In this document: in pieces, positions 1-64,000 of the stretch | Layout of the letters: each line of letters starts with the position of its first letter | How positions within the stretch are numbered: position 1 is the stretch's first letter | Assembly: GCA_024180945.1 (NCBI GenBank) | Contig: JAKSGN010000035.1 | Span: 1,550,001 to 1,614,000, forward strand | Direction of reading: 5' to 3' | DNA length: 64,000 nt | Source: Macrophomina tecta | Lineage: Eukaryota > Ascomycota > Dothideomycetes > Botryosphaeriales > Botryosphaeriaceae | Position numbers and translations under genes: made by a program | The notes under the pieces: generated by a model | Told to the model about the DNA's origin: nothing | Databases searched by the model: none | Seen by the model: the letters and a program-made list of their open reading frames with translations, nothing else

Positions 1-309
1 CATTTGCACTCCATCCACAGGGGCCTCTTCGCTCTCCTTGTCGTCGTGCCCTTTGTTCGTCATGACAAGCTCGTCCAAGCTCGGGGCAGCGGGGCCTGTT
101 CTGCTCTCACGCGTCTTGTTGACGGTAATCTCTGGCTGCGGAAGGGTAGAGAGGCCTCGATCGGCCATGTCCTGCTCTGTGGGCGACAGGGGCACGGTAA
201 CCATCGAGTCGGTGGGCAGGGGCTTGCCGTCAATGTGCTTCCGCGAGCTCAGAACAGCGGAGGCGGGGGCGTCTGAGGTCGGCGAGGGGGTTGCGTCGGC
301 GAGGGCCAT
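1..309 (-). CDS. 5' part of a gene leaving the left edge (function unknown)
   Basis: An open frame starts at an ATG read from base 309 on the minus strand and runs 103 codons to the window edge with no stop, so it is the N-terminal part of a longer protein. The product starts MALADATPSP and is rich in Ser, Thr, Pro, Asp and Glu, with no membrane segment and no signal peptide. Short pieces such as KPLPTDSMVTVPLS look like a disordered, possibly phosphorylated N-terminus. Codons end mostly in C or G, as in the confident genes of this window. A pyrimidine-rich stretch just upstream fits a fungal promoter or leader. I do not recognise the family. Confidence is fair that it codes and nil on function. 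Confidence 0.55.
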   Translation of the reverse strand, partial: MALADATPSPTSDAPASAVLSSRKHIDGKPLPTDSMVTVPLSPTEQDMADRGLSTLPQPEITVNKTRESRTGPAAPSLDELVMTNKGHDDKESEEAPVDGVQM

Positions 310-2371
310 GATGAGGATATCAACAAGCCAGCCGCAGGCAGCGGCAGCGGCAGCGGCGTGGAGTGGTGAGGGGTGAGGAGGGGAGGCGAGGTCGGTTGGG
401 CGTGCTGCAAATGATGATGTCGCGGACGGAGACCAGGATCGAGATCAGAGGTGCGGGCGGGAGGCAGCCTCCGGTTACCGCGCGACAGGCATAAGACGAC
501 TCTGGGAGAGCAGTGCGTCCGACGCTGTTTCAGACTGAGTGGTGGGGCGGCGTGGGGAGCACTCAGACGCGAAGGCTCTAGCGGGAGGGCGGCGCGAGGG
601 GAAAGAGAGTCACTGTGGGCGCTCTTGTGTTTCAATGGCGGCGCCAGTCCGGCAGGAGAAAAGGCAATCAACGTAGGGCCGGACAGCAGGGAGGACCTCT
701 GCGAAACGGAGTGGAGGGCGAGCAGGGAGCTCCCCGTAGCTTATCACGACCGTCGTTCAGGAGTCGCTCTGGCGGTAGGCCGGGCAGCAGGGATCGCCGC
801 TAGGCCGGCGCGCTGCACCCCCACAGCGATGATTGGCCCAGAGCCGCTGTAGCGCGATGACTTTTCGCTCGCGGGCCCGGCTGCCGCACAATTGCGCGCC
901 TCTGTGGTGCTGTTGCCCTGCCCGTCGCTAGCCCGCCAGAGATCTAGCCTCCAGCGCGCCATGACGGAGCGGTGAGCGCGTTCTTGACACGGGCCCGACA
1001 CGCCCAGCGCCGTTTCTCACGTGTGCGCGAGCCGTCGAACCCCTGGCGCCTCTATTTCGACCTCCTGGCCTGCTCATTTCCGATCGCAATGCAGGGCCGC
1101 CGCCCGTTGGCCAGTCCGCTTTATCGATTTGCGATATCGTCATCCCCCAGCACCCACATGCAGCCTCGCCGCTCTGCGTCAGCCGATGCTGCGCGGGCGG
1201 CAACTGTCCGGCGGCTAGGCCCCATGTTCATGCGGCGCGACGCAGCGCAACCTGCGGTGAGCGCGAGTGCGCAAACTCTGCAGAGAATGTTCGATTGTGG
1301 GCGTTAGAACGCAGATCGTATCGCTGGCGCCGGGTCCATCGAGCTTCCCGCCCGCTGATCGTTGCTGCCTCTCGGCCTGTCTCCACCCGATGCCCATCAT
1401 CCCACTTCTGCACGCCGCGCCAGATCTTCCGGCCTGCGTCGTCACTGCCTTCCAGAAGCATTACTGCTTGGCGCACCCGGCGGTGCCACTGGCGAAAGGC
1501 ACCCGTCCGTTGAGCCTTGAGCCTTGAAGGAGCTGCAGTGTGGGTACGGGCAGAAGAAGTGGAGGAAACAGCTTGACGTGGCATTCGCGCACGCACCTGC
1601 CAGCGTGACAGCACCGTGTGTTTGGCAGTGCATATGGCTAGAGGTCTACGCAGTGTTTGTTGATTGCAGCGGATCAGGGGATCGAGACTGAGATGCCTGG
1701 TGAACGGTCCTCGGAGATCCCTCTTTGGCCACTGCTACAGATCTCCCCCATCTTCATCTCCACTAACATCAGATCACAACTGCTCGTCACGGCCATGCTT
1801 GCCAATATCCCTTGCTGAAATCTGCAGTTCTCGAACTTTATCGATCAGCGCCAGCATCATGACGTCCAGTAGACTCGAGGTGCGAGTGACCTCATAGACA
1901 GTCTCGCTTATTTGCTCCCTGGCTAAATGAAATACATTTTCTGCTATTTTCACAAGCACTAACGAACTCACAGACCGGCCAGCCCGTGTCAAGCTCTTCC
2001 TCAGACGCATGGACGTCTTACCCCACACGGAGGCGCCGTTGGCGCCGACCAGTGTGGCTGAAAATAGCCCTCCTACGGACCGATATCCTGTTGGATCCCG
2101 AAGATGCCCCTGACTGAAGTGCTTCTGCTGTGCTATGCTCTCCAAATTCGGAAATGCTCACGCCAAGAGAATGCCAGTCTGAATCATGGGATGCTCGCTC
2201 GTTTATACATGCTTCACTTTGGTATAACCTCTCTTCTCATTCGTACATTGCTGTGTGCTGCCAGTGGCAGAGTAAACTGCCTTTATCCTGACTCTGCTTC
2301 CCCGATTGCGGTGTACTTCAAACGCGATGGCTACCCGTTCACTGGAGTGTCTGCTCCCATGCTCCGCCCTC
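310..2371. other. Gene-free stretch, 2.1 kb
   Basis: The part next to base 310 is probably the promoter and leader of the leftmost gene (C/T-rich on the minus strand). The many GC-rich frames between 450 and 1,600 have no family signal and lie in all six frames at once, which is expected of GC-rich noise. I see nothing else. Confidence 0.4.
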
Positions 2372-2599
2372 TTACTCGCTGTCCGCCGAAACGTTGTCCT
2401 GACCAGGAGACCGGCCACGCTGAACCTGCCGGGCCCTCATCAACCTGACACGACGGGCCCGGGGGGAGGCGTCTTCGTCGGAAGTGGAGTTCGGGAAGGT
2501 AAGTCCGAATACCCAGAGGAGGAACCAGATGCCAAGAACATACACGCCGAGCTTAGACATCTCCTTGAAGAAGTTGACGAAGCTGACCTTGGTGTTCAT
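2372..2599 (-). CDS. Small single-pass membrane protein, 75 aa
   Basis: The frame starts at ATG 2599 in a good context (CAAGATGAAC) and ends at TAA. A longer frame upstream exists only from a TTG. The codons are strongly biased to C in third position (GTC, AAC, TTC, CTC, GGC), which argues for a real gene. Residues about 16-33 (VYVLGIWFLLWVFG region) form one hydrophobic helix, preceded by a Lys-containing amphipathic start and followed by an Arg-rich, soluble tail. The pattern fits a small single-pass protein of the mitochondrial inner membrane or ER, but I recognise no family. No neighbour is close. A short intron could trim the Arg-rich tail. Confidence 0.5.
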   Translation of the reverse strand: MNTKVSFVNFFKEMSKLGVYVLGIWFLLWVFGLTFPNSTSDEDASPRARRVRLMRARQVQRGRSPGQDNVSADSE

Positions 2600-5160
2600 C
2601 TTGCTGGGTGGGCGTGCTTTGGGCAATGGAGAAGGTGGGTTATTTCGTGATCGTGGAGAGGTTATGGTCTGGATCTGGGAAGCGCAACGCGAGGAGTTTC
2701 GAGGGAGGATCTAAAGATGGTCAGATTCATACAATGAGGCTTCTGTGGCGTTCACGACGTACGAATGTTCACGAGGCGATGGTGGTGATGTTCCAGGAGC
2801 GCGGCGTGGTGATGAGTGGAGTTTTGGGGGTGTGCGAAGAAGCGTTGGCACGGAATTGTTTCTGGTGCGGGTGTTGAGGTGGTGGAGAGCACGCGGGACG
2901 TGGAGAAGAAAAGCTTGGGCGGCAGGTAACGTGGTGCGCAGCCTTGTTGTAAGTCGTGCTGTCAAGTCCTGGTACCTTCCTCCTTCTATTGGCGCACATC
3001 AAACCCAAGCAGATACTGGCTTCCGTATTCAGTGTCAAGCTGGTAGCATAATGCGTGGATATTGTGGCTGCGAAATTTCTCTGCTCCGCTTCACGGGCTC
3101 CTTGCGTCCATTCGAGGAAAGAGCTGGGTTTCAGCACAGAGGGTAAGTGCTAAGGGGCACACGCCAGGAGAAGGAAATTTTCTCTGCGTATACCTGGAGG
3201 GTGCGTCACGCATCCGCACTCACTTCCCTCGCTGCACCGGTGCAGGCAGCGGTCGCAACAGCTCCACCACTCTCCGCCTCGCGACAACCACCCCTTCCAA
3301 TGATTTCACCCCGGCCGTTCACGGATGCATCTGGTTTCTGTATGTATGGCATATCTTGGCACTTCTCACAGCATTGCGTCCCCCTTAGCTTTCTTCAAGG
3401 TCCCCTCGTTCGCCTCGACGCAAGAACCAGCCTCCGCTTCAATCCACTCTAAGTCAATGCCTCATGCCAGTGCTATGGATTCCTGCGGATGCTCAGATAG
3501 CCACGAACGAGGCGCCAAACCTCAACAGAGAGCCGTCCACCATCTCACCCGAGGCGAAGGAGAACTAAGCTTCACAGGCGTGTGGTGGCGTTCCCTGTAC
3601 AAGTAGCGCAAGACAGAGTTAGTGTACATCACGGAACCTGCACTTGAAGGCAGCTTCATTCTAACCATTTTTGGCGAACAATTCAAGCACATCATGAAAA
3701 GGCACTACCGTTTCCATATCGAAATGTACCGCCGGCAATGGCCGCTCCGCCTCTGATACCAAAGCGTGCGCTGTGGTCCCAACCAACGCTTTCGGCCAGC
3801 TGATCACAAGCACAGATTTTCACCACAAATATGGGGAATGCTTCTATTGAACAAGTGCTTTTCACCGTCCTCCCGCGATTGATGGCAAGTTATCCCTCAG
3901 CCGTCTGGACAAATTTTGGCGTCGCAAACCGTTGGCTAACTCGTGTCCTCAACAGCGTCATGGCGAGCCCAGAAATGCAAGATGCTACCTGAATATTCGT
4001 TTTGAAGCCCGGCTGAGGCGGTGATCCTGGTCCGTCGCCCTCTTGATTTCAGTGGCGCATAGCCCATGCGAAAAGCCGCAGGGATCCAGTTGATACGGCC
4101 TGTAGAGACTATACACGAAGAACGCACTTGACCTACGGGAGGACAAAGTAGGGATTTGTGAGGTTCATATGCAAAATACACAACATAGAATACGTCCCGT
4201 GAGGCACTTCAACTTTGGACAGCTGGCGCTCAGGATATCGCGGCCCACTGGCACCTGTGCAGTAATGAAGCGGGTTACGGACAATGAGGCGGATATGCAT
4301 AGCTTTTTACCCAGGATATTACTAGAAAACGCTTTCGGGATATTATGCAACATGTAATACGAGGCCCGAGGCTGCCCCTTGGTGCAATGCTCTCACCGCC
4401 GCCGTGATTTGGTTGCTCAACAAGGCAAGCTGGATCATGAGGCAAGTAGGCCCTGTGCAATTCAAGGCACCACCATAGAGTCTGCAATTATTGGAGGCTG
4501 TCCGAAAATGAGACAGGCTTCCTGCGAGGTTTGCTTATGCCGCCCGCGCACACGGCCACCCGCCTGGTACGGCGGGCGGTAGGGTGTGCGAAATTAATAA
4601 GCCCCTAGGAACGCGGCCGGCTGTTGTTTTGATGCTATTCACTGTCTGCTTTTGTGTAGTCCCATTTGGGCGAAGCTCCGGCGGCGACGCTCGACCAAGC
4701 TGCCTGGCAACAACCAACCCAAGAGCGGGCGCATCATTATGTGAAGACACAGGGCGTGGCTTTGGCACTCGTCGGCGCGTTTTAGGGAACACGAGCCTGG
4801 ACGGAGACGGTCGCAGCACCCACTTGCCCCTCTGCGGTTTTCGGAGGAGCGTCGCAACGTTGCCCACTTGCAATCGCACTGATAGAAATGCGGAGAGTAT
4901 ACTGTAGCAATGACGGTGTTTGCGGTATGGCTTTGATGGCGAGCCTCAATGTCGCCGCCAGCGTGAAAGGGCTTTTGCCTTGCGGCGACCAGGTCGGCGC
5001 GAACACCCGGGCAGGCGCAGAGTGGCTCCCTCAACACCACAGACGAGGCTCCTAGATATTCTCAAATGTGGTCGCGCAAATGCTAGTGACAGCGACTCTC
5101 CAAATTCTAACAGTACAGCCGAGCGGTCCCACCATGGTCGTAAGCAATTCACAAGCAATA
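2600..5160. other. Gene-free stretch, 2.6 kb
   Basis: I find only short frames without codon bias or domains. The part just above 2600 is probably the leader of the small membrane-protein gene. Nothing else is supportable. Confidence 0.35.
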
Positions 5161-5164
5161 ACTC

Positions 5165-5560
5165 TCTTCTTCAAGTACCTGCTCATGGCAAGTAGCTCAA
5201 TGAAAAAAAGTAGAAGTGAAGAAAGTTCGCGTTAGCCCGAGGTAGTGTAATACGAGCGACACTGTGAGCTGGTGAGATGAGCGGAGCTCAGAGCTCACCA
5301 GCACTGGTTCCAAAAACTGGGTGAATCACTGGGACCCCGTAGGGAACTTCTCAGAGATTAATCCAAAAAAGAACAGTACTTCATCTTGATCAGAGCGGAA
5401 ATCCGCGAAGAGAGCTGAAGAAGAAGAAAGAGGAAAGGTGTTCGGGCGGCGAGGGAGGGAGATATTTATAGTCGCGGGCGGCCGGGGGGTTGGACCGTGC
5501 CACGGGGCTGCTGCAGGGGTCTTGCACGTGAATAACAGTCACGCATAACCAACCAGGGCA
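5165..5560. repeat. Dispersed repeat, copy 1
   Basis: This stretch aligns by eye, in order, with 10605-11000. Shared blocks include GCGACACTGTG, CCAAAAACTGG, CCCCGTAG, AGAACAGTACTTCA, CTTGATCAGAGC, AGAGAGCTGAAGAAG and TTGCACGT, with scattered substitutions and small indels between. Both copies contain a TATA-like stretch (ATATTTATAG near 5462). On the minus strand the order TATA-like box, pyrimidine-rich leader, then CCAGTTTTTGGA would suit a solo LTR or the promoter end of a retroelement. No coding part of such an element lies next to it, so the class is open. Confidence 0.6.
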
Positions 5561-6439
5561 TGTGAATGCGCCAAAGGGGAAGGTAGCGCTATCCGCCTAT
5601 GATCGGAAGCAGTTTTGAGTCATTCTGGAAGAGAGAGTGGGCACCAAGTGAGGGGCCTTCATGTAAGTCACAGGCTGGCCTGCAAGCGGGTGTGGCAGAC
5701 AGGAGCTGATTCTGCCATCCTTCACAGCTCAAACAAGCGCTTCAGTGCTTTTGGCATGCCTGGGTCTACACCGGGCAGCAGATGAAGCATAGGACAAAGA
5801 AGTTCGAAGTACAAATATGTTGTACACCGTCACGGTGCCCGAGGTAGCACGCTAGCTACCCGAAGGTAGAATCGAGCAAATTCGCGTCACTCACCAGGTT
5901 GAAAAATCAAGTGAGGTTTGTTGCTAGCTTCACTGCCATGAACGCAGGGCCGTGATACCTGCCATTGCGCAGTCCATCCGAATTTCCACGTTGCGAGAGT
6001 CCGTTCTGACCTAAACTCCGAGTCTTTCTGAACTAGAGCTCTGGCTTCCCAGCGATATGAGCTATCAGCTGAGGAATTCGCCATATCTCTGGACGTCACA
6101 GCTCCAGAAAAAAGTTTGAGCGAAGTTGGTGATATTTGCAATTAGCATCCCAGACCCCGGTACCGCAGTGTTCATTTAAGCATCAGGATGAGTGATTTTT
6201 CTATCGCTCTCAGACTACCAAGCCCAAATTCAGAGAAAACAAAAATATGTGTACTAGATAGTGTAAGTAGTAGCTAATTGCACGGTATCCAACTAACTGG
6301 TTAACCCAGAGTGGCCTAGCTGAAGAAGTCGAGTAGGCTCATAAGTCAATGACACGCACTATTCAGTGATTATGCTAATACCGGCTTCGGTACTAGAGAT
6401 CATGCTGGAATACGTAGGGACCCACGGCAGGAGCGTGCA
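5561..6439. other. Gene-free stretch after repeat copy 1
   Basis: No frame here has codon bias or a recognisable domain. The short phrase GCCCGAGGTAG recurs at about 5235 and 5840, so the repeat may once have been longer. I see nothing else. Confidence 0.3.
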
Positions 6440-7282
6440 GACCATTGCCAAGGGCGGATTCAGCAGCAGGCTTACCGTGAAAACCAAAATGCTCCGTGTC
6501 ACCCACACGCGCGCCCATATGCCCGAAAGCCGCACCATCAAGCACGCCACCTGCATTTCGTCTCGACGGTCCTCGATAAAATGCTCAGTTATGCCGACCA
6601 GAAGGGACCGGGTGTCCAGCAGGCCGTCCGCTGCGCCGTGGAGCTCCTAGCCCGATCCTAGAGACCGAGCTCGACGACGCTATCCTCCAGGACATCTTCG
6701 AGCGTCACACCGGCCGTCTCGCCCGCAGTAACCGCTTCGGAATCCTCGCCCCCGAGCCATTATATATCACATCTTTCCTGCGTGGTGGCCGTCTTATTGA
6801 TCGCGTGTTCGACCGGGCTGTCCATTTAAGTCTCCCCTTTGGTCGCTCGTGGTGAAATGCGGGCTGATCTTCCGTACAAGTGGGATATGAATTCGATCAA
6901 TTGGAGGATGCCGGCACGATTGCTAACCGCAATTGCATTTAGAGCTTTTGGATGGCAAGGAACGGATGTGGTGCTCGCGACGAGCAATTAGTTTCGTGGA
7001 GTGAGAGGGAAAAGTTATGTGGCGACGCCGATCCAACACAAGGACATTCATGACTTGGAGGTTGTGAATGACTTGAACAACTACTTGAAGGACCGCATCG
7101 TCTTGATTGGCGGTCAGTAGGTTGAGTTCCAGCCGTGGAGCGTACTGGGCTTGAGGAGGATGATTATGGAAGAGGCTATCGTGCCGTGCAGAGTGGGCAT
7201 GTGGGCCCACGAGTTCAAGAACGACGGGAAGGACCAGGAGGAGAGGAGGGCGGGGGAGGTTCCAGCTTGGGCTACTGCGTAG
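6440..7282 (+). pseudogene. Decayed coding stretch, family unknown
   Basis: Three plus-strand segments read like protein but are not joined in one frame. The first (about 6552-6653) reads LHFVSTVLDKMLSYAD and ends at a stop. The second (about 6658-6855) follows after a frame change and reads LDDAILQDIFERHTGRLARS and on to GRLIDRVFDRAVHLSLPFG. The third (about 7019-7282) reads HDLEVVNDLNNYLKDRIVLI, has a TAG, then continues FQPWSVLGLRRMIMEEAIVP to a final TAG. The segments keep coding-like codon choice, so an old gene broken by frameshifts and stops is more likely than chance. Undetected introns could explain some breaks. I do not recognise the family. Confidence 0.35.
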
Positions 7283-7658
7283 CGATGGCCAAGGGTCAGA
7301 TCGCTGTTAGGACGGACGTGCTGGGAGCTTACGTATGGTATTTCTCAAAGGACAGATAGCCTCTTTGCAGGAGCAGATGATCGAGAGGATTCTATCCCCG
7401 TTTAAACGCATCCCAGTCGCTTTACGAGCTGACCTGGATGGTTTAATCGCTGCTGGAGGCGGCTTAGGTGATTGTACTGATTCTGCAGCGCTGATAGTTG
7501 TGACTGGCGTGGCCCAAGCTCCATCACTGGCTTCAACACAGATCTTCACCATCGTGTTTAAGTGCCCAACAAGGCGCCCGCAGATCCAACCTTCCACTGC
7601 CCAACAGAAAACTAACACTCGCCTAACGCACCTCCATTGCAACACCGTCTTACTCAAG

Positions 7659-8225
7659 ATGCCATCGCAGGCTCCCGAACAGTCTCCGGCCCCGGAAGAC
7701 CACCTTCCTGCCTGCCAGAAGTTCCACCATGCAATGCTTGCCCTCTCAAACTTGCACAACCGCCATTCCGAGCCGGGTGAGCTGACGCAGATGTGGCTCG
7801 CGCGCTGGGAGAGGTACACTGAGGTGGTATGTATCATTTCCCGGTCAATTCTGTCCTGAGAAACGTGCTGACAGTTGTGGGCTTCCCAGATGGAAGCCGC
7901 AAACGCACACCACACCTCCCGCGAACAGGCCCAGATGGCCGACAAGAAGCCACAGGAGACGATGAACGAGCCCGAGACGACGGACAAGATGTTCCAGGCA
8001 ACCACTGCTAGTCCCAGACGCAAGGCGAAGGGAACTGGTGCTGGTGGTGAGCCCGCAGGTAAGACAGAACTTCAGTTGCCTACAAGTGAGGTCGCAGGTG
8101 CGTCTCAACTGGCCATGAACGCGCACCAGACGAGTGACCCTGGTAACAGACCCACGAGGAAGACGGGTGGCGCTGACGAGCCTACAGCCAAGAAACCTCG
8201 TGCTGCAACGAAGACCACACGTTAG
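7659..8225 (+). CDS. Two-exon gene of unknown function, 167 aa
   Basis: Exon 1 is 7659-7826 and exon 2 is 7890-8225, joined in phase 0 by a 63 bp intron with donor GTATGT, a GCTGAC branch site and acceptor CCCAG. Frame continuity across these signals is the main evidence. The product starts MPSQAPEQSP, has a helix containing QMWLARWERYTEV just before the intron, and then a long hydrophilic region that becomes Lys/Thr/Ala-rich and basic (TAKKPRAATKTTR at the very end), suggesting a nuclear or nucleic-acid-associated protein. No domain is recognised. It lies 3.6 kb upstream of the tandem array, on the same strand and with a similar short intron, so a degenerate relative is possible. I could not align it to the array core. 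The frame is open upstream to 7335, so the start may be earlier. Confidence 0.5.
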
Positions 8226-10604
8226 CCAACGACTTGAGGTCTCCTACCAATCTCTTCGCGGTATCAGGACACTGAACACCACTGGTTTCCGGAAAAAATC
8301 ACGAACATACACAGCACACTGACGTTCTGCTCCCTCGAAAATGATTAATAGGCGATTGAAAGTGGCTAGGCGATGGAAACAAAGAACCAAGACAATTGCT
8401 ATCCATGGAAGTAAACTAGGATTTTGTCTTACAGGCAAGGGATACACAATGGCGTTGTTGGTGGCGGAGTGGAACGAGTGGGGCGCGCCGGAGAACAGCC
8501 GTTTTCTTTTGCTCTCTCTGGCATCGCTCCCGATGATCCTTGCTGTTCCCCGCAACGGTGCCGTGCATCTTGGAACGTCTCCTCGTAAGAAAGGGATTTG
8601 GGAGATGCTGACAAGGTACCTGATAGACCAGAAAAGAAAAGCCTGAAAATGCTTACTCAATCTCCAAAGGCTGCTGTGCGTGAAAGAAATGATGAATATC
8701 ATCTACCTGCCTCCTAAAGCAGATCAAAGCGAGGCTTTGGCAGGTAGGAAGGCGTTGCCTGGCAGAAGATCGACTAGGCAAATTGCAGTCAAGTTAAGAG
8801 TGATTTAATATTGTGATACTATGGCCATATCGGTATTATAGCGGTTGCTATACCTGTGGCTGTTTCGCGCCTCCGCCCCTAAGACCGCCGTGAGTTCTTC
8901 GCTCCTCAAGCAGTATCATGGCCATCGTAGAATATCACTATAGTCATCATGTTCCATTGAAACTTCAATGGTGTAAATAAGCGCTGGTGGCACTGCCCGC
9001 TACTTCTGGTCCGACAGGCGCACACTTCTAACGGAACCCGCCTTGCCTGCGCCCAGCCGCGCGTCGCACTCTTGTTTTGGTCGAAATACATGTCTCTATA
9101 GCCATTGCAACGTCTGAAAAGCAAGTCTGTATCCTTTCCTTTGTTTTACCCGCCTCCGGCTTGTGTCGAGCCCCAAGGCTTTGCGACCGCAGCTCACTGT
9201 TGCGACCGGAGCACACCTGAGCAGCCGCCCTCTCGCCTGGTTGAATTACAGGAGCGCGCATGATCACGAGAATGCGCTAACCCAGGGTCACCCTGAAACT
9301 CTGAAGAGCAGGTAAGACAGCTCTGTGGCTCTGCGATGTTATGTACCAGCCGCGCGCACCGCCGCTCGCGGCCGTGGCGGCAGCGGCCACCTGGGTGCTC
9401 GCAAGCAAGATCCGACAAGCACAGTCAGTGCAAGCAGATGCGAGCACGGCAAGCCAGGTCAAAATCCCAATTGCATGAACGAGAGGAGGACGGCAGATTG
9501 CACTGAGCGAGCAAGCCGTTGCTGAGATCGCCACCACAGACGGGGCAGCGAAGTATTCCTTAAAGAGGCCGCTGACGCCCACTGAGAAGTTCTACTGTAC
9601 TTGATTGAACATAAATGGCCGTAGCTACGGAGTAAGAACCCTTTGGGAGATGGAATTCTTTCCCAGCTTGGAGAAGTTCCTGACAGCGTCTGCCTCCAGC
9701 TCGCGGAGGCCCAGCCGATCTTGTGTGCAGGCTGCCATGTGTTCGGCGTACCGAAAGGGGCCATTCTTCCCAGATCTTCCTGTGTATATCGAGCATCCGG
9801 GATGTGAGGGCGCGGTTACTATGTCCAGGGCAATGATTAGTGAGAGGCTGCGGCCGCCGTGCCGGGGCAGACGACGGTGGCGACTGTTTGCATGGCGGTA
9901 GGCGGTCGCTGGGTTATGCTGGAGGACAGAGCGAGCGCGTTGCGATATTTTCAGGCGGGAGCGGTGGAGCTTGCGACCGTAGTGGTGAGTTGAAAGTGCT
10001 CTCTGCAACACCATGGGTAGAAGTACTGTGAACTTCGCGTGGTGCTGGAATTCGTGTGTTCGAGGGGCGGTCCGCCGTGATTCACCGATCTGCCGCGCGA
10101 CCGTACGGGCTGCGCATGTTGAAAGGACGATGGACTCCTGACTTAACCGTCACCATGGCACTGAATACGATGCAAAGGCGCACGATGGGCTAGTTGAGAG
10201 GGGGATCGAATTAGATCTGGCAAGATGCATGAGCTACATGGTCACGGACGCTCAGCTGAGGGGGCGCGGGTGGGCGAGGGTGCGACAGTGCAACACCATG
10301 CGTCGAGCATCGTAGAAAAGGAGCCGTAAATACGACCAGTCCTTCTCCAGAGTCACAAGAGAGCCTTCAGTAGTTCAGCAGCTTGGTGAATGCGAAGCCA
10401 AAACACCACCGTACCTCCGCTGAGCTGCCAACGCGGTCGCGATAGACATTGCCATGGCGGCTTGTCGCGCTGCGTATGACGGAAGCTCAACATAGGTGAA
10501 AAGCCTTCCGAGCACTCATGGGATAGCATGGAGCAAGATCAACTACCAACAAGCCGGTCTTGCAGCGCTTCATCACTGCTGCGGCCTAGAGCTCCAACAC
10601 GAGG
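8226..10604. other. Gene-free stretch, 2.4 kb
   Basis: Frames of 70-150 codons occur on both strands (8244-8702 minus, 9277-10014 minus) but they lack the C-ending codon bias of the confident genes, overlap each other antisense, and show no domain. I see no gene I can support. Confidence 0.35.
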
Positions 10605-11000
10605 TCTCCTTCTTCACTTACCAGCGCATGGCTAGTGAAAGCGATGAAAAAGATATAGAGGCGAGCGGCTATCGACTGCCCTTCGCGTCAGCCCCCGGCA
10701 GTGCAGTAGAGGCGACACTGTGCTCCAAGAGTATAAGCGGCGCTCAGGGACTAGGAGCCGGATCCAAAAACTGGTTTAACCTCAGGAACCCCGTAGAGTC
10801 CTCGCAAGAGATTAAAATGCGAAGAACAGTACTTCACTTGATCAGAGCCAAACGGCAAAGAGAGCTGAAGAAGAAAAGAAGAAAAGAACGAGGAGGTGGA
10901 GAGGAGGGAGGTTTATATAGACGGTGGAGGGACACCATGGCACGGGCCAGGCTGCAGCGACATTGCACGTCTACTGTTTACTGTGATGGCATGTGAACGT
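10605..11000. repeat. Dispersed repeat, copy 2
   Basis: This is the partner of 5165-5560, in the same orientation and with the same order of shared blocks, including AGAACAGTACTTCACTTGAT and AGAGAGCTGAAGAAG. A TATA-like GTTTATATAG lies at 10911-10920. Similarity fades after about 11000. The copies bracket the gene-poor 5.6-10.6 kb interval, and copy 2 ends about 0.85 kb before the tandem gene array. Confidence 0.6.
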
Positions 11001-11844
11001 GTGAGGAAGCAAAAAGAAACAAACAGAAAGCTTTTTGGCTTGCCCATGCGAGGTGCTCGGGCGCCGGGCCAGGCTTTCATTCAACGTAAACAAGTGCGCT
11101 TGAATCATGGGCCACATGTGATAGCTCACTTGCACGAAGATTGGGAAAGATTGTCACGAAAGCGGCAGGTGCCTGTGTTTGCGCCTAGATTGGCCGTAAT
11201 GAGCCAGTCATGCGTGGCAGTCATCCTGTGGCGCACATGTGGCCAAGCAGCCAGAGAGGCAGCATGCTATTGCGGAGGTAGCGGCGCAGTGCATCAAACT
11301 CGGTGGCCTAAGCCCGCAAGAGGCCTTGTTCATGTGGGAAGCATTTTTGAAGATCTGGCGCGCAATACCGAGCCTCTAGAGCTCCCGGACGCCCGTGTGG
11401 CGATTTGACAGGCTGTTTTCAGTCCGAGATTGAGGGTGGTTGTGCGTGAACTTCGACAGTGTCGTAACATGACAAGAAGCTTGATCATTTGGCAAATGCT
11501 GGGGTCAATGCAACATGTTAGCTCAGTGATTGTCCATGGAGACATCAGCGTCGAGGCAAGTACAAAGTGACACATGCCAAAAAAGGAGTATGCTGTCTAC
11601 TGTTCACAACGAGGACATACAGTCACGACAGCTCCAGTATTATGGGCCATGTCCTGATTCTTTGAAGCACTCGGTAGTAAGAATTTAGAGCCATTCTGAA
11701 GCAGGGAACCTAATCCAAGGTCATATTCCACTTCGCGTGCTCCCGAAGTAATTTTTAATCACACAACACTTCGCACGCGTCTTCCTTCTCTTCCTCCACA
11801 ACACCGGTATCCACCAACCCGGATTTCCAAACGGACTTGACATC
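11001..11844. other. Interval between repeat copy 2 and the array
   Basis: This interval should hold the promoter of the first array gene (start 11845). The leader around 11770-11840 is C/A-rich. I find no gene in it. Confidence 0.35.
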
Positions 11845-14012
11845 ATGGCTGCACCTGAAGATTCCGATGGCATTAGCCTCGGCAGCGAAGATTCTGCGAC
11901 CAGCTCTTCGGAACACCAGAGCAGCGAGAAGGCAGAGGGCTCCACCAGCTTTCGAAACGCGTCCGAGGGCGGTGCAGGCTGCCTAGAGGGGAGCGAAAGC
12001 GTCCTCAATCATGGATACCTCACTGACAATAGGTATGTGCACAAAGATGGCCGAGAGGAGACATGGTACCAACAGAAGCACTGGACAACAATCAATCCTG
12101 GTCCGCGTGGCCCTCCCGCCGCCTTTCTTCCTGGGCCGCTCTTCGAAGACCAAGAGGATGAGGAGGACGAAGGGCCCAGCTGCGCAGAAGACCATTTTCC
12201 AGAGCCCGTTCCGGTGGTGGGAGAGGAGGCAGAGATTGCGGTGACCATGACCAAAGTCAACGATGAGGCAGAGGCCGGTGCGGGCGCGGAGTGCACTTGC
12301 GCGTCCAGCTCCCTCGCGCGCATCTACGACGATGCACCGTACTTTGATCATGAGAACGGTAAGTCTTGCGGCCCTCTCTCACCCTGTTGTGCTGACGCCG
12401 AACGCTCTGCACAGGCTGGTGGTTTGACCCGGGCGCCAACGATCCCAAGCGATCGACGTTCCTCTTCACGCCGGCCACTACCAAAGACGCAACAGACAGA
12501 CGCAAGCGCAAGCGGGAAGGTGCTGTCGACGACGCAGGCAACTCCACCGACTACAACGCCCCGCTCGCTCTCAGCTGCGAGGTCGTTGTTCCCCGCTGCG
12601 ACCTCCATTACCCCGTCACAGGCATTGTCCACGATACATCAAAGTTCATTGTGGGCTCTCGCTTCCTCAAACAGGTCATTCATACCCAGGAAATCACACC
12701 CACTGCCTTAACTGCCTCGCAAAAGATAATGTCAGAGACCTCTGTACCCCTCCGTTCCTCTTCATCAATCTCTTCGTACCACAGCAGCGTTGACAGCGAC
12801 GCCCTGGTCGAGCCTGACCCATCGCCATCTCACGCACACGCTGGACTCAGCTCTCTGCCCAGCGAACATACCGCCATTGCCGCCGGAACCAACGGCAACA
12901 GTCACGAGGGGCAGATCTTCGACAACAACCACCTCACAAGCCCCGTCGACCAAACTTCCACCGCCGCTCGCAGCTCCTCTAATAACCCCAGCGACCACGA
13001 AGAAGACGAGCACGCTGTCGAAGAGTCTGACGCCAGCAGCGCCTCTCTGCTCAGCGGCTCCAGCGACGCCAACGATTCGGACGACGGCGTCGGCCTCGCC
13101 ACCACTCACTACATCGACCAGGCACGAAAGCTTCGTCTTATCGAAGACGATCCGCGTAACCAGGGCCATAGGAAGATGAATATCCACGCCCCGCCTGCTG
13201 ACTGGACCTGCAAAACTAGTGTCGCTAAGCTCAACCGTTGGCGTAGTGGGTTCCGCGAGAGGCGGTGTGCGGCCGGCAACGAGAGCCAATCTTCACCACT
13301 CCCGAAGCGTTGGACGGCGGAGGAGCTGGAGATCCTCAAGCAAAGCCTTGTCCGGCAGCTGCTTTACCTGGGCACATTCACCCACCGCGCGCTTTTGCAG
13401 GATCTTAACGCCAAGTGGACTGATAACCATCGGTCGTACAGTGCCGTAGCAAGGACAGTCCTCCGTTACAAGCTCCTCGAACAGGCTCGGCGCATCGCGT
13501 TTGGGGACGACGGCTCCGAGGAGAGGGAGCAGGCCTATGAAGAGGCTGAGAACGGCGAGGCAGACGTGGAGGATAACAATGGCGAGGAAGAAACTGACAT
13601 CGCCGAGGCAGAGAGCGTCGAGGAGTTTGATTACTTCGTCGGCTCAGAGCAAGCGGAGGTCGACGTGTACGAGATGCTCATGCAGGAGATCAACGCCGGA
13701 CAACCCGATGCACAGGCTGAGGCGCAAGATGGCCTGGACAGGGAGATGAGCAAGGGACACGCTGTGGAGAACGAGGTAGTCTACTGCGGCCGTGAGCAGG
13801 AGGAAGACGACGAGGTGTTGTTCCAGGGTCGCAGCACCAAGAAGACGGCATTGGGCGCGGACAACGAGCACGGCACGGATTCCAACGACCTCAGCTCCTC
13901 TCCGATGATCACCAGCTGCCCTACACTTCTTCCGACTCACCCTGATCCTGACAACAAGGTGCCTACGGATGATGTGGGTGGTGTCGACCTTTCTTTCTAC
14001 CTGACCAAGTGA
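11845..14012 (+). CDS. Array gene A: DW-box protein, MNIHAPPADW type, 703 aa
   Basis: Exons 11845-12358 and 12415-14012 join in phase 1 across a 56 bp intron (GTAAGT donor, GCTGAC branch, CACAG acceptor), giving ...HENG-WWFDPG. The N-terminal 250 residues are acidic, with a VVPRCDLHYPVTGI block near 227-240 that recurs in gene B. A Ser/Asn/Asp-rich linker follows. The core runs from about 415 to 545: RKMNIHAPPADW (W435), then VAKLNRW, then RWTAEELEILK and LNAKW...HRSYSAV, spaced like the three helices of a Myb/SANT or homeodomain-like fold. The last 150 residues are very acidic and end in a plain coding tail. There is no signal peptide or membrane helix. It is the first of seven related genes in the same orientation. 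A nuclear DNA- or chromatin-binding role is inference only; the family is unnamed to me. Confidence 0.8.
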
Positions 14013-15269
14013 GGGCATGAGAGAGACATTCACGCAACATGTTGCTGGGTCACGCTCAACCAAGCACGCCCTGATGCGGCCTTCCATTTCATTAGACCAA
14101 GACAATATTGATACGCAGAGACATATGCAGGTGGGGACTGGACGGCTCAATGGTCTGTCGGTGCTGGACAGTAAGATTGGCCTGCATGATAGCTGATGGA
14201 GAGATGGGTGGAGGTTCAGCTTCGCCGCCCGTTTGATTCGTACGGTCGGCCTGCCCAGAGGTAATAGCGAGTCCATTTGATAGGGGTGCACATGGCGAAT
14301 GCCCAATAAGCTGCAAATTATCGTGCTCCTAGAGATAAAGAAGCGCTGTATTGTGACGACCTAGCCAGGTGATAATGCTATCCCTGTTTATGGGAAAGTG
14401 AATGATTCATCAGCACGTAGATGTTGTGATAGTTGAATGGCTTCCGCATCCAGGCGACACTTTCTGCTGGTTTGTGCCTGTTTTTATATCCGCCGCCAGC
14501 GCTGCAATCACACACCACCTGGCGTTGCTACGGTTTTGGCCCGAACCGGTGCGGAAACGTGCTAGGACCTTCTACCACTCCTATTAATATTGCCTGGCGG
14601 CAGTGAGTGGAGCGCGGGCGACGAGAAACCGCGCTGCCTGGACAAAAGCCGAAGTGAGCCGCTAGCAGCGAAGGCTGTGGCTGCCGGTGCCCCCACCGTG
14701 AGCGCACCTGGGTATCACCCTTACACTGGACCATTCCAAACTCGCCGGTGGTCTATGGAGCAGCGGCGGAATTTTACGTATTGGACATCTGGAGCAGCAG
14801 CTCTGTGAGCCGAGCGGCAAGCCGAGCGGTGCGACTCTTCAGCAGGCGGTGGGTCCTCCCGGCGCTCCGCAGAGTCTACCAAAGCCGTCAGGGCGAGGGC
14901 GCAGCTGCACAGCTTTGGGGCATGCTCGCTGGCACAGCTCTCCTGCACGGACCGTCGACATCGCGTCCCTCGTCTCCAGCCCACTCACTAGCACGCATAA
15001 GACTCCGACAGCTCACGGAATTTATCGTCCTCTCTTCTCTCTACCTAGCAACTCTCCCGCTCGCTCGATCGCGCACCTTTTGCATTGGCTCCTCTAGCTC
15101 TTCGCAACTTCGTGGCTCGCTCGGACCTTCCTACACGGTACAACCACCTCTCTTTCCCCTCTCTTGAACTGGGCTGACAAACCTTCTTCCGCTCACTCAG
15201 CAATCGATGTTACTTCGCACTGGCAGCCTCTATTGGGATTGTAACTTCTTGTAGTAGCGATTACTAGCC
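14013..15269. other. Intergenic between array genes A and B
   Basis: This 1.26 kb stretch holds no gene I can support. The C/T-rich stretch from about 14985 to 15260 is probably the promoter and leader of gene B. Confidence 0.4.
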
Positions 15270-16770
15270 ATGGGCTCCAACAGACATCCGACGGTCAAGG
15301 AAGGCCACTCGGCCTGCCACGAGCATGCTCATCGTATCCTCCAAACGTCTATCCCTGTTTCTCATACCACGCGCGCCGCAACTTCCCTCAGCTCGCCCCC
15401 GCTCCCTCAGAGCCAGGCCTTCATCGATACTTCGTCTGACCTGCCCGACGTCGTCGGGGCTATCGCCCGTTTCGATGAATTCCGGCACGCTTCTCCTGAG
15501 ACCGGAGCATCGTCTTCCTCTGTGCTCTCTTCAATATCTGGCGTGACGGCTGACGAGCCTATCGATGTCGATGGCTACTACTCCGCAGATCTTGATGGCT
15601 TCGAAGCTGACGATGAAGATGACACGGCTGCCCCTGATCTCCCCATTCGCAACGGCGTTGTGCGTGAGCTCCTGCCTCCTACTCGAACAATAAATCGCTG
15701 ACATGATCATTCACTTTTAGTATTGGGATGACTACCTCAACTCCGAGGCTCGCCCCATTTCTAAGCCGTGTTTGGATACTGTCGACCCTGGCGTGATCGG
15801 TATCCCCTCGAAGTGCATCTGCGGCCAGCCCTTTGGTGGTAAGCGTGTTTCGATCAGCCACGCGAAGGAGTATGAATACAAGGGCCCTAAGTTCGTCTTC
15901 GACGAGAAGAACGGTATGAAGATCTCGCATCTCACTTGCGTGGATCATGCTGACATGAGTATTACAGGCTGCTACCGCGCCCCCGAGACACCCACACTTT
16001 ACACCCCGTTCCATCACTTCAAGGTCGGCGACAAGGACATCTTCCAGCCGGTCTCCATCTCAAAGGAGGACTACCTCGCGGGAGCTCGCGGCCCGAGGCT
16101 CTCGTTGGAGCGCTCCGTCCCCATGTGTGCACACTTTCCCATTACCGGCATTGGTGCCTACAACGTTCCGTTCGTCAAGGGTCGCATCGCCCACCGTATG
16201 CCCAACTCTCAGTGCGTCGTGTCGCGCGTCCAGGAGCAGGCCCGCATGCTCTGCCTCATCGAGGACGAAGTCAGGTACGACGGTACTGCGCGTCGCCGCA
16301 TGAACATCCACGCTCCCCCAGCGGACTGGAACGACGGCGCCGCCATCTCTGCTCTCAACCGCTGGCGCGCCCAGTTTCGTCAGCGCAAGCTTCGCATCAC
16401 TTCCCGCCCGGCTCGTTACAAGTGGAGCGAAGATGCCCTCAACTATATTATTGAGCGTCTGGCCCGCGACCCGTCCGTGTACCGCGCACTACTTGCTCGT
16501 GACGTTTCACACCGCTTCGAGATTGAACGCACCGAGCATGCTGTGTCCTGTGCCATTGACCACCACAAGCTGCGCCTATCTGCTGAGGCTCTTCGTTCTC
16601 GTTGGGAAAATGAGGGCCTGCACGACAATTCCAGTGATGGAGAAGACGATCTCGATGTGGAAGACTTTGAAGACTTCGAGCTCGATGTCAAGGACGAGGA
16701 GATACTCTCCTCCGACTTCGACCGTGAGGAAGCTTTACGCAAGGTTAAGATGGAGGACTGGACTCTCTAG
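15270..16770 (+). CDS. Array gene B: DW-box protein, MNIHAPPADW type, 479 aa
   Basis: Exons are 15270-15659 and 15721-16770, phase 0, with a 61 bp intron (donor GTGCGT, branch GCTGAC, acceptor TTTTAG). The better-looking GTGAGC donor four bases on would give an immediate stop, so the earlier donor is chosen. The junction reads RNGV-YWDDY, matching HENG-WWFD at the gene A intron. Residues 162-206 hold a Cys/His cluster (C162-x-C164, H200-x2-C203-x2-H206) that may bind metal. SVPMCAHFPITGI near 262-275 matches gene A. The core follows: RRMNIHAPPADW (W333), ISALNRW, YKWSEDALNYI, then SHRF...ERTEHAV. The tail is short and acidic. Gene B is the closest relative of A in the window. Its function is unknown; nuclear binding is inferred from the helical core. 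Confidence 0.8.
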
Positions 16771-18409
16771 GCTCAGCGCATTCTCTCCAACTCTTGACAA
16801 TCTGATGCTCTATACTCCCCTTCTCAACCTGACTCCCAATCAAGATATGACGACGAACAGTTGCGGCATTCTCTTTCTTTCTTGTTTCCTTCGCGGTCCA
16901 AACAGCGCAAATCACAATCGACATGTGTTTCATAAAAACGGCTGACTCCGGCCTGCACGGGTTATCCATGGTCCGGTAGCTGTGGAGCCGCTTGTCTGGT
17001 CGAATACATTCAGGCAAACGGTAAGTTCGATCAATGGCGATTATTTGGACAAACTCTGTTTTCTTGCTACCTATCGTGGCACACAATGCTCTACGTTCCA
17101 GGCCAAACGGCACATTTGCTCCTGGATGTGTGTCCAGATCACTTGTACTTGCTATTATGTCACTTCCATAGCAATCTGAGCGTCTTGCATCTAGTCCCAA
17201 ATGGCTTCCTTGAACCCTCGGCGCCATTAACATGTCGTTTCGCACCTGCCTGTTCCAGCATACCCCTCTCCCTCTAGCTGCTTACGCCATGCTTCTGCTC
17301 CTAGCCCGCTGCTGGCCCCCACCGCTCACCACCGACTCCGCTCACCCCACATCTTCTTGAGCCTTCATACAATCATCAGACGAGAGTCCTAATATTTTCT
17401 TACTGTCAATATACAATGAAAAACAACGGTAGCGACAAGCCCTACGCTCGCCCGCCCGCCCCCTGTTGCCAAGCAAGTGGCAGTAGGAACAGCCCGCCAC
17501 CACCGCCGCTACCAGCACGCTTGCCCTCCCCGGCCTCCCGCACACCAATATCTTGACCCAGCAGAAGCACCATCTCGGTCAGTGGGCCACCGAAAGCCAG
17601 ACAGACGAGGAGAAGGAGGTCAACTGTCGTACGGCCGGTGAGGTAGAGAGGTGGTTTAGGGGGGTGTTGCCTGGTCTCGGGTCATGAAGATGGCTGTGAG
17701 GGCTCGAAAGATGTGGTGGGAGAAGAATGGGAGGAGGAGGATGATGATGATGCTGCTGCGTATGCGTAAGACGGCGGAGGGTGTAAAAGGGGCTCTGTGT
17801 TATCTTCTGTTCTGCAGTGCGAAATATCATTGTGGACTTCTTGCCTTGTTTCTGCTCCTCTATGTGATCTGCTTGCTTGTTTAATTGATTGGCTGGTTGA
17901 TTGACTACGGTTGCTACCTGCTGGGCGGCGTTTGGGCGCCTCACGACGTCGCAGCCTCACGACGTCGCAAGGGCGAAGATCTGAAGCGCTGCTGCGGTTG
18001 GCCCTAGGGAAAGCGTAGCGGGAGATATAAGTACTTCGCCTGGATGGAAAGCTGAGGGGTGCATGTAGGACTATAGATTCAGAAGTCAGCAGCGCCGCCG
18101 GTCTGAAGCAAAGCTCCTCCCACATTTGGCGTTGGAATTTTGTGCGCAGAATAGGCCAAATGAGCCGATTTTCGCACCAGCCAAGGCGGTGTAATCTTCT
18201 GGCGGCTTCGTTGGACGTTCCATCAGAGCGGCGTTACGTAGCCCAGTTTGTGCTGTTCGTCCCGGCCGCGCCTTCCTCAGCACCCTCGTGCCCCGCTCAC
18301 CCATTTTCGCTATAAAAACGCACAACCCAGAACAAAATCTGCCTTTCACTTTGCACGCATTCCAAAACCCACCCCCCTTACACTCGCAGAGAACGACCTC
18401 CCCTGCGAG
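16771..18409. other. Intergenic between array genes B and C
   Basis: No gene is visible in this 1.6 kb stretch. A (GAT/GAG)-rich simple tract lies near 17725-17760. A short direct repeat, CTCACGACGTCGCA, occurs twice at about 17941-17968. The last 300 bases should hold the promoter of gene C. Confidence 0.4.
18311..18317 (+). promoter_or_regulatory. TATA-like box of array gene C
   Basis: TATAAAA lies 99 bases before the ATG of gene C and is followed by a C/A-rich leader free of upstream ATGs on the same strand. This spacing is normal for a fungal promoter. Confidence 0.5.
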
Positions 18410-19964
18410 ATGGCTGGCCGCCGCAAGAAGTCCGCTAGCATCAGCGCCGCTCCGTCGTGCGACACTGACTCCGCTTTCGGTAAACACTACCCCCCAATGC
18501 CGTCTAATCCGCCGCGTCAAGTGCTAATCCACGCTGTAGCTTCTCGGAATTCTTCGAGCCTGCCAGCGATGCATATGGCTACGCGCAGCATGACCAGTGC
18601 TGCCGAGACGGGCAGCTCCTCCGCTAGATGTAAGCCAACCAGGCCCGCATAGCTTGACACGACACTGACAGCCACTAGCATCCGCTGGCACTCCAGCTCG
18701 GCCGCTCACTAGCGCTTCTCCAGATTCAGACTTCGGTGACGCTGCTGCTCAGCAGGGCGAGCCGCAGTTCAGTTGCCTGGATGCCGCCCATGCGCTGATA
18801 GCCTTGTCGCGTGGAGAGCAGGGGCAGGATCAGTCCGGTGCTGCAGCCAACACCAGCCAGCCCATCAAGCAGCAAGCCCAACCAGGTGACCCCAGTGACG
18901 AGCCTGGTGTCGACTCCAGCGTCCCTGGCCAGGGCAGTGTGCCTTCTGCTGGGGCTGCCGACCAGGCTGCCACACCCAATCTTCAGCCTCGTGCGTACAA
19001 GAAGATGACTTTTCAGCACTACGCCGCCGACTCCCTTCCACTGACGACTGCACCAGCGCGTGTCACGCCAACGTCTGGATTCGTCAACATAGGCGTTGGT
19101 AGCTCTGGACCCGCTCGTCTGGCAGACTTGGCCAGCACCCTGCCCGGCGCCCAGTCGCTCACTCTCATCACGTCACGCGCAACTGGCAGCGGACCCAAGG
19201 CCAAGTGGCAGAAGGTGGCGATCCCAATCCCGCCCGAGGTCCAAGAGTGCTACGACCAGCTGCAGATCCAGCTGCAGAACGGCACCGCGCCGCAAGTCCC
19301 TACCAACGGTGTCTTTCGCAGCACCAGCGACCCGCCGCCCATCCCCGGTAGCAAGGCGGGCTACTTCCTGCTCCAGAAGCAGCCTCACTACAAGCTCAAG
19401 GAGCCGCAGGAGTTCGTCTGCTTCTGGTACACCAGTGCCACGAGGCCGGGCATCCAGTGCCACCGCTACAAGACTGGCCGCGGCGAGGAGGTCGACTGGG
19501 ACAGCCCGAAGCAGATCAAGCTGCTGAACAGGTATGTCACACAGGAGATGCAGCGGGCCGGCTGCGCGAAGCTGCGTGACGATATGAGTAAAAGGGCTTG
19601 GATCGAGGAAGAGCAGCAGTGGATCAGGGTCCACGTCAAGGAAGTCCTGGATAGCTGGCCCGCCGATGTCGAGAAGAGCAGGAAGCAGCTTGCGGAGAAG
19701 CTGGCACTGCTGCTGAACCAGCAGTTTCAGGGAAAGAGCATGGTTGGTACCATCAGGGGCCAGAAGCAGAAGCAGGCTAGCGTTCGCCCGGAGCGGACCG
19801 CCTCGGCTCTGGAGAGCGAGTGCGAGCGTCTCCGGATCTTTAAGGAGTACGCGAGTGCGAGCGTCTCCGGATCTTTAAGGAGTACGGCGTTGGTGGGCCG
19901 AGGAGCAAGGGCGACGACCCGGGTGAAGATGACGAAGAAAATGGGCGGGTGGAAGAGGAGGTAG
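18410..19964 (+). CDS. Array gene C: DW-box protein, 481 aa, C-terminus frameshifted by a tandem duplication
   Basis: Three exons (18410-18479, 18540-18629, 18679-19964) join through two phase-1 introns of 60 and 49 bp (donors GTAAAC and GTAAGC, acceptors TGTAG and ACTAG). The start MAGRRKKSAS is basic. The first 190 residues are low-complexity (Gln, Ala, Pro, Ser). The beta-rich block (GYFLLQKQPHYKL, then FVCFWYTS) precedes EEVDWDSPKQIKLLNRY (W327). A helical region follows with QQWIRVHVKEVL, LLLNQQFQGKS and ERTASALESEC, spaced like the Myb-like region of its neighbours. A perfect 35 bp tandem duplication at 19816-19885 shifts the frame, so the present last 37 residues are basic and unlike anything in the array. 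Without the second copy the frame would run 43 codons into an acidic tail ending at TAG 20015. Function unknown. Confidence 0.78.
19816..19885. repeat. Perfect 35 bp tandem duplication inside gene C
   Basis: The 35-base unit GCGAGTGCGAG...AAGGAGTAC occurs at 19816-19850 and again at 19851-19885 with no mismatch. Because 35 is not a multiple of three, the second copy is read in a different frame (ASASVSG instead of ECERLRI). The identity of the copies points to a recent event or an assembly or cloning artefact. Confidence 0.9.
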
Positions 19965-20622
19965 GAGGGGAAGATGAACAGGCAAAAGACTCGAGAGCTG
20001 AGATGGAGTTGGAGTAGGGTGGAAAACACAGGAGCCGCGAGGAGAAGGCAGAATGGTCAGAGGAAATGGCGATTCTCGGGGAATCGTCTCGATTGCGGGA
20101 CTTTGAGAGGCGATATGACCGAGTGAGCGGTCACTCCGCGTCCACTTCTCCGACCGTTGGTGGGGGAGTGGGTGGATGGGCTTAGCGGCGGCTGAGAGCA
20201 CAAGGTATGTCGGAACACCTCTTGCTGAAGTTCCCCTCTAACGTCTCCAAGGGCAGATTTTTTTTTTTCGTCCCTCTGCCCCGGTGCAGCAGTTAGACAG
20301 CTCGTTCAGAGCGTCCGCTAAGCCCGTGGGATCATTGTGTTCCCAGACTGCCAAGTAAATGGCAGTGAAAGAATCGGTCAACACATGGTCACCACCCACT
20401 CTCCCAGGAGAGACCTAACTCACCTGGCGAGAAGCACGTGGTCTTTTCTAATGGCCCGCTGCTTCGGTTTTTCAGCCGTTTGCTACTCTCCGGCGGCGGG
20501 CCTTCGTCTCCGTCGTCGACCGTACCCGCCCGCGCCGCCGCACTCCGACGACGCACATCTCCCACGTGTGCGCCGTACATTGCACTCCACCACAGCTTCA
20601 ACCACACGCCGAGCCCCGCAAA
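19965..20622. other. Intergenic between array genes C and D
   Basis: The first 50 bases are the out-of-frame remainder of the pre-duplication reading frame of gene C (stop at 20015). An 11-base T run sits near 20258-20268. The rest should be the promoter of gene D. No other gene is visible. Confidence 0.45.
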
Positions 20623-22612
20623 ATGGCGGACTCGCCCGAGAACACGCGCGACTTCGCGCTCGAGCTGCTCAAGAGGGAGCACGGTGACAATCCCCGTAAG
20701 AACGCCCACCACTGCCCTCTCCCACCATCATCTGCCCGCCCAATCTGACGCGCGACGCTTCTCAGACCTGATGTCGTCGCTTCTCCGCCCGCCGCAGCCG
20801 CTTCAGAAGATACCGGATGGCGGCTGGGAGTCTGTGAGCACAATGCTTCACAACTACGGCCGCCAGACGGACTTCTTGAAGGCTGGCAACCCCGGCGCGC
20901 TGGCACCCGTCAACCCGCCGCCGCTCCACTCGGCGTCCAGACAGGAGTTAGAGGACGACCTCGCTGCTATGGGAATAACCACCGTGTCCGCCCGTGGCGC
21001 TAGAGCCCGTGGCCGCGCCGCCGCCGCCACCCTTCCTGAGATCGACGTCTCCACAACCGCCAGAGCGCCATCAGCATTCTCGCCGGAGCGCATCGAGCGG
21101 TCATGCAAGCAATGGTCAACGAGCGACCTCCGCGCCGCCGTAGATGCCACCATAACCCCGCCAGCAGGGGGTGAGCAAGCCAATGCCGAAAAAGCACTCG
21201 TCGACAAGCTGCTGTCCCATTACCCCACGACGTCCAGCGTCGATGCCCAGCAGACCACGAACGAGGAGGACGAGGCATTCGCCCAGCTGCTCGACGATGT
21301 GAAGACGGGTGTGGCGCGCCAGGCTGCCTGGGATGCAGAGACGTTGGCCAAAACGGCTAGGCTCGACGACGAGGGCGTGGACAACAGAACAGAAAGCGAG
21401 AAGGAGGCGACCTTGGCCGTGGAGTTCTATAAGGTCATGCAAACCAATGCCGAGGCCTTCTTCGAGCATTACCCCGCCGTCAACTCTACAAAGAGGAGGA
21501 GGAGGAGGAGGAGGAGGAGGAGGAAGAGGGCGACGAAGGCCCTTGCTGTCACAGCGGCGGAGAGCCAGAGCATTTCTGGGGAGAATAGCGCGGACGGCAC
21601 GACCATTGCCACGGCCTCACAGACGAACGCAGCCGATGAGCAGATTCTGAATGAGATCGTCAAGGAACTCTCTCAGCTCATGGGTGAAAAGCTAGCCGAA
21701 GAGTCTGCCAAAATGCCCGCCACGGGTGAAATTACCTCAGTCACTTCACCATCCACCACCATTACCCAGTCAGGACGGGACCCCGCTACTTCCGTCTCTC
21801 TCACTCCTGCCACTCCTCCAACCCACAATATGGAGGTCGCTGTCTCCACGGCGCAGCCACCCTCTCCCATCGTAGAGGACCCCCCGCTCGACGGACCCGT
21901 CGTAGACCCCACAGTGCCGTCATCGCCTGCTTTCTCGCCACGGGACGACCTCAGCAGCCTCACCTACATTCTGGGAGACTACCCGCACCCAACCACTCAC
22001 TCCGTCGAGACGCTCCTCCGTCGCAACCTGAAGGCGAACTCCACCAACACCACCACAACAACAACCACTTGGGGCTCTCTTAGCCGTACCTTATTCTTGC
22101 CAGAGCCCGTCGTCGGCGACAACAACTTCATCCTCGCGCACCCGCTGCCAATCTTCACCGTCGGCATCCCGGCCCCAGACATGCTCGTCGTCAGCTACAC
22201 CATCGATGGCAAGGAAGGCATACAACACGAATTCATCCGCTCCGGCTCCGCGCCGCTCACCGAAGTTGACTGGGATGACGAGAACCAGATCGACGAACTG
22301 AACCGCCTGATGTGCATGTGGCTGTGTGACATGGGCTGTCATCGCTCGCGTGTGACCAGCGAGAAGGCGAGGTGGTTGTGGGCAGAGCAGGTGGGTTTGG
22401 CGGCGCTGATGGGGGATGGATGGGAGGGCGAAGCGCTTTATCGCGAGTTTTGCGCGCGCTGGGCGGGGAGGGTGCTTAATGTGCAGGTCTGCCAGGGCGA
22501 GTGGCGGGATATTACGTTGCCGCTGAGGTCTGAAGAAGCGCTGGCCGAGGCTGTTGAGAGTGTGAGGAGAGGAGAAATCACTGAGTTTGGTTTCCAAGAG
22601 GTGGTGGAGTAA
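20623..22612 (+). CDS. Array gene D: DW-box protein with deca-arginine tract, 639 aa
   Basis: Exon 1 (20623-20695) and exon 2 (20766-22612) join in phase 1 over a 70 bp intron (GTAAGA donor, TCTGAC branch, TCTCAG acceptor). A longer upstream frame exists only from a GTG, so ATG 20623 (AAAATGGCG) is preferred. The N-terminal block has GNPGAL near 65 and DDLAAMGI near 88, shared with gene G. A run of ten AGG codons (21494-21523) makes R268-R277, a plausible nuclear localisation signal. A Ser/Thr/Pro linker follows. The beta-rich block (NNFILAHPLPIF, LVVSYTI) leads to TEVDWDDENQIDELNR (W527). The helical part has ARWLWAEQVG, FCARWAGRVL and LRSEEALAEAV. The spacing matches E and G closely. Function unknown; nuclear location is inferred. 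Confidence 0.8.
21494..21523 (+). repeat. (AGG)10 microsatellite coding for ten arginines
   Basis: Ten perfect AGG units lie in frame inside gene D, flanked by AAG codons. Length changes in steps of one unit would alter the Arg run without breaking the frame. Confidence 0.9.
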
Positions 22613-25600
22613 TAGAGGGGTTTGGGGTGAAAGGGGAGGGGTGAACGTAGTCAGAGGCGGGAATTGGGGCATTGGGTGTGCGTTGGATGACCGTCTCTGC
22701 ACCGGGTGAGCGGCTTCGGAGCTTGCGGGATATTCTGATGCTTTGGGAGTAGATGGTTTGCCTTGCCATCTCCTTTTTCACGGAAGATACCCTGGTTTTT
22801 CCTCTTGGTGTCTTCGCTGGCGATTGGTAGGGGGGAAAAAACTGCCCACAGAGGCAATGACGCAGGCCTAGGCACGTTCAAGAAGAATCTCTCGTGATCA
22901 GACGGGCTTTGAGAAGTAGCTAAACCTTGAATCAATCTGCGTGACTTTGGAGACTTTGTGATGCATTGTGCTGAGTTAGGATTCTACAGATGAGGCAGAG
23001 ATGCTCACGCGCTGGCGCCAGTGAGCTTAATGGAGCCGGCAGAGCACCGTCCCCAAACTCGGCGTTCACGACTGACGATGTACGGATGAGACTTGCGCAG
23101 TTGGTTCTTGAGCTCGATTGTAATGATAGTCAAACAGCACCGATCTACGGGAGAGATAACTGCGTGGGTTTTGCCAATAGCAGAAAACAGCCAGCCAGAC
23201 AGACGGACAGAATCTCGCGTCTATTTTCATTGACTGTCCATTCTCACTGCTCTTCACCCATACGTGCTAACAGTAAGGTCCGAGCGCTCGCGGAGGGCTT
23301 AGTGGCTTTCATCTCGTTGTGTTATGGTCTGATACTTTCCTAGCCAGCTGCGGCCATCTTTTGTCATGGACTGGTATATTATCTGATCACGCCAAAATGA
23401 ATCCCCAATTGGGTTCATTCCACTACTTCTTTTGCCTTCAAAGGAGGCTTGCGTTGGCGTGGCACAGTGGGTACGATCAACCCCTTTACAGTAGCTGAGG
23501 AGGGTGTTGACGGTGACAACGTATAGTACCTTTCTTTATACCCAATTGTATCCGATGATTGAGGGGCAGGAGAGAAGGTAGGGGAGAAGGGCAAGATCTT
23601 CAGCTCGAGCCCTGGGACAGACACGGGGTTTTCTTGCTGCTAGAGTTTGGGACACTTTTAGGGAGGACGGCTTCATCACGTTCCACTCATTGCTACTTTC
23701 TTTGGAGCTATGATGCTGCTCACTGCTGCTGACGTTGCTTGGAACATGTCTGAGGCTTATTTCCTGCCTTTGGTTCTTGGTTCAGTCTCTATTGATGGGT
23801 AACCGAGGGTGTTTGAAGTCGCTGCTGGACACAGGAGCGCCGCCGATGTGTAGCTGGCAGAGTTTATTTACTTGTTATAACTGAGCAATAGAATCAAGGT
23901 TACCATTAGGCAACCAGAGAAAATCGGGGGAATAGCTTGTGCCTGTGAATTATTGACTATGTCTCTGGTTTGTTCAAGTTCAAGATGACCTTGCTCAGTG
24001 CATTGTTTTCAAGACATAAAGAATGCTTGACGAGGTACTACTCACACTTTTTCGGTTTTGTTTCGGCAGTTTCCTTGGCTGAACGTTCGTAACAGAACCA
24101 TTGTTCCAGTTCAACTCCGAACGGCTGCCCGGTACTTTGGTGAAGTCTCGACTTTGGCCGCAAGTAGGTTACCGCAAAGCAAAATATTTGATTAGAGCAA
24201 TGGCATATTGCCTGCATAGAAATGATGAGCTCTGAACGCGCGCAACCATCACAAGTGGGTTGGCAGTACAGAACGTACTTCTTCAGCTTCTAGGCCTATC
24301 CTGTTCTCTAATTGGTCCGTCGAACATGTCTTTGAGCGCCCGTTCGTATGAAAACAAATTGAAGAGCTATTGACCTTTTTGCCTCACCCACTCGCGACAG
24401 CTGTTTAACTCGCAATACATCTCCGATAACATCTATCCAACGTCACCGCTACGATGATGACTATGCCCACAAGCACGCCAGTCGCCAGCCAGCTAGAAAA
24501 GGCAAAGAAATTTAGGCAGATACCGGAGAGCACTAACGATGATTGTGCGGTAGCCCCGTGTAGCCGAGGGAGGGCCACAGGAGTCTCACCCGCGATCAAG
24601 CGAAGACAGTGGTCCAGAGCATAAGAACGCAGCCCGTAGCGGAGACATTGGAGCTGCGGTAGTGGCGACGGTTTTGTCGCCCATTCCCATAGGTGGCTTC
24701 CATTCACTATCATTCAGGAGCCCACGGTGCCCCTCACGGCCGCGCTCCCACAAGCATATATATGTAATAAAGTGGCCTGCATTTTCCGGCTTGTTTTCCT
24801 ACCCGAGGGCTTGTGTGCGGAGGTTTGACGACGAGAAGTTGGACCGCAGGGGCATCGGTGGTGAAGGACGACGAGAAAATAGAATGCAAGAGCATCCGCA
24901 GGATAAGTCTGCTGGAGCATTATTGGCAGGATCGTAGCCGCACTGCTGATATTTCGGCCGTCCGGCTTTCTATAAGGAAGTCATGATGGCTCCTCCATTT
25001 TCCCACTGGGACGCATCAAATGGTACTGTGTGCAGAATTGTTGCGCGAGAACGCTTCAACACATGCAGGGACACTTTGCCAGGCCTCCTACCCGCAGCCA
25101 GCCCGCGCCTGCCGGTTTCCTTTCCAGCTACAGACAACTTGTCGACATTCCTGTGCTTGGGGAAGAAAGTGGCTGAACTCAACGCTGTTCGTCGGTAGCT
25201 GCAACGTGCTTTCTTAGTAATCTACCATGGAATAACTAGGCTAGATAGCATGACAAGAAGAAGTTTAGAAGATTATTTTCGATGCGAGTCCGGGGATTGT
25301 CGTGAAGGGGAAGACGAGCTTGCCAACACTGCCCAGCCTTAACCGGCGACAATAATTTTTACAGAGAAGTAACTTCATAAACAATTACCTTTGGGCTATT
25401 TGAACCAGAATAGTTCAATGAGTTTCGTGCAACAGTGATGTTCAATTCAGCGTCTTCAACTGTTTGACGTCGGCGTTTCTGCAAACCTGCCTTTTCCGGT
25501 TAGCTTGAGGCGTAGCTTAGACTTTATTTAGACACTGGTCGCCACGCCTACCACACAAAACTTATTTGCAACTCCATTGTTTTGGCGTCTTGATTTCTGA

Positions 25601-26009
25601 GGATTCGGTTATTAACACCATCTTCAATGTCTACTGCTACTTTTCCATCAGAAATCTGGTGGGCGGAACGCAGAAGCAATTTCTTGCTCCCCATATTAAG
25701 CTCCGAGTATCCCGCTACATGAAAGCCGGAAGGAGAACATACGACAAGCAAGATAGGTAGATTGGGAGATGCTAGCGGAAAGTTATGTGAGCTAGCAAGC
25801 GCGAACGCACAGTGAAGCAGCTTGTTCACTTCAGCCCATGTGATCATCGCGCTAACACAAAAGGAAGCTTCGTCCGGGGCCGACTTTTCGACAGTCCACT
25901 TCGCTTCCTCAGTGACATTATCAGCTAGACTTCCCCGACACCAAACCAGAGCCAGTATACTCCTATATTCTCCGCTCTCATCAAATACAACCGGCACTAC
26001 CATGTCGCG
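22613..26009. other. Intergenic, 3.4 kb, between gene D and the pseudogene
   Basis: This is the longest empty stretch in the array. Base composition is more AT-rich than the flanking genes. Frames such as 24405-24713 (minus, one hydrophobic helix) and 25548-26129 (minus, 193 codons, partly antisense to the pseudogene) lack codon bias and domains. I see no gene I can support. It could hold a more decayed array member that I cannot recognise. Confidence 0.35.
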
Positions 26010-26540
26010 CCCGTGTCTGCTTCTGCTAACCTTTCTTCTGGCATGATCATCAAAAATCATGCCACTCGTCAGGCAACTCGCGAGACCAGCAAACGCAAGC
26101 TGGACGAAATTGAAGCCTTTGGTCATCATCTACCGCAATTGAATCTAATCGGCTCCGATAACATCACCCGGGGCAGAGACGAGGTTGAGATGCGGGGTCC
26201 ACTTCACTTGTTCATCGTCGGCACCCACCAAGGTGAGCGCCTCACCCTCAGTCTCAGCTATCTCAAAGACGGTCATTGCGTGGAAAATTCGCTGCTACCG
26301 GCCTAGGGAACGTACGACGGTCGAATGGAACAGCCAGTATGCTATCAGTCTGCTAAATCAATGGAGGAACCAGTTGCTTCTTCGCAAGTGGAAATGCAGC
26401 TGTCGCCGCGACGACATGGCCCGCAGAAGCACACTGAGGTGGACAGGGAGGATTGGCGTCAGCTGCCGGAGAGGTTCACAGGAGCGACTAGAAAGGAGTT
26501 AGTCATCAAGTTCAACGAGAACTAGATGGGTCAGTCAGCC
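26010..26540 (+). pseudogene. Array pseudogene (psi): broken DW-box relative
   Basis: The array core is recognisable but split over three frames. Frame one (to the TAG at about 26304) gives EVEMRGPLHLFIVGTHQ and LTLSLSYLKDG, aligning with FELIGPRHTFVRGVDQ and LTIHYYINKPDG of gene E. A frame change is needed to read TVEWNSQYAISLLNQWRNQ, the DW box. A further change gives EVDREDWRQL and ELVIKFNEN, then TAG exactly where the intact genes have the Arg-Trp of FNERW. Codons downstream read MGQSA and stop. At least two frameshifts and one stop cannot be repaired by normal splice sites that I could find. It is oriented like its neighbours, between D and E. An ATG at 26042 or a spliced leader may have been the old start region. 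Confidence 0.6.
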
Positions 26541-27694
26541 TAGTCTATTGACAAGCAGGGCCTGAAGACGCACAATGAGCTTCGCACGAGTCGCTCTACC
26601 CAGATTCCATGGGTTACTCTGCTAGGCTCAACCCTTGGCTGGAAATGAAGCGTCAGAAGCGCGAGAAGCGCGAGAAAGCACTTCAGCTGATGACGGCAGA
26701 TGAGGAACATTCCTAGAGTAGATTAGCGGTTTCGCCAAAAGAGGAAGGTTGTGCGAAACAGGAAGAATAATTCCGACATAGATATGAACAGCGGCGAATG
26801 GTAGAATGGTAGTGGGTTCAAGCATGATCTTGTTCTCAAATGTGCCTGGATGTCAGATCACAGATTCTTCTTTCAATCCGCAAAGAAGTCGTTTCTTTTT
26901 TTCTGTTCTCTCGGACCTGGGAGGCCTAGCATGCAAAGGCGCCGAAGAATGATTGTCTTTTTCTTCATTGGCTTTGAAGTAACCTTTCGTGAGGATTTTT
27001 ACAGAGCCCGAAAGCTTAGCATCAAATGATTTATTCATTCCATTACAACGCACAAAGCTCTACTTTATTTGACAATCATCAGAACATCGAGACTGAAAGC
27101 CATGCCATAGCGGAAGACTCATTCGGAGGCAAAAGATACGGCTCCATACAGATATTCTAGCTCCGTCGAAGGGAGCGACGTGGGGCGTCGGGGCATGCCG
27201 AGTGTGAGGGAGTCTGCGCTTAAGGATGATCGTGCTTTATACAGGGCTAGACTACCTGGTAAATGCCTAACACTGGGGGAATCTATGCCGTACAGGCATC
27301 CTCAAGGCGCGCAAGTCGCTGCGACTTGGCGGGCGCGTGCGATGCCTAAATACTGATTAGCCGGCGAGATGTGAGCGCGTCGGGAAGCAGCGCGCCAAGA
27401 CAGAGCATACAGTGAATGCTATGTGGAAGCCGTGCACGGCTGCAGTCCATCACATGGAGGCTTAACACAGAGTTTTCAATCCATTCACTAATTTCATTTT
27501 TTTTTTTTTTGTTTCGCGCTCTTTCTACAGCTGCGCCTCCACCTCTCCACCTCTCCACCATAACCTTCCGCACACTTCATCGCGTCTGCCACCACCAAAC
27601 CACTTTGACGCTTTGAAATCCCAAGACGAGACTTCCTCCAGACTCGACAGATATCCCTCACAGCCCTAAGCTGCGACAGCACGCGTTCGTAGCA
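26541..27694. other. Intergenic between the pseudogene and gene E
   Basis: A phrase related to the 3' element described below (ACCTGGGAGGCCTAG) occurs near 26916-26930, about 390 bases after the pseudogene end. A 14-base T run lies at about 27497-27510, upstream of gene E. No gene is visible. Confidence 0.4.
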
Positions 27695-30376
27695 ATGCCT
27701 GTTACTCGTGCTGCCCGTCGCGGCAATCGTGCTGCGGCTGAACCCATGAACCAGGGCGTCGACAACCGTAAGTAGCTCCTTCAACAAACGAACCACCACA
27801 ACCAGCTAGTAACAGGTTTAGCCTCCGGAAAAGGCCTCGGCCCTCCTTTCGCGAGGGACAAATTGACCCGCCTCCCCCGTACGAGAAAACAATCGCTCTC
27901 CCCGTTCCAGATGCTCGTCGAACAACGGTTCCTCCGCGTCAAGGAGAATATCAAAAGCGGCGAGGACACCAAGGTAGACACTCGTGACAACCCAGTCGCG
28001 CGCAGGAACTGACTCACTTCGTTTCGTTAGATTCCGGCCCCGATCAGGACACTGGACGATGTCATGAAGGGAGGGCTGGAAAACCTCATGCGCATCCGCG
28101 CCCGTCATCCGACCATGGACCAGAACAAGTCTTTTCTTTACAAAGATTCCCTCGAGATTCGCCAGCCTGATATCACGGGTACTCGAATTTTCGTTAGCAA
28201 AGATGACCGTGGCGAGCCGCAGCTGTGCAAGCAGTTGTTCTCGATCAATCCCACTGTCCCCTTTGTCTCCGCTGCTCCTTCCACATCTGCCGTCTCTGAG
28301 ATGCATTGGGCCTTTGTGAATGGCAAGATCCAGTTCGTACGAAAGGGTGTTCAGGTATCGCGCCCGGCGGCTCCTCAAATCACCACAACTAATGCCGAGC
28401 CTCGGGCCACTAATCAGACTGCAGTCGGCGCTGGTAGACGCCGCGCTCGCAGCCTTGCGACGGAGGCAGCTACTGACATGGGAAGCACCGTCTCTGGAGC
28501 CGGCAGTCAGATGGTGCGGCCTGGGGCCCAGCAGACGGCTGCTACTGACCCTTGTAGGAAACGGTCTGTCGGCCCACTTTTGCCGGCCCAGGTCGTTGAC
28601 ACCGTCAGCACCGACACCGCTACCCTCAACTCTCCTACCATTGCAGGAAGTACTACCGGGAGCTTCGCTCACACCGCAGGCGCTGCCCAGGATGCAGTTT
28701 CCAGCGGAATCCCAGCAGATGTCGCCTCCACAGAGCAGCCACAACCTAACCAACCTCTGGCTACCCCTCTCTCCGCTGAAAATCTACATAATATCCCTCA
28801 GCGTTCGGGAATCAAGTTGAGGCTCACGGGCCTGAGAAATGGGCCACCGAAGATTCAGGTCGTTAGGGATACAGCATTTACAACTGCGGGCATCCCCCCC
28901 ACGAGCGGTAAGCGGAAGGCGGCTGATACTGATATCGCTGAAGAGAAGACGGTATCAAATGAGACTTTTGTGGGTGCCAACCAGTCTGTTGAGCCTGCTT
29001 CCAGCCAGCCGAAGCAAGTGGTCCAACACGTATCTTCTACTACGCCATCAGTCAGGAGGAACCCATCTCGCAAGGCCAAGAAGGTTCAACAGAATCTCAG
29101 CAACACTGAAAGTTCGATGACACAGCTCAGTCAGAGCACGGCTTCCCCAGGACTTGCCCCCGAGCCAGTCCCACATAATGTTAATGCCAGTCAGACGGAG
29201 CAACTGATCCACAACCCTGAAGTTCGCAAGAAGCTGGCCCGAAAAGCCAGACGCACGCATCAGCCGGCCACCAACGTCGCAGGCAGCATCAAACAATCTG
29301 ATCAAGGCTCAGGTGCCGTGCTCGACGCCACTGAGCCAGCTCTTCAGAAGAAGACTACCAGAGTGCCTCACCAGCTGGCAACTAACAGTGACGCCGAGAC
29401 ACAGCACCAGAAAGGCTCTGCCGCAATACCAGTTACGACTCAGCCAGCCTCTCAGCCGAACAGTCTCAGCAAAACGTTGAAGAAGAAGCGCAAGCTTGCC
29501 GCAGTCAAGGAGACCCAGGAGACAAACCGGCAACCAGTCAAGCGCGGCCGCACTACCGCAACTGCAGGCAATAAGAAGGCCAGCGCCGAAATGCCCGCTT
29601 TGGCCACATCCATGCTCAACGGCCGCCAGTCGTCTGCTGCTCCAGTCCAATCTCCACCCACCTCTACAACCACCACCGCCAACCCTCTGGCCAGTATCGC
29701 GCTGTCCACCGCCATCGAAAGGCCTGTCCGCGGCGAAAATGGGTTCGAACTCATCGGACCGCGCCACACGTTCGTCCGGGGCGTCGATCAGTCCGCCTTC
29801 CTCACTATCCACTACTACATCAACAAACCGGACGGCACGCGTACCCGTCACGCCTGGGAGTATCCACCCAGGAAGCATCAGACGATCGACTGGACCTGTG
29901 ACGCCACCATTGCCGCGGTATCGAAGTGGTACAACCAATACTTGGCGCGGGAGGGCTGCGACCGGCTGCGCAAGGGCACCGCTGATGCTACATACCGGGA
30001 GCCAGAGATCCAGTGGCTTCGCGACTACAACGAGGCACACAAAGACGATGACCCTCGCCCGAAGGTTGAGCAGATGCGGCAGGCGTTCAATGAGAGGTGG
30101 GTGGGCGTGGAAGTCCCGTATGTCGACAAAAGCGGACAGGAGGTGAAGACAGCGCCGCGCGAAGAGCGGACCATGGGCGGATTCAGCTCATTCGTTGGAA
30201 GGAAGAATCTTCTGCCGGATCTGAAGAAGAGGAAGAGGAAGGAGAGGGACAACGCCGACGAGGACGACGCGAAGACTAACCGCAAGAAGGCGAAGACTTC
30301 AGTGAAGGCCGGACAGGCCGGACGGATTGTGGGGAGAAAGGCGGCTGCTGGGAAGAAGAAGAAGAAGGCTGCTTGA
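27695..30376 (+). CDS. Array gene E: DW-box protein, about 858 aa
   Basis: Three exons: 27695-27767, 27816 (or 27822)-27973, 28031-30376. Intron 1 is phase 1 (GTAAGT donor; acceptors ACAG or TTTAG six bases apart, both in frame). Intron 2 is phase 0, 57 bp, with an ACTGAC branch. The start is MPVTRAARRG. A long Ser/Thr/Gln/Pro-rich middle (about 200-640) contains several Lys/Arg clusters. The beta-rich block ENGFELIGPRHTF and DQSAFLTIHYYI precedes QTIDWTCDATIAAVSKWYNQ (W about 698). The helical region has EIQWLRDYNEAH, MRQAFNERWVG and REERTMGGFSSFV. The C-terminus is strongly basic (KKRKRKERD and a final Lys run), a likely nuclear signal. The core is closest to G. Function unknown; DNA binding is inferred from the fold-like spacing and charge. 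Confidence 0.8.
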
Positions 30377-31264
30377 ACGCGGTAGGGCAAAGGTCTAGAG
30401 ATAGTAGAGTACAGATTGAGAACGGTAGAGGGGGGACATGAACCTGAAAAAAGCAGAGCGCAGATAGGACTTTGGGGGAGGCTTTCATGGGCTCTGGCGC
30501 ATGCGGCCTGGGATCTGGGAGGCCCAGTGCAATTCTCTCAAGAGCGTAGCTCGCGTTCCAGTAGTCCCTTTGCATTACAGTGGCATTCTTCTGTTTCCAG
30601 AGGCATGGCCAGACGTTCAAAAGTCTTTTTAATCGCCGGGCTTGTTTCGGAGACGCTCTTGATAGGAAGAAGAGTACATCAGATGCTAGTTAGTTACAAT
30701 ATCAATATTAAGCCATGATCATATTCTCACTCGCCATCCTAAGGCGAATGAAAGGCGCCGACATAATCCACCAGTGCATCGAGTTACAGAACGTGGCGAA
30801 ATGTATGCACAACAAGCTCCTTTCTCCAGCCCGGTGGAGCAGTCAAGCTACAATTTTGGAAAGCTCTACTTCTGTAAACCTTGTTCCAGAATATGATAAG
30901 CAGCGAGGTTCATGAACGCTTTTGTAGGGGCGGAGTCATCAGTTCTAGGTAAGCAGCGCTAGTATGTGCCAAGTGCCGTCATCTGTACAGGATCTGGAAG
31001 TGAATGCATTTGCGGAGGAATATAATCAATCACTAACGCCGGGTGCAGTATTCTGGGTCTGTGAGCCACGTCACGAGCTCGCCGGCGTTCTACTGTTGTT
31101 GTTATTTTTTCGCTCCTCGCCCTTCTCCTGATTCCTGCACGCATTTCGGCACAACGCGAAATACAACACACCCGACACGTCCATTACCAACCTTTTGAAC
31201 TTGAATTTCGGTACTCGACATTAGCTTCTTCCATTTTATTCCGTCCTCATTGCAGAAGGTACAC
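30377..31264. other. Intergenic between array genes E and F
   Basis: The stretch holds the 3' element at 30510-30526 and, toward 31264, the presumed promoter of gene F. I see no gene. Confidence 0.4.
30510..30526 (+). repeat. 17-base 3' element downstream of gene E
   Basis: GGGATCTGGGAGGCCCA lies 134 bases after the stop of gene E. The same 17 bases recur after gene F (33552-33568), with a close variant at 33649. The part TGGG-AGG-CCCA can fold into a short hairpin. Confidence 0.7.
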
Positions 31265-33349
31265 ATGTCGGCCCCACGCCGGCACCGCCAGCAAAACACC
31301 TCCCCTGACGAGGATGAGACGCAGGTAGGCGCTCGAAAACAACAAACGATGGCATTAACCAATTTCTCATGCGTGCCATAGACACCCGCCATGTCCTGGC
31401 CTCGCAGCATTTCCTCAGCACAGCCTACATCACGCGCCCTTGTGCTCGACGACGGGTTTCTTCTCACTGGCACAGCAACCCGCCCGCAGTCTGCCCCATC
31501 AGATGGTACACGTCTTCGAGGCCGCTCCCCTTTCCCATTCGGCCGGCATAGCAGCTTCGGCCCTAACCAGGACTTCGACTCCCTGCTCAAAGACATTTAC
31601 AGCGACGGTCCGGACCACGCTGGGGAAGCCGCCCCTGAGCAGCCTATTCTTAGCAACGGCGTGACTGGCGCTGCCGCTCAACCTCCTCAGTCGGCACCTG
31701 CCCGCGATGTCGTCAACCACCACGGTGTAGTTACTCCGGCCGAGCTCTCCGGACTAAGCTTCTCCGAGATCCAGCATTATGTGTACCGAGCGCGCCAGCC
31801 ACAAAGGGACTACCTGGGCCAACAGCTTGGCGTCGAGCATGCTCCGGGTCTAGCCAGGCTCACTGACCTTGATCGTTCTGCATTCAGCCGGACTGACCAC
31901 TTTGCGTACCAGCCACATCCCCCAGCTGCTCGGATGACGACGACGACGAAGAAGAAGAAGAAGAGGCAGACAAAGAAAAGGGCCAAACCGCAGAGTGTCC
32001 AGTCGCTAATTGCTGAACGGGCTGCCGCCAATCCTTCTCCTGCTCCTGGCCAGGCGAGCACCAACACCGGTCTGCCCGCCGGGAACAACAGCGTATCAGC
32101 AGCACTGACAATTGCTGAGTCTGCTAATGGAGCCCTGGGCAGCGGTGAGCAAGATCCTCCTAGTTCTGCTGCTGGCACTGATTCTGCTCAGGTGCCTGCC
32201 TCTTCCGGTTCGCTGACGTTCAGCCATCGCCGGATGGACAACGGCCACATCATGGCCACATTTGCTGGCCCGCAGCTCTTCAAGTTTACCGCCCCGCAGA
32301 ATTCCGTCTCCACCGACGCTGGCAGCATAGTCGCAACCGGCAGCCGCAAACGAAGTGCTTCCTCCATGGCCCTTCCGCGGCAGGGCGCCGCCAGCAGTAC
32401 CGGAGCTGCCCGTCCGACGAAGACCCCCCGGAGACACCAGGGAATGCAGCGACCTGCCCGCAACATGAACAGGGACAATCAGTCCCAGAGTGCTTCCGTT
32501 GGCCTCCCCGCAAACCTTCCATCCGCCGGTGCCAACAACAGCGCGGGCATGTGGCAGAGGCAGGCTAGCGCCCTGCCCGCCCAAGCCCTCCAAGTTACCA
32601 GGCGCAGCCGTCTTTTCGACCTGCTGAGTGCAGGGCTCGAGGAGGAGGACGAGCCTGGCAGCATCGTCCCAGACTCTGCTCGTCGAGGCGCGCGCCGGCG
32701 TCCGCGCGCTCGGCCTCTCCCGCCGCTCGACCCTCTATCGGACACGCCCCATGCCGCTCTGCAGACTGAAGATGCTACTGCTCCCGCTCAAGCTATCGCC
32801 GCGCACCCCCGTCCCATGCTGCCCGCTGCTCCCCTCCTACAGAGCGCCCTCGCGCCTCTCACCAGGCCCACCCCGTCCGTCCCCACCACCACCACAACCA
32901 CGGCGCCCCGCTTCCGCCGCGCCGCCCGCAAGAGCAGAGAGGAGCCACCCTATGAGGCCGTCGAAAACACTTTCCTGCGCTCCCTCAACGAGCGCTGCGT
33001 CGGCCTGGCGCCGCGCGACCTCCCCACCGACAAGTCGCTCGTCGAGGAGTTCAACAACCGCTTCGCGGGGACACAGCTAACGGTGCAGGACGAACACGGC
33101 GGGCATCGCTTGACGGAGCCGCGGCCGACGCGCACGAAGGCGGCCATCACGTCGCATGTGCGTCGCGAGGGGTTCTGGGCCGATATCAAGCGCGTGAGGG
33201 CAGAAGGGAGGGGCTGGAAGCCTGGACCGAAGCTGGGATCGAAGAAGAGGAGCAAGGCGGAAATGGACGGGGAGGAGGAGAAGAAGAAGGAAAAGAAGAA
33301 GGGGGAGGAGGAGGGGGAGGGGGAGGAGGATGAGGGTGAGGAGGAGTGA
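31265..33349 (+). CDS. Array gene F: member lacking the DW box, 675 aa
   Basis: Exon 1 (31265-31324, 20 codons, MSAPRRHRQQ) and exon 2 (31382-33349) join in phase 0 over a 57 bp intron (GTAGGC donor, ATTAACC branch, CATAG acceptor). The body is Ala/Ser/Pro-rich and disordered, with a Lys cluster near 200 (TKKKKKRQTKKRAK). Only the second half of the array core is present, near 535-620: ENTFLRSLNERC, LVEEFNNRFAGTQL and RTKAAITSHVRR, aligning with WLREVGARM, YNKRWAGTVI and RSRDALQSEIYR of gene G. The beta block and the DW box are missing, and Trp is replaced by Phe in two helix positions. The C-terminus is a mixed Glu/Lys tract coded by GA-rich simple sequence. Membership in the array rests on the helical half, intron layout and the shared 3' element. 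Confidence 0.75.
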
Positions 33350-33551
33350 GAGGCGAGGGATGAAGGGGAAACTGGACGAAGCGATATATGGAGCCAAAAC
33401 CGGTGGCGTGATACGTGGCTTACAGGATAGTCTTGTGAGGAGAGGACGGCTCGGGGTTCTCTCCTCGCATCTATTCTCCTACTTTTTTTTTTTTTTTCCA
33501 CGACAGGCGCTCACATAGGCTGGGCATCGCAACCAAGCTTATTTGATGACT

Positions 33552-33568
33552 GGGATCTGGGAGGCCCA
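33552..33568 (+). repeat. 17-base 3' element downstream of gene F
   Basis: GGGATCTGGGAGGCCCA is identical to the copy after gene E and lies 203 bases after the stop of gene F. Confidence 0.7.
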
Positions 33569-33648
33569 ATACGGTTTGGTTGTGATGGAGACCTAGCTTC
33601 TGTCGGCCGGACATCATTCAAAAGGAGCAGAGAAGACATCACAGCGTC

Positions 33649-33682
33649 GGGATCTGGGAGCCCCACATGGGGCTTCCTGTTT
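33649..33682 (+). repeat. Variant 3' element with an inverted repeat
   Basis: GGGATCTGGGAGCCCC matches the element with one base dropped. It runs into the inverted repeat GGAGCCCC-ACAT-GGGGCTTCC, which could form a hairpin in a transcript. Confidence 0.6.
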
Positions 33683-34590
33683 TGATGGTATTATGGTTCA
33701 TAATGCGTAAAGTAGTAAAGTCATAGCCTTCGGCAACATAAAAAACCTAAATTGAGTTATGAGTTCGATGAGAAAGTTATGCAATCACGGTGATATTGGC
33801 ACTTCTTCTGCTCAGTAACTCAAGCAAGGTTGAGCTTACCAACTCCTAGCTTGAGTTGACCAAGCCAGCTAACCCTCAGGCTTTACAGTCAGTCATATCA
33901 ATGGAACGCAATTTGGCAGCTTCCATGTTGGCTTAATTCCCGTGCAATGTCTACGAGTACCACATCTGCTTTCGCTCCTTTCCTAGCAGCAGAGTAATAG
34001 GCTCCATGTGCGAATACAAAGTCAGTATCTTACAAGACTCCATATCAGCTATGTGCTGCTAAGTCACGGTGTGAATCCGCCAACACGCTGCTGGAGCGGA
34101 CTTGACATGCAAAATGATTCATTTTGTTGTTTGGGCTCGCGAGATCGAAGACTCGAAGCCATGGCTGTGACTGGGCGGATGGTGCACGACATAGCGATTG
34201 CAGGCTTACACAGTGCCGCTGGCATTTTGTGACAGTCACATTTTCTTGAAACCTCTCATACGTCAGCACCGCATCGATGGCCCTGGCCAAGCGGTGAAAG
34301 GCTCTCTGAGTCGCAGTTCAGCTCAAGACTACCACGCGATAGTGTCCTTAGCTTGCACATAAACGGCGAGGGATGCAGTTGTAAACGCAGCAAACGCCTC
34401 AGCTCACTTGCGCGCGCTAAGGCCGCAACGGTGAAAGGTGGTTCAGTGTTGAACTATTTTTTTCATTCACTGGCGGCGCGTGGGGTGCTCTTTGGTTCTG
34501 TTTTCTTCCACACCGCGCCTGCGCCGCGTCCATATCTGCACACAACAAACATCAACCGGCCCTGCGCGTGAGACTTCAGCATCACCCACA

Positions 34591-36005
34591 ATGTTGGAAG
34601 CAACAAAGACTTCGCGCAGCGCTCGTCGTGTGTCATCCTCTCTTACAGCTTCCGATCCTGCCATGGTCTCGTCCACAAGCCCAGCCAGGTCTTTCCAGGC
34701 TGACCTCACCCGCGAGCTTACTGGTGAGTCCGACACAACGCGTCTCAAGATATCTTCAAGCTGACAAGACTCATTGTAGCTGTTGAGTCCGAGGAATGGG
34801 AGCGTGAGCAAAGGATCGAGGAGTCCGTCCAGACGCTCCTTGCCAATGCCACCAGCCGCAAAAGCTACAAGCATAGAGGAAACCCAGGTGTCTTTGATGC
34901 CCTCGAGCCCATCTCAGCGGACGAGTTCCTCGATGATTTGGCTGCCATGGGCGTGCTTCTGCCTGGCTCAGCTCAAGAGCCTGGTGAAGAAGAAACTGCA
35001 AAGGAGAACGCCGGCAAAAAGGCTGAACGTAGGGCGACCGAATGCACTGCAGATGGCGCCCCAAAGGTCGCTACTAGAGCCAGCAGTCGCATTGCCGCCA
35101 TCGCCGCCGCTGCTACAGTCACGGCTACTTCCCCTGTCCTGCCTAGCTCGCTGCCACCCGGCCCCGACACGGATGAGCAAGGCAATGGAAACGATGAGGT
35201 TAGAGGCGAAAATGCCTCTGCAACCAATCCAGAGATCGCCGACCCCATTTCAGAAGACGGCCCCCTGCCCAATGATGCCGTCTCACTCTCGCCCTCAGAC
35301 GAGGATGAAGACAACGACGCCGCCTCTATGATCGGTATGCCCTCTCACTCACCCTCGGATGGCGATGAAGACGACTACGACTACGACTACGACGACGACG
35401 ACGACGACGCCGCTGCCGCCCCTAGCCCCGCCTTGGCCCGCCATCTGCGCTCCCGCGTCGACGCCGTGGTCACCGGCAAGAACGGCTTCCGCCTGCTGCA
35501 CCCCCAGCACTTCTTCACCCCCGGCCCGGACCAGTCCGCTCACCTCACGATCCACTATACCGACGATGATACCCTCCCGGGCGCCACCAAGACCCACACG
35601 TACGGCGCGCGCGGCACCTTCAAAGATATCGCCCCCGACTGGAGCAACGCCGACTACATCACGCGGCTGAACAAGTGGTACAACCAGTTCCTGCTGCGGC
35701 ACGGGGTGGCGGGCCTGCGGCCGGGCGTGATGCCGTTCTCGGCGGCGGAGCGCGCGTGGCTGCGAGAGGTGGGTGCGCGGATGGAGCGCGGGGAGATGCG
35801 CTGGGGCAAGAACAGGCTGGCGGTCGAGTACAACAAGCGTTGGGCGGGCACGGTGATTGAGGGCGAGGACAAGGGGAAGGGGCTGAATGGGAAGACACGC
35901 CCGGCGAGGAGTAGGGATGCGCTGCAGTCGGAGATCTATCGCTCCGAGCTGTTTCCAGAGAGCGTTAAGGGCCACAAGACGAAGAAGGTGGAGAGCATGG
36001 GCTGA
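34591..36005 (+). CDS. Array gene G: DW-box protein, 452 aa
   Basis: Exon 1 (34591-34723, 44 codons) and exon 2 (34780-36005) join in phase 1 over a 56 bp intron (GTGAGT donor, GCTGAC branch, TGTAG acceptor). GNPGVF near 78 and DDLAAMGV near 96 match gene D. A (GAC/TAC)n tract at about 35372-35408 codes for an Asp/Tyr run ahead of the core. The core is the cleanest of the set: KNGFRLLHPQHFF, DQSAHLTIHY, APDWSNADYITRLNKWYNQ (W332), ERAWLREVGARM, YNKRWAGTV and RSRDALQSEI, ending about 25 residues before the stop. The short basic tail suits a nuclear protein. It is the last array member; the next 2.7 kb is empty. Function unknown; the three-helix, Trp-containing layout suggests a Myb/SANT-like DNA-binding unit. 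Confidence 0.8.
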
Positions 36006-38696
36006 GGGGCGTGGAGGTAGCGGTTGGTACGGACGAGCCTTGGGTGCGACTGGTGCTATCGTTCCGCCTTTTGGGTTTTACTGATTAAGGAGGGATGCGA
36101 ACCAGCTCGAGCAAAGCGATCCAGGTTAGGAGCTACTGTGGGGTCTGCACGGCCATGCACTTTCAGGATTTTGCTTTCTTGCTTGCTTGCATAGGCATAT
36201 TGTCCATGCTCATTGCTGCTGAGCACTGGATTTCGTTTCTAGCGGGAGCATCATGTTGGGTAACCACAACCCATTGAGTATGCATATCGGTAGATATTGC
36301 GAAGCAATGGATGCTGTTTTCATTGCCTTTCCAAAGATTACATCCCATCTCCTTCCCGTTATTACGTGCTTTTGAAATTGTATCAAGCGTTGTTCATTCT
36401 GCCTGAGTCATATGGGACTCAAAGAAAGGAGACTGCTCTACGTGAGCCGCTTTGATATCTACACATGGGCCTGCGAAGCTATTCATCATTATTGTGAATG
36501 ATAGCAGATCGATCTCTCAGTGCTCTTCGTGATGTACAATTTCTTTCCAAGGTATTGGAATATAAGAGTCGACATAGTCACTTCAGCTGTAACTTGAATG
36601 CGGCTAATGACGTAGTTTTTTCGGCATTGTATTTCAACAGCCTCAACGGCTGGTGAGAGCATCAAGTGCCTTTCGATGGCAAGACCGCGTGCAATAGCTT
36701 TGGGGGTATCCAGAAGGTCTCTGGACTCTAAAGTCGGTAAAAAAAAAAAAAAAGAAAAAAAGAATGGATGAAAAGCTGCTCACAATCGTGTCATTTTATT
36801 CGCCCAAAACTTGCTCTCACCTACACCTTACGACAGTCAGTGCTGCTATTCAGGCTGTGATTCATTCTTTCCGTTCCCGCAACTATCTTCTGCTGCTGAA
36901 AAACCAGTTGAAGCGTCAAAGACCGCTTACAGCGGTCCAACTGGCGCATTGTCTGAACTTGCCCGATCTTTTGCGAGCGTCTAGTACAGGTGCGTTCGGG
37001 GCTCATGGAATCAGTGTTAGGTATCAGCTTTGCAATAAACGTATCCAGCTTTCTAACCTACTCTTAGTGGCCCCAGGAAACATTGATCAATATCGCATAC
37101 GCGACGGATTCGAAATCTCGATTACTGCGAAGAGTGTTGATGGCACAGACACCATGGACAAGCCTTCAAGGTTGTGGGAGCAGCCCATCTCGTTCGGCGT
37201 TTCCATGAAGCTGCTGAATGCGCTAGAGGTGAAAGTAGGTGAGCGAATAGAAGCATATAGAGGCTAAGCTCGCGGAAAAAGTGCTAGGCTGTCACACAAG
37301 TAATCGCTCACGAGCATGGTTCTATCAAGCTGATAAAGTGCATGTTGACAGCTCGCCGCACAGATACAGCTTATGGACCATTTGGCGAGCGTGACGCAGG
37401 TAGCTGTTAGTTTGAGTAGTTTTTATCTGGACACAGGAGCCTTGAGGCATCCTGCAGAAGGCTAGAGAAGACCAAGGCTGAAGAAGGACAAAGGCGTTAG
37501 CTGGAGACGGGGCAGTTCGTACATAACAGCAGGCGTGGGAAGACTGGTGGCGCAGCTATGAGGAGTGTGGCCAGAGCAGCTGCAATCCATGCGGTGGGTT
37601 GTTCAGATGCAGCTGCGGACGCAAGACAACTGACAAGTCGTCACCCGACGTCCGCGACTTTCATGCATTGCATGGCGACAGCCCCTTTCCGGTTACATCT
37701 CCTGCCCCGCAGCCCCAGACGAGCGGGCACCGCATGAAACACACACGCACAACAATCCGCCACCCCGGTTTTCATCCTTGTCCGATGACAGCGCCCCCTC
37801 CCCTGCATTAGACCTGACAGCTGCCGACTGGACTGAGGCTGCTCACATGCCGCATTCATTTTTGGAGCTTCAAAGCTCACGGTCTCACGCGTTTAGTTCT
37901 TCGGAATGATGTACCCGCGTATGCCGATGACAGTTAGCCGCAAGGGACACGGAAAACAAGCTTGCATGATAATCCGTCTAGGCCGGCTTCATTTCCGGGC
38001 GTGCAGCAAAATAAAAAAAGATTAAACAAGCAGGATTAAGCTGATAAACTTACGGGCGACAGAACACGGAAGAAGTCCAAGCGAGGAGCAAAGTTATTTA
38101 CGAAGGATAATTCTGCTATTTACCCGGTGGTACGTTTGCACACACAACGTCGTATTTCTTGCCATCAAGGCTGATTCAACCTCTTGGTGCACTTGGCTGA
38201 CTATTTACAGTTCCTTCCCGTCCAAATCAGCTCCTCTGCTCATAATCATGTATGTACTGTACGCTGCATATCGCGCATGTGGTATCTTAAATCCTCCATC
38301 GCTCCTAATCCCGCCATGGTATCTCTCTCCGAACAAGATGGTATCAAGCTGCCTAAAAGCAAAGAAAGACAAAAAGTTTAAAAAAAAGAAAAAAAGAAAA
38401 GAAAAGAAAAAAAAACAAAACAGAAAAAGAGAAGCTCCAGTGCCACGCCCCGGCACTATCTAATCCGTAACTTTAGTCGTGTATATCCTTGTCGAACGTG
38501 CATATGCAGTACCACTTGAAGCCTCCAAGCAGGTGTGAGGACTCGGTGGTGAGCCGGCAGCCAGTACGGTCACGACGCATCTGCCTCTCCGGAAGACCTT
38601 CTTCACCACCCCTGATACTGCCCTTATTGCAGTATTACCCGCCTCTTCTTTCCATCCTCGGCACTTTCTCCAAGCCCCGCTCCTAGATCAATCTCC
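36006..38696. other. Gene-free stretch, 2.7 kb, at the right border of the array
   Basis: An A-run of about 15 bases (36739-36753) is followed by a 167-codon frame (36764-37267) that lacks codon bias and any domain, so I do not call it. A/T-rich tracts occur near 38380-38430. The part next to 38696 should be the 3' region of the receptor gene. Confidence 0.35.
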
Positions 38697-40609
38697 TCAC
38701 TCACCCCTAATCCACCTCCCCAAATCGCCCTTAATCCTCTCCCGCAAATGCTCATTGAATCCATACGTCAAGGCATTCGCAAAGCCAACATACTGGCTGC
38801 TACTCTGTAGCACGGCAAGCGTCTTATTCTGGCCGTGCCCGGTGGCCTCCAGCAACCGATTCACGATCCCCGGAATCCACAAGATGACATACATAATCGG
38901 ATAAGCGTTGAGCAATAGCATGCGCTTGATCTCGCGCTCAACCTGGCGAGACTGTCGGCGAGCGACGCTGGAGACGGATGTGGTGGAGATACGATTGGGG
39001 TTGCCCGAGGTGGCGGCAGGAGCGGTGTTGTGGAGGACCAGGGGCTGGAAGGAGGTGGTGGAGTAGGCGTGGGGGGAGGCGAGCGGGGGCGGAGGGGAAG
39101 GCAGCGGTGTCGGTGCGGAGAGCTGGCGCGGGTGCGGCGGCGGCGCCATGGGTTGATAGTTGGGCGTGTGGTAGTCGAGAGGGGAGGTAGGGCGGACGGG
39201 GGCGCCGGCATCAACGTGGTGGATAGGGTCTGGGTGTTGTGGAGGCGGAGGAGAGGGGGCGGTGAAGGTTTGCGAGAGTCTTGGGCCTGCGAGAGAAGAA
39301 TGATACTTGGTCAGATTGTGTGGCTGTGGCTGTGGTAGGAGCGACGTGTGCAGAGAGGCGGGCTGCTTATTAAAGGTGCAAGGATGAGGGCGCTGGCCGG
39401 GAAGTGCGGGAAGCTTAAATCGGGCGAGGGATGACAAAGTTATAGGAAAATCGGAGAAGTTATAAGGCTTACCTTGCATTGGCAAGTCGAGATCCTCCTC
39501 CAAGGACTGGCTGTTGGTGATGGGCAAGCTCTCCTCTGGCGCGATCTCCTCCTCCATTATTTGGGCACCGGTGTTTTTGGTCACACTGTCGTTGCGCCTG
39601 TCGAAAGTGAACTCCGGATTCGTGTTGTTGCCGGGGAAATTGGTAGATTGTCCGGGGAAATTGGCGACGTCGGTGGGGAAACTGACCCGACGTGATCGGT
39701 GCACGTCGCCCAACTCCAGGTCTTCGTCAGACATGACCTCGAATCCCCTCTTTTTGGGCTTATGGTAGCCTCGGCTGCTGACGGTTGTTCCTGTGGCGCC
39801 AGTACTGTTTGAATTTGGATCCGTGTCGTAGGACCCTTTGAGTTTTGAGGTGGCCATTTCCGCGAAATGGCGCGTCATGTACCAGTAGACGTAGATGTAG
39901 ATGCCGATCGTGCTGAAAATGATTGCGAATCGCCAGCCATGGGTGAGCGCGTATCGCAAGTCGGTCCGTTTGGAAGAGATCCAACACCAGTTGCCGCTAA
40001 CCGGGACCATCTGGCCCATGGCGGTAGCGGTAATGCCTGAGGTAATTACCGTCAACGCACCGACCAATGAGCCACGTGGTGAGGAACTCACTCGTAATAA
40101 TCGGAACAATCCACACGGACAGGCAGATGACAACCTTCCTGCCTAAGGACGCATTTGGCATGTAGGTTTTCCGGGTTATGGTGAGGACAGTCACTAGGGC
40201 TATCGCCAGGATGGAGAAGTCTGCAGCCTGGGACAGTTTAGCCTATCGGCGGCTACGGGCGAGTTCGGCCATGGTGGCACTTACCTGCACAGATAGCTGT
40301 CCTACCCACCCGTTTAGCGTGCACGCGGGACTTGGAGAGAGGCTATGGTTTGTGACGTATACGATTCCAGAAATGGAATTATTCAGGGAGTTTATGAACT
40401 CTATTGCACGAGCCGTGAGTCTTACGCCAGGGGGGACGCGAAATTCTGGGAAGCGTACCTGCCAAGGCCAAATTGAGGACCAGCGCATGACGAAAAGACC
40501 GCTGCTGTTCGTGGTAGACGATGTAGGAAATCAGGACGCAGGTGGTAGCGACACAGGACAGGAGGCTGCCGACAAGAGTGATCGTGGCGATTAGCTCATC
40601 GTAGGCCAT
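38697..40609 (-). CDS. Seven-helix receptor, Git3/cAMP-receptor-like GPCR
   Basis: Four exons on the minus strand: 40459-40609, 40285-40400, 40092-40227, 38697-40036, with introns of 58, 57 and 55 bp whose phases (1, 0, 1) keep the frame. The start is the first ATG (MAYDELIAT); a longer frame starts only at GTG. Helix I contains LVGSLLSCVATTCVLISYIV, helix II LVLNLALAEFI, helix III the Cys-containing CTLNGWVGQLSV and DFSILAIALV. VSGNWCWI in loop 2 provides the second Cys of the usual disulphide. RYALTHGWRFAIIF starts helix V, AYPIMYVILWIPGI is helix VI and QYVGFANALTYGF helix VII. This order and the WCWI...THGWRF motif are typical of fungal cAMP-receptor-like/Git3 receptors, which signal through G proteins at the plasma membrane. 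Loop 3 is very long and Pro/Ser-rich. A 186 bp in-frame segment (39287-39472) has good splice signals, so the protein is 580 aa, or 518 if spliced. Confidence 0.88.
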
Positions 40610-43600
40610 CCTGGAGGCACAGCGGGAGGGCGTAGGGATGGGAGAGAGCGAGGTGGCCCTCACTGAGGCGGCGTGTGGTGATGTCGAGGGGACCAGGGCA
40701 CGGGCGACTCATATACGAGGCGCGCCGTTATTCCTCGCTTGCCTCGTCCGCATCTAGTTTCAGGAACGAAGCGGCTTGGCGGACGACAGATGCAGGGCAC
40801 GCCTGAAGGGTTATCCCAGCGGCTCCGCCAGGTTTGTAAGCTTAATGGGCGTAGGCGTCCCCCCACGGATCGGCAAGGCAGGTCGGAGGATGCGCGCGCC
40901 CGGAACCTTTGCGCGTGTGTGCTCGACCGAGTCTCTGGCGATGGGTAGGTGCGTCGAGCTTGAGTAGAACGCGAAGGTGGCCTGTGCCAGCGAGCCGCAT
41001 GCTCCCCCAGATTGAGCTCTCGGGCTGCTGCGGAGCAAAGGCTCTACCCGCCTCTCCATGCCGTGGTTCGCAAAAATAGCCACCCTACAACGGCTCCCCG
41101 GACGTGCTAATGTTAGATTTCGCGGCTTGGCCCGGAACCCATGTTTCTGCGAGCAAAACACGCGGGCGTGCCCAATCGAGTCGCAGCGATGAAGTCAGCG
41201 GCCAGGGCTGTGAAACTGAGCGGGCAATTTCGTCGCAGAGCGGACAAGCTCTTGGCTGAGCGCTGGCGCTGGCAGAAATCGGACAATGCCGCGGTGTGTA
41301 CATGGCCGGTCGCATGATGCTGAGAGCTGAGTCGTGCCGGAGTGTTCGCGCGCGGTGGCTGCTCTGTAGGGCATAGAGGGTGTTCCCCGTAATCGGGCCG
41401 GAGCATGATGACCGTAGACCAGCGAAGGCGCTCGTGGCGGTCGCCGGCTAAGGCTTGGCGGCTGCCTCGAAAATGCATGAAAGCTGTGTCCTTGGAGGCT
41501 CCTCGTCAACAGACTACACGGCCGTGCCCGGTGCGGCCGACGTGGAAGATTGGCTGGGGGACGGAGCCTGACGCAGAGGCGCTTGCTAAAGTCTAACTGC
41601 TGCAGATGCTGAAGAAGCTCCAGGCCCCATCCCCCATCGAGCCGTTTCGAGCGCAGGTCTTTTCAGCTGAACCGCGTCCTCTCCCCCCAACACGGGCCCG
41701 GAGTTTTACGGCAGGTTGAGATCGACTGTCGGTGAACAGACTTTCTCCGCACTAGGCGACTGGCGCCGACAGAAACACCACGGCTGCCGACCGCTGACAG
41801 CGCGAAGCCGTGGAACGTGCCGGCGTAGTCGGCATTTCGCGAGCGATCACCCGTCTTAATATCCCCTTTCGTGCCGAGGTGGAGACGGGCCGAAAAAAGC
41901 CAGCCGAGCGAGATGATGCTGCGAGGGAAATCGCCGTCTCATGTTGAAGAGCGGCCTTGGGAAAAAGCGGGAGGTGTTGGCGAGCGTTGGTTTTAGCTTC
42001 GAACTGTGCGTGACGATCATCCGGTCCACCCGGCGCACGTGGTTGCCTCCATCCCCAATCCCTTCCCTTTAAGCAACCCAAGCCTTGGGGCTGCAATTGC
42101 AAATTACCAATCCCTTGGGCTTTCGGCTCTGCTGACATTTGCTGCGGGTGCAGCTCTCTCCATGACATGGGGGAGTCTCAGGCGCTCAGTCATCCGATCT
42201 CTTGGCTCACTTTCTTCCCAGCACCAATCGCCTACTTGAAGAGACTTCACAGTGCTAATGCGAGTGCAAGATCTTTCTGGCACATATTCGCATACACTCG
42301 TCTGATATCTTCTGCTCTGGCTTCTTGCGCATTGAACAGCCCGGTATTCGAAGGAAAGGCTGTCCTCAGATTGTCTTCAACAGTAAGTGTTCGCGGGGAT
42401 TCTCCGTTGCGTTGATCTCATCTCCCAACTCCGCACTGATCAGATTCGAGCGATAATAACGTTGGAAAAACGAATCCACTCCATACTGAAGTAGTCCGCC
42501 ATTAGGGCTCTCGTCATTCTCCTAGAGTTTCGGCACTGTCCTCATTGTACCTCGAATTCCCTGTTCATAGAAAATCAGCTTCGGGATTCAGCCATCATTA
42601 CTTTGTCCTGCGAGTCAGGGCAAGTTATCAAAAATGCGATTTCCCGGTATTTATCCAGCGTCTCTCCCGCGGCAGTCTAGCTAGTCGCCCATGCTTGTGG
42701 AATGTTCTAGCCTACTCAAAACCAGCGGCCTGTCTGGGTCAGTTAGGCTGCGGGCTTACTGCAACTTGGCTTGTTGAATTCCTGCTTCAGGAGTCTGATC
42801 AATGAGGATACAGGTGCCCGCGGCCTATCCTCGACAACGAGCTGTTAGCTCCCAGTGCGCTTCCCAGATGACTTACATCGTAAATGTGCATAAGAAACAA
42901 CCGCCAGATGTTTTGCTCATCGTCTGGCTAGAACAACTGATTCGAATTCGGATCTGCTCCGCAGTGCAGGACTATGTTTTAGCATAGCTTCATCAGCCAG
43001 AAAGTAACCGGCATCTCGTCAAAAAAAAAAAAATAAAAAAGAACATCCTCCTCGAACACCAGGCAAGAAGCTGATTACCACTTTGTGCGGATAGCAACAC
43101 CCTATCTTGACTAATTTCTTAGTTAAAGGCTTGTGCAAACCAAATCAGATGAGTAGGAATATAAATGTAGGGCATCTTAAGCCTCCATGCACGAGAACGC
43201 GTTGGCTCCAGTGACCCCACTAACTAATATCAGTGCACAGATCGCGACGAGAACCAACTTACGATAGTACCGTCGGCTCTTCTGGCACAAATACTATGAT
43301 TTTGCGGTCCATTTTATTCGGCTTCTCGGTCATTGCTCGTCCGTTTTCCTGTTCCGCATCGCTTGCGTGGGATAGCATGGCCACTGTAGAGCCTCTCCGC
43401 ATTTCTCAAGACGCTGAGAAAGTGAGTGAAGTAGTTTTGGGATTTGCCGGGGACAAGGAAGCCCTGCACAATGAGATTTGCACATCAAAGCACCGTCCGA
43501 GCTAGTCTGATGGAAGGTGTTTTGTCTTTTTTTTTTTTTTTTCCTCCTTCGTGACGGTTCTGTGCAATTTCTATCCCATGCTGGCGCAGGGTCCCTTTCG

Positions 43601-43883
43601 TGTTCGGCTCCTCCGTTGGCCTGGTCTCAACAAAAGTCCCTACAATGAGTATTGAGTCGTCAAGTCATTACTCCCTTCATCTCGAACATATCATGCTCAG
43701 CGGAGCGTGGAACTGCGCCCTAGAGGGCATAGTCTGGGTCGTATCCTTCGTTTCCAGGAAGCTTACAGGTGCAAGAAATACAGGATTGGATGATTTTTGG
43801 AGTGCGTTGAAGGTGCGTGCAGTATCACGGTGAAACCTCTTGTCTATCGACTTGCAGATGTGACCGTGATTCCGATCCAATGC
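40610..43883. other. Gene-free stretch, 3.3 kb
   Basis: The first few hundred bases are the promoter side of the receptor gene. Frames at 41085-41509 and 41752-42168 are GC-rich shadows with no domain. A 13-base A run at 43021 and a 16-base T run at about 43527 occur in the AT-richer second half. I see no gene. Confidence 0.4.
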
Positions 43884-45836
43884 TCAATCATCAAACCCCT
43901 CCCACTCATCATTCTCTTCCAACCTCCTCTTCTTTCCCTCCTGCCTCACCTTCTCAATCATAGCCTGCAATTCATCCTCCTTCTTCCTCTCTTCATCTGT
44001 CAATTTCTTCTTGCGCTCCACCTCCCTCTTCTTCGCCCTTTTCTCCCTCCTCTTCTCCCTCGTCTCCTTCGCCTCTTTCTGCTCGCTCCACGCATTATCC
44101 CTCCCGCTCTTCCGCTTTTTCGTCTGCCGCAACTCCTCTGCCCCATTCTCCAACGCCTCCTTGAATTTAGCCTCTTCCTCCCTCCTTCTCTTTTCCCTGG
44201 CCTTATCACTGTAGCGGTAGTTCTCCCAGTCAATCGACAATCCCAGCGTCTTATCGCCCTCCCACCTCCTCAGTTCCGGCATCTTCGGCATCCGCAAAAG
44301 CCCCCAAGCATCAGCGTGCTGTTTCCAGTCGAAATCTTTGACGCGGAAGATGCTGCTCGCGGCATGCTTGCTGTAAGCCTGCACCCAGCTGACGAACGCC
44401 CGCTGGGCCTTGTCGTGGAGGGCCCTGTCCTTCAGGACCAGCTCACGAATGGTCTCTGATGCTTCTTGGGCCTCCTCGTCTGTGGTTTCTACGCTCGGCG
44501 TCGTGAGTGGTGTTATGGGTGTCTGGCGCACGGAGAGAAAGGGGATGTAATCTTCCTCGTGCGTGTCCTTGGTGAGGAACGTGACTGCTAAGCCACGGCG
44601 CCCTGCGCGGCCGGCGCGTCCGCAGCGGTGGATGAAAGTCTTTGGGTCCGAAGGCGGGTCGATCTGGATGACGAGATCCACCAGGGGGATGTCGAGACCA
44701 CGAGCAGCCACGTCGGTGGTCAGGAGAACGGTGGGCGATACGCTCTCCGTGAAGCGCTTGAAGTTTCTTTCGCGGACGTTCTGCGGATGCTTCCCGTGCA
44801 AAGGGACAACAGTGGTAGTTGTGAGTAGTGCTGGCAGGACGTGCTGGAAGTAGTCGACGCCAGCACATGTTGAGACGTAGATGATGGACCTTTGCGGGGT
44901 GGGCGAGAGCGTTGACAGGAGCTTCGAGATTGCTGGGAGCTTATGGGACGGAGGAGTAAGAAGATAGGTCATTTGTAACGACGCAGGGGTTCTTTTGTCA
45001 ACCGCTCCTGAAGCTGACTTGACCTTGACAGCAATGCGTACAGGGTTCCGCAGGCCAACGCGGACAAGCTGGGAGACAGCTTCGCTCACACTGGCGCTGA
45101 AAAGACCAGTACGTCTTTGCTTTGGCAAGCGCTGTAGGATCTTTTGCAGGTCATCCTTGAACCCAAGATCCAGTAATCTATCAGCCTCGTCCATGACCAG
45201 GACTTCGAATGAAGACTGCGGGCAGTGTACGTGTGGAGATGAAAGGAGCTCCAGAAGGCGGCCGGGCGTGGCAATGAGAAGGTTGGGAGAAGTCTTGAGG
45301 AATGTGCTGAGGTCTTGGGCAGGAGTTGTGCTTCCACCGAGAAGCAACTGGGGTATCACTTTGAGTGTAGAAGAAGGAAATGAGGGTTGTCCGTCATCGT
45401 CCGAGGTTCCAGTCTGGGCTCGTAAAGCGGCGGCGGACGGGGCGTGAAAGGCAAGGAGGGAGGTCAGGACATTGTGTATTTGAGTTGCCAGTTCTCTGTA
45501 GAAAGTGTGGTTAGAACAGCTCTGTTCCAGAGGTAATGGGGCGTGGACAAACCTGGTGGGAGAGACGATGATAGCGGCAACATGGTGTTTCTTCAAAGGC
45601 TCCTCCAGCCGCAGCAGCCTCTCAACCACGGGTATCAGGAAGGACAAGGTCTTGCCGCTACCGGTCACGGCTTCCACAACCACGTCCTTGTAACCCATGG
45701 ACAGCGGGATCGCGCTGGCCTGGACAGGCGTCATGCGCTCGAAGCCCATGCTGGAGACGGCGTCGAGGACCCATTCCGAGAGGGGCGGAGTGAGAGCATC
45801 CCATGCTCTCGGGTTCTTCGGCTTTTCTGGCGCCAT
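43884..45836 (-). CDS. SPB4: ATP-dependent rRNA helicase SPB4 (DEAD-box), 631 aa
   Basis: Exons 45553-45836 and 43884-45495 join across a 57 bp intron (phase 2) that falls inside motif Ia. The intron has no stop and is a multiple of three, so an unspliced frame also stays open, but splicing restores SPTRELATQI. The start [15 protein letters not shown] and length fit fungal SPB4. All helicase motifs are visible: Q motif [14 protein letters not shown] (31-44), AVTGSGKT (56-63), TPGR, DEAD, SAS (motif III), STCAG region, [11 protein letters not shown] and [10 protein letters not shown]. The C-terminus is the SPB4-type extension ending in a long Lys/Arg/Glu helix. SPB4 acts in the nucleolus in assembly of 60S ribosomal subunits, remodelling 27S pre-rRNA. 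It is divergent from DGK1, with 716 bp between the start codons. Confidence 0.95.
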
Positions 45837-46552
45837 GGCGAGGGTCGAGGGACTGTAGAAGGCGGGTGACGGCAGCGCGCAGATGCACCAAAGATCCCAG
45901 AGGCGGCCGCAAAAATTCGAGCTTGAGTCGTGCTTATCGATAAGGAGTAGAGCTTGAATCGCGTGCACGGGATTGGGCGAAGGGCGGGTCAGAACAGGCA
46001 ATTCATCAACGCGATGGCCCAGGCACGGGCAGGCACGTCAGGCAGGGCGCAGGAGCGGTCGCGCGAGCGGTGATGGGCGGCGCGGCGAGCTATGATGTTG
46101 CCGGTCATGCAAGTGGCAGTGTGACTGGCCAGCCGGAAGCGCGATGATGTTCGATCCGGCTCGGCCGCAAGAAAAAATCAAGTCGTACGCAGGCTGCCAG
46201 CCGGAGCCGCCGACTTCCAGCTCGCAATCTTACCTCTGTTCGACTATAGCTGCCGTCTCCGCGCCCCTTCACACGCTTCCTCTCTTCATAAACCACCACG
46301 CTGGCCGCCGAGTCCGACGCCCCAGAATATGCGCCGGCTCTACGCGCGACCAAAGAGACGACCACCCTGCCTGTTCCTCTAGTGCGCATCCATCCGGCAC
46401 GAGACCACCCTGCATCTGCGACACCACCCGGCCCTCCAGACACCGCCGCTTTCTTCCACCTCCTCTCTTCACTCTGGGCCCAAGCCCTCCCGCTCTCCGG
46501 CTGCGTCCGCTCCCCTCTCCTCCCACCCTTCTCTGATTGCTGGTATCCCGCC
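45837..46552. promoter_or_regulatory. Shared divergent promoter region of SPB4 and DGK1
   Basis: The two start codons face away from each other across 716 bp. The DGK1 side is C/T-rich (46250-46550), a usual fungal leader pattern. No specific factor site is claimed. Confidence 0.55.
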
Positions 46553-47776
46553 ATGGCCGTCTCAGCGCAATCGCAGGTGCCTAGCACCCCGCGTGTCATC
46601 AGTCCGTCGCCCACTCCCTCGGAGTCGGGCAGTGCTAGCGGCTACTTCACGCGTTCCGCCGCGCGCCGAATGAACAGCAGCCGCGACATCGTATCGCCCC
46701 CGCCAATCGACGAGCACGACAGCAGCTCAGGCTCCGACGAGCTCGGCAGACGTCCGCGCCTACGCAGCAGAAGCCCTGTCAAGAAGAGGCTAAACGACGC
46801 AGCCGTCGCGCAAAAGTCGGCACGGAACAAGAAGGACCTGTCATTGCCGAACGGCACGTCGAATGGGCACCTCTCGCCGCCTACCGCATCGTCGAACAAA
46901 GACTACTGGCGGAGCCTGAGCAGAAGCCCCAGTCCGCTTGGGTTGATTCCTATCCACCAGGAATGGCGCTCGTTTGTATGTCTCGCAAGTCACCGTGCCT
47001 TTGGAGGTGACCAAACGCTGACATTCTAGATTCACCGCCACGAAATTCCGCGTAAAATACTCCACACTTCCATCGGCTTCCTCACTCTCGGCCTCTACAC
47101 GTCCTACGCGCAACCCTCGCAAATCCACCCCGTCCTTCTCGCACTCTTCATCCCAATCTTCACTACCGACATAATACGGCACCGTTACACTTCTTTCAAC
47201 CGTTTCTACATCCGCTGTCTTGGCGCCCTGATGCGCGAATCCGAGGTCGACGGCTGGAACGGTGTGATTTGGTACCTTCTGGGCGTATGGGCAGCCCTGC
47301 GCTTCTTCCCCAAGGACATTGGCGTCATGGCCGTCATGCTGCTCAGCTGGTGCGACACTGCAGCCAGCACCGCAGGCCGCAGATGGGGCAAGTACACCCC
47401 TCAGGTGCGGAGGGGAAAGAGCTTGGCTGGTAGCCTGGCTGCGCTTATAACAGGCGTGATTACCGCCGCCGCTTTCTACGGCTGGATTGCGCCCAAAGTG
47501 CAGTCACAGAACTCCACCATCGATACGGGCGATTTCGCCTTCGCATTCCAGGGACAGCTTGGGTTGCCGGCGGCGGTTAAGGGTTATCTGGGATTGGGCG
47601 GCAAACAGGGCATTATCACTGGAAACCTGGCGCTCGGTGCCATGAGTTTCGTTGCTGGTGTTGTTGCCAGCGTGAGCGAGGCCATCGATCTTTTTGGCTG
47701 GGATGACAACGTTACCATCCCGGTCCTCTGCGCCGGTGGACTCTGGGGCTTCCTGAAGATTTTTGGGTCCACATGA
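46553..47776 (+). CDS. DGK1: CTP-dependent diacylglycerol kinase, DGK1-type, 389 aa
   Basis: Exon 1 (46553-46975, 141 codons) and exon 2 (47030-47776) join in phase 0 over a 54 bp intron (GTATGT donor, GCTGAC branch, TCTAG acceptor). The N-terminal 140 residues are hydrophilic, rich in Ser/Pro/Arg and probably phosphorylated. The catalytic part starts HRHEIPRKILHTSIGFLTL, the hallmark opening of the DGK1/dolichol-kinase-like CTP-transferase family. It continues through several hydrophobic helices, with LLSWCDTAASTAGRRWGK (the Asp- and Gly-containing conserved block) and SVSEAIDLFGWDDNVTIPV near the end. Yeast Dgk1 uses CTP to turn diacylglycerol into phosphatidic acid in the ER and nuclear membrane, opposing Pah1. 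Length is somewhat above the yeast protein because of the N-terminal region. Confidence 0.9.
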
Positions 47777-49073
47777 ACCAAAGGTCAGGATGCAACCACT
47801 GCCGAAGAACCTTACTTCACACATCTAAAGCGCTACTATAATAAGATTTTTTTTTTTTTTTTTTTCATGGCACTAGTTCGGCGTTAGAGCGGCGGGTTCA
47901 CTCTCAGACAAAGATTGAACTTGGGATAGATCAGTCGGAAGAACAGTACTTTTTTCTTCACTGCACGGGAGGACGGATGTACGGGATTGATGATCACACC
48001 TCTCTTCTAGAGTTCTCTTCGTTCTGCCAAGGACAATTGCGGGGGAGTGGGATTGTATGATACCACTGGCTGTCTAGATCCGAGAGAGCTAAATGGCAAT
48101 AATGAAATCTTCAAACCAGATTGAAGGTTGCTGATGCTCTCATCCTTGGATTGTCCTTTTCCACGTCTAGGCCTATCAGCATGAGGCATCGTCGAAACCA
48201 TGGTATTAAGGTTACATCTGACGTCGACGACATTGGACGTTGATCCCTTTCTGCCCACCATGCTTCATGAGGTTGCAACAGCGAGAACAGCCGTATGAAC
48301 GTGGGGAGTGGAAGCATTCATACGGAGTTATCTGTCCACCGAACGCAATGACACTTGCATCCGGGCGGATGCTTCATCTCCCTTCTTGCACGCATATTTG
48401 GCTGCTGGCCGTTGCAAGATTATGAATGTCGCTTTGCCCGACCTCCGCTCGGCAACATTCTACCCCAACTTTATATCGCCGCTGTTAAGCTTAGCGGGAC
48501 GAACCTAGCTTCGGATCGCGATTCGCTAAATGCTGACGGAGTTCGGAGCGGGGAGTGACGACGCGACACCCGAGCAGTAAGCAGGCTGGGCGAGCCATGT
48601 TTAGTTGGAGGCCTATATTCGGACGACTCCCCCTCAGTTTGCCTTTTTACTTCCTCAATAGCGGTTCTGTTGGGAATTTCGCGGTTTGGACAGTCCTTGT
48701 CGAAGGAGAACCATTATCCGCACTGTCTTGGACTTCTGTCCTCCTCCAGACGCTACAGACTCCCGTCCGACCAGGCTGAGAGCTCAGTGTCAGCTTAGCT
48801 CGCAGCCCCGCTCCGTAACACCCACCTCCGGTGCTGCCTGTTTTTCCAACCAAGCCAATTCCGGCAGGCTGCCACGAGGAATAAAGAACAAGTGGAGCAT
48901 TCGCGGATTGATTATCATCTGACCAAGCCGCGGGAATTGGAACCAAGCTAGGCAGGAGCACTCCTACCAACCCCCGATCCCATAAAAAGGACGCCGCCCA
49001 GCAAGAACCGACATCATCCACCACGAACCGGCCGCACCAACAAAAGAGAAAGAACGAAAATAGAGCAGGACGC
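47777..49073. other. Intergenic, 1.3 kb
   Basis: A 19-base T run lies at about 47847-47865, some 70 bases after the DGK1 stop. CATAAAAAGG at 48981-48990, 93 bases before the next ATG, may be its TATA-like box. I see no gene. Confidence 0.45.
48981..48990 (+). promoter_or_regulatory. TATA-like box before the four-helix membrane protein
   Basis: CATAAAAAGG is 93 bases upstream of ATG 49074, with a leader rich in A and C between. Confidence 0.4.
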
Positions 49074-49610
49074 ATGAAATTCCTCGACTCCATCACCTCC
49101 ACCTCCACCTCCACTTCCGCCTCTCCCACAAACGCCACCACCATGTCTTCCTCCCCGCTCCTCACCCCCGGTCGCCTCCTCCTGACCCTTGTTGCCCTTG
49201 TCACCTCGACCGGCTGCTTCATCGCCGACTGGAACGAAACGCACATCTACAACCCGACCTGGACGGCGCACGCCAAGTTCCACAACGGCCAGACCATGTC
49301 GATGGGCGCCCTGCTCGGCGTTGCCGCGCTCTGGTACCTGTACGCCCCGCCATCACCACGCACCGCCAGCAAAGACGAGAGCAAGAATTCCGAAATGCAG
49401 AATCTGAAGACGGTGGTGCTGCTGGATGCGCTGTACTGGGTGACGCAGGCGAGCGCGTACGCGTATCCGGGGAGCGAGGCGTTCGATCCCATACCCGGCA
49501 GGGAAGAGGTGGTGCAAGATTGGCTGCTGCAGGCGAAGCTGGAGGCGGTGTTGCTAGGCATGGTCGGGGTGGGTTGGTGGTTGGAGAGCAGGAGGATTTT
49601 GGCGGCGTGA
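49074..49610 (+). CDS. Four-helix membrane protein of a conserved fungal type, 178 aa
   Basis: A single-exon frame starts at ATG 49074; a second ATG at 49143 (MSSSPLLTPG) is also possible and would drop a Ser/Thr-rich leader. Hydrophobic segments are near 33-50 (LLLTLVALVTSTGCFIADW), 76-91, 113-131 (VVLLDALYWVTQASAYAY) and 152-168. Between helices 1 and 2 lies ETHIYNPTWTAHAKFHNGQT, a His-rich motif that I recall from small uncharacterised fungal membrane proteins (possibly the DUF6640 group; not verified). Codon bias is strong. Some relatives sit in secondary-metabolite clusters, but nothing here suggests one. The gene converges with the minus-strand gene at 49944. Function unknown. Confidence 0.75.
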   Translation: MKFLDSITSTSTSTSASPTNATTMSSSPLLTPGRLLLTLVALVTSTGCFIADWNETHIYNPTWTAHAKFHNGQTMSMGALLGVAALWYLYAPPSPRTASKDESKNSEMQNLKTVVLLDALYWVTQASAYAYPGSEAFDPIPGREEVVQDWLLQAKLEAVLLGMVGVGWWLESRRILAA

Positions 49611-49943
49611 GCGGGTGCGCAAAGTTCATGAAGGATAAGAACCAAGAAACGGTTGGTCCATACGAGTCGATGAAAGAGGGGAGAGCAGGCATGTAAAGGG
49701 ATATGTTAAACAGAGGAACGCTGAGGATGCGCATGCAAGCTCTACCAAAGAGGGCAATTCGCTCTCGTATGGGAGATGAAGCCACGGATGACTTGAATTC
49801 GAGTGAGTTTCGTCCATTAAACGAGATCTATCGTAAAATTACTGTACAATGACCGTACATACATACATGCCTCTATTTCCGTACAAGTGAACCGTGACAG
49901 ACCCAAGAAGTACATTGCTTTTTGTTGACCCAACGTGAGCCTT

Positions 49944-51137
49944 TCACTCGTCCGAACCCTGATAAGCCTTTCGCGACTTAACCTTCTCCTCTTCAACGGC
50001 CTCAGCCGACGAAGCCGCGGCAGTCTGGGCCTTGCTCTGCACCTCCATCATGTACGACACGGCGTCGTCCTCCAGGCGTTCCAGAGCCTGCTCGTCCAGC
50101 TCCTTTTGCTGCTGAATCTTCTGAACCTTCTGCTGCTGCCTCTTCAAGTTCCAACGGAGAAGCTGCGAGATCATGAAGACAATGCCACAGCCCACCCACA
50201 TGATGTTCTGCTTCGCGTAGTAGCCCGACAGGAGCACGTAGCAACCCGGCGGCAGGACGCCGCTCTCGAACTGCTCCGGCCTCTCAACCCTCTCCACGCA
50301 CTCATCGTACGCTTTAGTAACCTTAGTGTGCATCTTGTTGACACGACACGCGGTCGTCTTGCAGTTGACAAACTCCTGATCCCAGCCGGGGTAAACACCC
50401 GCATGCGGCCTGTTCAGCCAATCCAGCTCCTTCTTCCACGCAAAGTGCTCCGTGTTGCCATCCGTCCTGCCCACCGCAACCCACAGCTCCGGCTTCTCAA
50501 ACGGCCAGCGTTCGCCCTCGACATTCGCCGTCCCCTGCTCAATCCGCAAAATGCCATTCTGCGGCTCGCGAATGTAGCTGACGCGGAACCCCGTCGACGC
50601 CGCGGGTACGACCTCACCGACCTTGGTCAAATTGTACGACACGCCCTTGACGTCATGCGTCCCATTCGCCCAGATGGTGCTAAACGCGAGCTCGCCCTCG
50701 ACCGCCACACTCGGTGCGACATCCGGGTCCTCCCCATCCACAAACAGATGCAGCGCGGTCCTGAAATTCTCATCGCCCTCGCTCCGCAGCGGAAACGCCT
50801 CATCCAGCACCGTGTATCCATTGACCTGCGCGCCGGCGTCGCCGTCCAGCCCGAGCCCGCGCGTGACGCGGAAGTCGATCTCGAGGAAGCCGTCCTGTAG
50901 GTTCTTTTTGGGCTTGGTCGGGTCGGCGGGGAAGCACTGCTTGCATTCGATGGGGAACTGCACGTGCAGGAAGCCGGCCTGGCCGGCGGTCGCGACGCGG
51001 ATGGGCAGGTCGGCGAGGGGTCGCTGCTCGCGGGGCGAGATGAGCATGTCCTTGCGGATGCGCGAGAATTGCGCGGAGGCGAGGGGCGCGGAGGCGAGGG
51101 TGCCGGCGGCGGCGAGGAGGTAGGTGGATGGCCGCAT
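49944..51137 (-). CDS. Secreted type I membrane protein, conserved fungal type, 397 aa
   Basis: A single long exon starts at ATG 51137. Residues 1-22 are a clear signal peptide (RPSTYLLAAAGTLASAPLA, cleavage after SAQ-like Ala/Gln). The lumenal or outer part, about 23-305, is beta-rich, with paired Cys (CKQC near 65-68; NCKTTACR, DEC and PPGCY further on) and Asn-x-Ser/Thr sites. One membrane helix follows at about 309-327 (NIMWVGCGIVFMISQLL), then a cytoplasmic coiled segment rich in Gln, Lys and Glu (LKRQQQKVQKIQQQKELDE). The protein reads as a well-conserved fungal gene, but I cannot name it. It converges with the four-helix gene, 333 bases apart. Role in the secretory pathway or at the cell surface is inference. 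Confidence 0.8.
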   Translation of the reverse strand: MRPSTYLLAAAGTLASAPLASAQFSRIRKDMLISPREQRPLADLPIRVATAGQAGFLHVQFPIECKQCFPADPTKPKKNLQDGFLEIDFRVTRGLGLDGDAGAQVNGYTVLDEAFPLRSEGDENFRTALHLFVDGEDPDVAPSVAVEGELAFSTIWANGTHDVKGVSYNLTKVGEVVPAASTGFRVSYIREPQNGILRIEQGTANVEGERWPFEKPELWVAVGRTDGNTEHFAWKKELDWLNRPHAGVYPGWDQEFVNCKTTACRVNKMHTKVTKAYDECVERVERPEQFESGVLPPGCYVLLSGYYAKQNIMWVGCGIVFMISQLLRWNLKRQQQKVQKIQQQKELDEQALERLEDDAVSYMMEVQSKAQTAAASSAEAVEEEKVKSRKAYQGSDE

Positions 51138-51849
51138 GGTGATTGGTTATTTGCTCCGTTGGTCCGAAAGGAGAGGGGGATGAGGCGGGGAGAGGAGGGG
51201 AGAAGGGAAAGTTGGTGACGAGGAACTTTTTGTTCGAGGGGTTGGAGCGTGCTGACGAGAGAGGGCTCTGCTGGGCGGTGAAGATGAGAGAGGCGCTCCG
51301 CTCCGCTGCGTCATTTTCTGCTAGACCCTGTGCACCGGCCATGCGGAGCCCCGAGCCTTCTGCGGAGGGGAATCGCTCGGCACTTCTCTCCACTCCGCCT
51401 CGTTCTTATCACCGTGGCCTCTGCTGTCTTTCCCTGCAATCTGTTGGTCGACAGCATTAATCCATATCGTCGGATGCCATGCGTCTTCCCAAGGATACAC
51501 GCTTATGTCTACCCGTAGTTCAACGGAGTGTCCAGCCAATATTTGAGCCTATCTGCGGACCCACTGAGACCCGAATGAGCATGGAGTTACGGTGATCACT
51601 TCAACGAGTGACGCTGGACCCAGAAATCATGCTCAGATTAACTGCTAAACAAAACGAGCATACTTCGCCACCTCGTGTACTCGTTCCTGCCTCATCTCAC
51701 AACCCGCAAATTCCCCTAGAATCGGTTTTGAAGCTCGTTAAAAATAGTGTTCCTCCAAAATTGATCGCTTACGTGCAATCACGCTCAATGGCTCCAAAGC
51801 AACAAAGAGCCTAGCCAGTGTCAACGATCAGCTTGGTCCATATTCCCGG
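51138..51849. other. Intergenic, 0.7 kb
   Basis: The first part is the promoter side of the type I membrane protein gene. The rest has no frame worth calling. Confidence 0.4.
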
Positions 51850-53704
51850 TATACCTACCCATATACTTCCTTGGGGCTTCCCTTCTCAGGCGCCAACTGA
51901 AGGTCAAAATGCAAGAGTATAGTTGGAAGCACTTGAAGGCTCGTTAGCGGCCTCTATGCTGCCATGTATTGACGAGGATATGGCGTACTTTGCCCATTTC
52001 CAGCATGGCGATATCTGGGTTGTCCTTCAGCCCACGTCCAGGAATAGCTGCTCGGATATGACTTACTCTTGCCAATGCAAGTTCTCGAACCACCACCGAT
52101 TGAAAAGAAGCATCGGTTTGGATCTGTTCAGCTAGCACTCTCCCAAAGTTCGACCGACGGCGAGCCTACACATCTCATGCTTTCGTTGCTCATCCAGCCA
52201 TCTTTCTGGCCGAAAATCCTCCGCATCATCACCAAAGACGCCTCTGTTTCTGTGTAGCGCCCGAGCAGTAGTTCCGACCTCATACTACGCAGTCAAACGT
52301 CAGCATCTCCAGCTGTAATCATCGCACCCCATGCATAACTTACCCCAGCCGGCACGAAGGAATCACCAAACCGCAACCCCTCTTTCGGCACGACCCTCGG
52401 CGGCAGCGCCCCAATAGCCGGATGCAACCGCATCCCCTCCATCAACACAGCCTGCAAATACGACCAACTCTCTGCCACCTTCTCCGTTACAACGCCGTCC
52501 GCCTTCACCTCCCCACTAACCACCTTATCCTTTAGCTCCCTCAGCAACCTCCCTAATGCCTCCGGCGTCGTCAACAAGTAGTGAAACCGCCAACGTAAAG
52601 GTCGTCGTGTCGCTCCCCGCCGTCACATTCGCCGTCAACATGAACCCGACATCACTCTCACTCAACTGCGGCTTCTCGCGATGCACCGCCAGCAGCTTGC
52701 TCACTATGTCGCCGTCATGATCATCCGCGCCGCCCGCCCGCTCTTTGCGCGCGGCGATTTGGCGGAGCGCGAAGTCGTGCAGGGAGCCGTTCCGCGCGGT
52801 CATGGCGAGACGGTTGCCGATTAGAGGGGCGAGGCGCTCGTGCAGATGGTAAAGCCAGGGAACCTCACCCACTCAGACGGCGTAGGCCATGACGGCGCTG
52901 ATGGTACGGAACACGCCGCCGTCAGAGAGGGCGTCGAGGTAGCCAAAGCGGCGGGCGAAGCTGACTTCGCCGATGACGTCTGCGAGCGCGAGTCTTTGGT
53001 CAACGGGCATGGTCCTGCGAAATCGACGAGGGAGAGTTATACTGACCAAACGCGAAGAGCTGGAGCAGGTACGAGAAATTCGCGACCTGCCCCTTGGAGC
53101 CCGCTTCTTCGATTTTCTCCAGCAGGACCTCGATAGTCGCGTCGACGTATGGCTCCAAGCTCTTCATCGTGTCCATGGCGTACGCGCAGCTGACGAGGCG
53201 GCGTTGCTGTGAGTGGACGTTCTCGTCGCGTTCTGCGGTCATGTCGAAAGTGCGCTTCCCTTTCACGACGCCGTACAATTCACCCTTTACAAAACCCTTT
53301 CCCGGCCTTGCGCGGAGGGAGATATCATACATCCACTCAGCCCATCTGGTCTGAAAAACAAGCGGACGTACTATAGATGATTTTGAACCCTTCAGGAGAT
53401 GCAATCATACTAAAAGAGGGCTGTTAGGTAGATACCGCGTAGGCTACGGGCTGGTGCATGGAGGCCTCACAGCTTATTGGGCTTGACCCGTACAACCGGT
53501 CCATATTTTTCATGTGCTTCAACCAGCGTGCGATGGAAGCGCGTGTTAAAGCGCTGCCAAATCATCCAAATGCCCGTGAGGCTGGCCCAAATCGGGCCGG
53601 GGTACTTGACAGAGGGGAGAAGAAGCGCTGGTAGATGCAGTAGACGAGCAGAACCAAGACGACTACCACAAAACCGAGAACTGCGGCTGGCTTGAAGATG
53701 AACA
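51850..53704 (-). pseudogene. Cytochrome P450 pseudogene, pisatin-demethylase-like
   Basis: The whole P450 can be followed on the minus strand but is broken repeatedly. It opens MFIFKPAAVLGFVVVVLVLL, a membrane anchor. One base is then missing before YPGPIWASLTGIW. EKYGPVVRVKPNK and a plausible intron follow, then GKGFVKGELYGVVKGKRTFD, the C-helix region HSQQRRLVS, and an intron. A TGA (52873-52875) replaces Trp in AYAV-W-VGEVP. The I-helix TAGSDTTTFTL is followed by another frameshift, then MEGMRLHPAIGALPPRVVP (K-helix ExxR has MEGMR), an intron, DFRPERWLDEQ, a TAG, a further frameshift, and FSIGGGSRTCIGK, the haem-binding loop with its Cys. After a last intron comes LEMGKVRHILVN and a further break. 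At least five lesions mean no working enzyme. Confidence 0.85.
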
Positions 53705-55392
53705 TTGATTGGACGAGAAATTAGGCTATAATAAAGGACTGCCTATCCCTTTGTTATGGTTTTCGCTGTGAAATTGTTGGAATCTCGAGACGTCTAACAA
53801 CCACACGGTGAGTGATCTGAAAAAAAAAAGATAGGACCTTGAGAGAAGAATGTGAAGCTGCTGGCGCATAGCGGAGACTTGTAATATATGTTGGTAGTCC
53901 ATACAGCCCGCATATATTCTGTCCAAGTGGGGTGCCTTCCCCTCGAACTAGTTGTGCCTCGAGAATACCAGCGCCCTCACACCTGATGTGCCATCCGCTT
54001 TCCTCAGCTTCGCTCCGCTCGGTCCACCGGCCTGCTCCGGAGCTGACAGGTGATATAAGAAAAAGCACAACTGAATACTCCCTACATCAATTTCTCGATT
54101 AAGAACCTTCTTTAGATGTAGCCGGTTGGAGGCTTGCGGGCTCGGAAAGTTTTCCGAGGAATACGACGTATAACACCCCAACCCGCTCTCTGCTTGGCCT
54201 CCAATTTCGCCCCAAGGATCTCATATTCTAGGAGCTAGTGCTTAATTCTATCCAAAGGCTGTTTTCTATGCAGTTGCTACCATGCTGAGAATTCCATACG
54301 GTCTCGCTCCCACAAATTGATCAATGTCACCTTTTCCAGGATTATACTCAAAACACGGGAGGGCAACAAAACCAAGTCCCACGCCTCTATGAACCCAGCG
54401 ATTGAGATCTACTGTCAGTCATTTACCGCGACCACTCGCGTTTTCCCCTTTTGGATTTCCTACAGACTGCAAGCCAGACCTCCTCAGCAAGCAACCTAGC
54501 GACCGCAACTAACGGCGTCAACGAAAACAAGACATCATCCTTTTGGCCCAGCGGCCCCGCCGTAGCACGCAGCGCAGATCCTAACTTACCATACACTATG
54601 AGCTGGCACGGACACGCGCACACTTCATTTTTATCTTTTTTAAACCGCAAAAGCTAAAGTAGGTTGCTGTGTGAGAGCCTTATCTCAATGAGGTCGAAAG
54701 AAGGCCCGGAGGCCCGACCGACCCCTGTCTTGTCTTCCGCGCGGTCCGAGCGACGGAATCGGGAGAAGGCCAAGTCAACCTTCACAGCCCGTTGGACGCG
54801 CTCACGACCATGGAGCGGACAGGCTGATGACTTGCGGGGTCGGCCTGACGCACTCTGATGCGTCTGCTTGAACATGTAATCCAAAAGTCAAATGTGACAC
54901 ACTGGGTAGGTGCAATCACATTGGCATACTCTTTATTATTCGTCACACAGATGCGTAGCATATTCTATGAAGATTTAAAGTAGTCAAACGGACGCCGGTA
55001 ACCATGTGTAAACGATGTGTGGTGAGTAAGGCCAATTCATCCGAATTCTGACTCTGACCGCAACGACCCGAGAACAGGATCACACCACAAGCCAACACCA
55101 CAAGCACCATACGGGCGAATCATAGTAAGAGAGGGTGAATACCCGTACTTCTGTATCTACACTATCTCCATCAATCCCTCTGTCTATTCGAGCAAACCCA
55201 CTCTCACCACGTTTTTCACCTTTCTTCCACATGATCCTCCATTCATGTCCGAGAAAAGCCAGCCAGCAAATGCCGTCCCCATAAAGGCAGAACTCCGCGT
55301 AAAAGCAAGAGGGCGCAGAAGCAAGCGCCCACACCGTCGTTATTCTCATCGCTGCTGCTCCCCTCCACCTGCACATCTTCCTCTACACCCTC
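53705..55392. other. Gene-free stretch, 1.7 kb
   Basis: Frames are short and without codon bias. I see nothing I can support here. Confidence 0.4.
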
Positions 55393-56245
55393 CTACAACT
55401 CGCCCTCCGCATCGTCCCACGAATCACTCTCATTGACACCTTCAAAGTAGTCTTCTCCGTCATCTTCATCATCCGCGTCGCTAACCGTGATGGTAGGGCT
55501 AACATTGGTCTTATATCCGTAGACCCGGGCTGCAGCCGCAGCGCGTTCCTCAGAGTCTTTGACGAAGAACGCGTGATCCCTGTTCATGGGGCTTGCCATG
55601 GCAGACGTAAACCAGCGGCATATGAGCAAAATCCTAACCCTTTCGGCGAACAGCTGGCTATTCCTGACTGAATTTTAGGGGCTGCGCGCGAAGTCTGAGA
55701 TGAATATCTTCCTACCTTGCGCTACTGTCTGCTTGTGGTCCAGCAGTTCATCGTTGCTGAGTTCATCATCATCATCATCAGCAGCAGCAGCATAGTCCAT
55801 GTCAGGAGAGATTCTATCCTCCGCTCCATCGACGCCATCCGTCTCATCGTCGCTGGGGCCAAGCTAACTAGCCATGCAGGCGTATTCTTCGAATGCAATG
55901 TACAGGTGACCGAAAAAGGGACCGAGCTCGGTTTTTAACCAGGAGGCGAGTCCGGAAGAGATAGGTAGGCGAGATTATTGACGGGCAGCATCGTCCAAGT
56001 GACAGGAGCAGCATAGGTAAGCAGCTTGCCAGTCGGAAAGGCGACTTCGTGCTGGGCGTAAACACGGAACTTGGGGCCGAGCCTGGAAATGACCTTGACA
56101 CGTGAGGGCTGACACCCTCGTGGATTGAACCAGCAAATGGCCTCCGAGGCCAACAAACGGTCTCGCCCATCCGGCAAACTGCTTTGGGGATCGGCCGGTC
56201 TCGGCAACATGAGGCCATCATCCAGCGATCGGGGTTTGGGCGTTT
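55393..56245 (-). pseudogene. Interrupted acidic-protein locus, family unknown
   Basis: Three minus-strand pieces read as protein. The first (from about 56245 down to 55935) holds DGRDRLLASEAICWFNPRG and GPKFRVYAQHEVAFPTGK. A frame change leads to SWLKTELGPFFGHLYIAFEE, ended by TAG at about 55868, after which the same frame continues into a very acidic stretch with an Ala/Asp run (coded by GCT and GAT repeats near 55770-55795) up to a GTAGGA donor-like site. The last piece (to 55393) reads NRDHAFFVKDSEERAAAAAR and ends DDGEDYFEGVNE. I could not join the pieces with splice sites in consistent phase, so a decayed gene is most likely, though an intron-rich live gene is possible. Function unknown. 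Confidence 0.35.
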
Positions 56246-57290
56246 GACTTGTGGGAAGACCCAATTATAGATAATGGTTGCCAGAGAATAAAAAGGGAAA
56301 AGAGAGAGAGAGACCAGAGGAGAAATGACCTAGACTCAGAGAAGGGAACTCAATAGTGACCTCCTACCTTTTACACTCTACAGGGCTAGACCGCTGTGTA
56401 CCTGGCCCTGGATGTCTGGGATCACAGATTTAAACAGAAGGCATGTGCTGTATTCTGTAAATTCACTATTATATTTCCGTCTCTGAGGCACATGGACGCG
56501 CGATAGGGCAATAGACCAGAGTAGCGCATAACCTGCGGCTTAAAGCTCCGGCATTGTGTGAAAGCTGCCGCCTCCGGCCGCGATGTCACAGAAACATACG
56601 CCTCTTTCACGGCATTCCGGTTCTGGTATTTGACTCTGCATCCGAAGGGCGGAGGCAAGAAGCATGAAACAAAAAAAAAAAAAAAAAAAAAAAAAAACTT
56701 CATTTTCTCTTCCAATGCGACTGGTTGTGTGAGGGCGAGGCATGCCAAGCGACGTGAGAGCGAGTGAGCTTTGGCGTGAAGTGAGAGGCCGGCGAGGAGG
56801 CCGTGGGGCCGGTCAATTGGTCCGCCCGTACCCAAAGATGAGCTCCTCCTGTGTCTCCGTTCTTGCCTCCGCTATTCCCTCGGGTCCCCACCGCCTCTCA
56901 CCACTGTTGGCTTGCCATCATGGAGCGCTTTCGGGCAACTTCGTCCCAGCCGTTGCGCCAATCCATCCTCTAAGTGACGTTTGTCCAAAATCTAGACTAC
57001 GTTCTTTCTCGCCGTAGGGACAAGCTTTGAATGAAGGCGTCCTGCGACATAGCGTTAACATAGCAACTTCCCCAACAATGTTGCCCGTCGGATTGGATAT
57101 CTTCGTTTCGAACTCCATCACAAGCACTCCCCCTGGATCCTCGAGATTGATGTAGCAGTAACGTATCATCATATTCGTCTGCGGCGTTACAGCGTGCGCT
57201 GAGCCTCGAAGAGAAAGAGAGGAGAGCGAGGAAATAATGGTATGGGCCCAATCCATCAGACATGCTCAAACACGCGCTTTCTGCCAATGC
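56246..57290. other. Intergenic, 1.0 kb, with a 27-base A run
   Basis: A pure A tract lies at 56671-56697 (plus strand). Two overlapping minus frames at 56918-57287 are in different frames with no domain. I do not call them. Confidence 0.4.
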
Positions 57291-58632
57291 TCAGCGTCGG
57301 ATCTCTTCCTGCAGCACTTGAATTATGGCGACACGGTACTGCTCAGCAGTCTCCATTTCTTTCTGCATTTCCCTTGCCCAAGTCATGCGTGCATTGCTGG
57401 CCGCGCTCCTCAACCTGGCCAGCTGCGCCGCCTTAACATCAGCTGCACAGCTCTCCTTCTCTAATAGCTTCGCGAGCGCTTCCGCCTCAGACTGTTGAAC
57501 GTTCGCAATCAGACGGCCCAAGCGACATACTGTCACCGAGTTGTACAGGGCGTGCATCTGTCGTGTACCTTGGAATCGCGGGCCGCTAGTCTGCGTCAGA
57601 CTCTGACCGTCCGTCCAGAGGGTGACTTCAAGAAGTTTACTAACCTGACTCCTTCCGACTCGACTTGACCAAATTTACTAAGTGGCCCCTCGGAGTCCGT
57701 GTACTCATCCTGCTCTTCCGGCTCATACTCCGCGTCTTCCTCAAGATCTGCTTCGTCTGACGACTCATCTTCCGAATCCGTCATTTTCTCCTCTCCATCC
57801 GAATCAGCCGAAGATGCTGAGCTGTGTGTTCCTGGGCCAAGTCAGCATGCACGGTCTTAAATCCCCGATCCCACCGCATCGTACCCGTTTTTTCCCACTG
57901 CACTTTCCCAAAGGGGGTGTCGCTTGCTGTCATGTGGCTGACATGTTGTGTAAGCGATCCGCCTATCTCCTTCATGGATCTTCGGAAGCGGAGCCGCAGA
58001 TGCGAAAGTTGTGTCTGCGAGTCGTTCAACGCTGCCCAACTCCCCGTACTCTTCAAATCTTCGGTAATTGATAGGACCTCGAGGCGGCATTGATGGAGGA
58101 CAGCAAGGGACACCAAGGTAGCGGCGTATGGTGCTTGACTCCTCTTGGCTGAATCCAGATACGACGTTGGAATACTGCTGAGAACTCCGTGGGATGGATT
58201 CTCAACGAGACGGAGCCACAAAGCCACGTGTGAGTGTAGGTTCGAAAGCGACATGCTGCTCGGTATGGGAAGAGTCTGGGTCCAAAGAGATGGCGTTGTC
58301 TTCCGTCATTAGGATTCCATGTCTATTTATCTGAACCAGCCTGTCCCAAATAGACTGCTGACCTTAAAGGAAGTCCACGGCCTGTCCTCGCCTGTCCAAT
58401 TTTCCAGGATATTGCGGCATTCCACTGCAGAACCATGAATGACCCGAAGGGTCGAGCTGCATGATGCCATGATGCTGCATGCCGCGCCGAGTTCCTGCAA
58501 ATGTTCACGAGTCCACAATTCTGGTGAGTGGATTGAGCCCTCTGCCTCTAAGGTCACTCGCTCAGACCACCATGCTTTACGTTCAGGGATGTTCGCCAAT
58601 CCGCCTCTTGACCCATGTCTGCAGGCGCCCAT
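57291..58632 (-). CDS. Probable four-exon gene of unknown function, about 380 aa
   Basis: Exons on the minus strand: 58363-58632, 57885-58275, 57650-57831, 57291-57590. The second junction is the best evidence: donor GTACGA and acceptor CCCAG 53 bp apart, with a GCTGAC branch, join QWEKTG to THSSASSADSDGEEK in phase 1 and open a long acidic frame. The first intron (87 bp) and the third (donor GTCAGG) are weaker. The product has a neutral N-terminal part with helical segments (MSLSNLHSHVALWLRLVE, YAATLVSLAVLHQCRLEV), an Asp/Glu-rich middle (TDSEDESSDEADLEEDAE), and a C-terminal coiled coil (SEAEALAKLLEKES to EMETAEQYRVAI). I recognise no family. The start is uncertain because the frame stays open upstream to about 58710. 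MSLSN at 58254 could instead begin a shorter protein. Confidence 0.5.
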
Positions 58633-61134
58633 CTCGGGATAAACCCGCGCGCATCGAGCTTTGACGAATCGTAGCTGAGGGCGCACTCTCAGCCACGTTA
58701 TGCGGTCCTACCATGACGATCATTGGATGCGAACACCGCGCACGGACGGCGCCACTCGGTCTTCCAGGGACCATGCAACGTAAAGCCCTGACGACAAATT
58801 TGAGCATTAATACCGATGGCAGTTCCCATATCTACTGGCAGCTGCTACTAAGGTGTCGCTCCGCTCTTTCGTCCTCCCCTTTCGGCCTCAGGTTATTGCC
58901 ACCTCGGCTTTGACGCGACTGCTGATCGATTTCGGTACATGTCCGGCGGGTTACAAGACTGAAGGCCCCGACCTGTTACGGGATATTGTTTTCAGCTGCA
59001 TCTGTCTCACTGGCACTCCTGCAGCATGCAATCTGGTTCGCATCGGCTTATTTCTTTCCGCCTCTGGGCCCCTGCGGGAGGATGCAAGTACAGGGCATCT
59101 TCTCAGATCTACGGCTCAATCAATGGCTCGGGCCGGTCCCCTTTCCCCTTTGGGAACATAAAGCATGGATGACGTTCCCATAAAATTCCTTGCTGGCAAA
59201 AGTCCATGTCATGTAAGGACACAGCTAGGAGATACCCGTCAGCTGCATGAGCGATCAATGTTCCCCGCTCGAGGACTGGTATCTTTGAGTCGCTGACCTC
59301 TGGTCCATAACTGCCTATTCATATCACGAACGCCACTGTAACGGCCTTACCGAACCACGTAGCACAAATATCAGTGGCGATCAGCCCAACCCCGGTTGCC
59401 AGCATTGTTGATTCAAGCGTTGCCGCTGCGTGCCAAAATGTGCCAGATGCGTCCATATCATTCCCTCAAACACATCCGACCAAAATGCGCCTGACATGGC
59501 GCTCGTGGTGGCGTCTTCCGGCTGGTTCCTCTCGAAAATCCAAGCACCTTTGTAACGAACTGATTACGCAACGCGTCAGCTCACAGTCATGCACTCAGCC
59601 TCAAGATCCCCTCAAACAGCGACTGGCATACGCGACCACAAGTTGCGAAGGAGCAGAAGATAACGTGCACATCACAAGTTCACGCAGCCTCCCTCTTGGC
59701 TGAGGAGAGCATGCGGTCCGCACAGCTCCGCCGCTAAGCGCCCTCAGCTGCGCCCTCTGGTCGCACAATCACGCCGGGCACATCTGGGCGCCGGCCACGT
59801 CTATGGTCGCACGGGGCGGACGCTTTCCCGTTCTCCGCGCTCGTTGCTTTTGCGCCTGGCATTTAGCGGAGCATGCAACTAGCCCCGCGCGGGGCGCGTC
59901 CTCTGTATCACTCCTGCGTTCATCACTGGACCAGCCCAACGCATACGACCCCCGGTCCTCAACGATGATCGCGCCTTTGCTTCGGCCGTTGGTTTCCGCC
60001 GTGTTGTTTTGTTGTGCAACACCCCCGAAACGCACCCCACCCCCGCGCGAGCACGAATGGGACCCGCACGGGCTTGTTCGCGCTCGCGCTGATACCGCCG
60101 CATCCGCTGCTGGGTGTACGTTGCATAGCCAGAGTCATCTACCAGGGCCACCGTATCTGGGGGTCCAACTGATGGACCTGGTCCGGGGGTCAGTGTTATT
60201 TTTTTGCTATGCCGTGACTCTCTGTAGAGAGGTGCACACTCATACTCCCTAATGCATCTTCGGTGACGCACTCATGAGTTGCGGGGACCCCAACATGACC
60301 GCACAATGACCGCTCGCTCTTATCTCGAGCCCATGAGCGTGGGTGGACCCCCGCGGCAAGAGTACTACTGCATTTGGACTCCATGCGCTGCAACAACAGA
60401 TGGGCGGACCCAGATATCACTGCCTTTCATAAGAGCGTCATTCGAGTGCGCATCTTCGTGCTACTCGTGAATTTGCCTTCGGCTTCCTGCAGAAAATTCT
60501 TCTGCCTGGTTGTTGCGCGACATGATTCCCAACGAACACACCCATCCGAACCAACCATTTCATTGCTACAGGAAACACGGCTCATCGTCTGCCGGCTCCC
60601 GGATCTACGTCCACGGCTCCATAGTGTTTCAAGAACCTTTTCCAGACCGCTTCATCCTCCGCCTGCCAATTGCAATGGGTAACAGCACTCAGGCCGCACC
60701 CGTCAGCTCAATCAGCTGGCCTCGTGCCATCAAAGGCATCTTCGTACTCGGGCACTGCGTTTATCTAGCCCGGACTTGCCGTATTCACGGCAGCTCGCCG
60801 AATACGCCATGCAGTGGCCGCTTTCGTCTCAGTGATCATGTTGAGTGCAGCTTTGGACATGTTAGTGTGGATATGCTTGCCTGTATTTGTTGTTGGGTCG
60901 GTTTTGTCTTTGAAGATGCCCCCTCGAGATGAGATGTTGATGATTCAATCTTCCGGCTTGTTGAGGGATGGTCATCCTCCTTGCTTCTCTTCCGCGTACT
61001 CGGTATTGGTCATGAGTGAAAGCAGCTCTCGACACAAGATGAGCAGAACGAACGTGTTGGCCGCATGCGACGAGACGACATCCTCGTACGGAGCCCCAAA
61101 CAACGACTTGGGCCTAGGATGACTAGGTGTATAC
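58633..61134. other. Gene-poor stretch, 2.5 kb
   Basis: GC-rich overlapping frames at 59769-60271 have no domain. A short plus-strand frame near 60814-60935 has one hydrophobic segment (VIMLSAALDMLVWICLPVFV) that might be the last helix of a decayed transporter, but this is too little to call. Further 5' exons of the minus-strand gene ending at 57291 could lie at the start of this stretch. Confidence 0.35.
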
Positions 61135-61413
61135 CTAGACTTCCGACCCAGCACACTTTGCTTTCTTCAAGGTCGTCTCCGTCCCGGTGCCTTCCGCCCT
61201 CTTTCTTGGCCCATCAAACCCACTCAATCCCTTTTCGATGCCCTCCAACACACTGGCACCGCTCCACCCCTCATACCCGCCATATACGACCCCTCCACCA
61301 AACCTCCACCCCCTCTCCACCTCCCCTACCCTTAGGTCCCTCAAAAGCTCCCTCAACAGCCACATCAACGCAAGCGGACCCTGCGCACCCCAAAAATCCG
61401 CTCCGACAACCCT
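61135..61413 (-). CDS. 3' exon of an unrecognised gene
   Basis: The minus-strand frame from 61413 to the TAG at 61135 gives 93 codons that read like protein: VVGADFWGAQGPLALMWLLR, then LRDLRVGEVERGWRFGGG, VVYGGYEGWSGASVLEGIEK and a Lys-rich end (TTLKKAKCAG). A TAG directly upstream coincides with a possible acceptor (CCGGTAG), so this looks like a last exon whose upstream exons I cannot place; the region up to 61,690 has a plausible but unassigned frame (LEVESRIHGG). If no upstream exon exists, it is a gene remnant. Family unknown. Confidence 0.35.
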   Translation of the reverse strand, partial: RVVGADFWGAQGPLALMWLLRELLRDLRVGEVERGWRFGGGVVYGGYEGWSGASVLEGIEKGLSGFDGPRKRAEGTGTETTLKKAKCAGSEV

Positions 61414-63282
61414 CTACCGGATTTGATCGGTATGCAACTCATGCCTTCCTTGTCCTCGACCCCCGTGTATACGGCTTTCCACCTCCAAACGCTGCCAGCT
61501 TCTACACGTCTCCGCTTTAGCAATGTCAAGCACCAAGACGATCTTCAAAAATCACCCAGGACTCAGTTGAACCCGACAATGATCACAGTCTCCCGCTGCC
61601 TGGGGCCTCTACTATTACCAGCTCCTACACCTTTTGCCCCCCCCCTCTCTCTTCCTCTGGTGCCGAGCTCTGAAACGTTCCTCCTCTGAATGGTCAGTTG
61701 GCAGAACCCGCGTAGCGGGATCGGCGATAAACCGTCGCGGGCGATCGTGGCGATGCTTGGGGTGAGATCGTCAAGCCACTAAGCCTCTAAACGTACAAAA
61801 TCCCGTCTGCATGAAATTCAGCCAATCAAACGTCGAAAGTGACCTCATGAGGAAAACGTAACTGATTAATATGTGAAGAAACCGTCAGCAAAACTCGCGG
61901 CGACAAGGCCGTCACCGAGATGCTGACAGACTATTCCCAAGCGAATCTGGTAGGAATATGATGGAAGTGTGCAAGATTATGACCAATAAGTTGAGGCAGG
62001 CGCAATATATATACGCGCTGGCAGCTGAGTAATTACGGTGAATGACCGGATGCGGTGTCCGAGTAAGCTATCACGCGTTTTGCACCGCAAGGCCTTGACT
62101 TCTCCACCATCTGCGTCAAAATTCAAATAGCGAGTACTCTCAAAATGCAATCGAATACACCAATGGGCTACTCTACGTCATCTCTGAACAAAAAGAAGGT
62201 CGAATGTATACAACAAAAAGCAGAGCAGCAAAACTGACAGCAACACGTATGTGATGAGAAATGTGAAAGAACGAAAAACGCAGAGTGATAAAACAGCGAA
62301 CAAGCGTCTTTTGGAACGGAATGAAGCATCCCAACTTTCAAGCAAATAAATAAAGAATACGAAAGATGAACACGAAAGGGGTATATCCACCAAAACATTA
62401 GCCTCCACAGAAGGAATCATCTTCGCGGCACCCGCAGTAAGAAGAGGTAGATCAATCCGAGCCCGAGGAGAGTGAAAGAGAAATAATAAAAAAGCTTGTC
62501 CTCTTTGGTAAGAAAAATTCCTACGAACGAAACCAAACTCTTCCCTCAAGGTCCCTCTCCCTCTCCATCTAATAGGAGAGCGTTGATTGTGATATTACAG
62601 TACAGAAAAGAGAAGAAAGGGAGAAGAAGGGGAAATAAACTAAAACTATTCAACAGCATGGCAAGAAAGCAAGCGGTACGAAACTTGATCTTTTCATGTC
62701 TGTTGGTCTTCTTGTATGGTTATATGTGTGTGTATCATGTCATACAGCTTCGTGAGAGGGAAACAAGAAAACAAAAAAGAAATGGGCCAAACAGACCAGA
62801 ATCCCTCGAATGTATGCAGCAGCAACAGGCGCGCTCGCTGATGGTGTTGGTCTTCTCTGTTCTCCCATCGCTTTGGTCTTGTCCATCTGCCTTGCCTCCT
62901 TTAACTTCCTCCCGAAATCGAACAAAAAAAAAAAAAAAAAAAAAGAAGAGAGAAGCAGCCGTTGGTATCGCGAGACGCAAGAATTAAAAGAGAATACAGA
63001 CCAAGGTACCAGCCCCTGTAGCAGAAGGTAAAGGCAAGAAAAAGAAAACCTAATGTTGGACGACCGTCCGCCAAGTAAGATAAAAAGAAAATGAAAACTC
63101 CCGTTGTCGACTTGAAACAGAATGGGGTATGAGTAGCAACAAAGCACTCCCGCCCACGCCTCAGATGAATTCTCAATGAGAAAACGATCATAAAAAAAAG
63201 GAGATGCAATAAAAGCGACAAACCTTCAAGCGCAGAAGGGATACAATGTGTCGAACCGAACAACAGACAAATACCATGCCTA
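61414..63282. other. Gene-free stretch, 1.9 kb, AT-richer
   Basis: A 21-base A run lies at 62924-62944. The stretch is more AT-rich than the genes, with purine-rich plus-strand sequence from 62,170 to 63,280. It could be the 3' untranslated region and downstream of the rightmost gene. I see no coding sequence. Confidence 0.4.
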
Positions 63283-64000
63283 TTACCGGCTCTGAGTTCT
63301 GCCGCCTTCCTTCGTCCTTCTCTTCCTTGAAAGCCAGTCGCCCAACAGACTGTCCAGTTGCATGCCCATCGCCGCGACCTTGCTGCGCTCATCACTGAAC
63401 AAGCCCGCCATAATAGGGTGTTCCGGGCCTACGGGGACAACACCAGACGTATCGTTGACAACAACGAGCATGTCCCGAATGTCAGACCCATCATCCAGGT
63501 ATGAACGCAAGCATGCATCTGACCAAGCAGGCAACGAAGCGGCAGAAGGAGGTTCCTGGGCAGAGGCCGTAGGGCTGTGAGCAGATGCGGGTGGAATGTT
63601 GGTGTTGAGAGCGCCAGGTGCGGGTGCGGGTCTTGCGGAAGTAGGGCTCGTGATCGGTAACTGGCCACGAGTGGGCGAGCCGGACGGAGAAACTGGCGAG
63701 ATGTCGGGCTCTTCCTGGCTGGAGCCGTCGTGCACAAGAGCAGGAGGATGATCTGCGTCGATTGGCGAAACGTCTCCCCGTGATCCAGAAGTTCCTGACT
63801 GGACTTCCGCCGAACCGGCGCCTTGCTGCTGCAAGCCACTCGGTTGCGGCTCGTCCTCATCGGGGTCCGCAAAGGGATCTTTGTGTTCCCATTCGGGAGT
63901 GGAATCGAAGTCATCCATCGGAACGCGTTGTTTAGACCTCTTGACCTTCTCGCGAGGTGGCATCTTCCCCTCTTGCTTCTGTTCGCTGGACTTCGGGTGC
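63283..64000 (-). CDS. Ser/Pro-rich protein of unknown function, probably entering from the right edge
   Basis: A minus-strand frame ends at 63283. The nearest ATG is at 63963 (MPPREKVKRSK), giving 226 residues, but the frame stays open to the window edge (HPKSSEQKQEGK before the Met), so the real start may lie outside. The first 140 residues are disordered, rich in Pro, Ser, Asp and Gln, with basic patches at the start. The last 85 are ordered and look conserved: WSDACLRSYLDDGSDIRDML, VVVNDTSGVVPVGPEHPIM and DSLLGDWLSRKRR. This C-terminal unit probably forms several helices with a strand. I do not recognise the family. Codon bias supports a real gene. Confidence 0.6.
   Translation of the reverse strand, partial: HPKSSEQKQEGKMPPREKVKRSKQRVPMDDFDSTPEWEHKDPFADPDEDEPQPSGLQQQGAGSAEVQSGTSGSRGDVSPIDADHPPALVHDGSSQEEPDISPVSPSGSPTRGQLPITSPTSARPAPAPGALNTNIPPASAHSPTASAQEPPSAASLPAWSDACLRSYLDDGSDIRDMLVVVNDTSGVVPVGPEHPIMAGLFSDERSKVAAMGMQLDSLLGDWLSRKRRTKEGGRTQSR

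Follow-up and report, generated by a model that had tools for sequence, protein, structure and literature searches.

A run of genes that follow one another on one strand of the Macrophomina tecta genome raises the question of whether they form a single family, how far this family extends and what its products do. In the window, which is the whole analysed stretch of 64,000 nucleotides, a reading made from the sequence alone had described seven spliced genes and one broken copy. It had noted a box with an Asp-Trp pair (D-W) and a motif of the type LNRWR, followed by a three-helix region, and had proposed a family of nuclear DNA- or chromatin-binding proteins, produced by local duplication and strong divergence and apparently corresponding to no named family.

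Gene models and layout of the array

The array comprises seven intact genes (g1 to g7) and one broken copy, all on the plus strand between positions 11845 and 36005 (Table 1). The rebuilt gene models agree with the starts and with the array end of the sequence-only reading. Each of the seven gene models has an uninterrupted frame, of 452-858 amino acids, and GT-AG introns, which measure 48-70 bases. The D-W/LNRWR box is found in g1, g2, g3, g4, g5, g7 and the broken copy, as had been described, and g6 is devoid of it. In g3, g4, g5 and g7, the first intron is located close to the N-terminus and is in phase 1, the first exons of g4 and g5 having exactly 73 bases each. The intron of g1 and the second intron of g2 are also in phase 1 and occupy the same ENG/KNG site; the intron of g6 and the first intron of g2 are in phase 0. 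These shared phases and sites constitute an independent mark of common descent within g3, g4, g5 and g7 on one hand and within g1 and g2 on the other hand. Another independent mark of shared descent is the 19-base element situated after g5, g6 and the broken copy. Genome-wide, four places match a 17-base part of this element with at most one mismatch, three of them being in the array.

Table 1. Positions of the array genes, of the 19-base element and of the modelled core elements in the window.
Feature	Position	Strand	Description
g1	11845..14012	+	2 exons, 703 aa; box followed by the three-helix region, about 13122-13484
g2	15270..16770	+	3 exons, 461 aa; Cys and His residues invariant among four full-length relatives precede the core
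g3	18410..19964	+	3 exons, 481 aa; core 19350-19853
g4	20623..22612	+	2 exons, 639 aa; core 22112-22594, acidic
Broken copy	26149..26499	+	part that clearly resembles the family, with the box and the beginning of the three-helix region
g5	27695..30376	+	3 exons, 858 aa; core 29735-30217; several basic clusters
g6	31265..33349	+	2 exons, 675 aa; three-helix half only, within 32891-33259; no D-W box
g7	34591..36005	+	2 exons, 452 aa; core 35469-35972
19-base element	26910..26928	+	after the broken copy; 84% identical to the element that follows g5
19-base element CTGGGATCTGGGAGGCCCA	30508..30526	+	downstream of g5
19-base element, exact copy of CTGGGATCTGGGAGGCCCA	33550..33568	+	downstream of g6
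19-base element, 84% copy	33647-33665		further copy after g6
g2, long helix of the D-W/LNRWR box	16336..16386	+	model residues 123-139, low confidence (pLDDT block means 52-55)
g2, three-helix bundle	16414..16581	+	model residues 149-204; superposes on c-Myb repeats
g7, long helix of the box	35649..35699	+	model residues 61-77
g7, three helices with loop insertion before the third	35730..35948	+	model residues 88-160

The broken copy is interrupted by stops. Weak pieces of it are present in other frames at about 25929-26303 and 26544-26645 (E 3-4), the former reaching E 0.059 in one family profile. An ORF on the minus strand that overlaps it (25548-26129), the only intergenic ORF scanned, has no Pfam match at E 0.01. 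Repeat-induced point mutation (RIP) was considered as the cause of the divergence and rejected: the RIP thresholds are reached nowhere in the window, examined in 500-base stretches at steps of 250, and the broken copy is similar to its surroundings.

The last exon of g3 contains a perfect 35-base tandem duplication at 19816-19885; as 35 is not divisible by three, the C-terminus of g3 beyond the duplication is frame-shifted relative to a single copy. Outside the array, the window contains a frame with a cAMP-receptor-like match (38697-40142, minus strand), an SPB4-type DEAD-box RNA helicase that flanks the array region (43884-46037, minus strand) and a DUF6640 protein (48912-49610, plus strand, E 4.3e-29).

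Relatedness, confinement and conservation of the family

When single proteins were searched against the whole genome, g7 recovered g5 (E 1.7e-19), g4 (E 5.7e-6) and g3 (E 1.9e-4), and the pairs g6-g5 and g1-g2 were detected with E-values of 1.5e-4 and 3.7e-12, respectively. As queries, g1 found g2 only, g6 found g5 only and the broken-copy piece found itself only. A profile of g3, g4, g5 and g7, compared with the 1597 six-frame ORFs of the window, retrieved g6 (E 5.6e-10), the broken copy (E 2.8e-6), g2 (E 4.6e-4) and g1 (E 1.0e-3), the best unrelated ORF being at E 1.8. Each of the seven genes was recovered by the other six in a leave-one-out analysis (E 2.1e-7 to 5.9e-26), where the recovery of g1 and g2 leans on each being the nearest copy of the other. 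From 300 shuffles made per gene, the real score was attained by none of those scored (137 for g1, 137 for g2 and 115 for g6). Aligned with hhalign, the profiles of the g2 and g7 groups match (P 5.4e-5, probability 67%) from the strand pair through the D-W to the long helix. The reverse direction is weaker: the g2 profile gives 10.8-14.2 bits for g3, g4, g5 and g7 and -0.5 for g6, and with this profile a score of 12.9-13.1 bits was attained by two shuffled transposase sequences among the 172 scored. By these comparisons, the relatedness of the array members is above chance. The comparisons show that all eight members share a common descent, which for g1, g2 and the broken copy is seen with profiles only. 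The single family proposed at the outset is thus borne out by single-protein E-values, profiles, shuffles, intron sites and the 19-base element.

The eight queries (seven genes and the broken copy) yielded 24 matches up to E 10 in the genome (54.1 Mb, 37 contigs). Eight of these are self matches and 23 are located inside the array, the remaining one being at E 5.9. With the same tool on the same genome, the Myb family PF00249 detected 27 ordinary Myb matches at E 0.001 that are spread out, none of them in the array. At the sensitivity used, these searches show a family confined to one locus; since scores were obtained only for the best candidates, the case for confinement is strong but not absolute.

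Relatives were sought in a protein database with g2, g5 and g7, by a procedure that needs shared exact words and limits the candidate length. In Macrophomina phaseolina MS6, the locus tags MPH_05985 (g2), MPH_05988 (g5) and MPH_05991 (g7) are in the same order as in the array. The MS6 protein is 98% identical to g2 over 75% of the query; for g5 the identity is 96.9% in the core and 95.4% in the arm. The MS6 record of g2 (284 aa) starts inside the modelled intron 2 (15914-15967) and is without the first exons, so this public gene model looks truncated. Further relatives of g2 are found in Diplodia corticola (66%) and D. seriata (64%), in a record labelled Neofusicoccum parvum that bears a Botryosphaeria-type locus tag (60%), and as three unnamed proteins. 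The search with g7 retrieved MS6 and two more distant unnamed proteins (57%), and the one with g5 retrieved MS6 only; because of the word and length limits, it is no more than suggestive that neither g5 nor g7 was found in Diplodia. In the searches run, the named range of the family is limited to Botryosphaeriaceae. In bacteria, archaea and viral contigs, the g2 alignment gave 46 + 18 peptide-pattern stretches, none confirmed by tblastn.

In the phylogenetic tree, g1 and g2 form a starred clade (98/98), the g2 fork (93/88) being drawn open; the placement of g1, g3, g4 and g6, all of them flagged long branches, is unsure. The g2 relatives from all genera group together, apart from g1, which indicates that the g1/g2 duplication likely predates those genera. 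The proposal of local duplication with strong divergence is supported, with the qualification that by the tree the g1/g2 duplication looks old, not recent.

For both g2 and g7, the core is conserved above the rest of the chain. This conservation bears on the idea that g2 alone matters and that the other copies are functionless duplicates in drift. The broken copy, the loss of the box in g6 and the lack, in the database search, of named relatives of g5 and g7 outside Macrophomina are in its favour. Nevertheless, frames and splice sites are intact in all seven genes, the g7 core is 100% identical to that of MS6 against 95.6% for the N-terminus, and the same core is kept at 57-60% in the two more distant unnamed proteins. 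We regard this idea as unlikely.

Predicted core and probable function of the products

Structure models were obtained for g2 and g7 and carried to the other members by alignment. Both models display the same order of elements, where unrelated folds would have spoken against one family; the strands and the long helix of g2 are of low confidence. The full core is predicted to comprise, in this order, a strand pair, the D-W, a long LNRWR-type helix and a bundle of three helices, in line with the three-helix region described after the box. In the g2 model, the three helices are predicted to be arranged as in a Myb repeat. The g7 model has a loop insertion before helix 3 and its Foldseek list contains no Myb chains, which excludes nothing. 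Foldseek searches with the predicted models gave no usable match. Solved relatives sought by sequence were discarded: neither the nine chains of the g7 group (E 0.098-0.94, eight antibodies and 2f86_B) nor the single chain of the g2 group (E 0.58) is credible.

Our main reading, to which we give a probability of about 0.6, is that the array is one tandem family, found at no other place of this genome in the searches run, with a predicted Myb-like three-helix module, encoding likely nuclear DNA- or chromatin-binding regulators. The products are likely nuclear binders of DNA or chromatin in view of the predicted fold, the basic clusters present in five of the seven proteins (in long arms of low conservation) and the lack of a hydrophobic N-terminus in all seven. 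The latter was evaluated by the hydropathy of the first 40 residues only, the best 11-residue means being -0.07 to 0.52. In such proteins, the bundle would dock on DNA or on a nucleosome, the long basic helix would brace the bundle or pair two molecules, and the long charged arms would recruit partners.

The charges refine this reading. The net charge of the core is -14 in g4 and +4 to +10 in the other six, and the acidic core of g4 makes one shared DNA-binding function for all seven unlikely, which qualifies the initial proposal. In Myb proteins, a basic recognition helix contacts DNA. The third helix, in the two proteins modelled, has a net charge of -2 (g2) and 0 (g7) and is not basic, which is the main reason for caution on DNA binding. 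Possibly, though with rather low probability, the bundle is of SANT type and docks on histones, histone tails or other nuclear proteins and not on DNA. Against this, the long helix is basic (+4 in g2, +2 in g7) and six of the seven cores are net positive.

The g2 protein has in addition a set of Cys and His residues (C147, C162, C164, H177, C248, H250 and C277) invariant in four full-length relatives, where C290, at the core edge, is likewise invariant. This set may be a candidate metal site; the stretch (residues 147-290) has no Pfam match.

A tandem, lineage-restricted and diverged gene layout is also known for effectors. The array has this layout in a plant pathogen, so that plant-directed effectors in a fast-evolving cluster might be envisaged. 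The absence of a hydrophobic N-terminus in all seven proteins (best 11-residue mean 0.52), their length (452-858 aa) and the basic clusters in five of them make this very improbable.

Under the nuclear regulator reading, g2 would keep a founding role conserved across genera. The other copies would derive from local duplication followed by drift in target, with fates that include loss of half of the module (g6), an acidic core (g4) and death (broken copy). A conflict-driven array is possible. In its fullest form, for which we see only a slim chance, the locus would be a single-site factory where the old founder g2 makes copies and their cores are redirected to targets that change (e.g. mobile DNA or the chromatin of another individual), as part of a genetic conflict confined to a single fungal family.

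Comparison with known systems

Among the listed papers whose titles and abstract openings were covered, none names the array proteins, and the tags MPH_05985, MPH_05988, MPH_05991 and those of three relatives gave no paper. The main text of two Botryosphaeriaceae genome papers (PMC13403568, PMC8905617) mentions no Myb, DNA-binding or tandem. The Pfam scan covered pieces from the last exon of each of the seven genes (exons 2-3 in g2). No family was found at its cut-off in these pieces, and in the groups of g2 and g7 with their relatives no match is better than E 0.012 and E 0.051, respectively, which agrees with the claim that no named family has this combination.

The best match of the g2 group is with HTH_32 (PF13565): a weak match (best E 0.012) occurs in six of the nine proteins of the g2 alignment, among them g2, where both the long helix and the bundle are covered. 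The bundle could be the domesticated and then duplicated DNA-binding part of a Tc1/mariner-type transposase, but we consider this origin improbable. The g2 match scores 10.1 bits for a cut-off of 33.7, no array gene is among the genome-wide HTH_32 matches, and no catalytic transposase domain was detected by Pfam at E 1 in the scanned pieces of the seven proteins, whereas two transposases of the same genome carry DDE_3. With the profiles of the array families, the two transposases tested score between -1.8 and 0.7 bits, less than the best shuffles. In the genome, HTH_32 has 82 matches up to E 10, the two examined being Tc-type transposases with DDE_3; 39 of the 82 share one score (30.7 bits) with no internal stop, which suggests a recent burst.

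Compared with Myb/SANT proteins (PF00249; c-Myb structures 1h88 and 1mbg), the array is without a Pfam Myb match: no Myb family was found at E <= 1 in the last-exon pieces, nor at E <= 10 in the members of the g2 and g7 alignments. It differs also by the strand pair, D-W and long helix predicted before the bundle, by the g7 loop insertion before helix 3 and by a predicted third helix that is not basic. The array represents a family restricted to one lineage, with a fold of known class preceded by an N-terminal extension peculiar to it. If its products bind DNA or chromatin, it would represent a lineage-restricted regulator family that adds this extension to a homeodomain-like fold, and would offer one compact locus where regulator genes could be traced in related fungi from their birth through redirection and truncation to their death.

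The KRAB zinc-finger clusters of vertebrates are clustered, fast-diverging families of DNA-binding genes. Their fold is unrelated, and the array is one locus with no sign of targets or conflict; the likeness concerns the layout only, the array being likewise tandem and diverged, with a dead copy.
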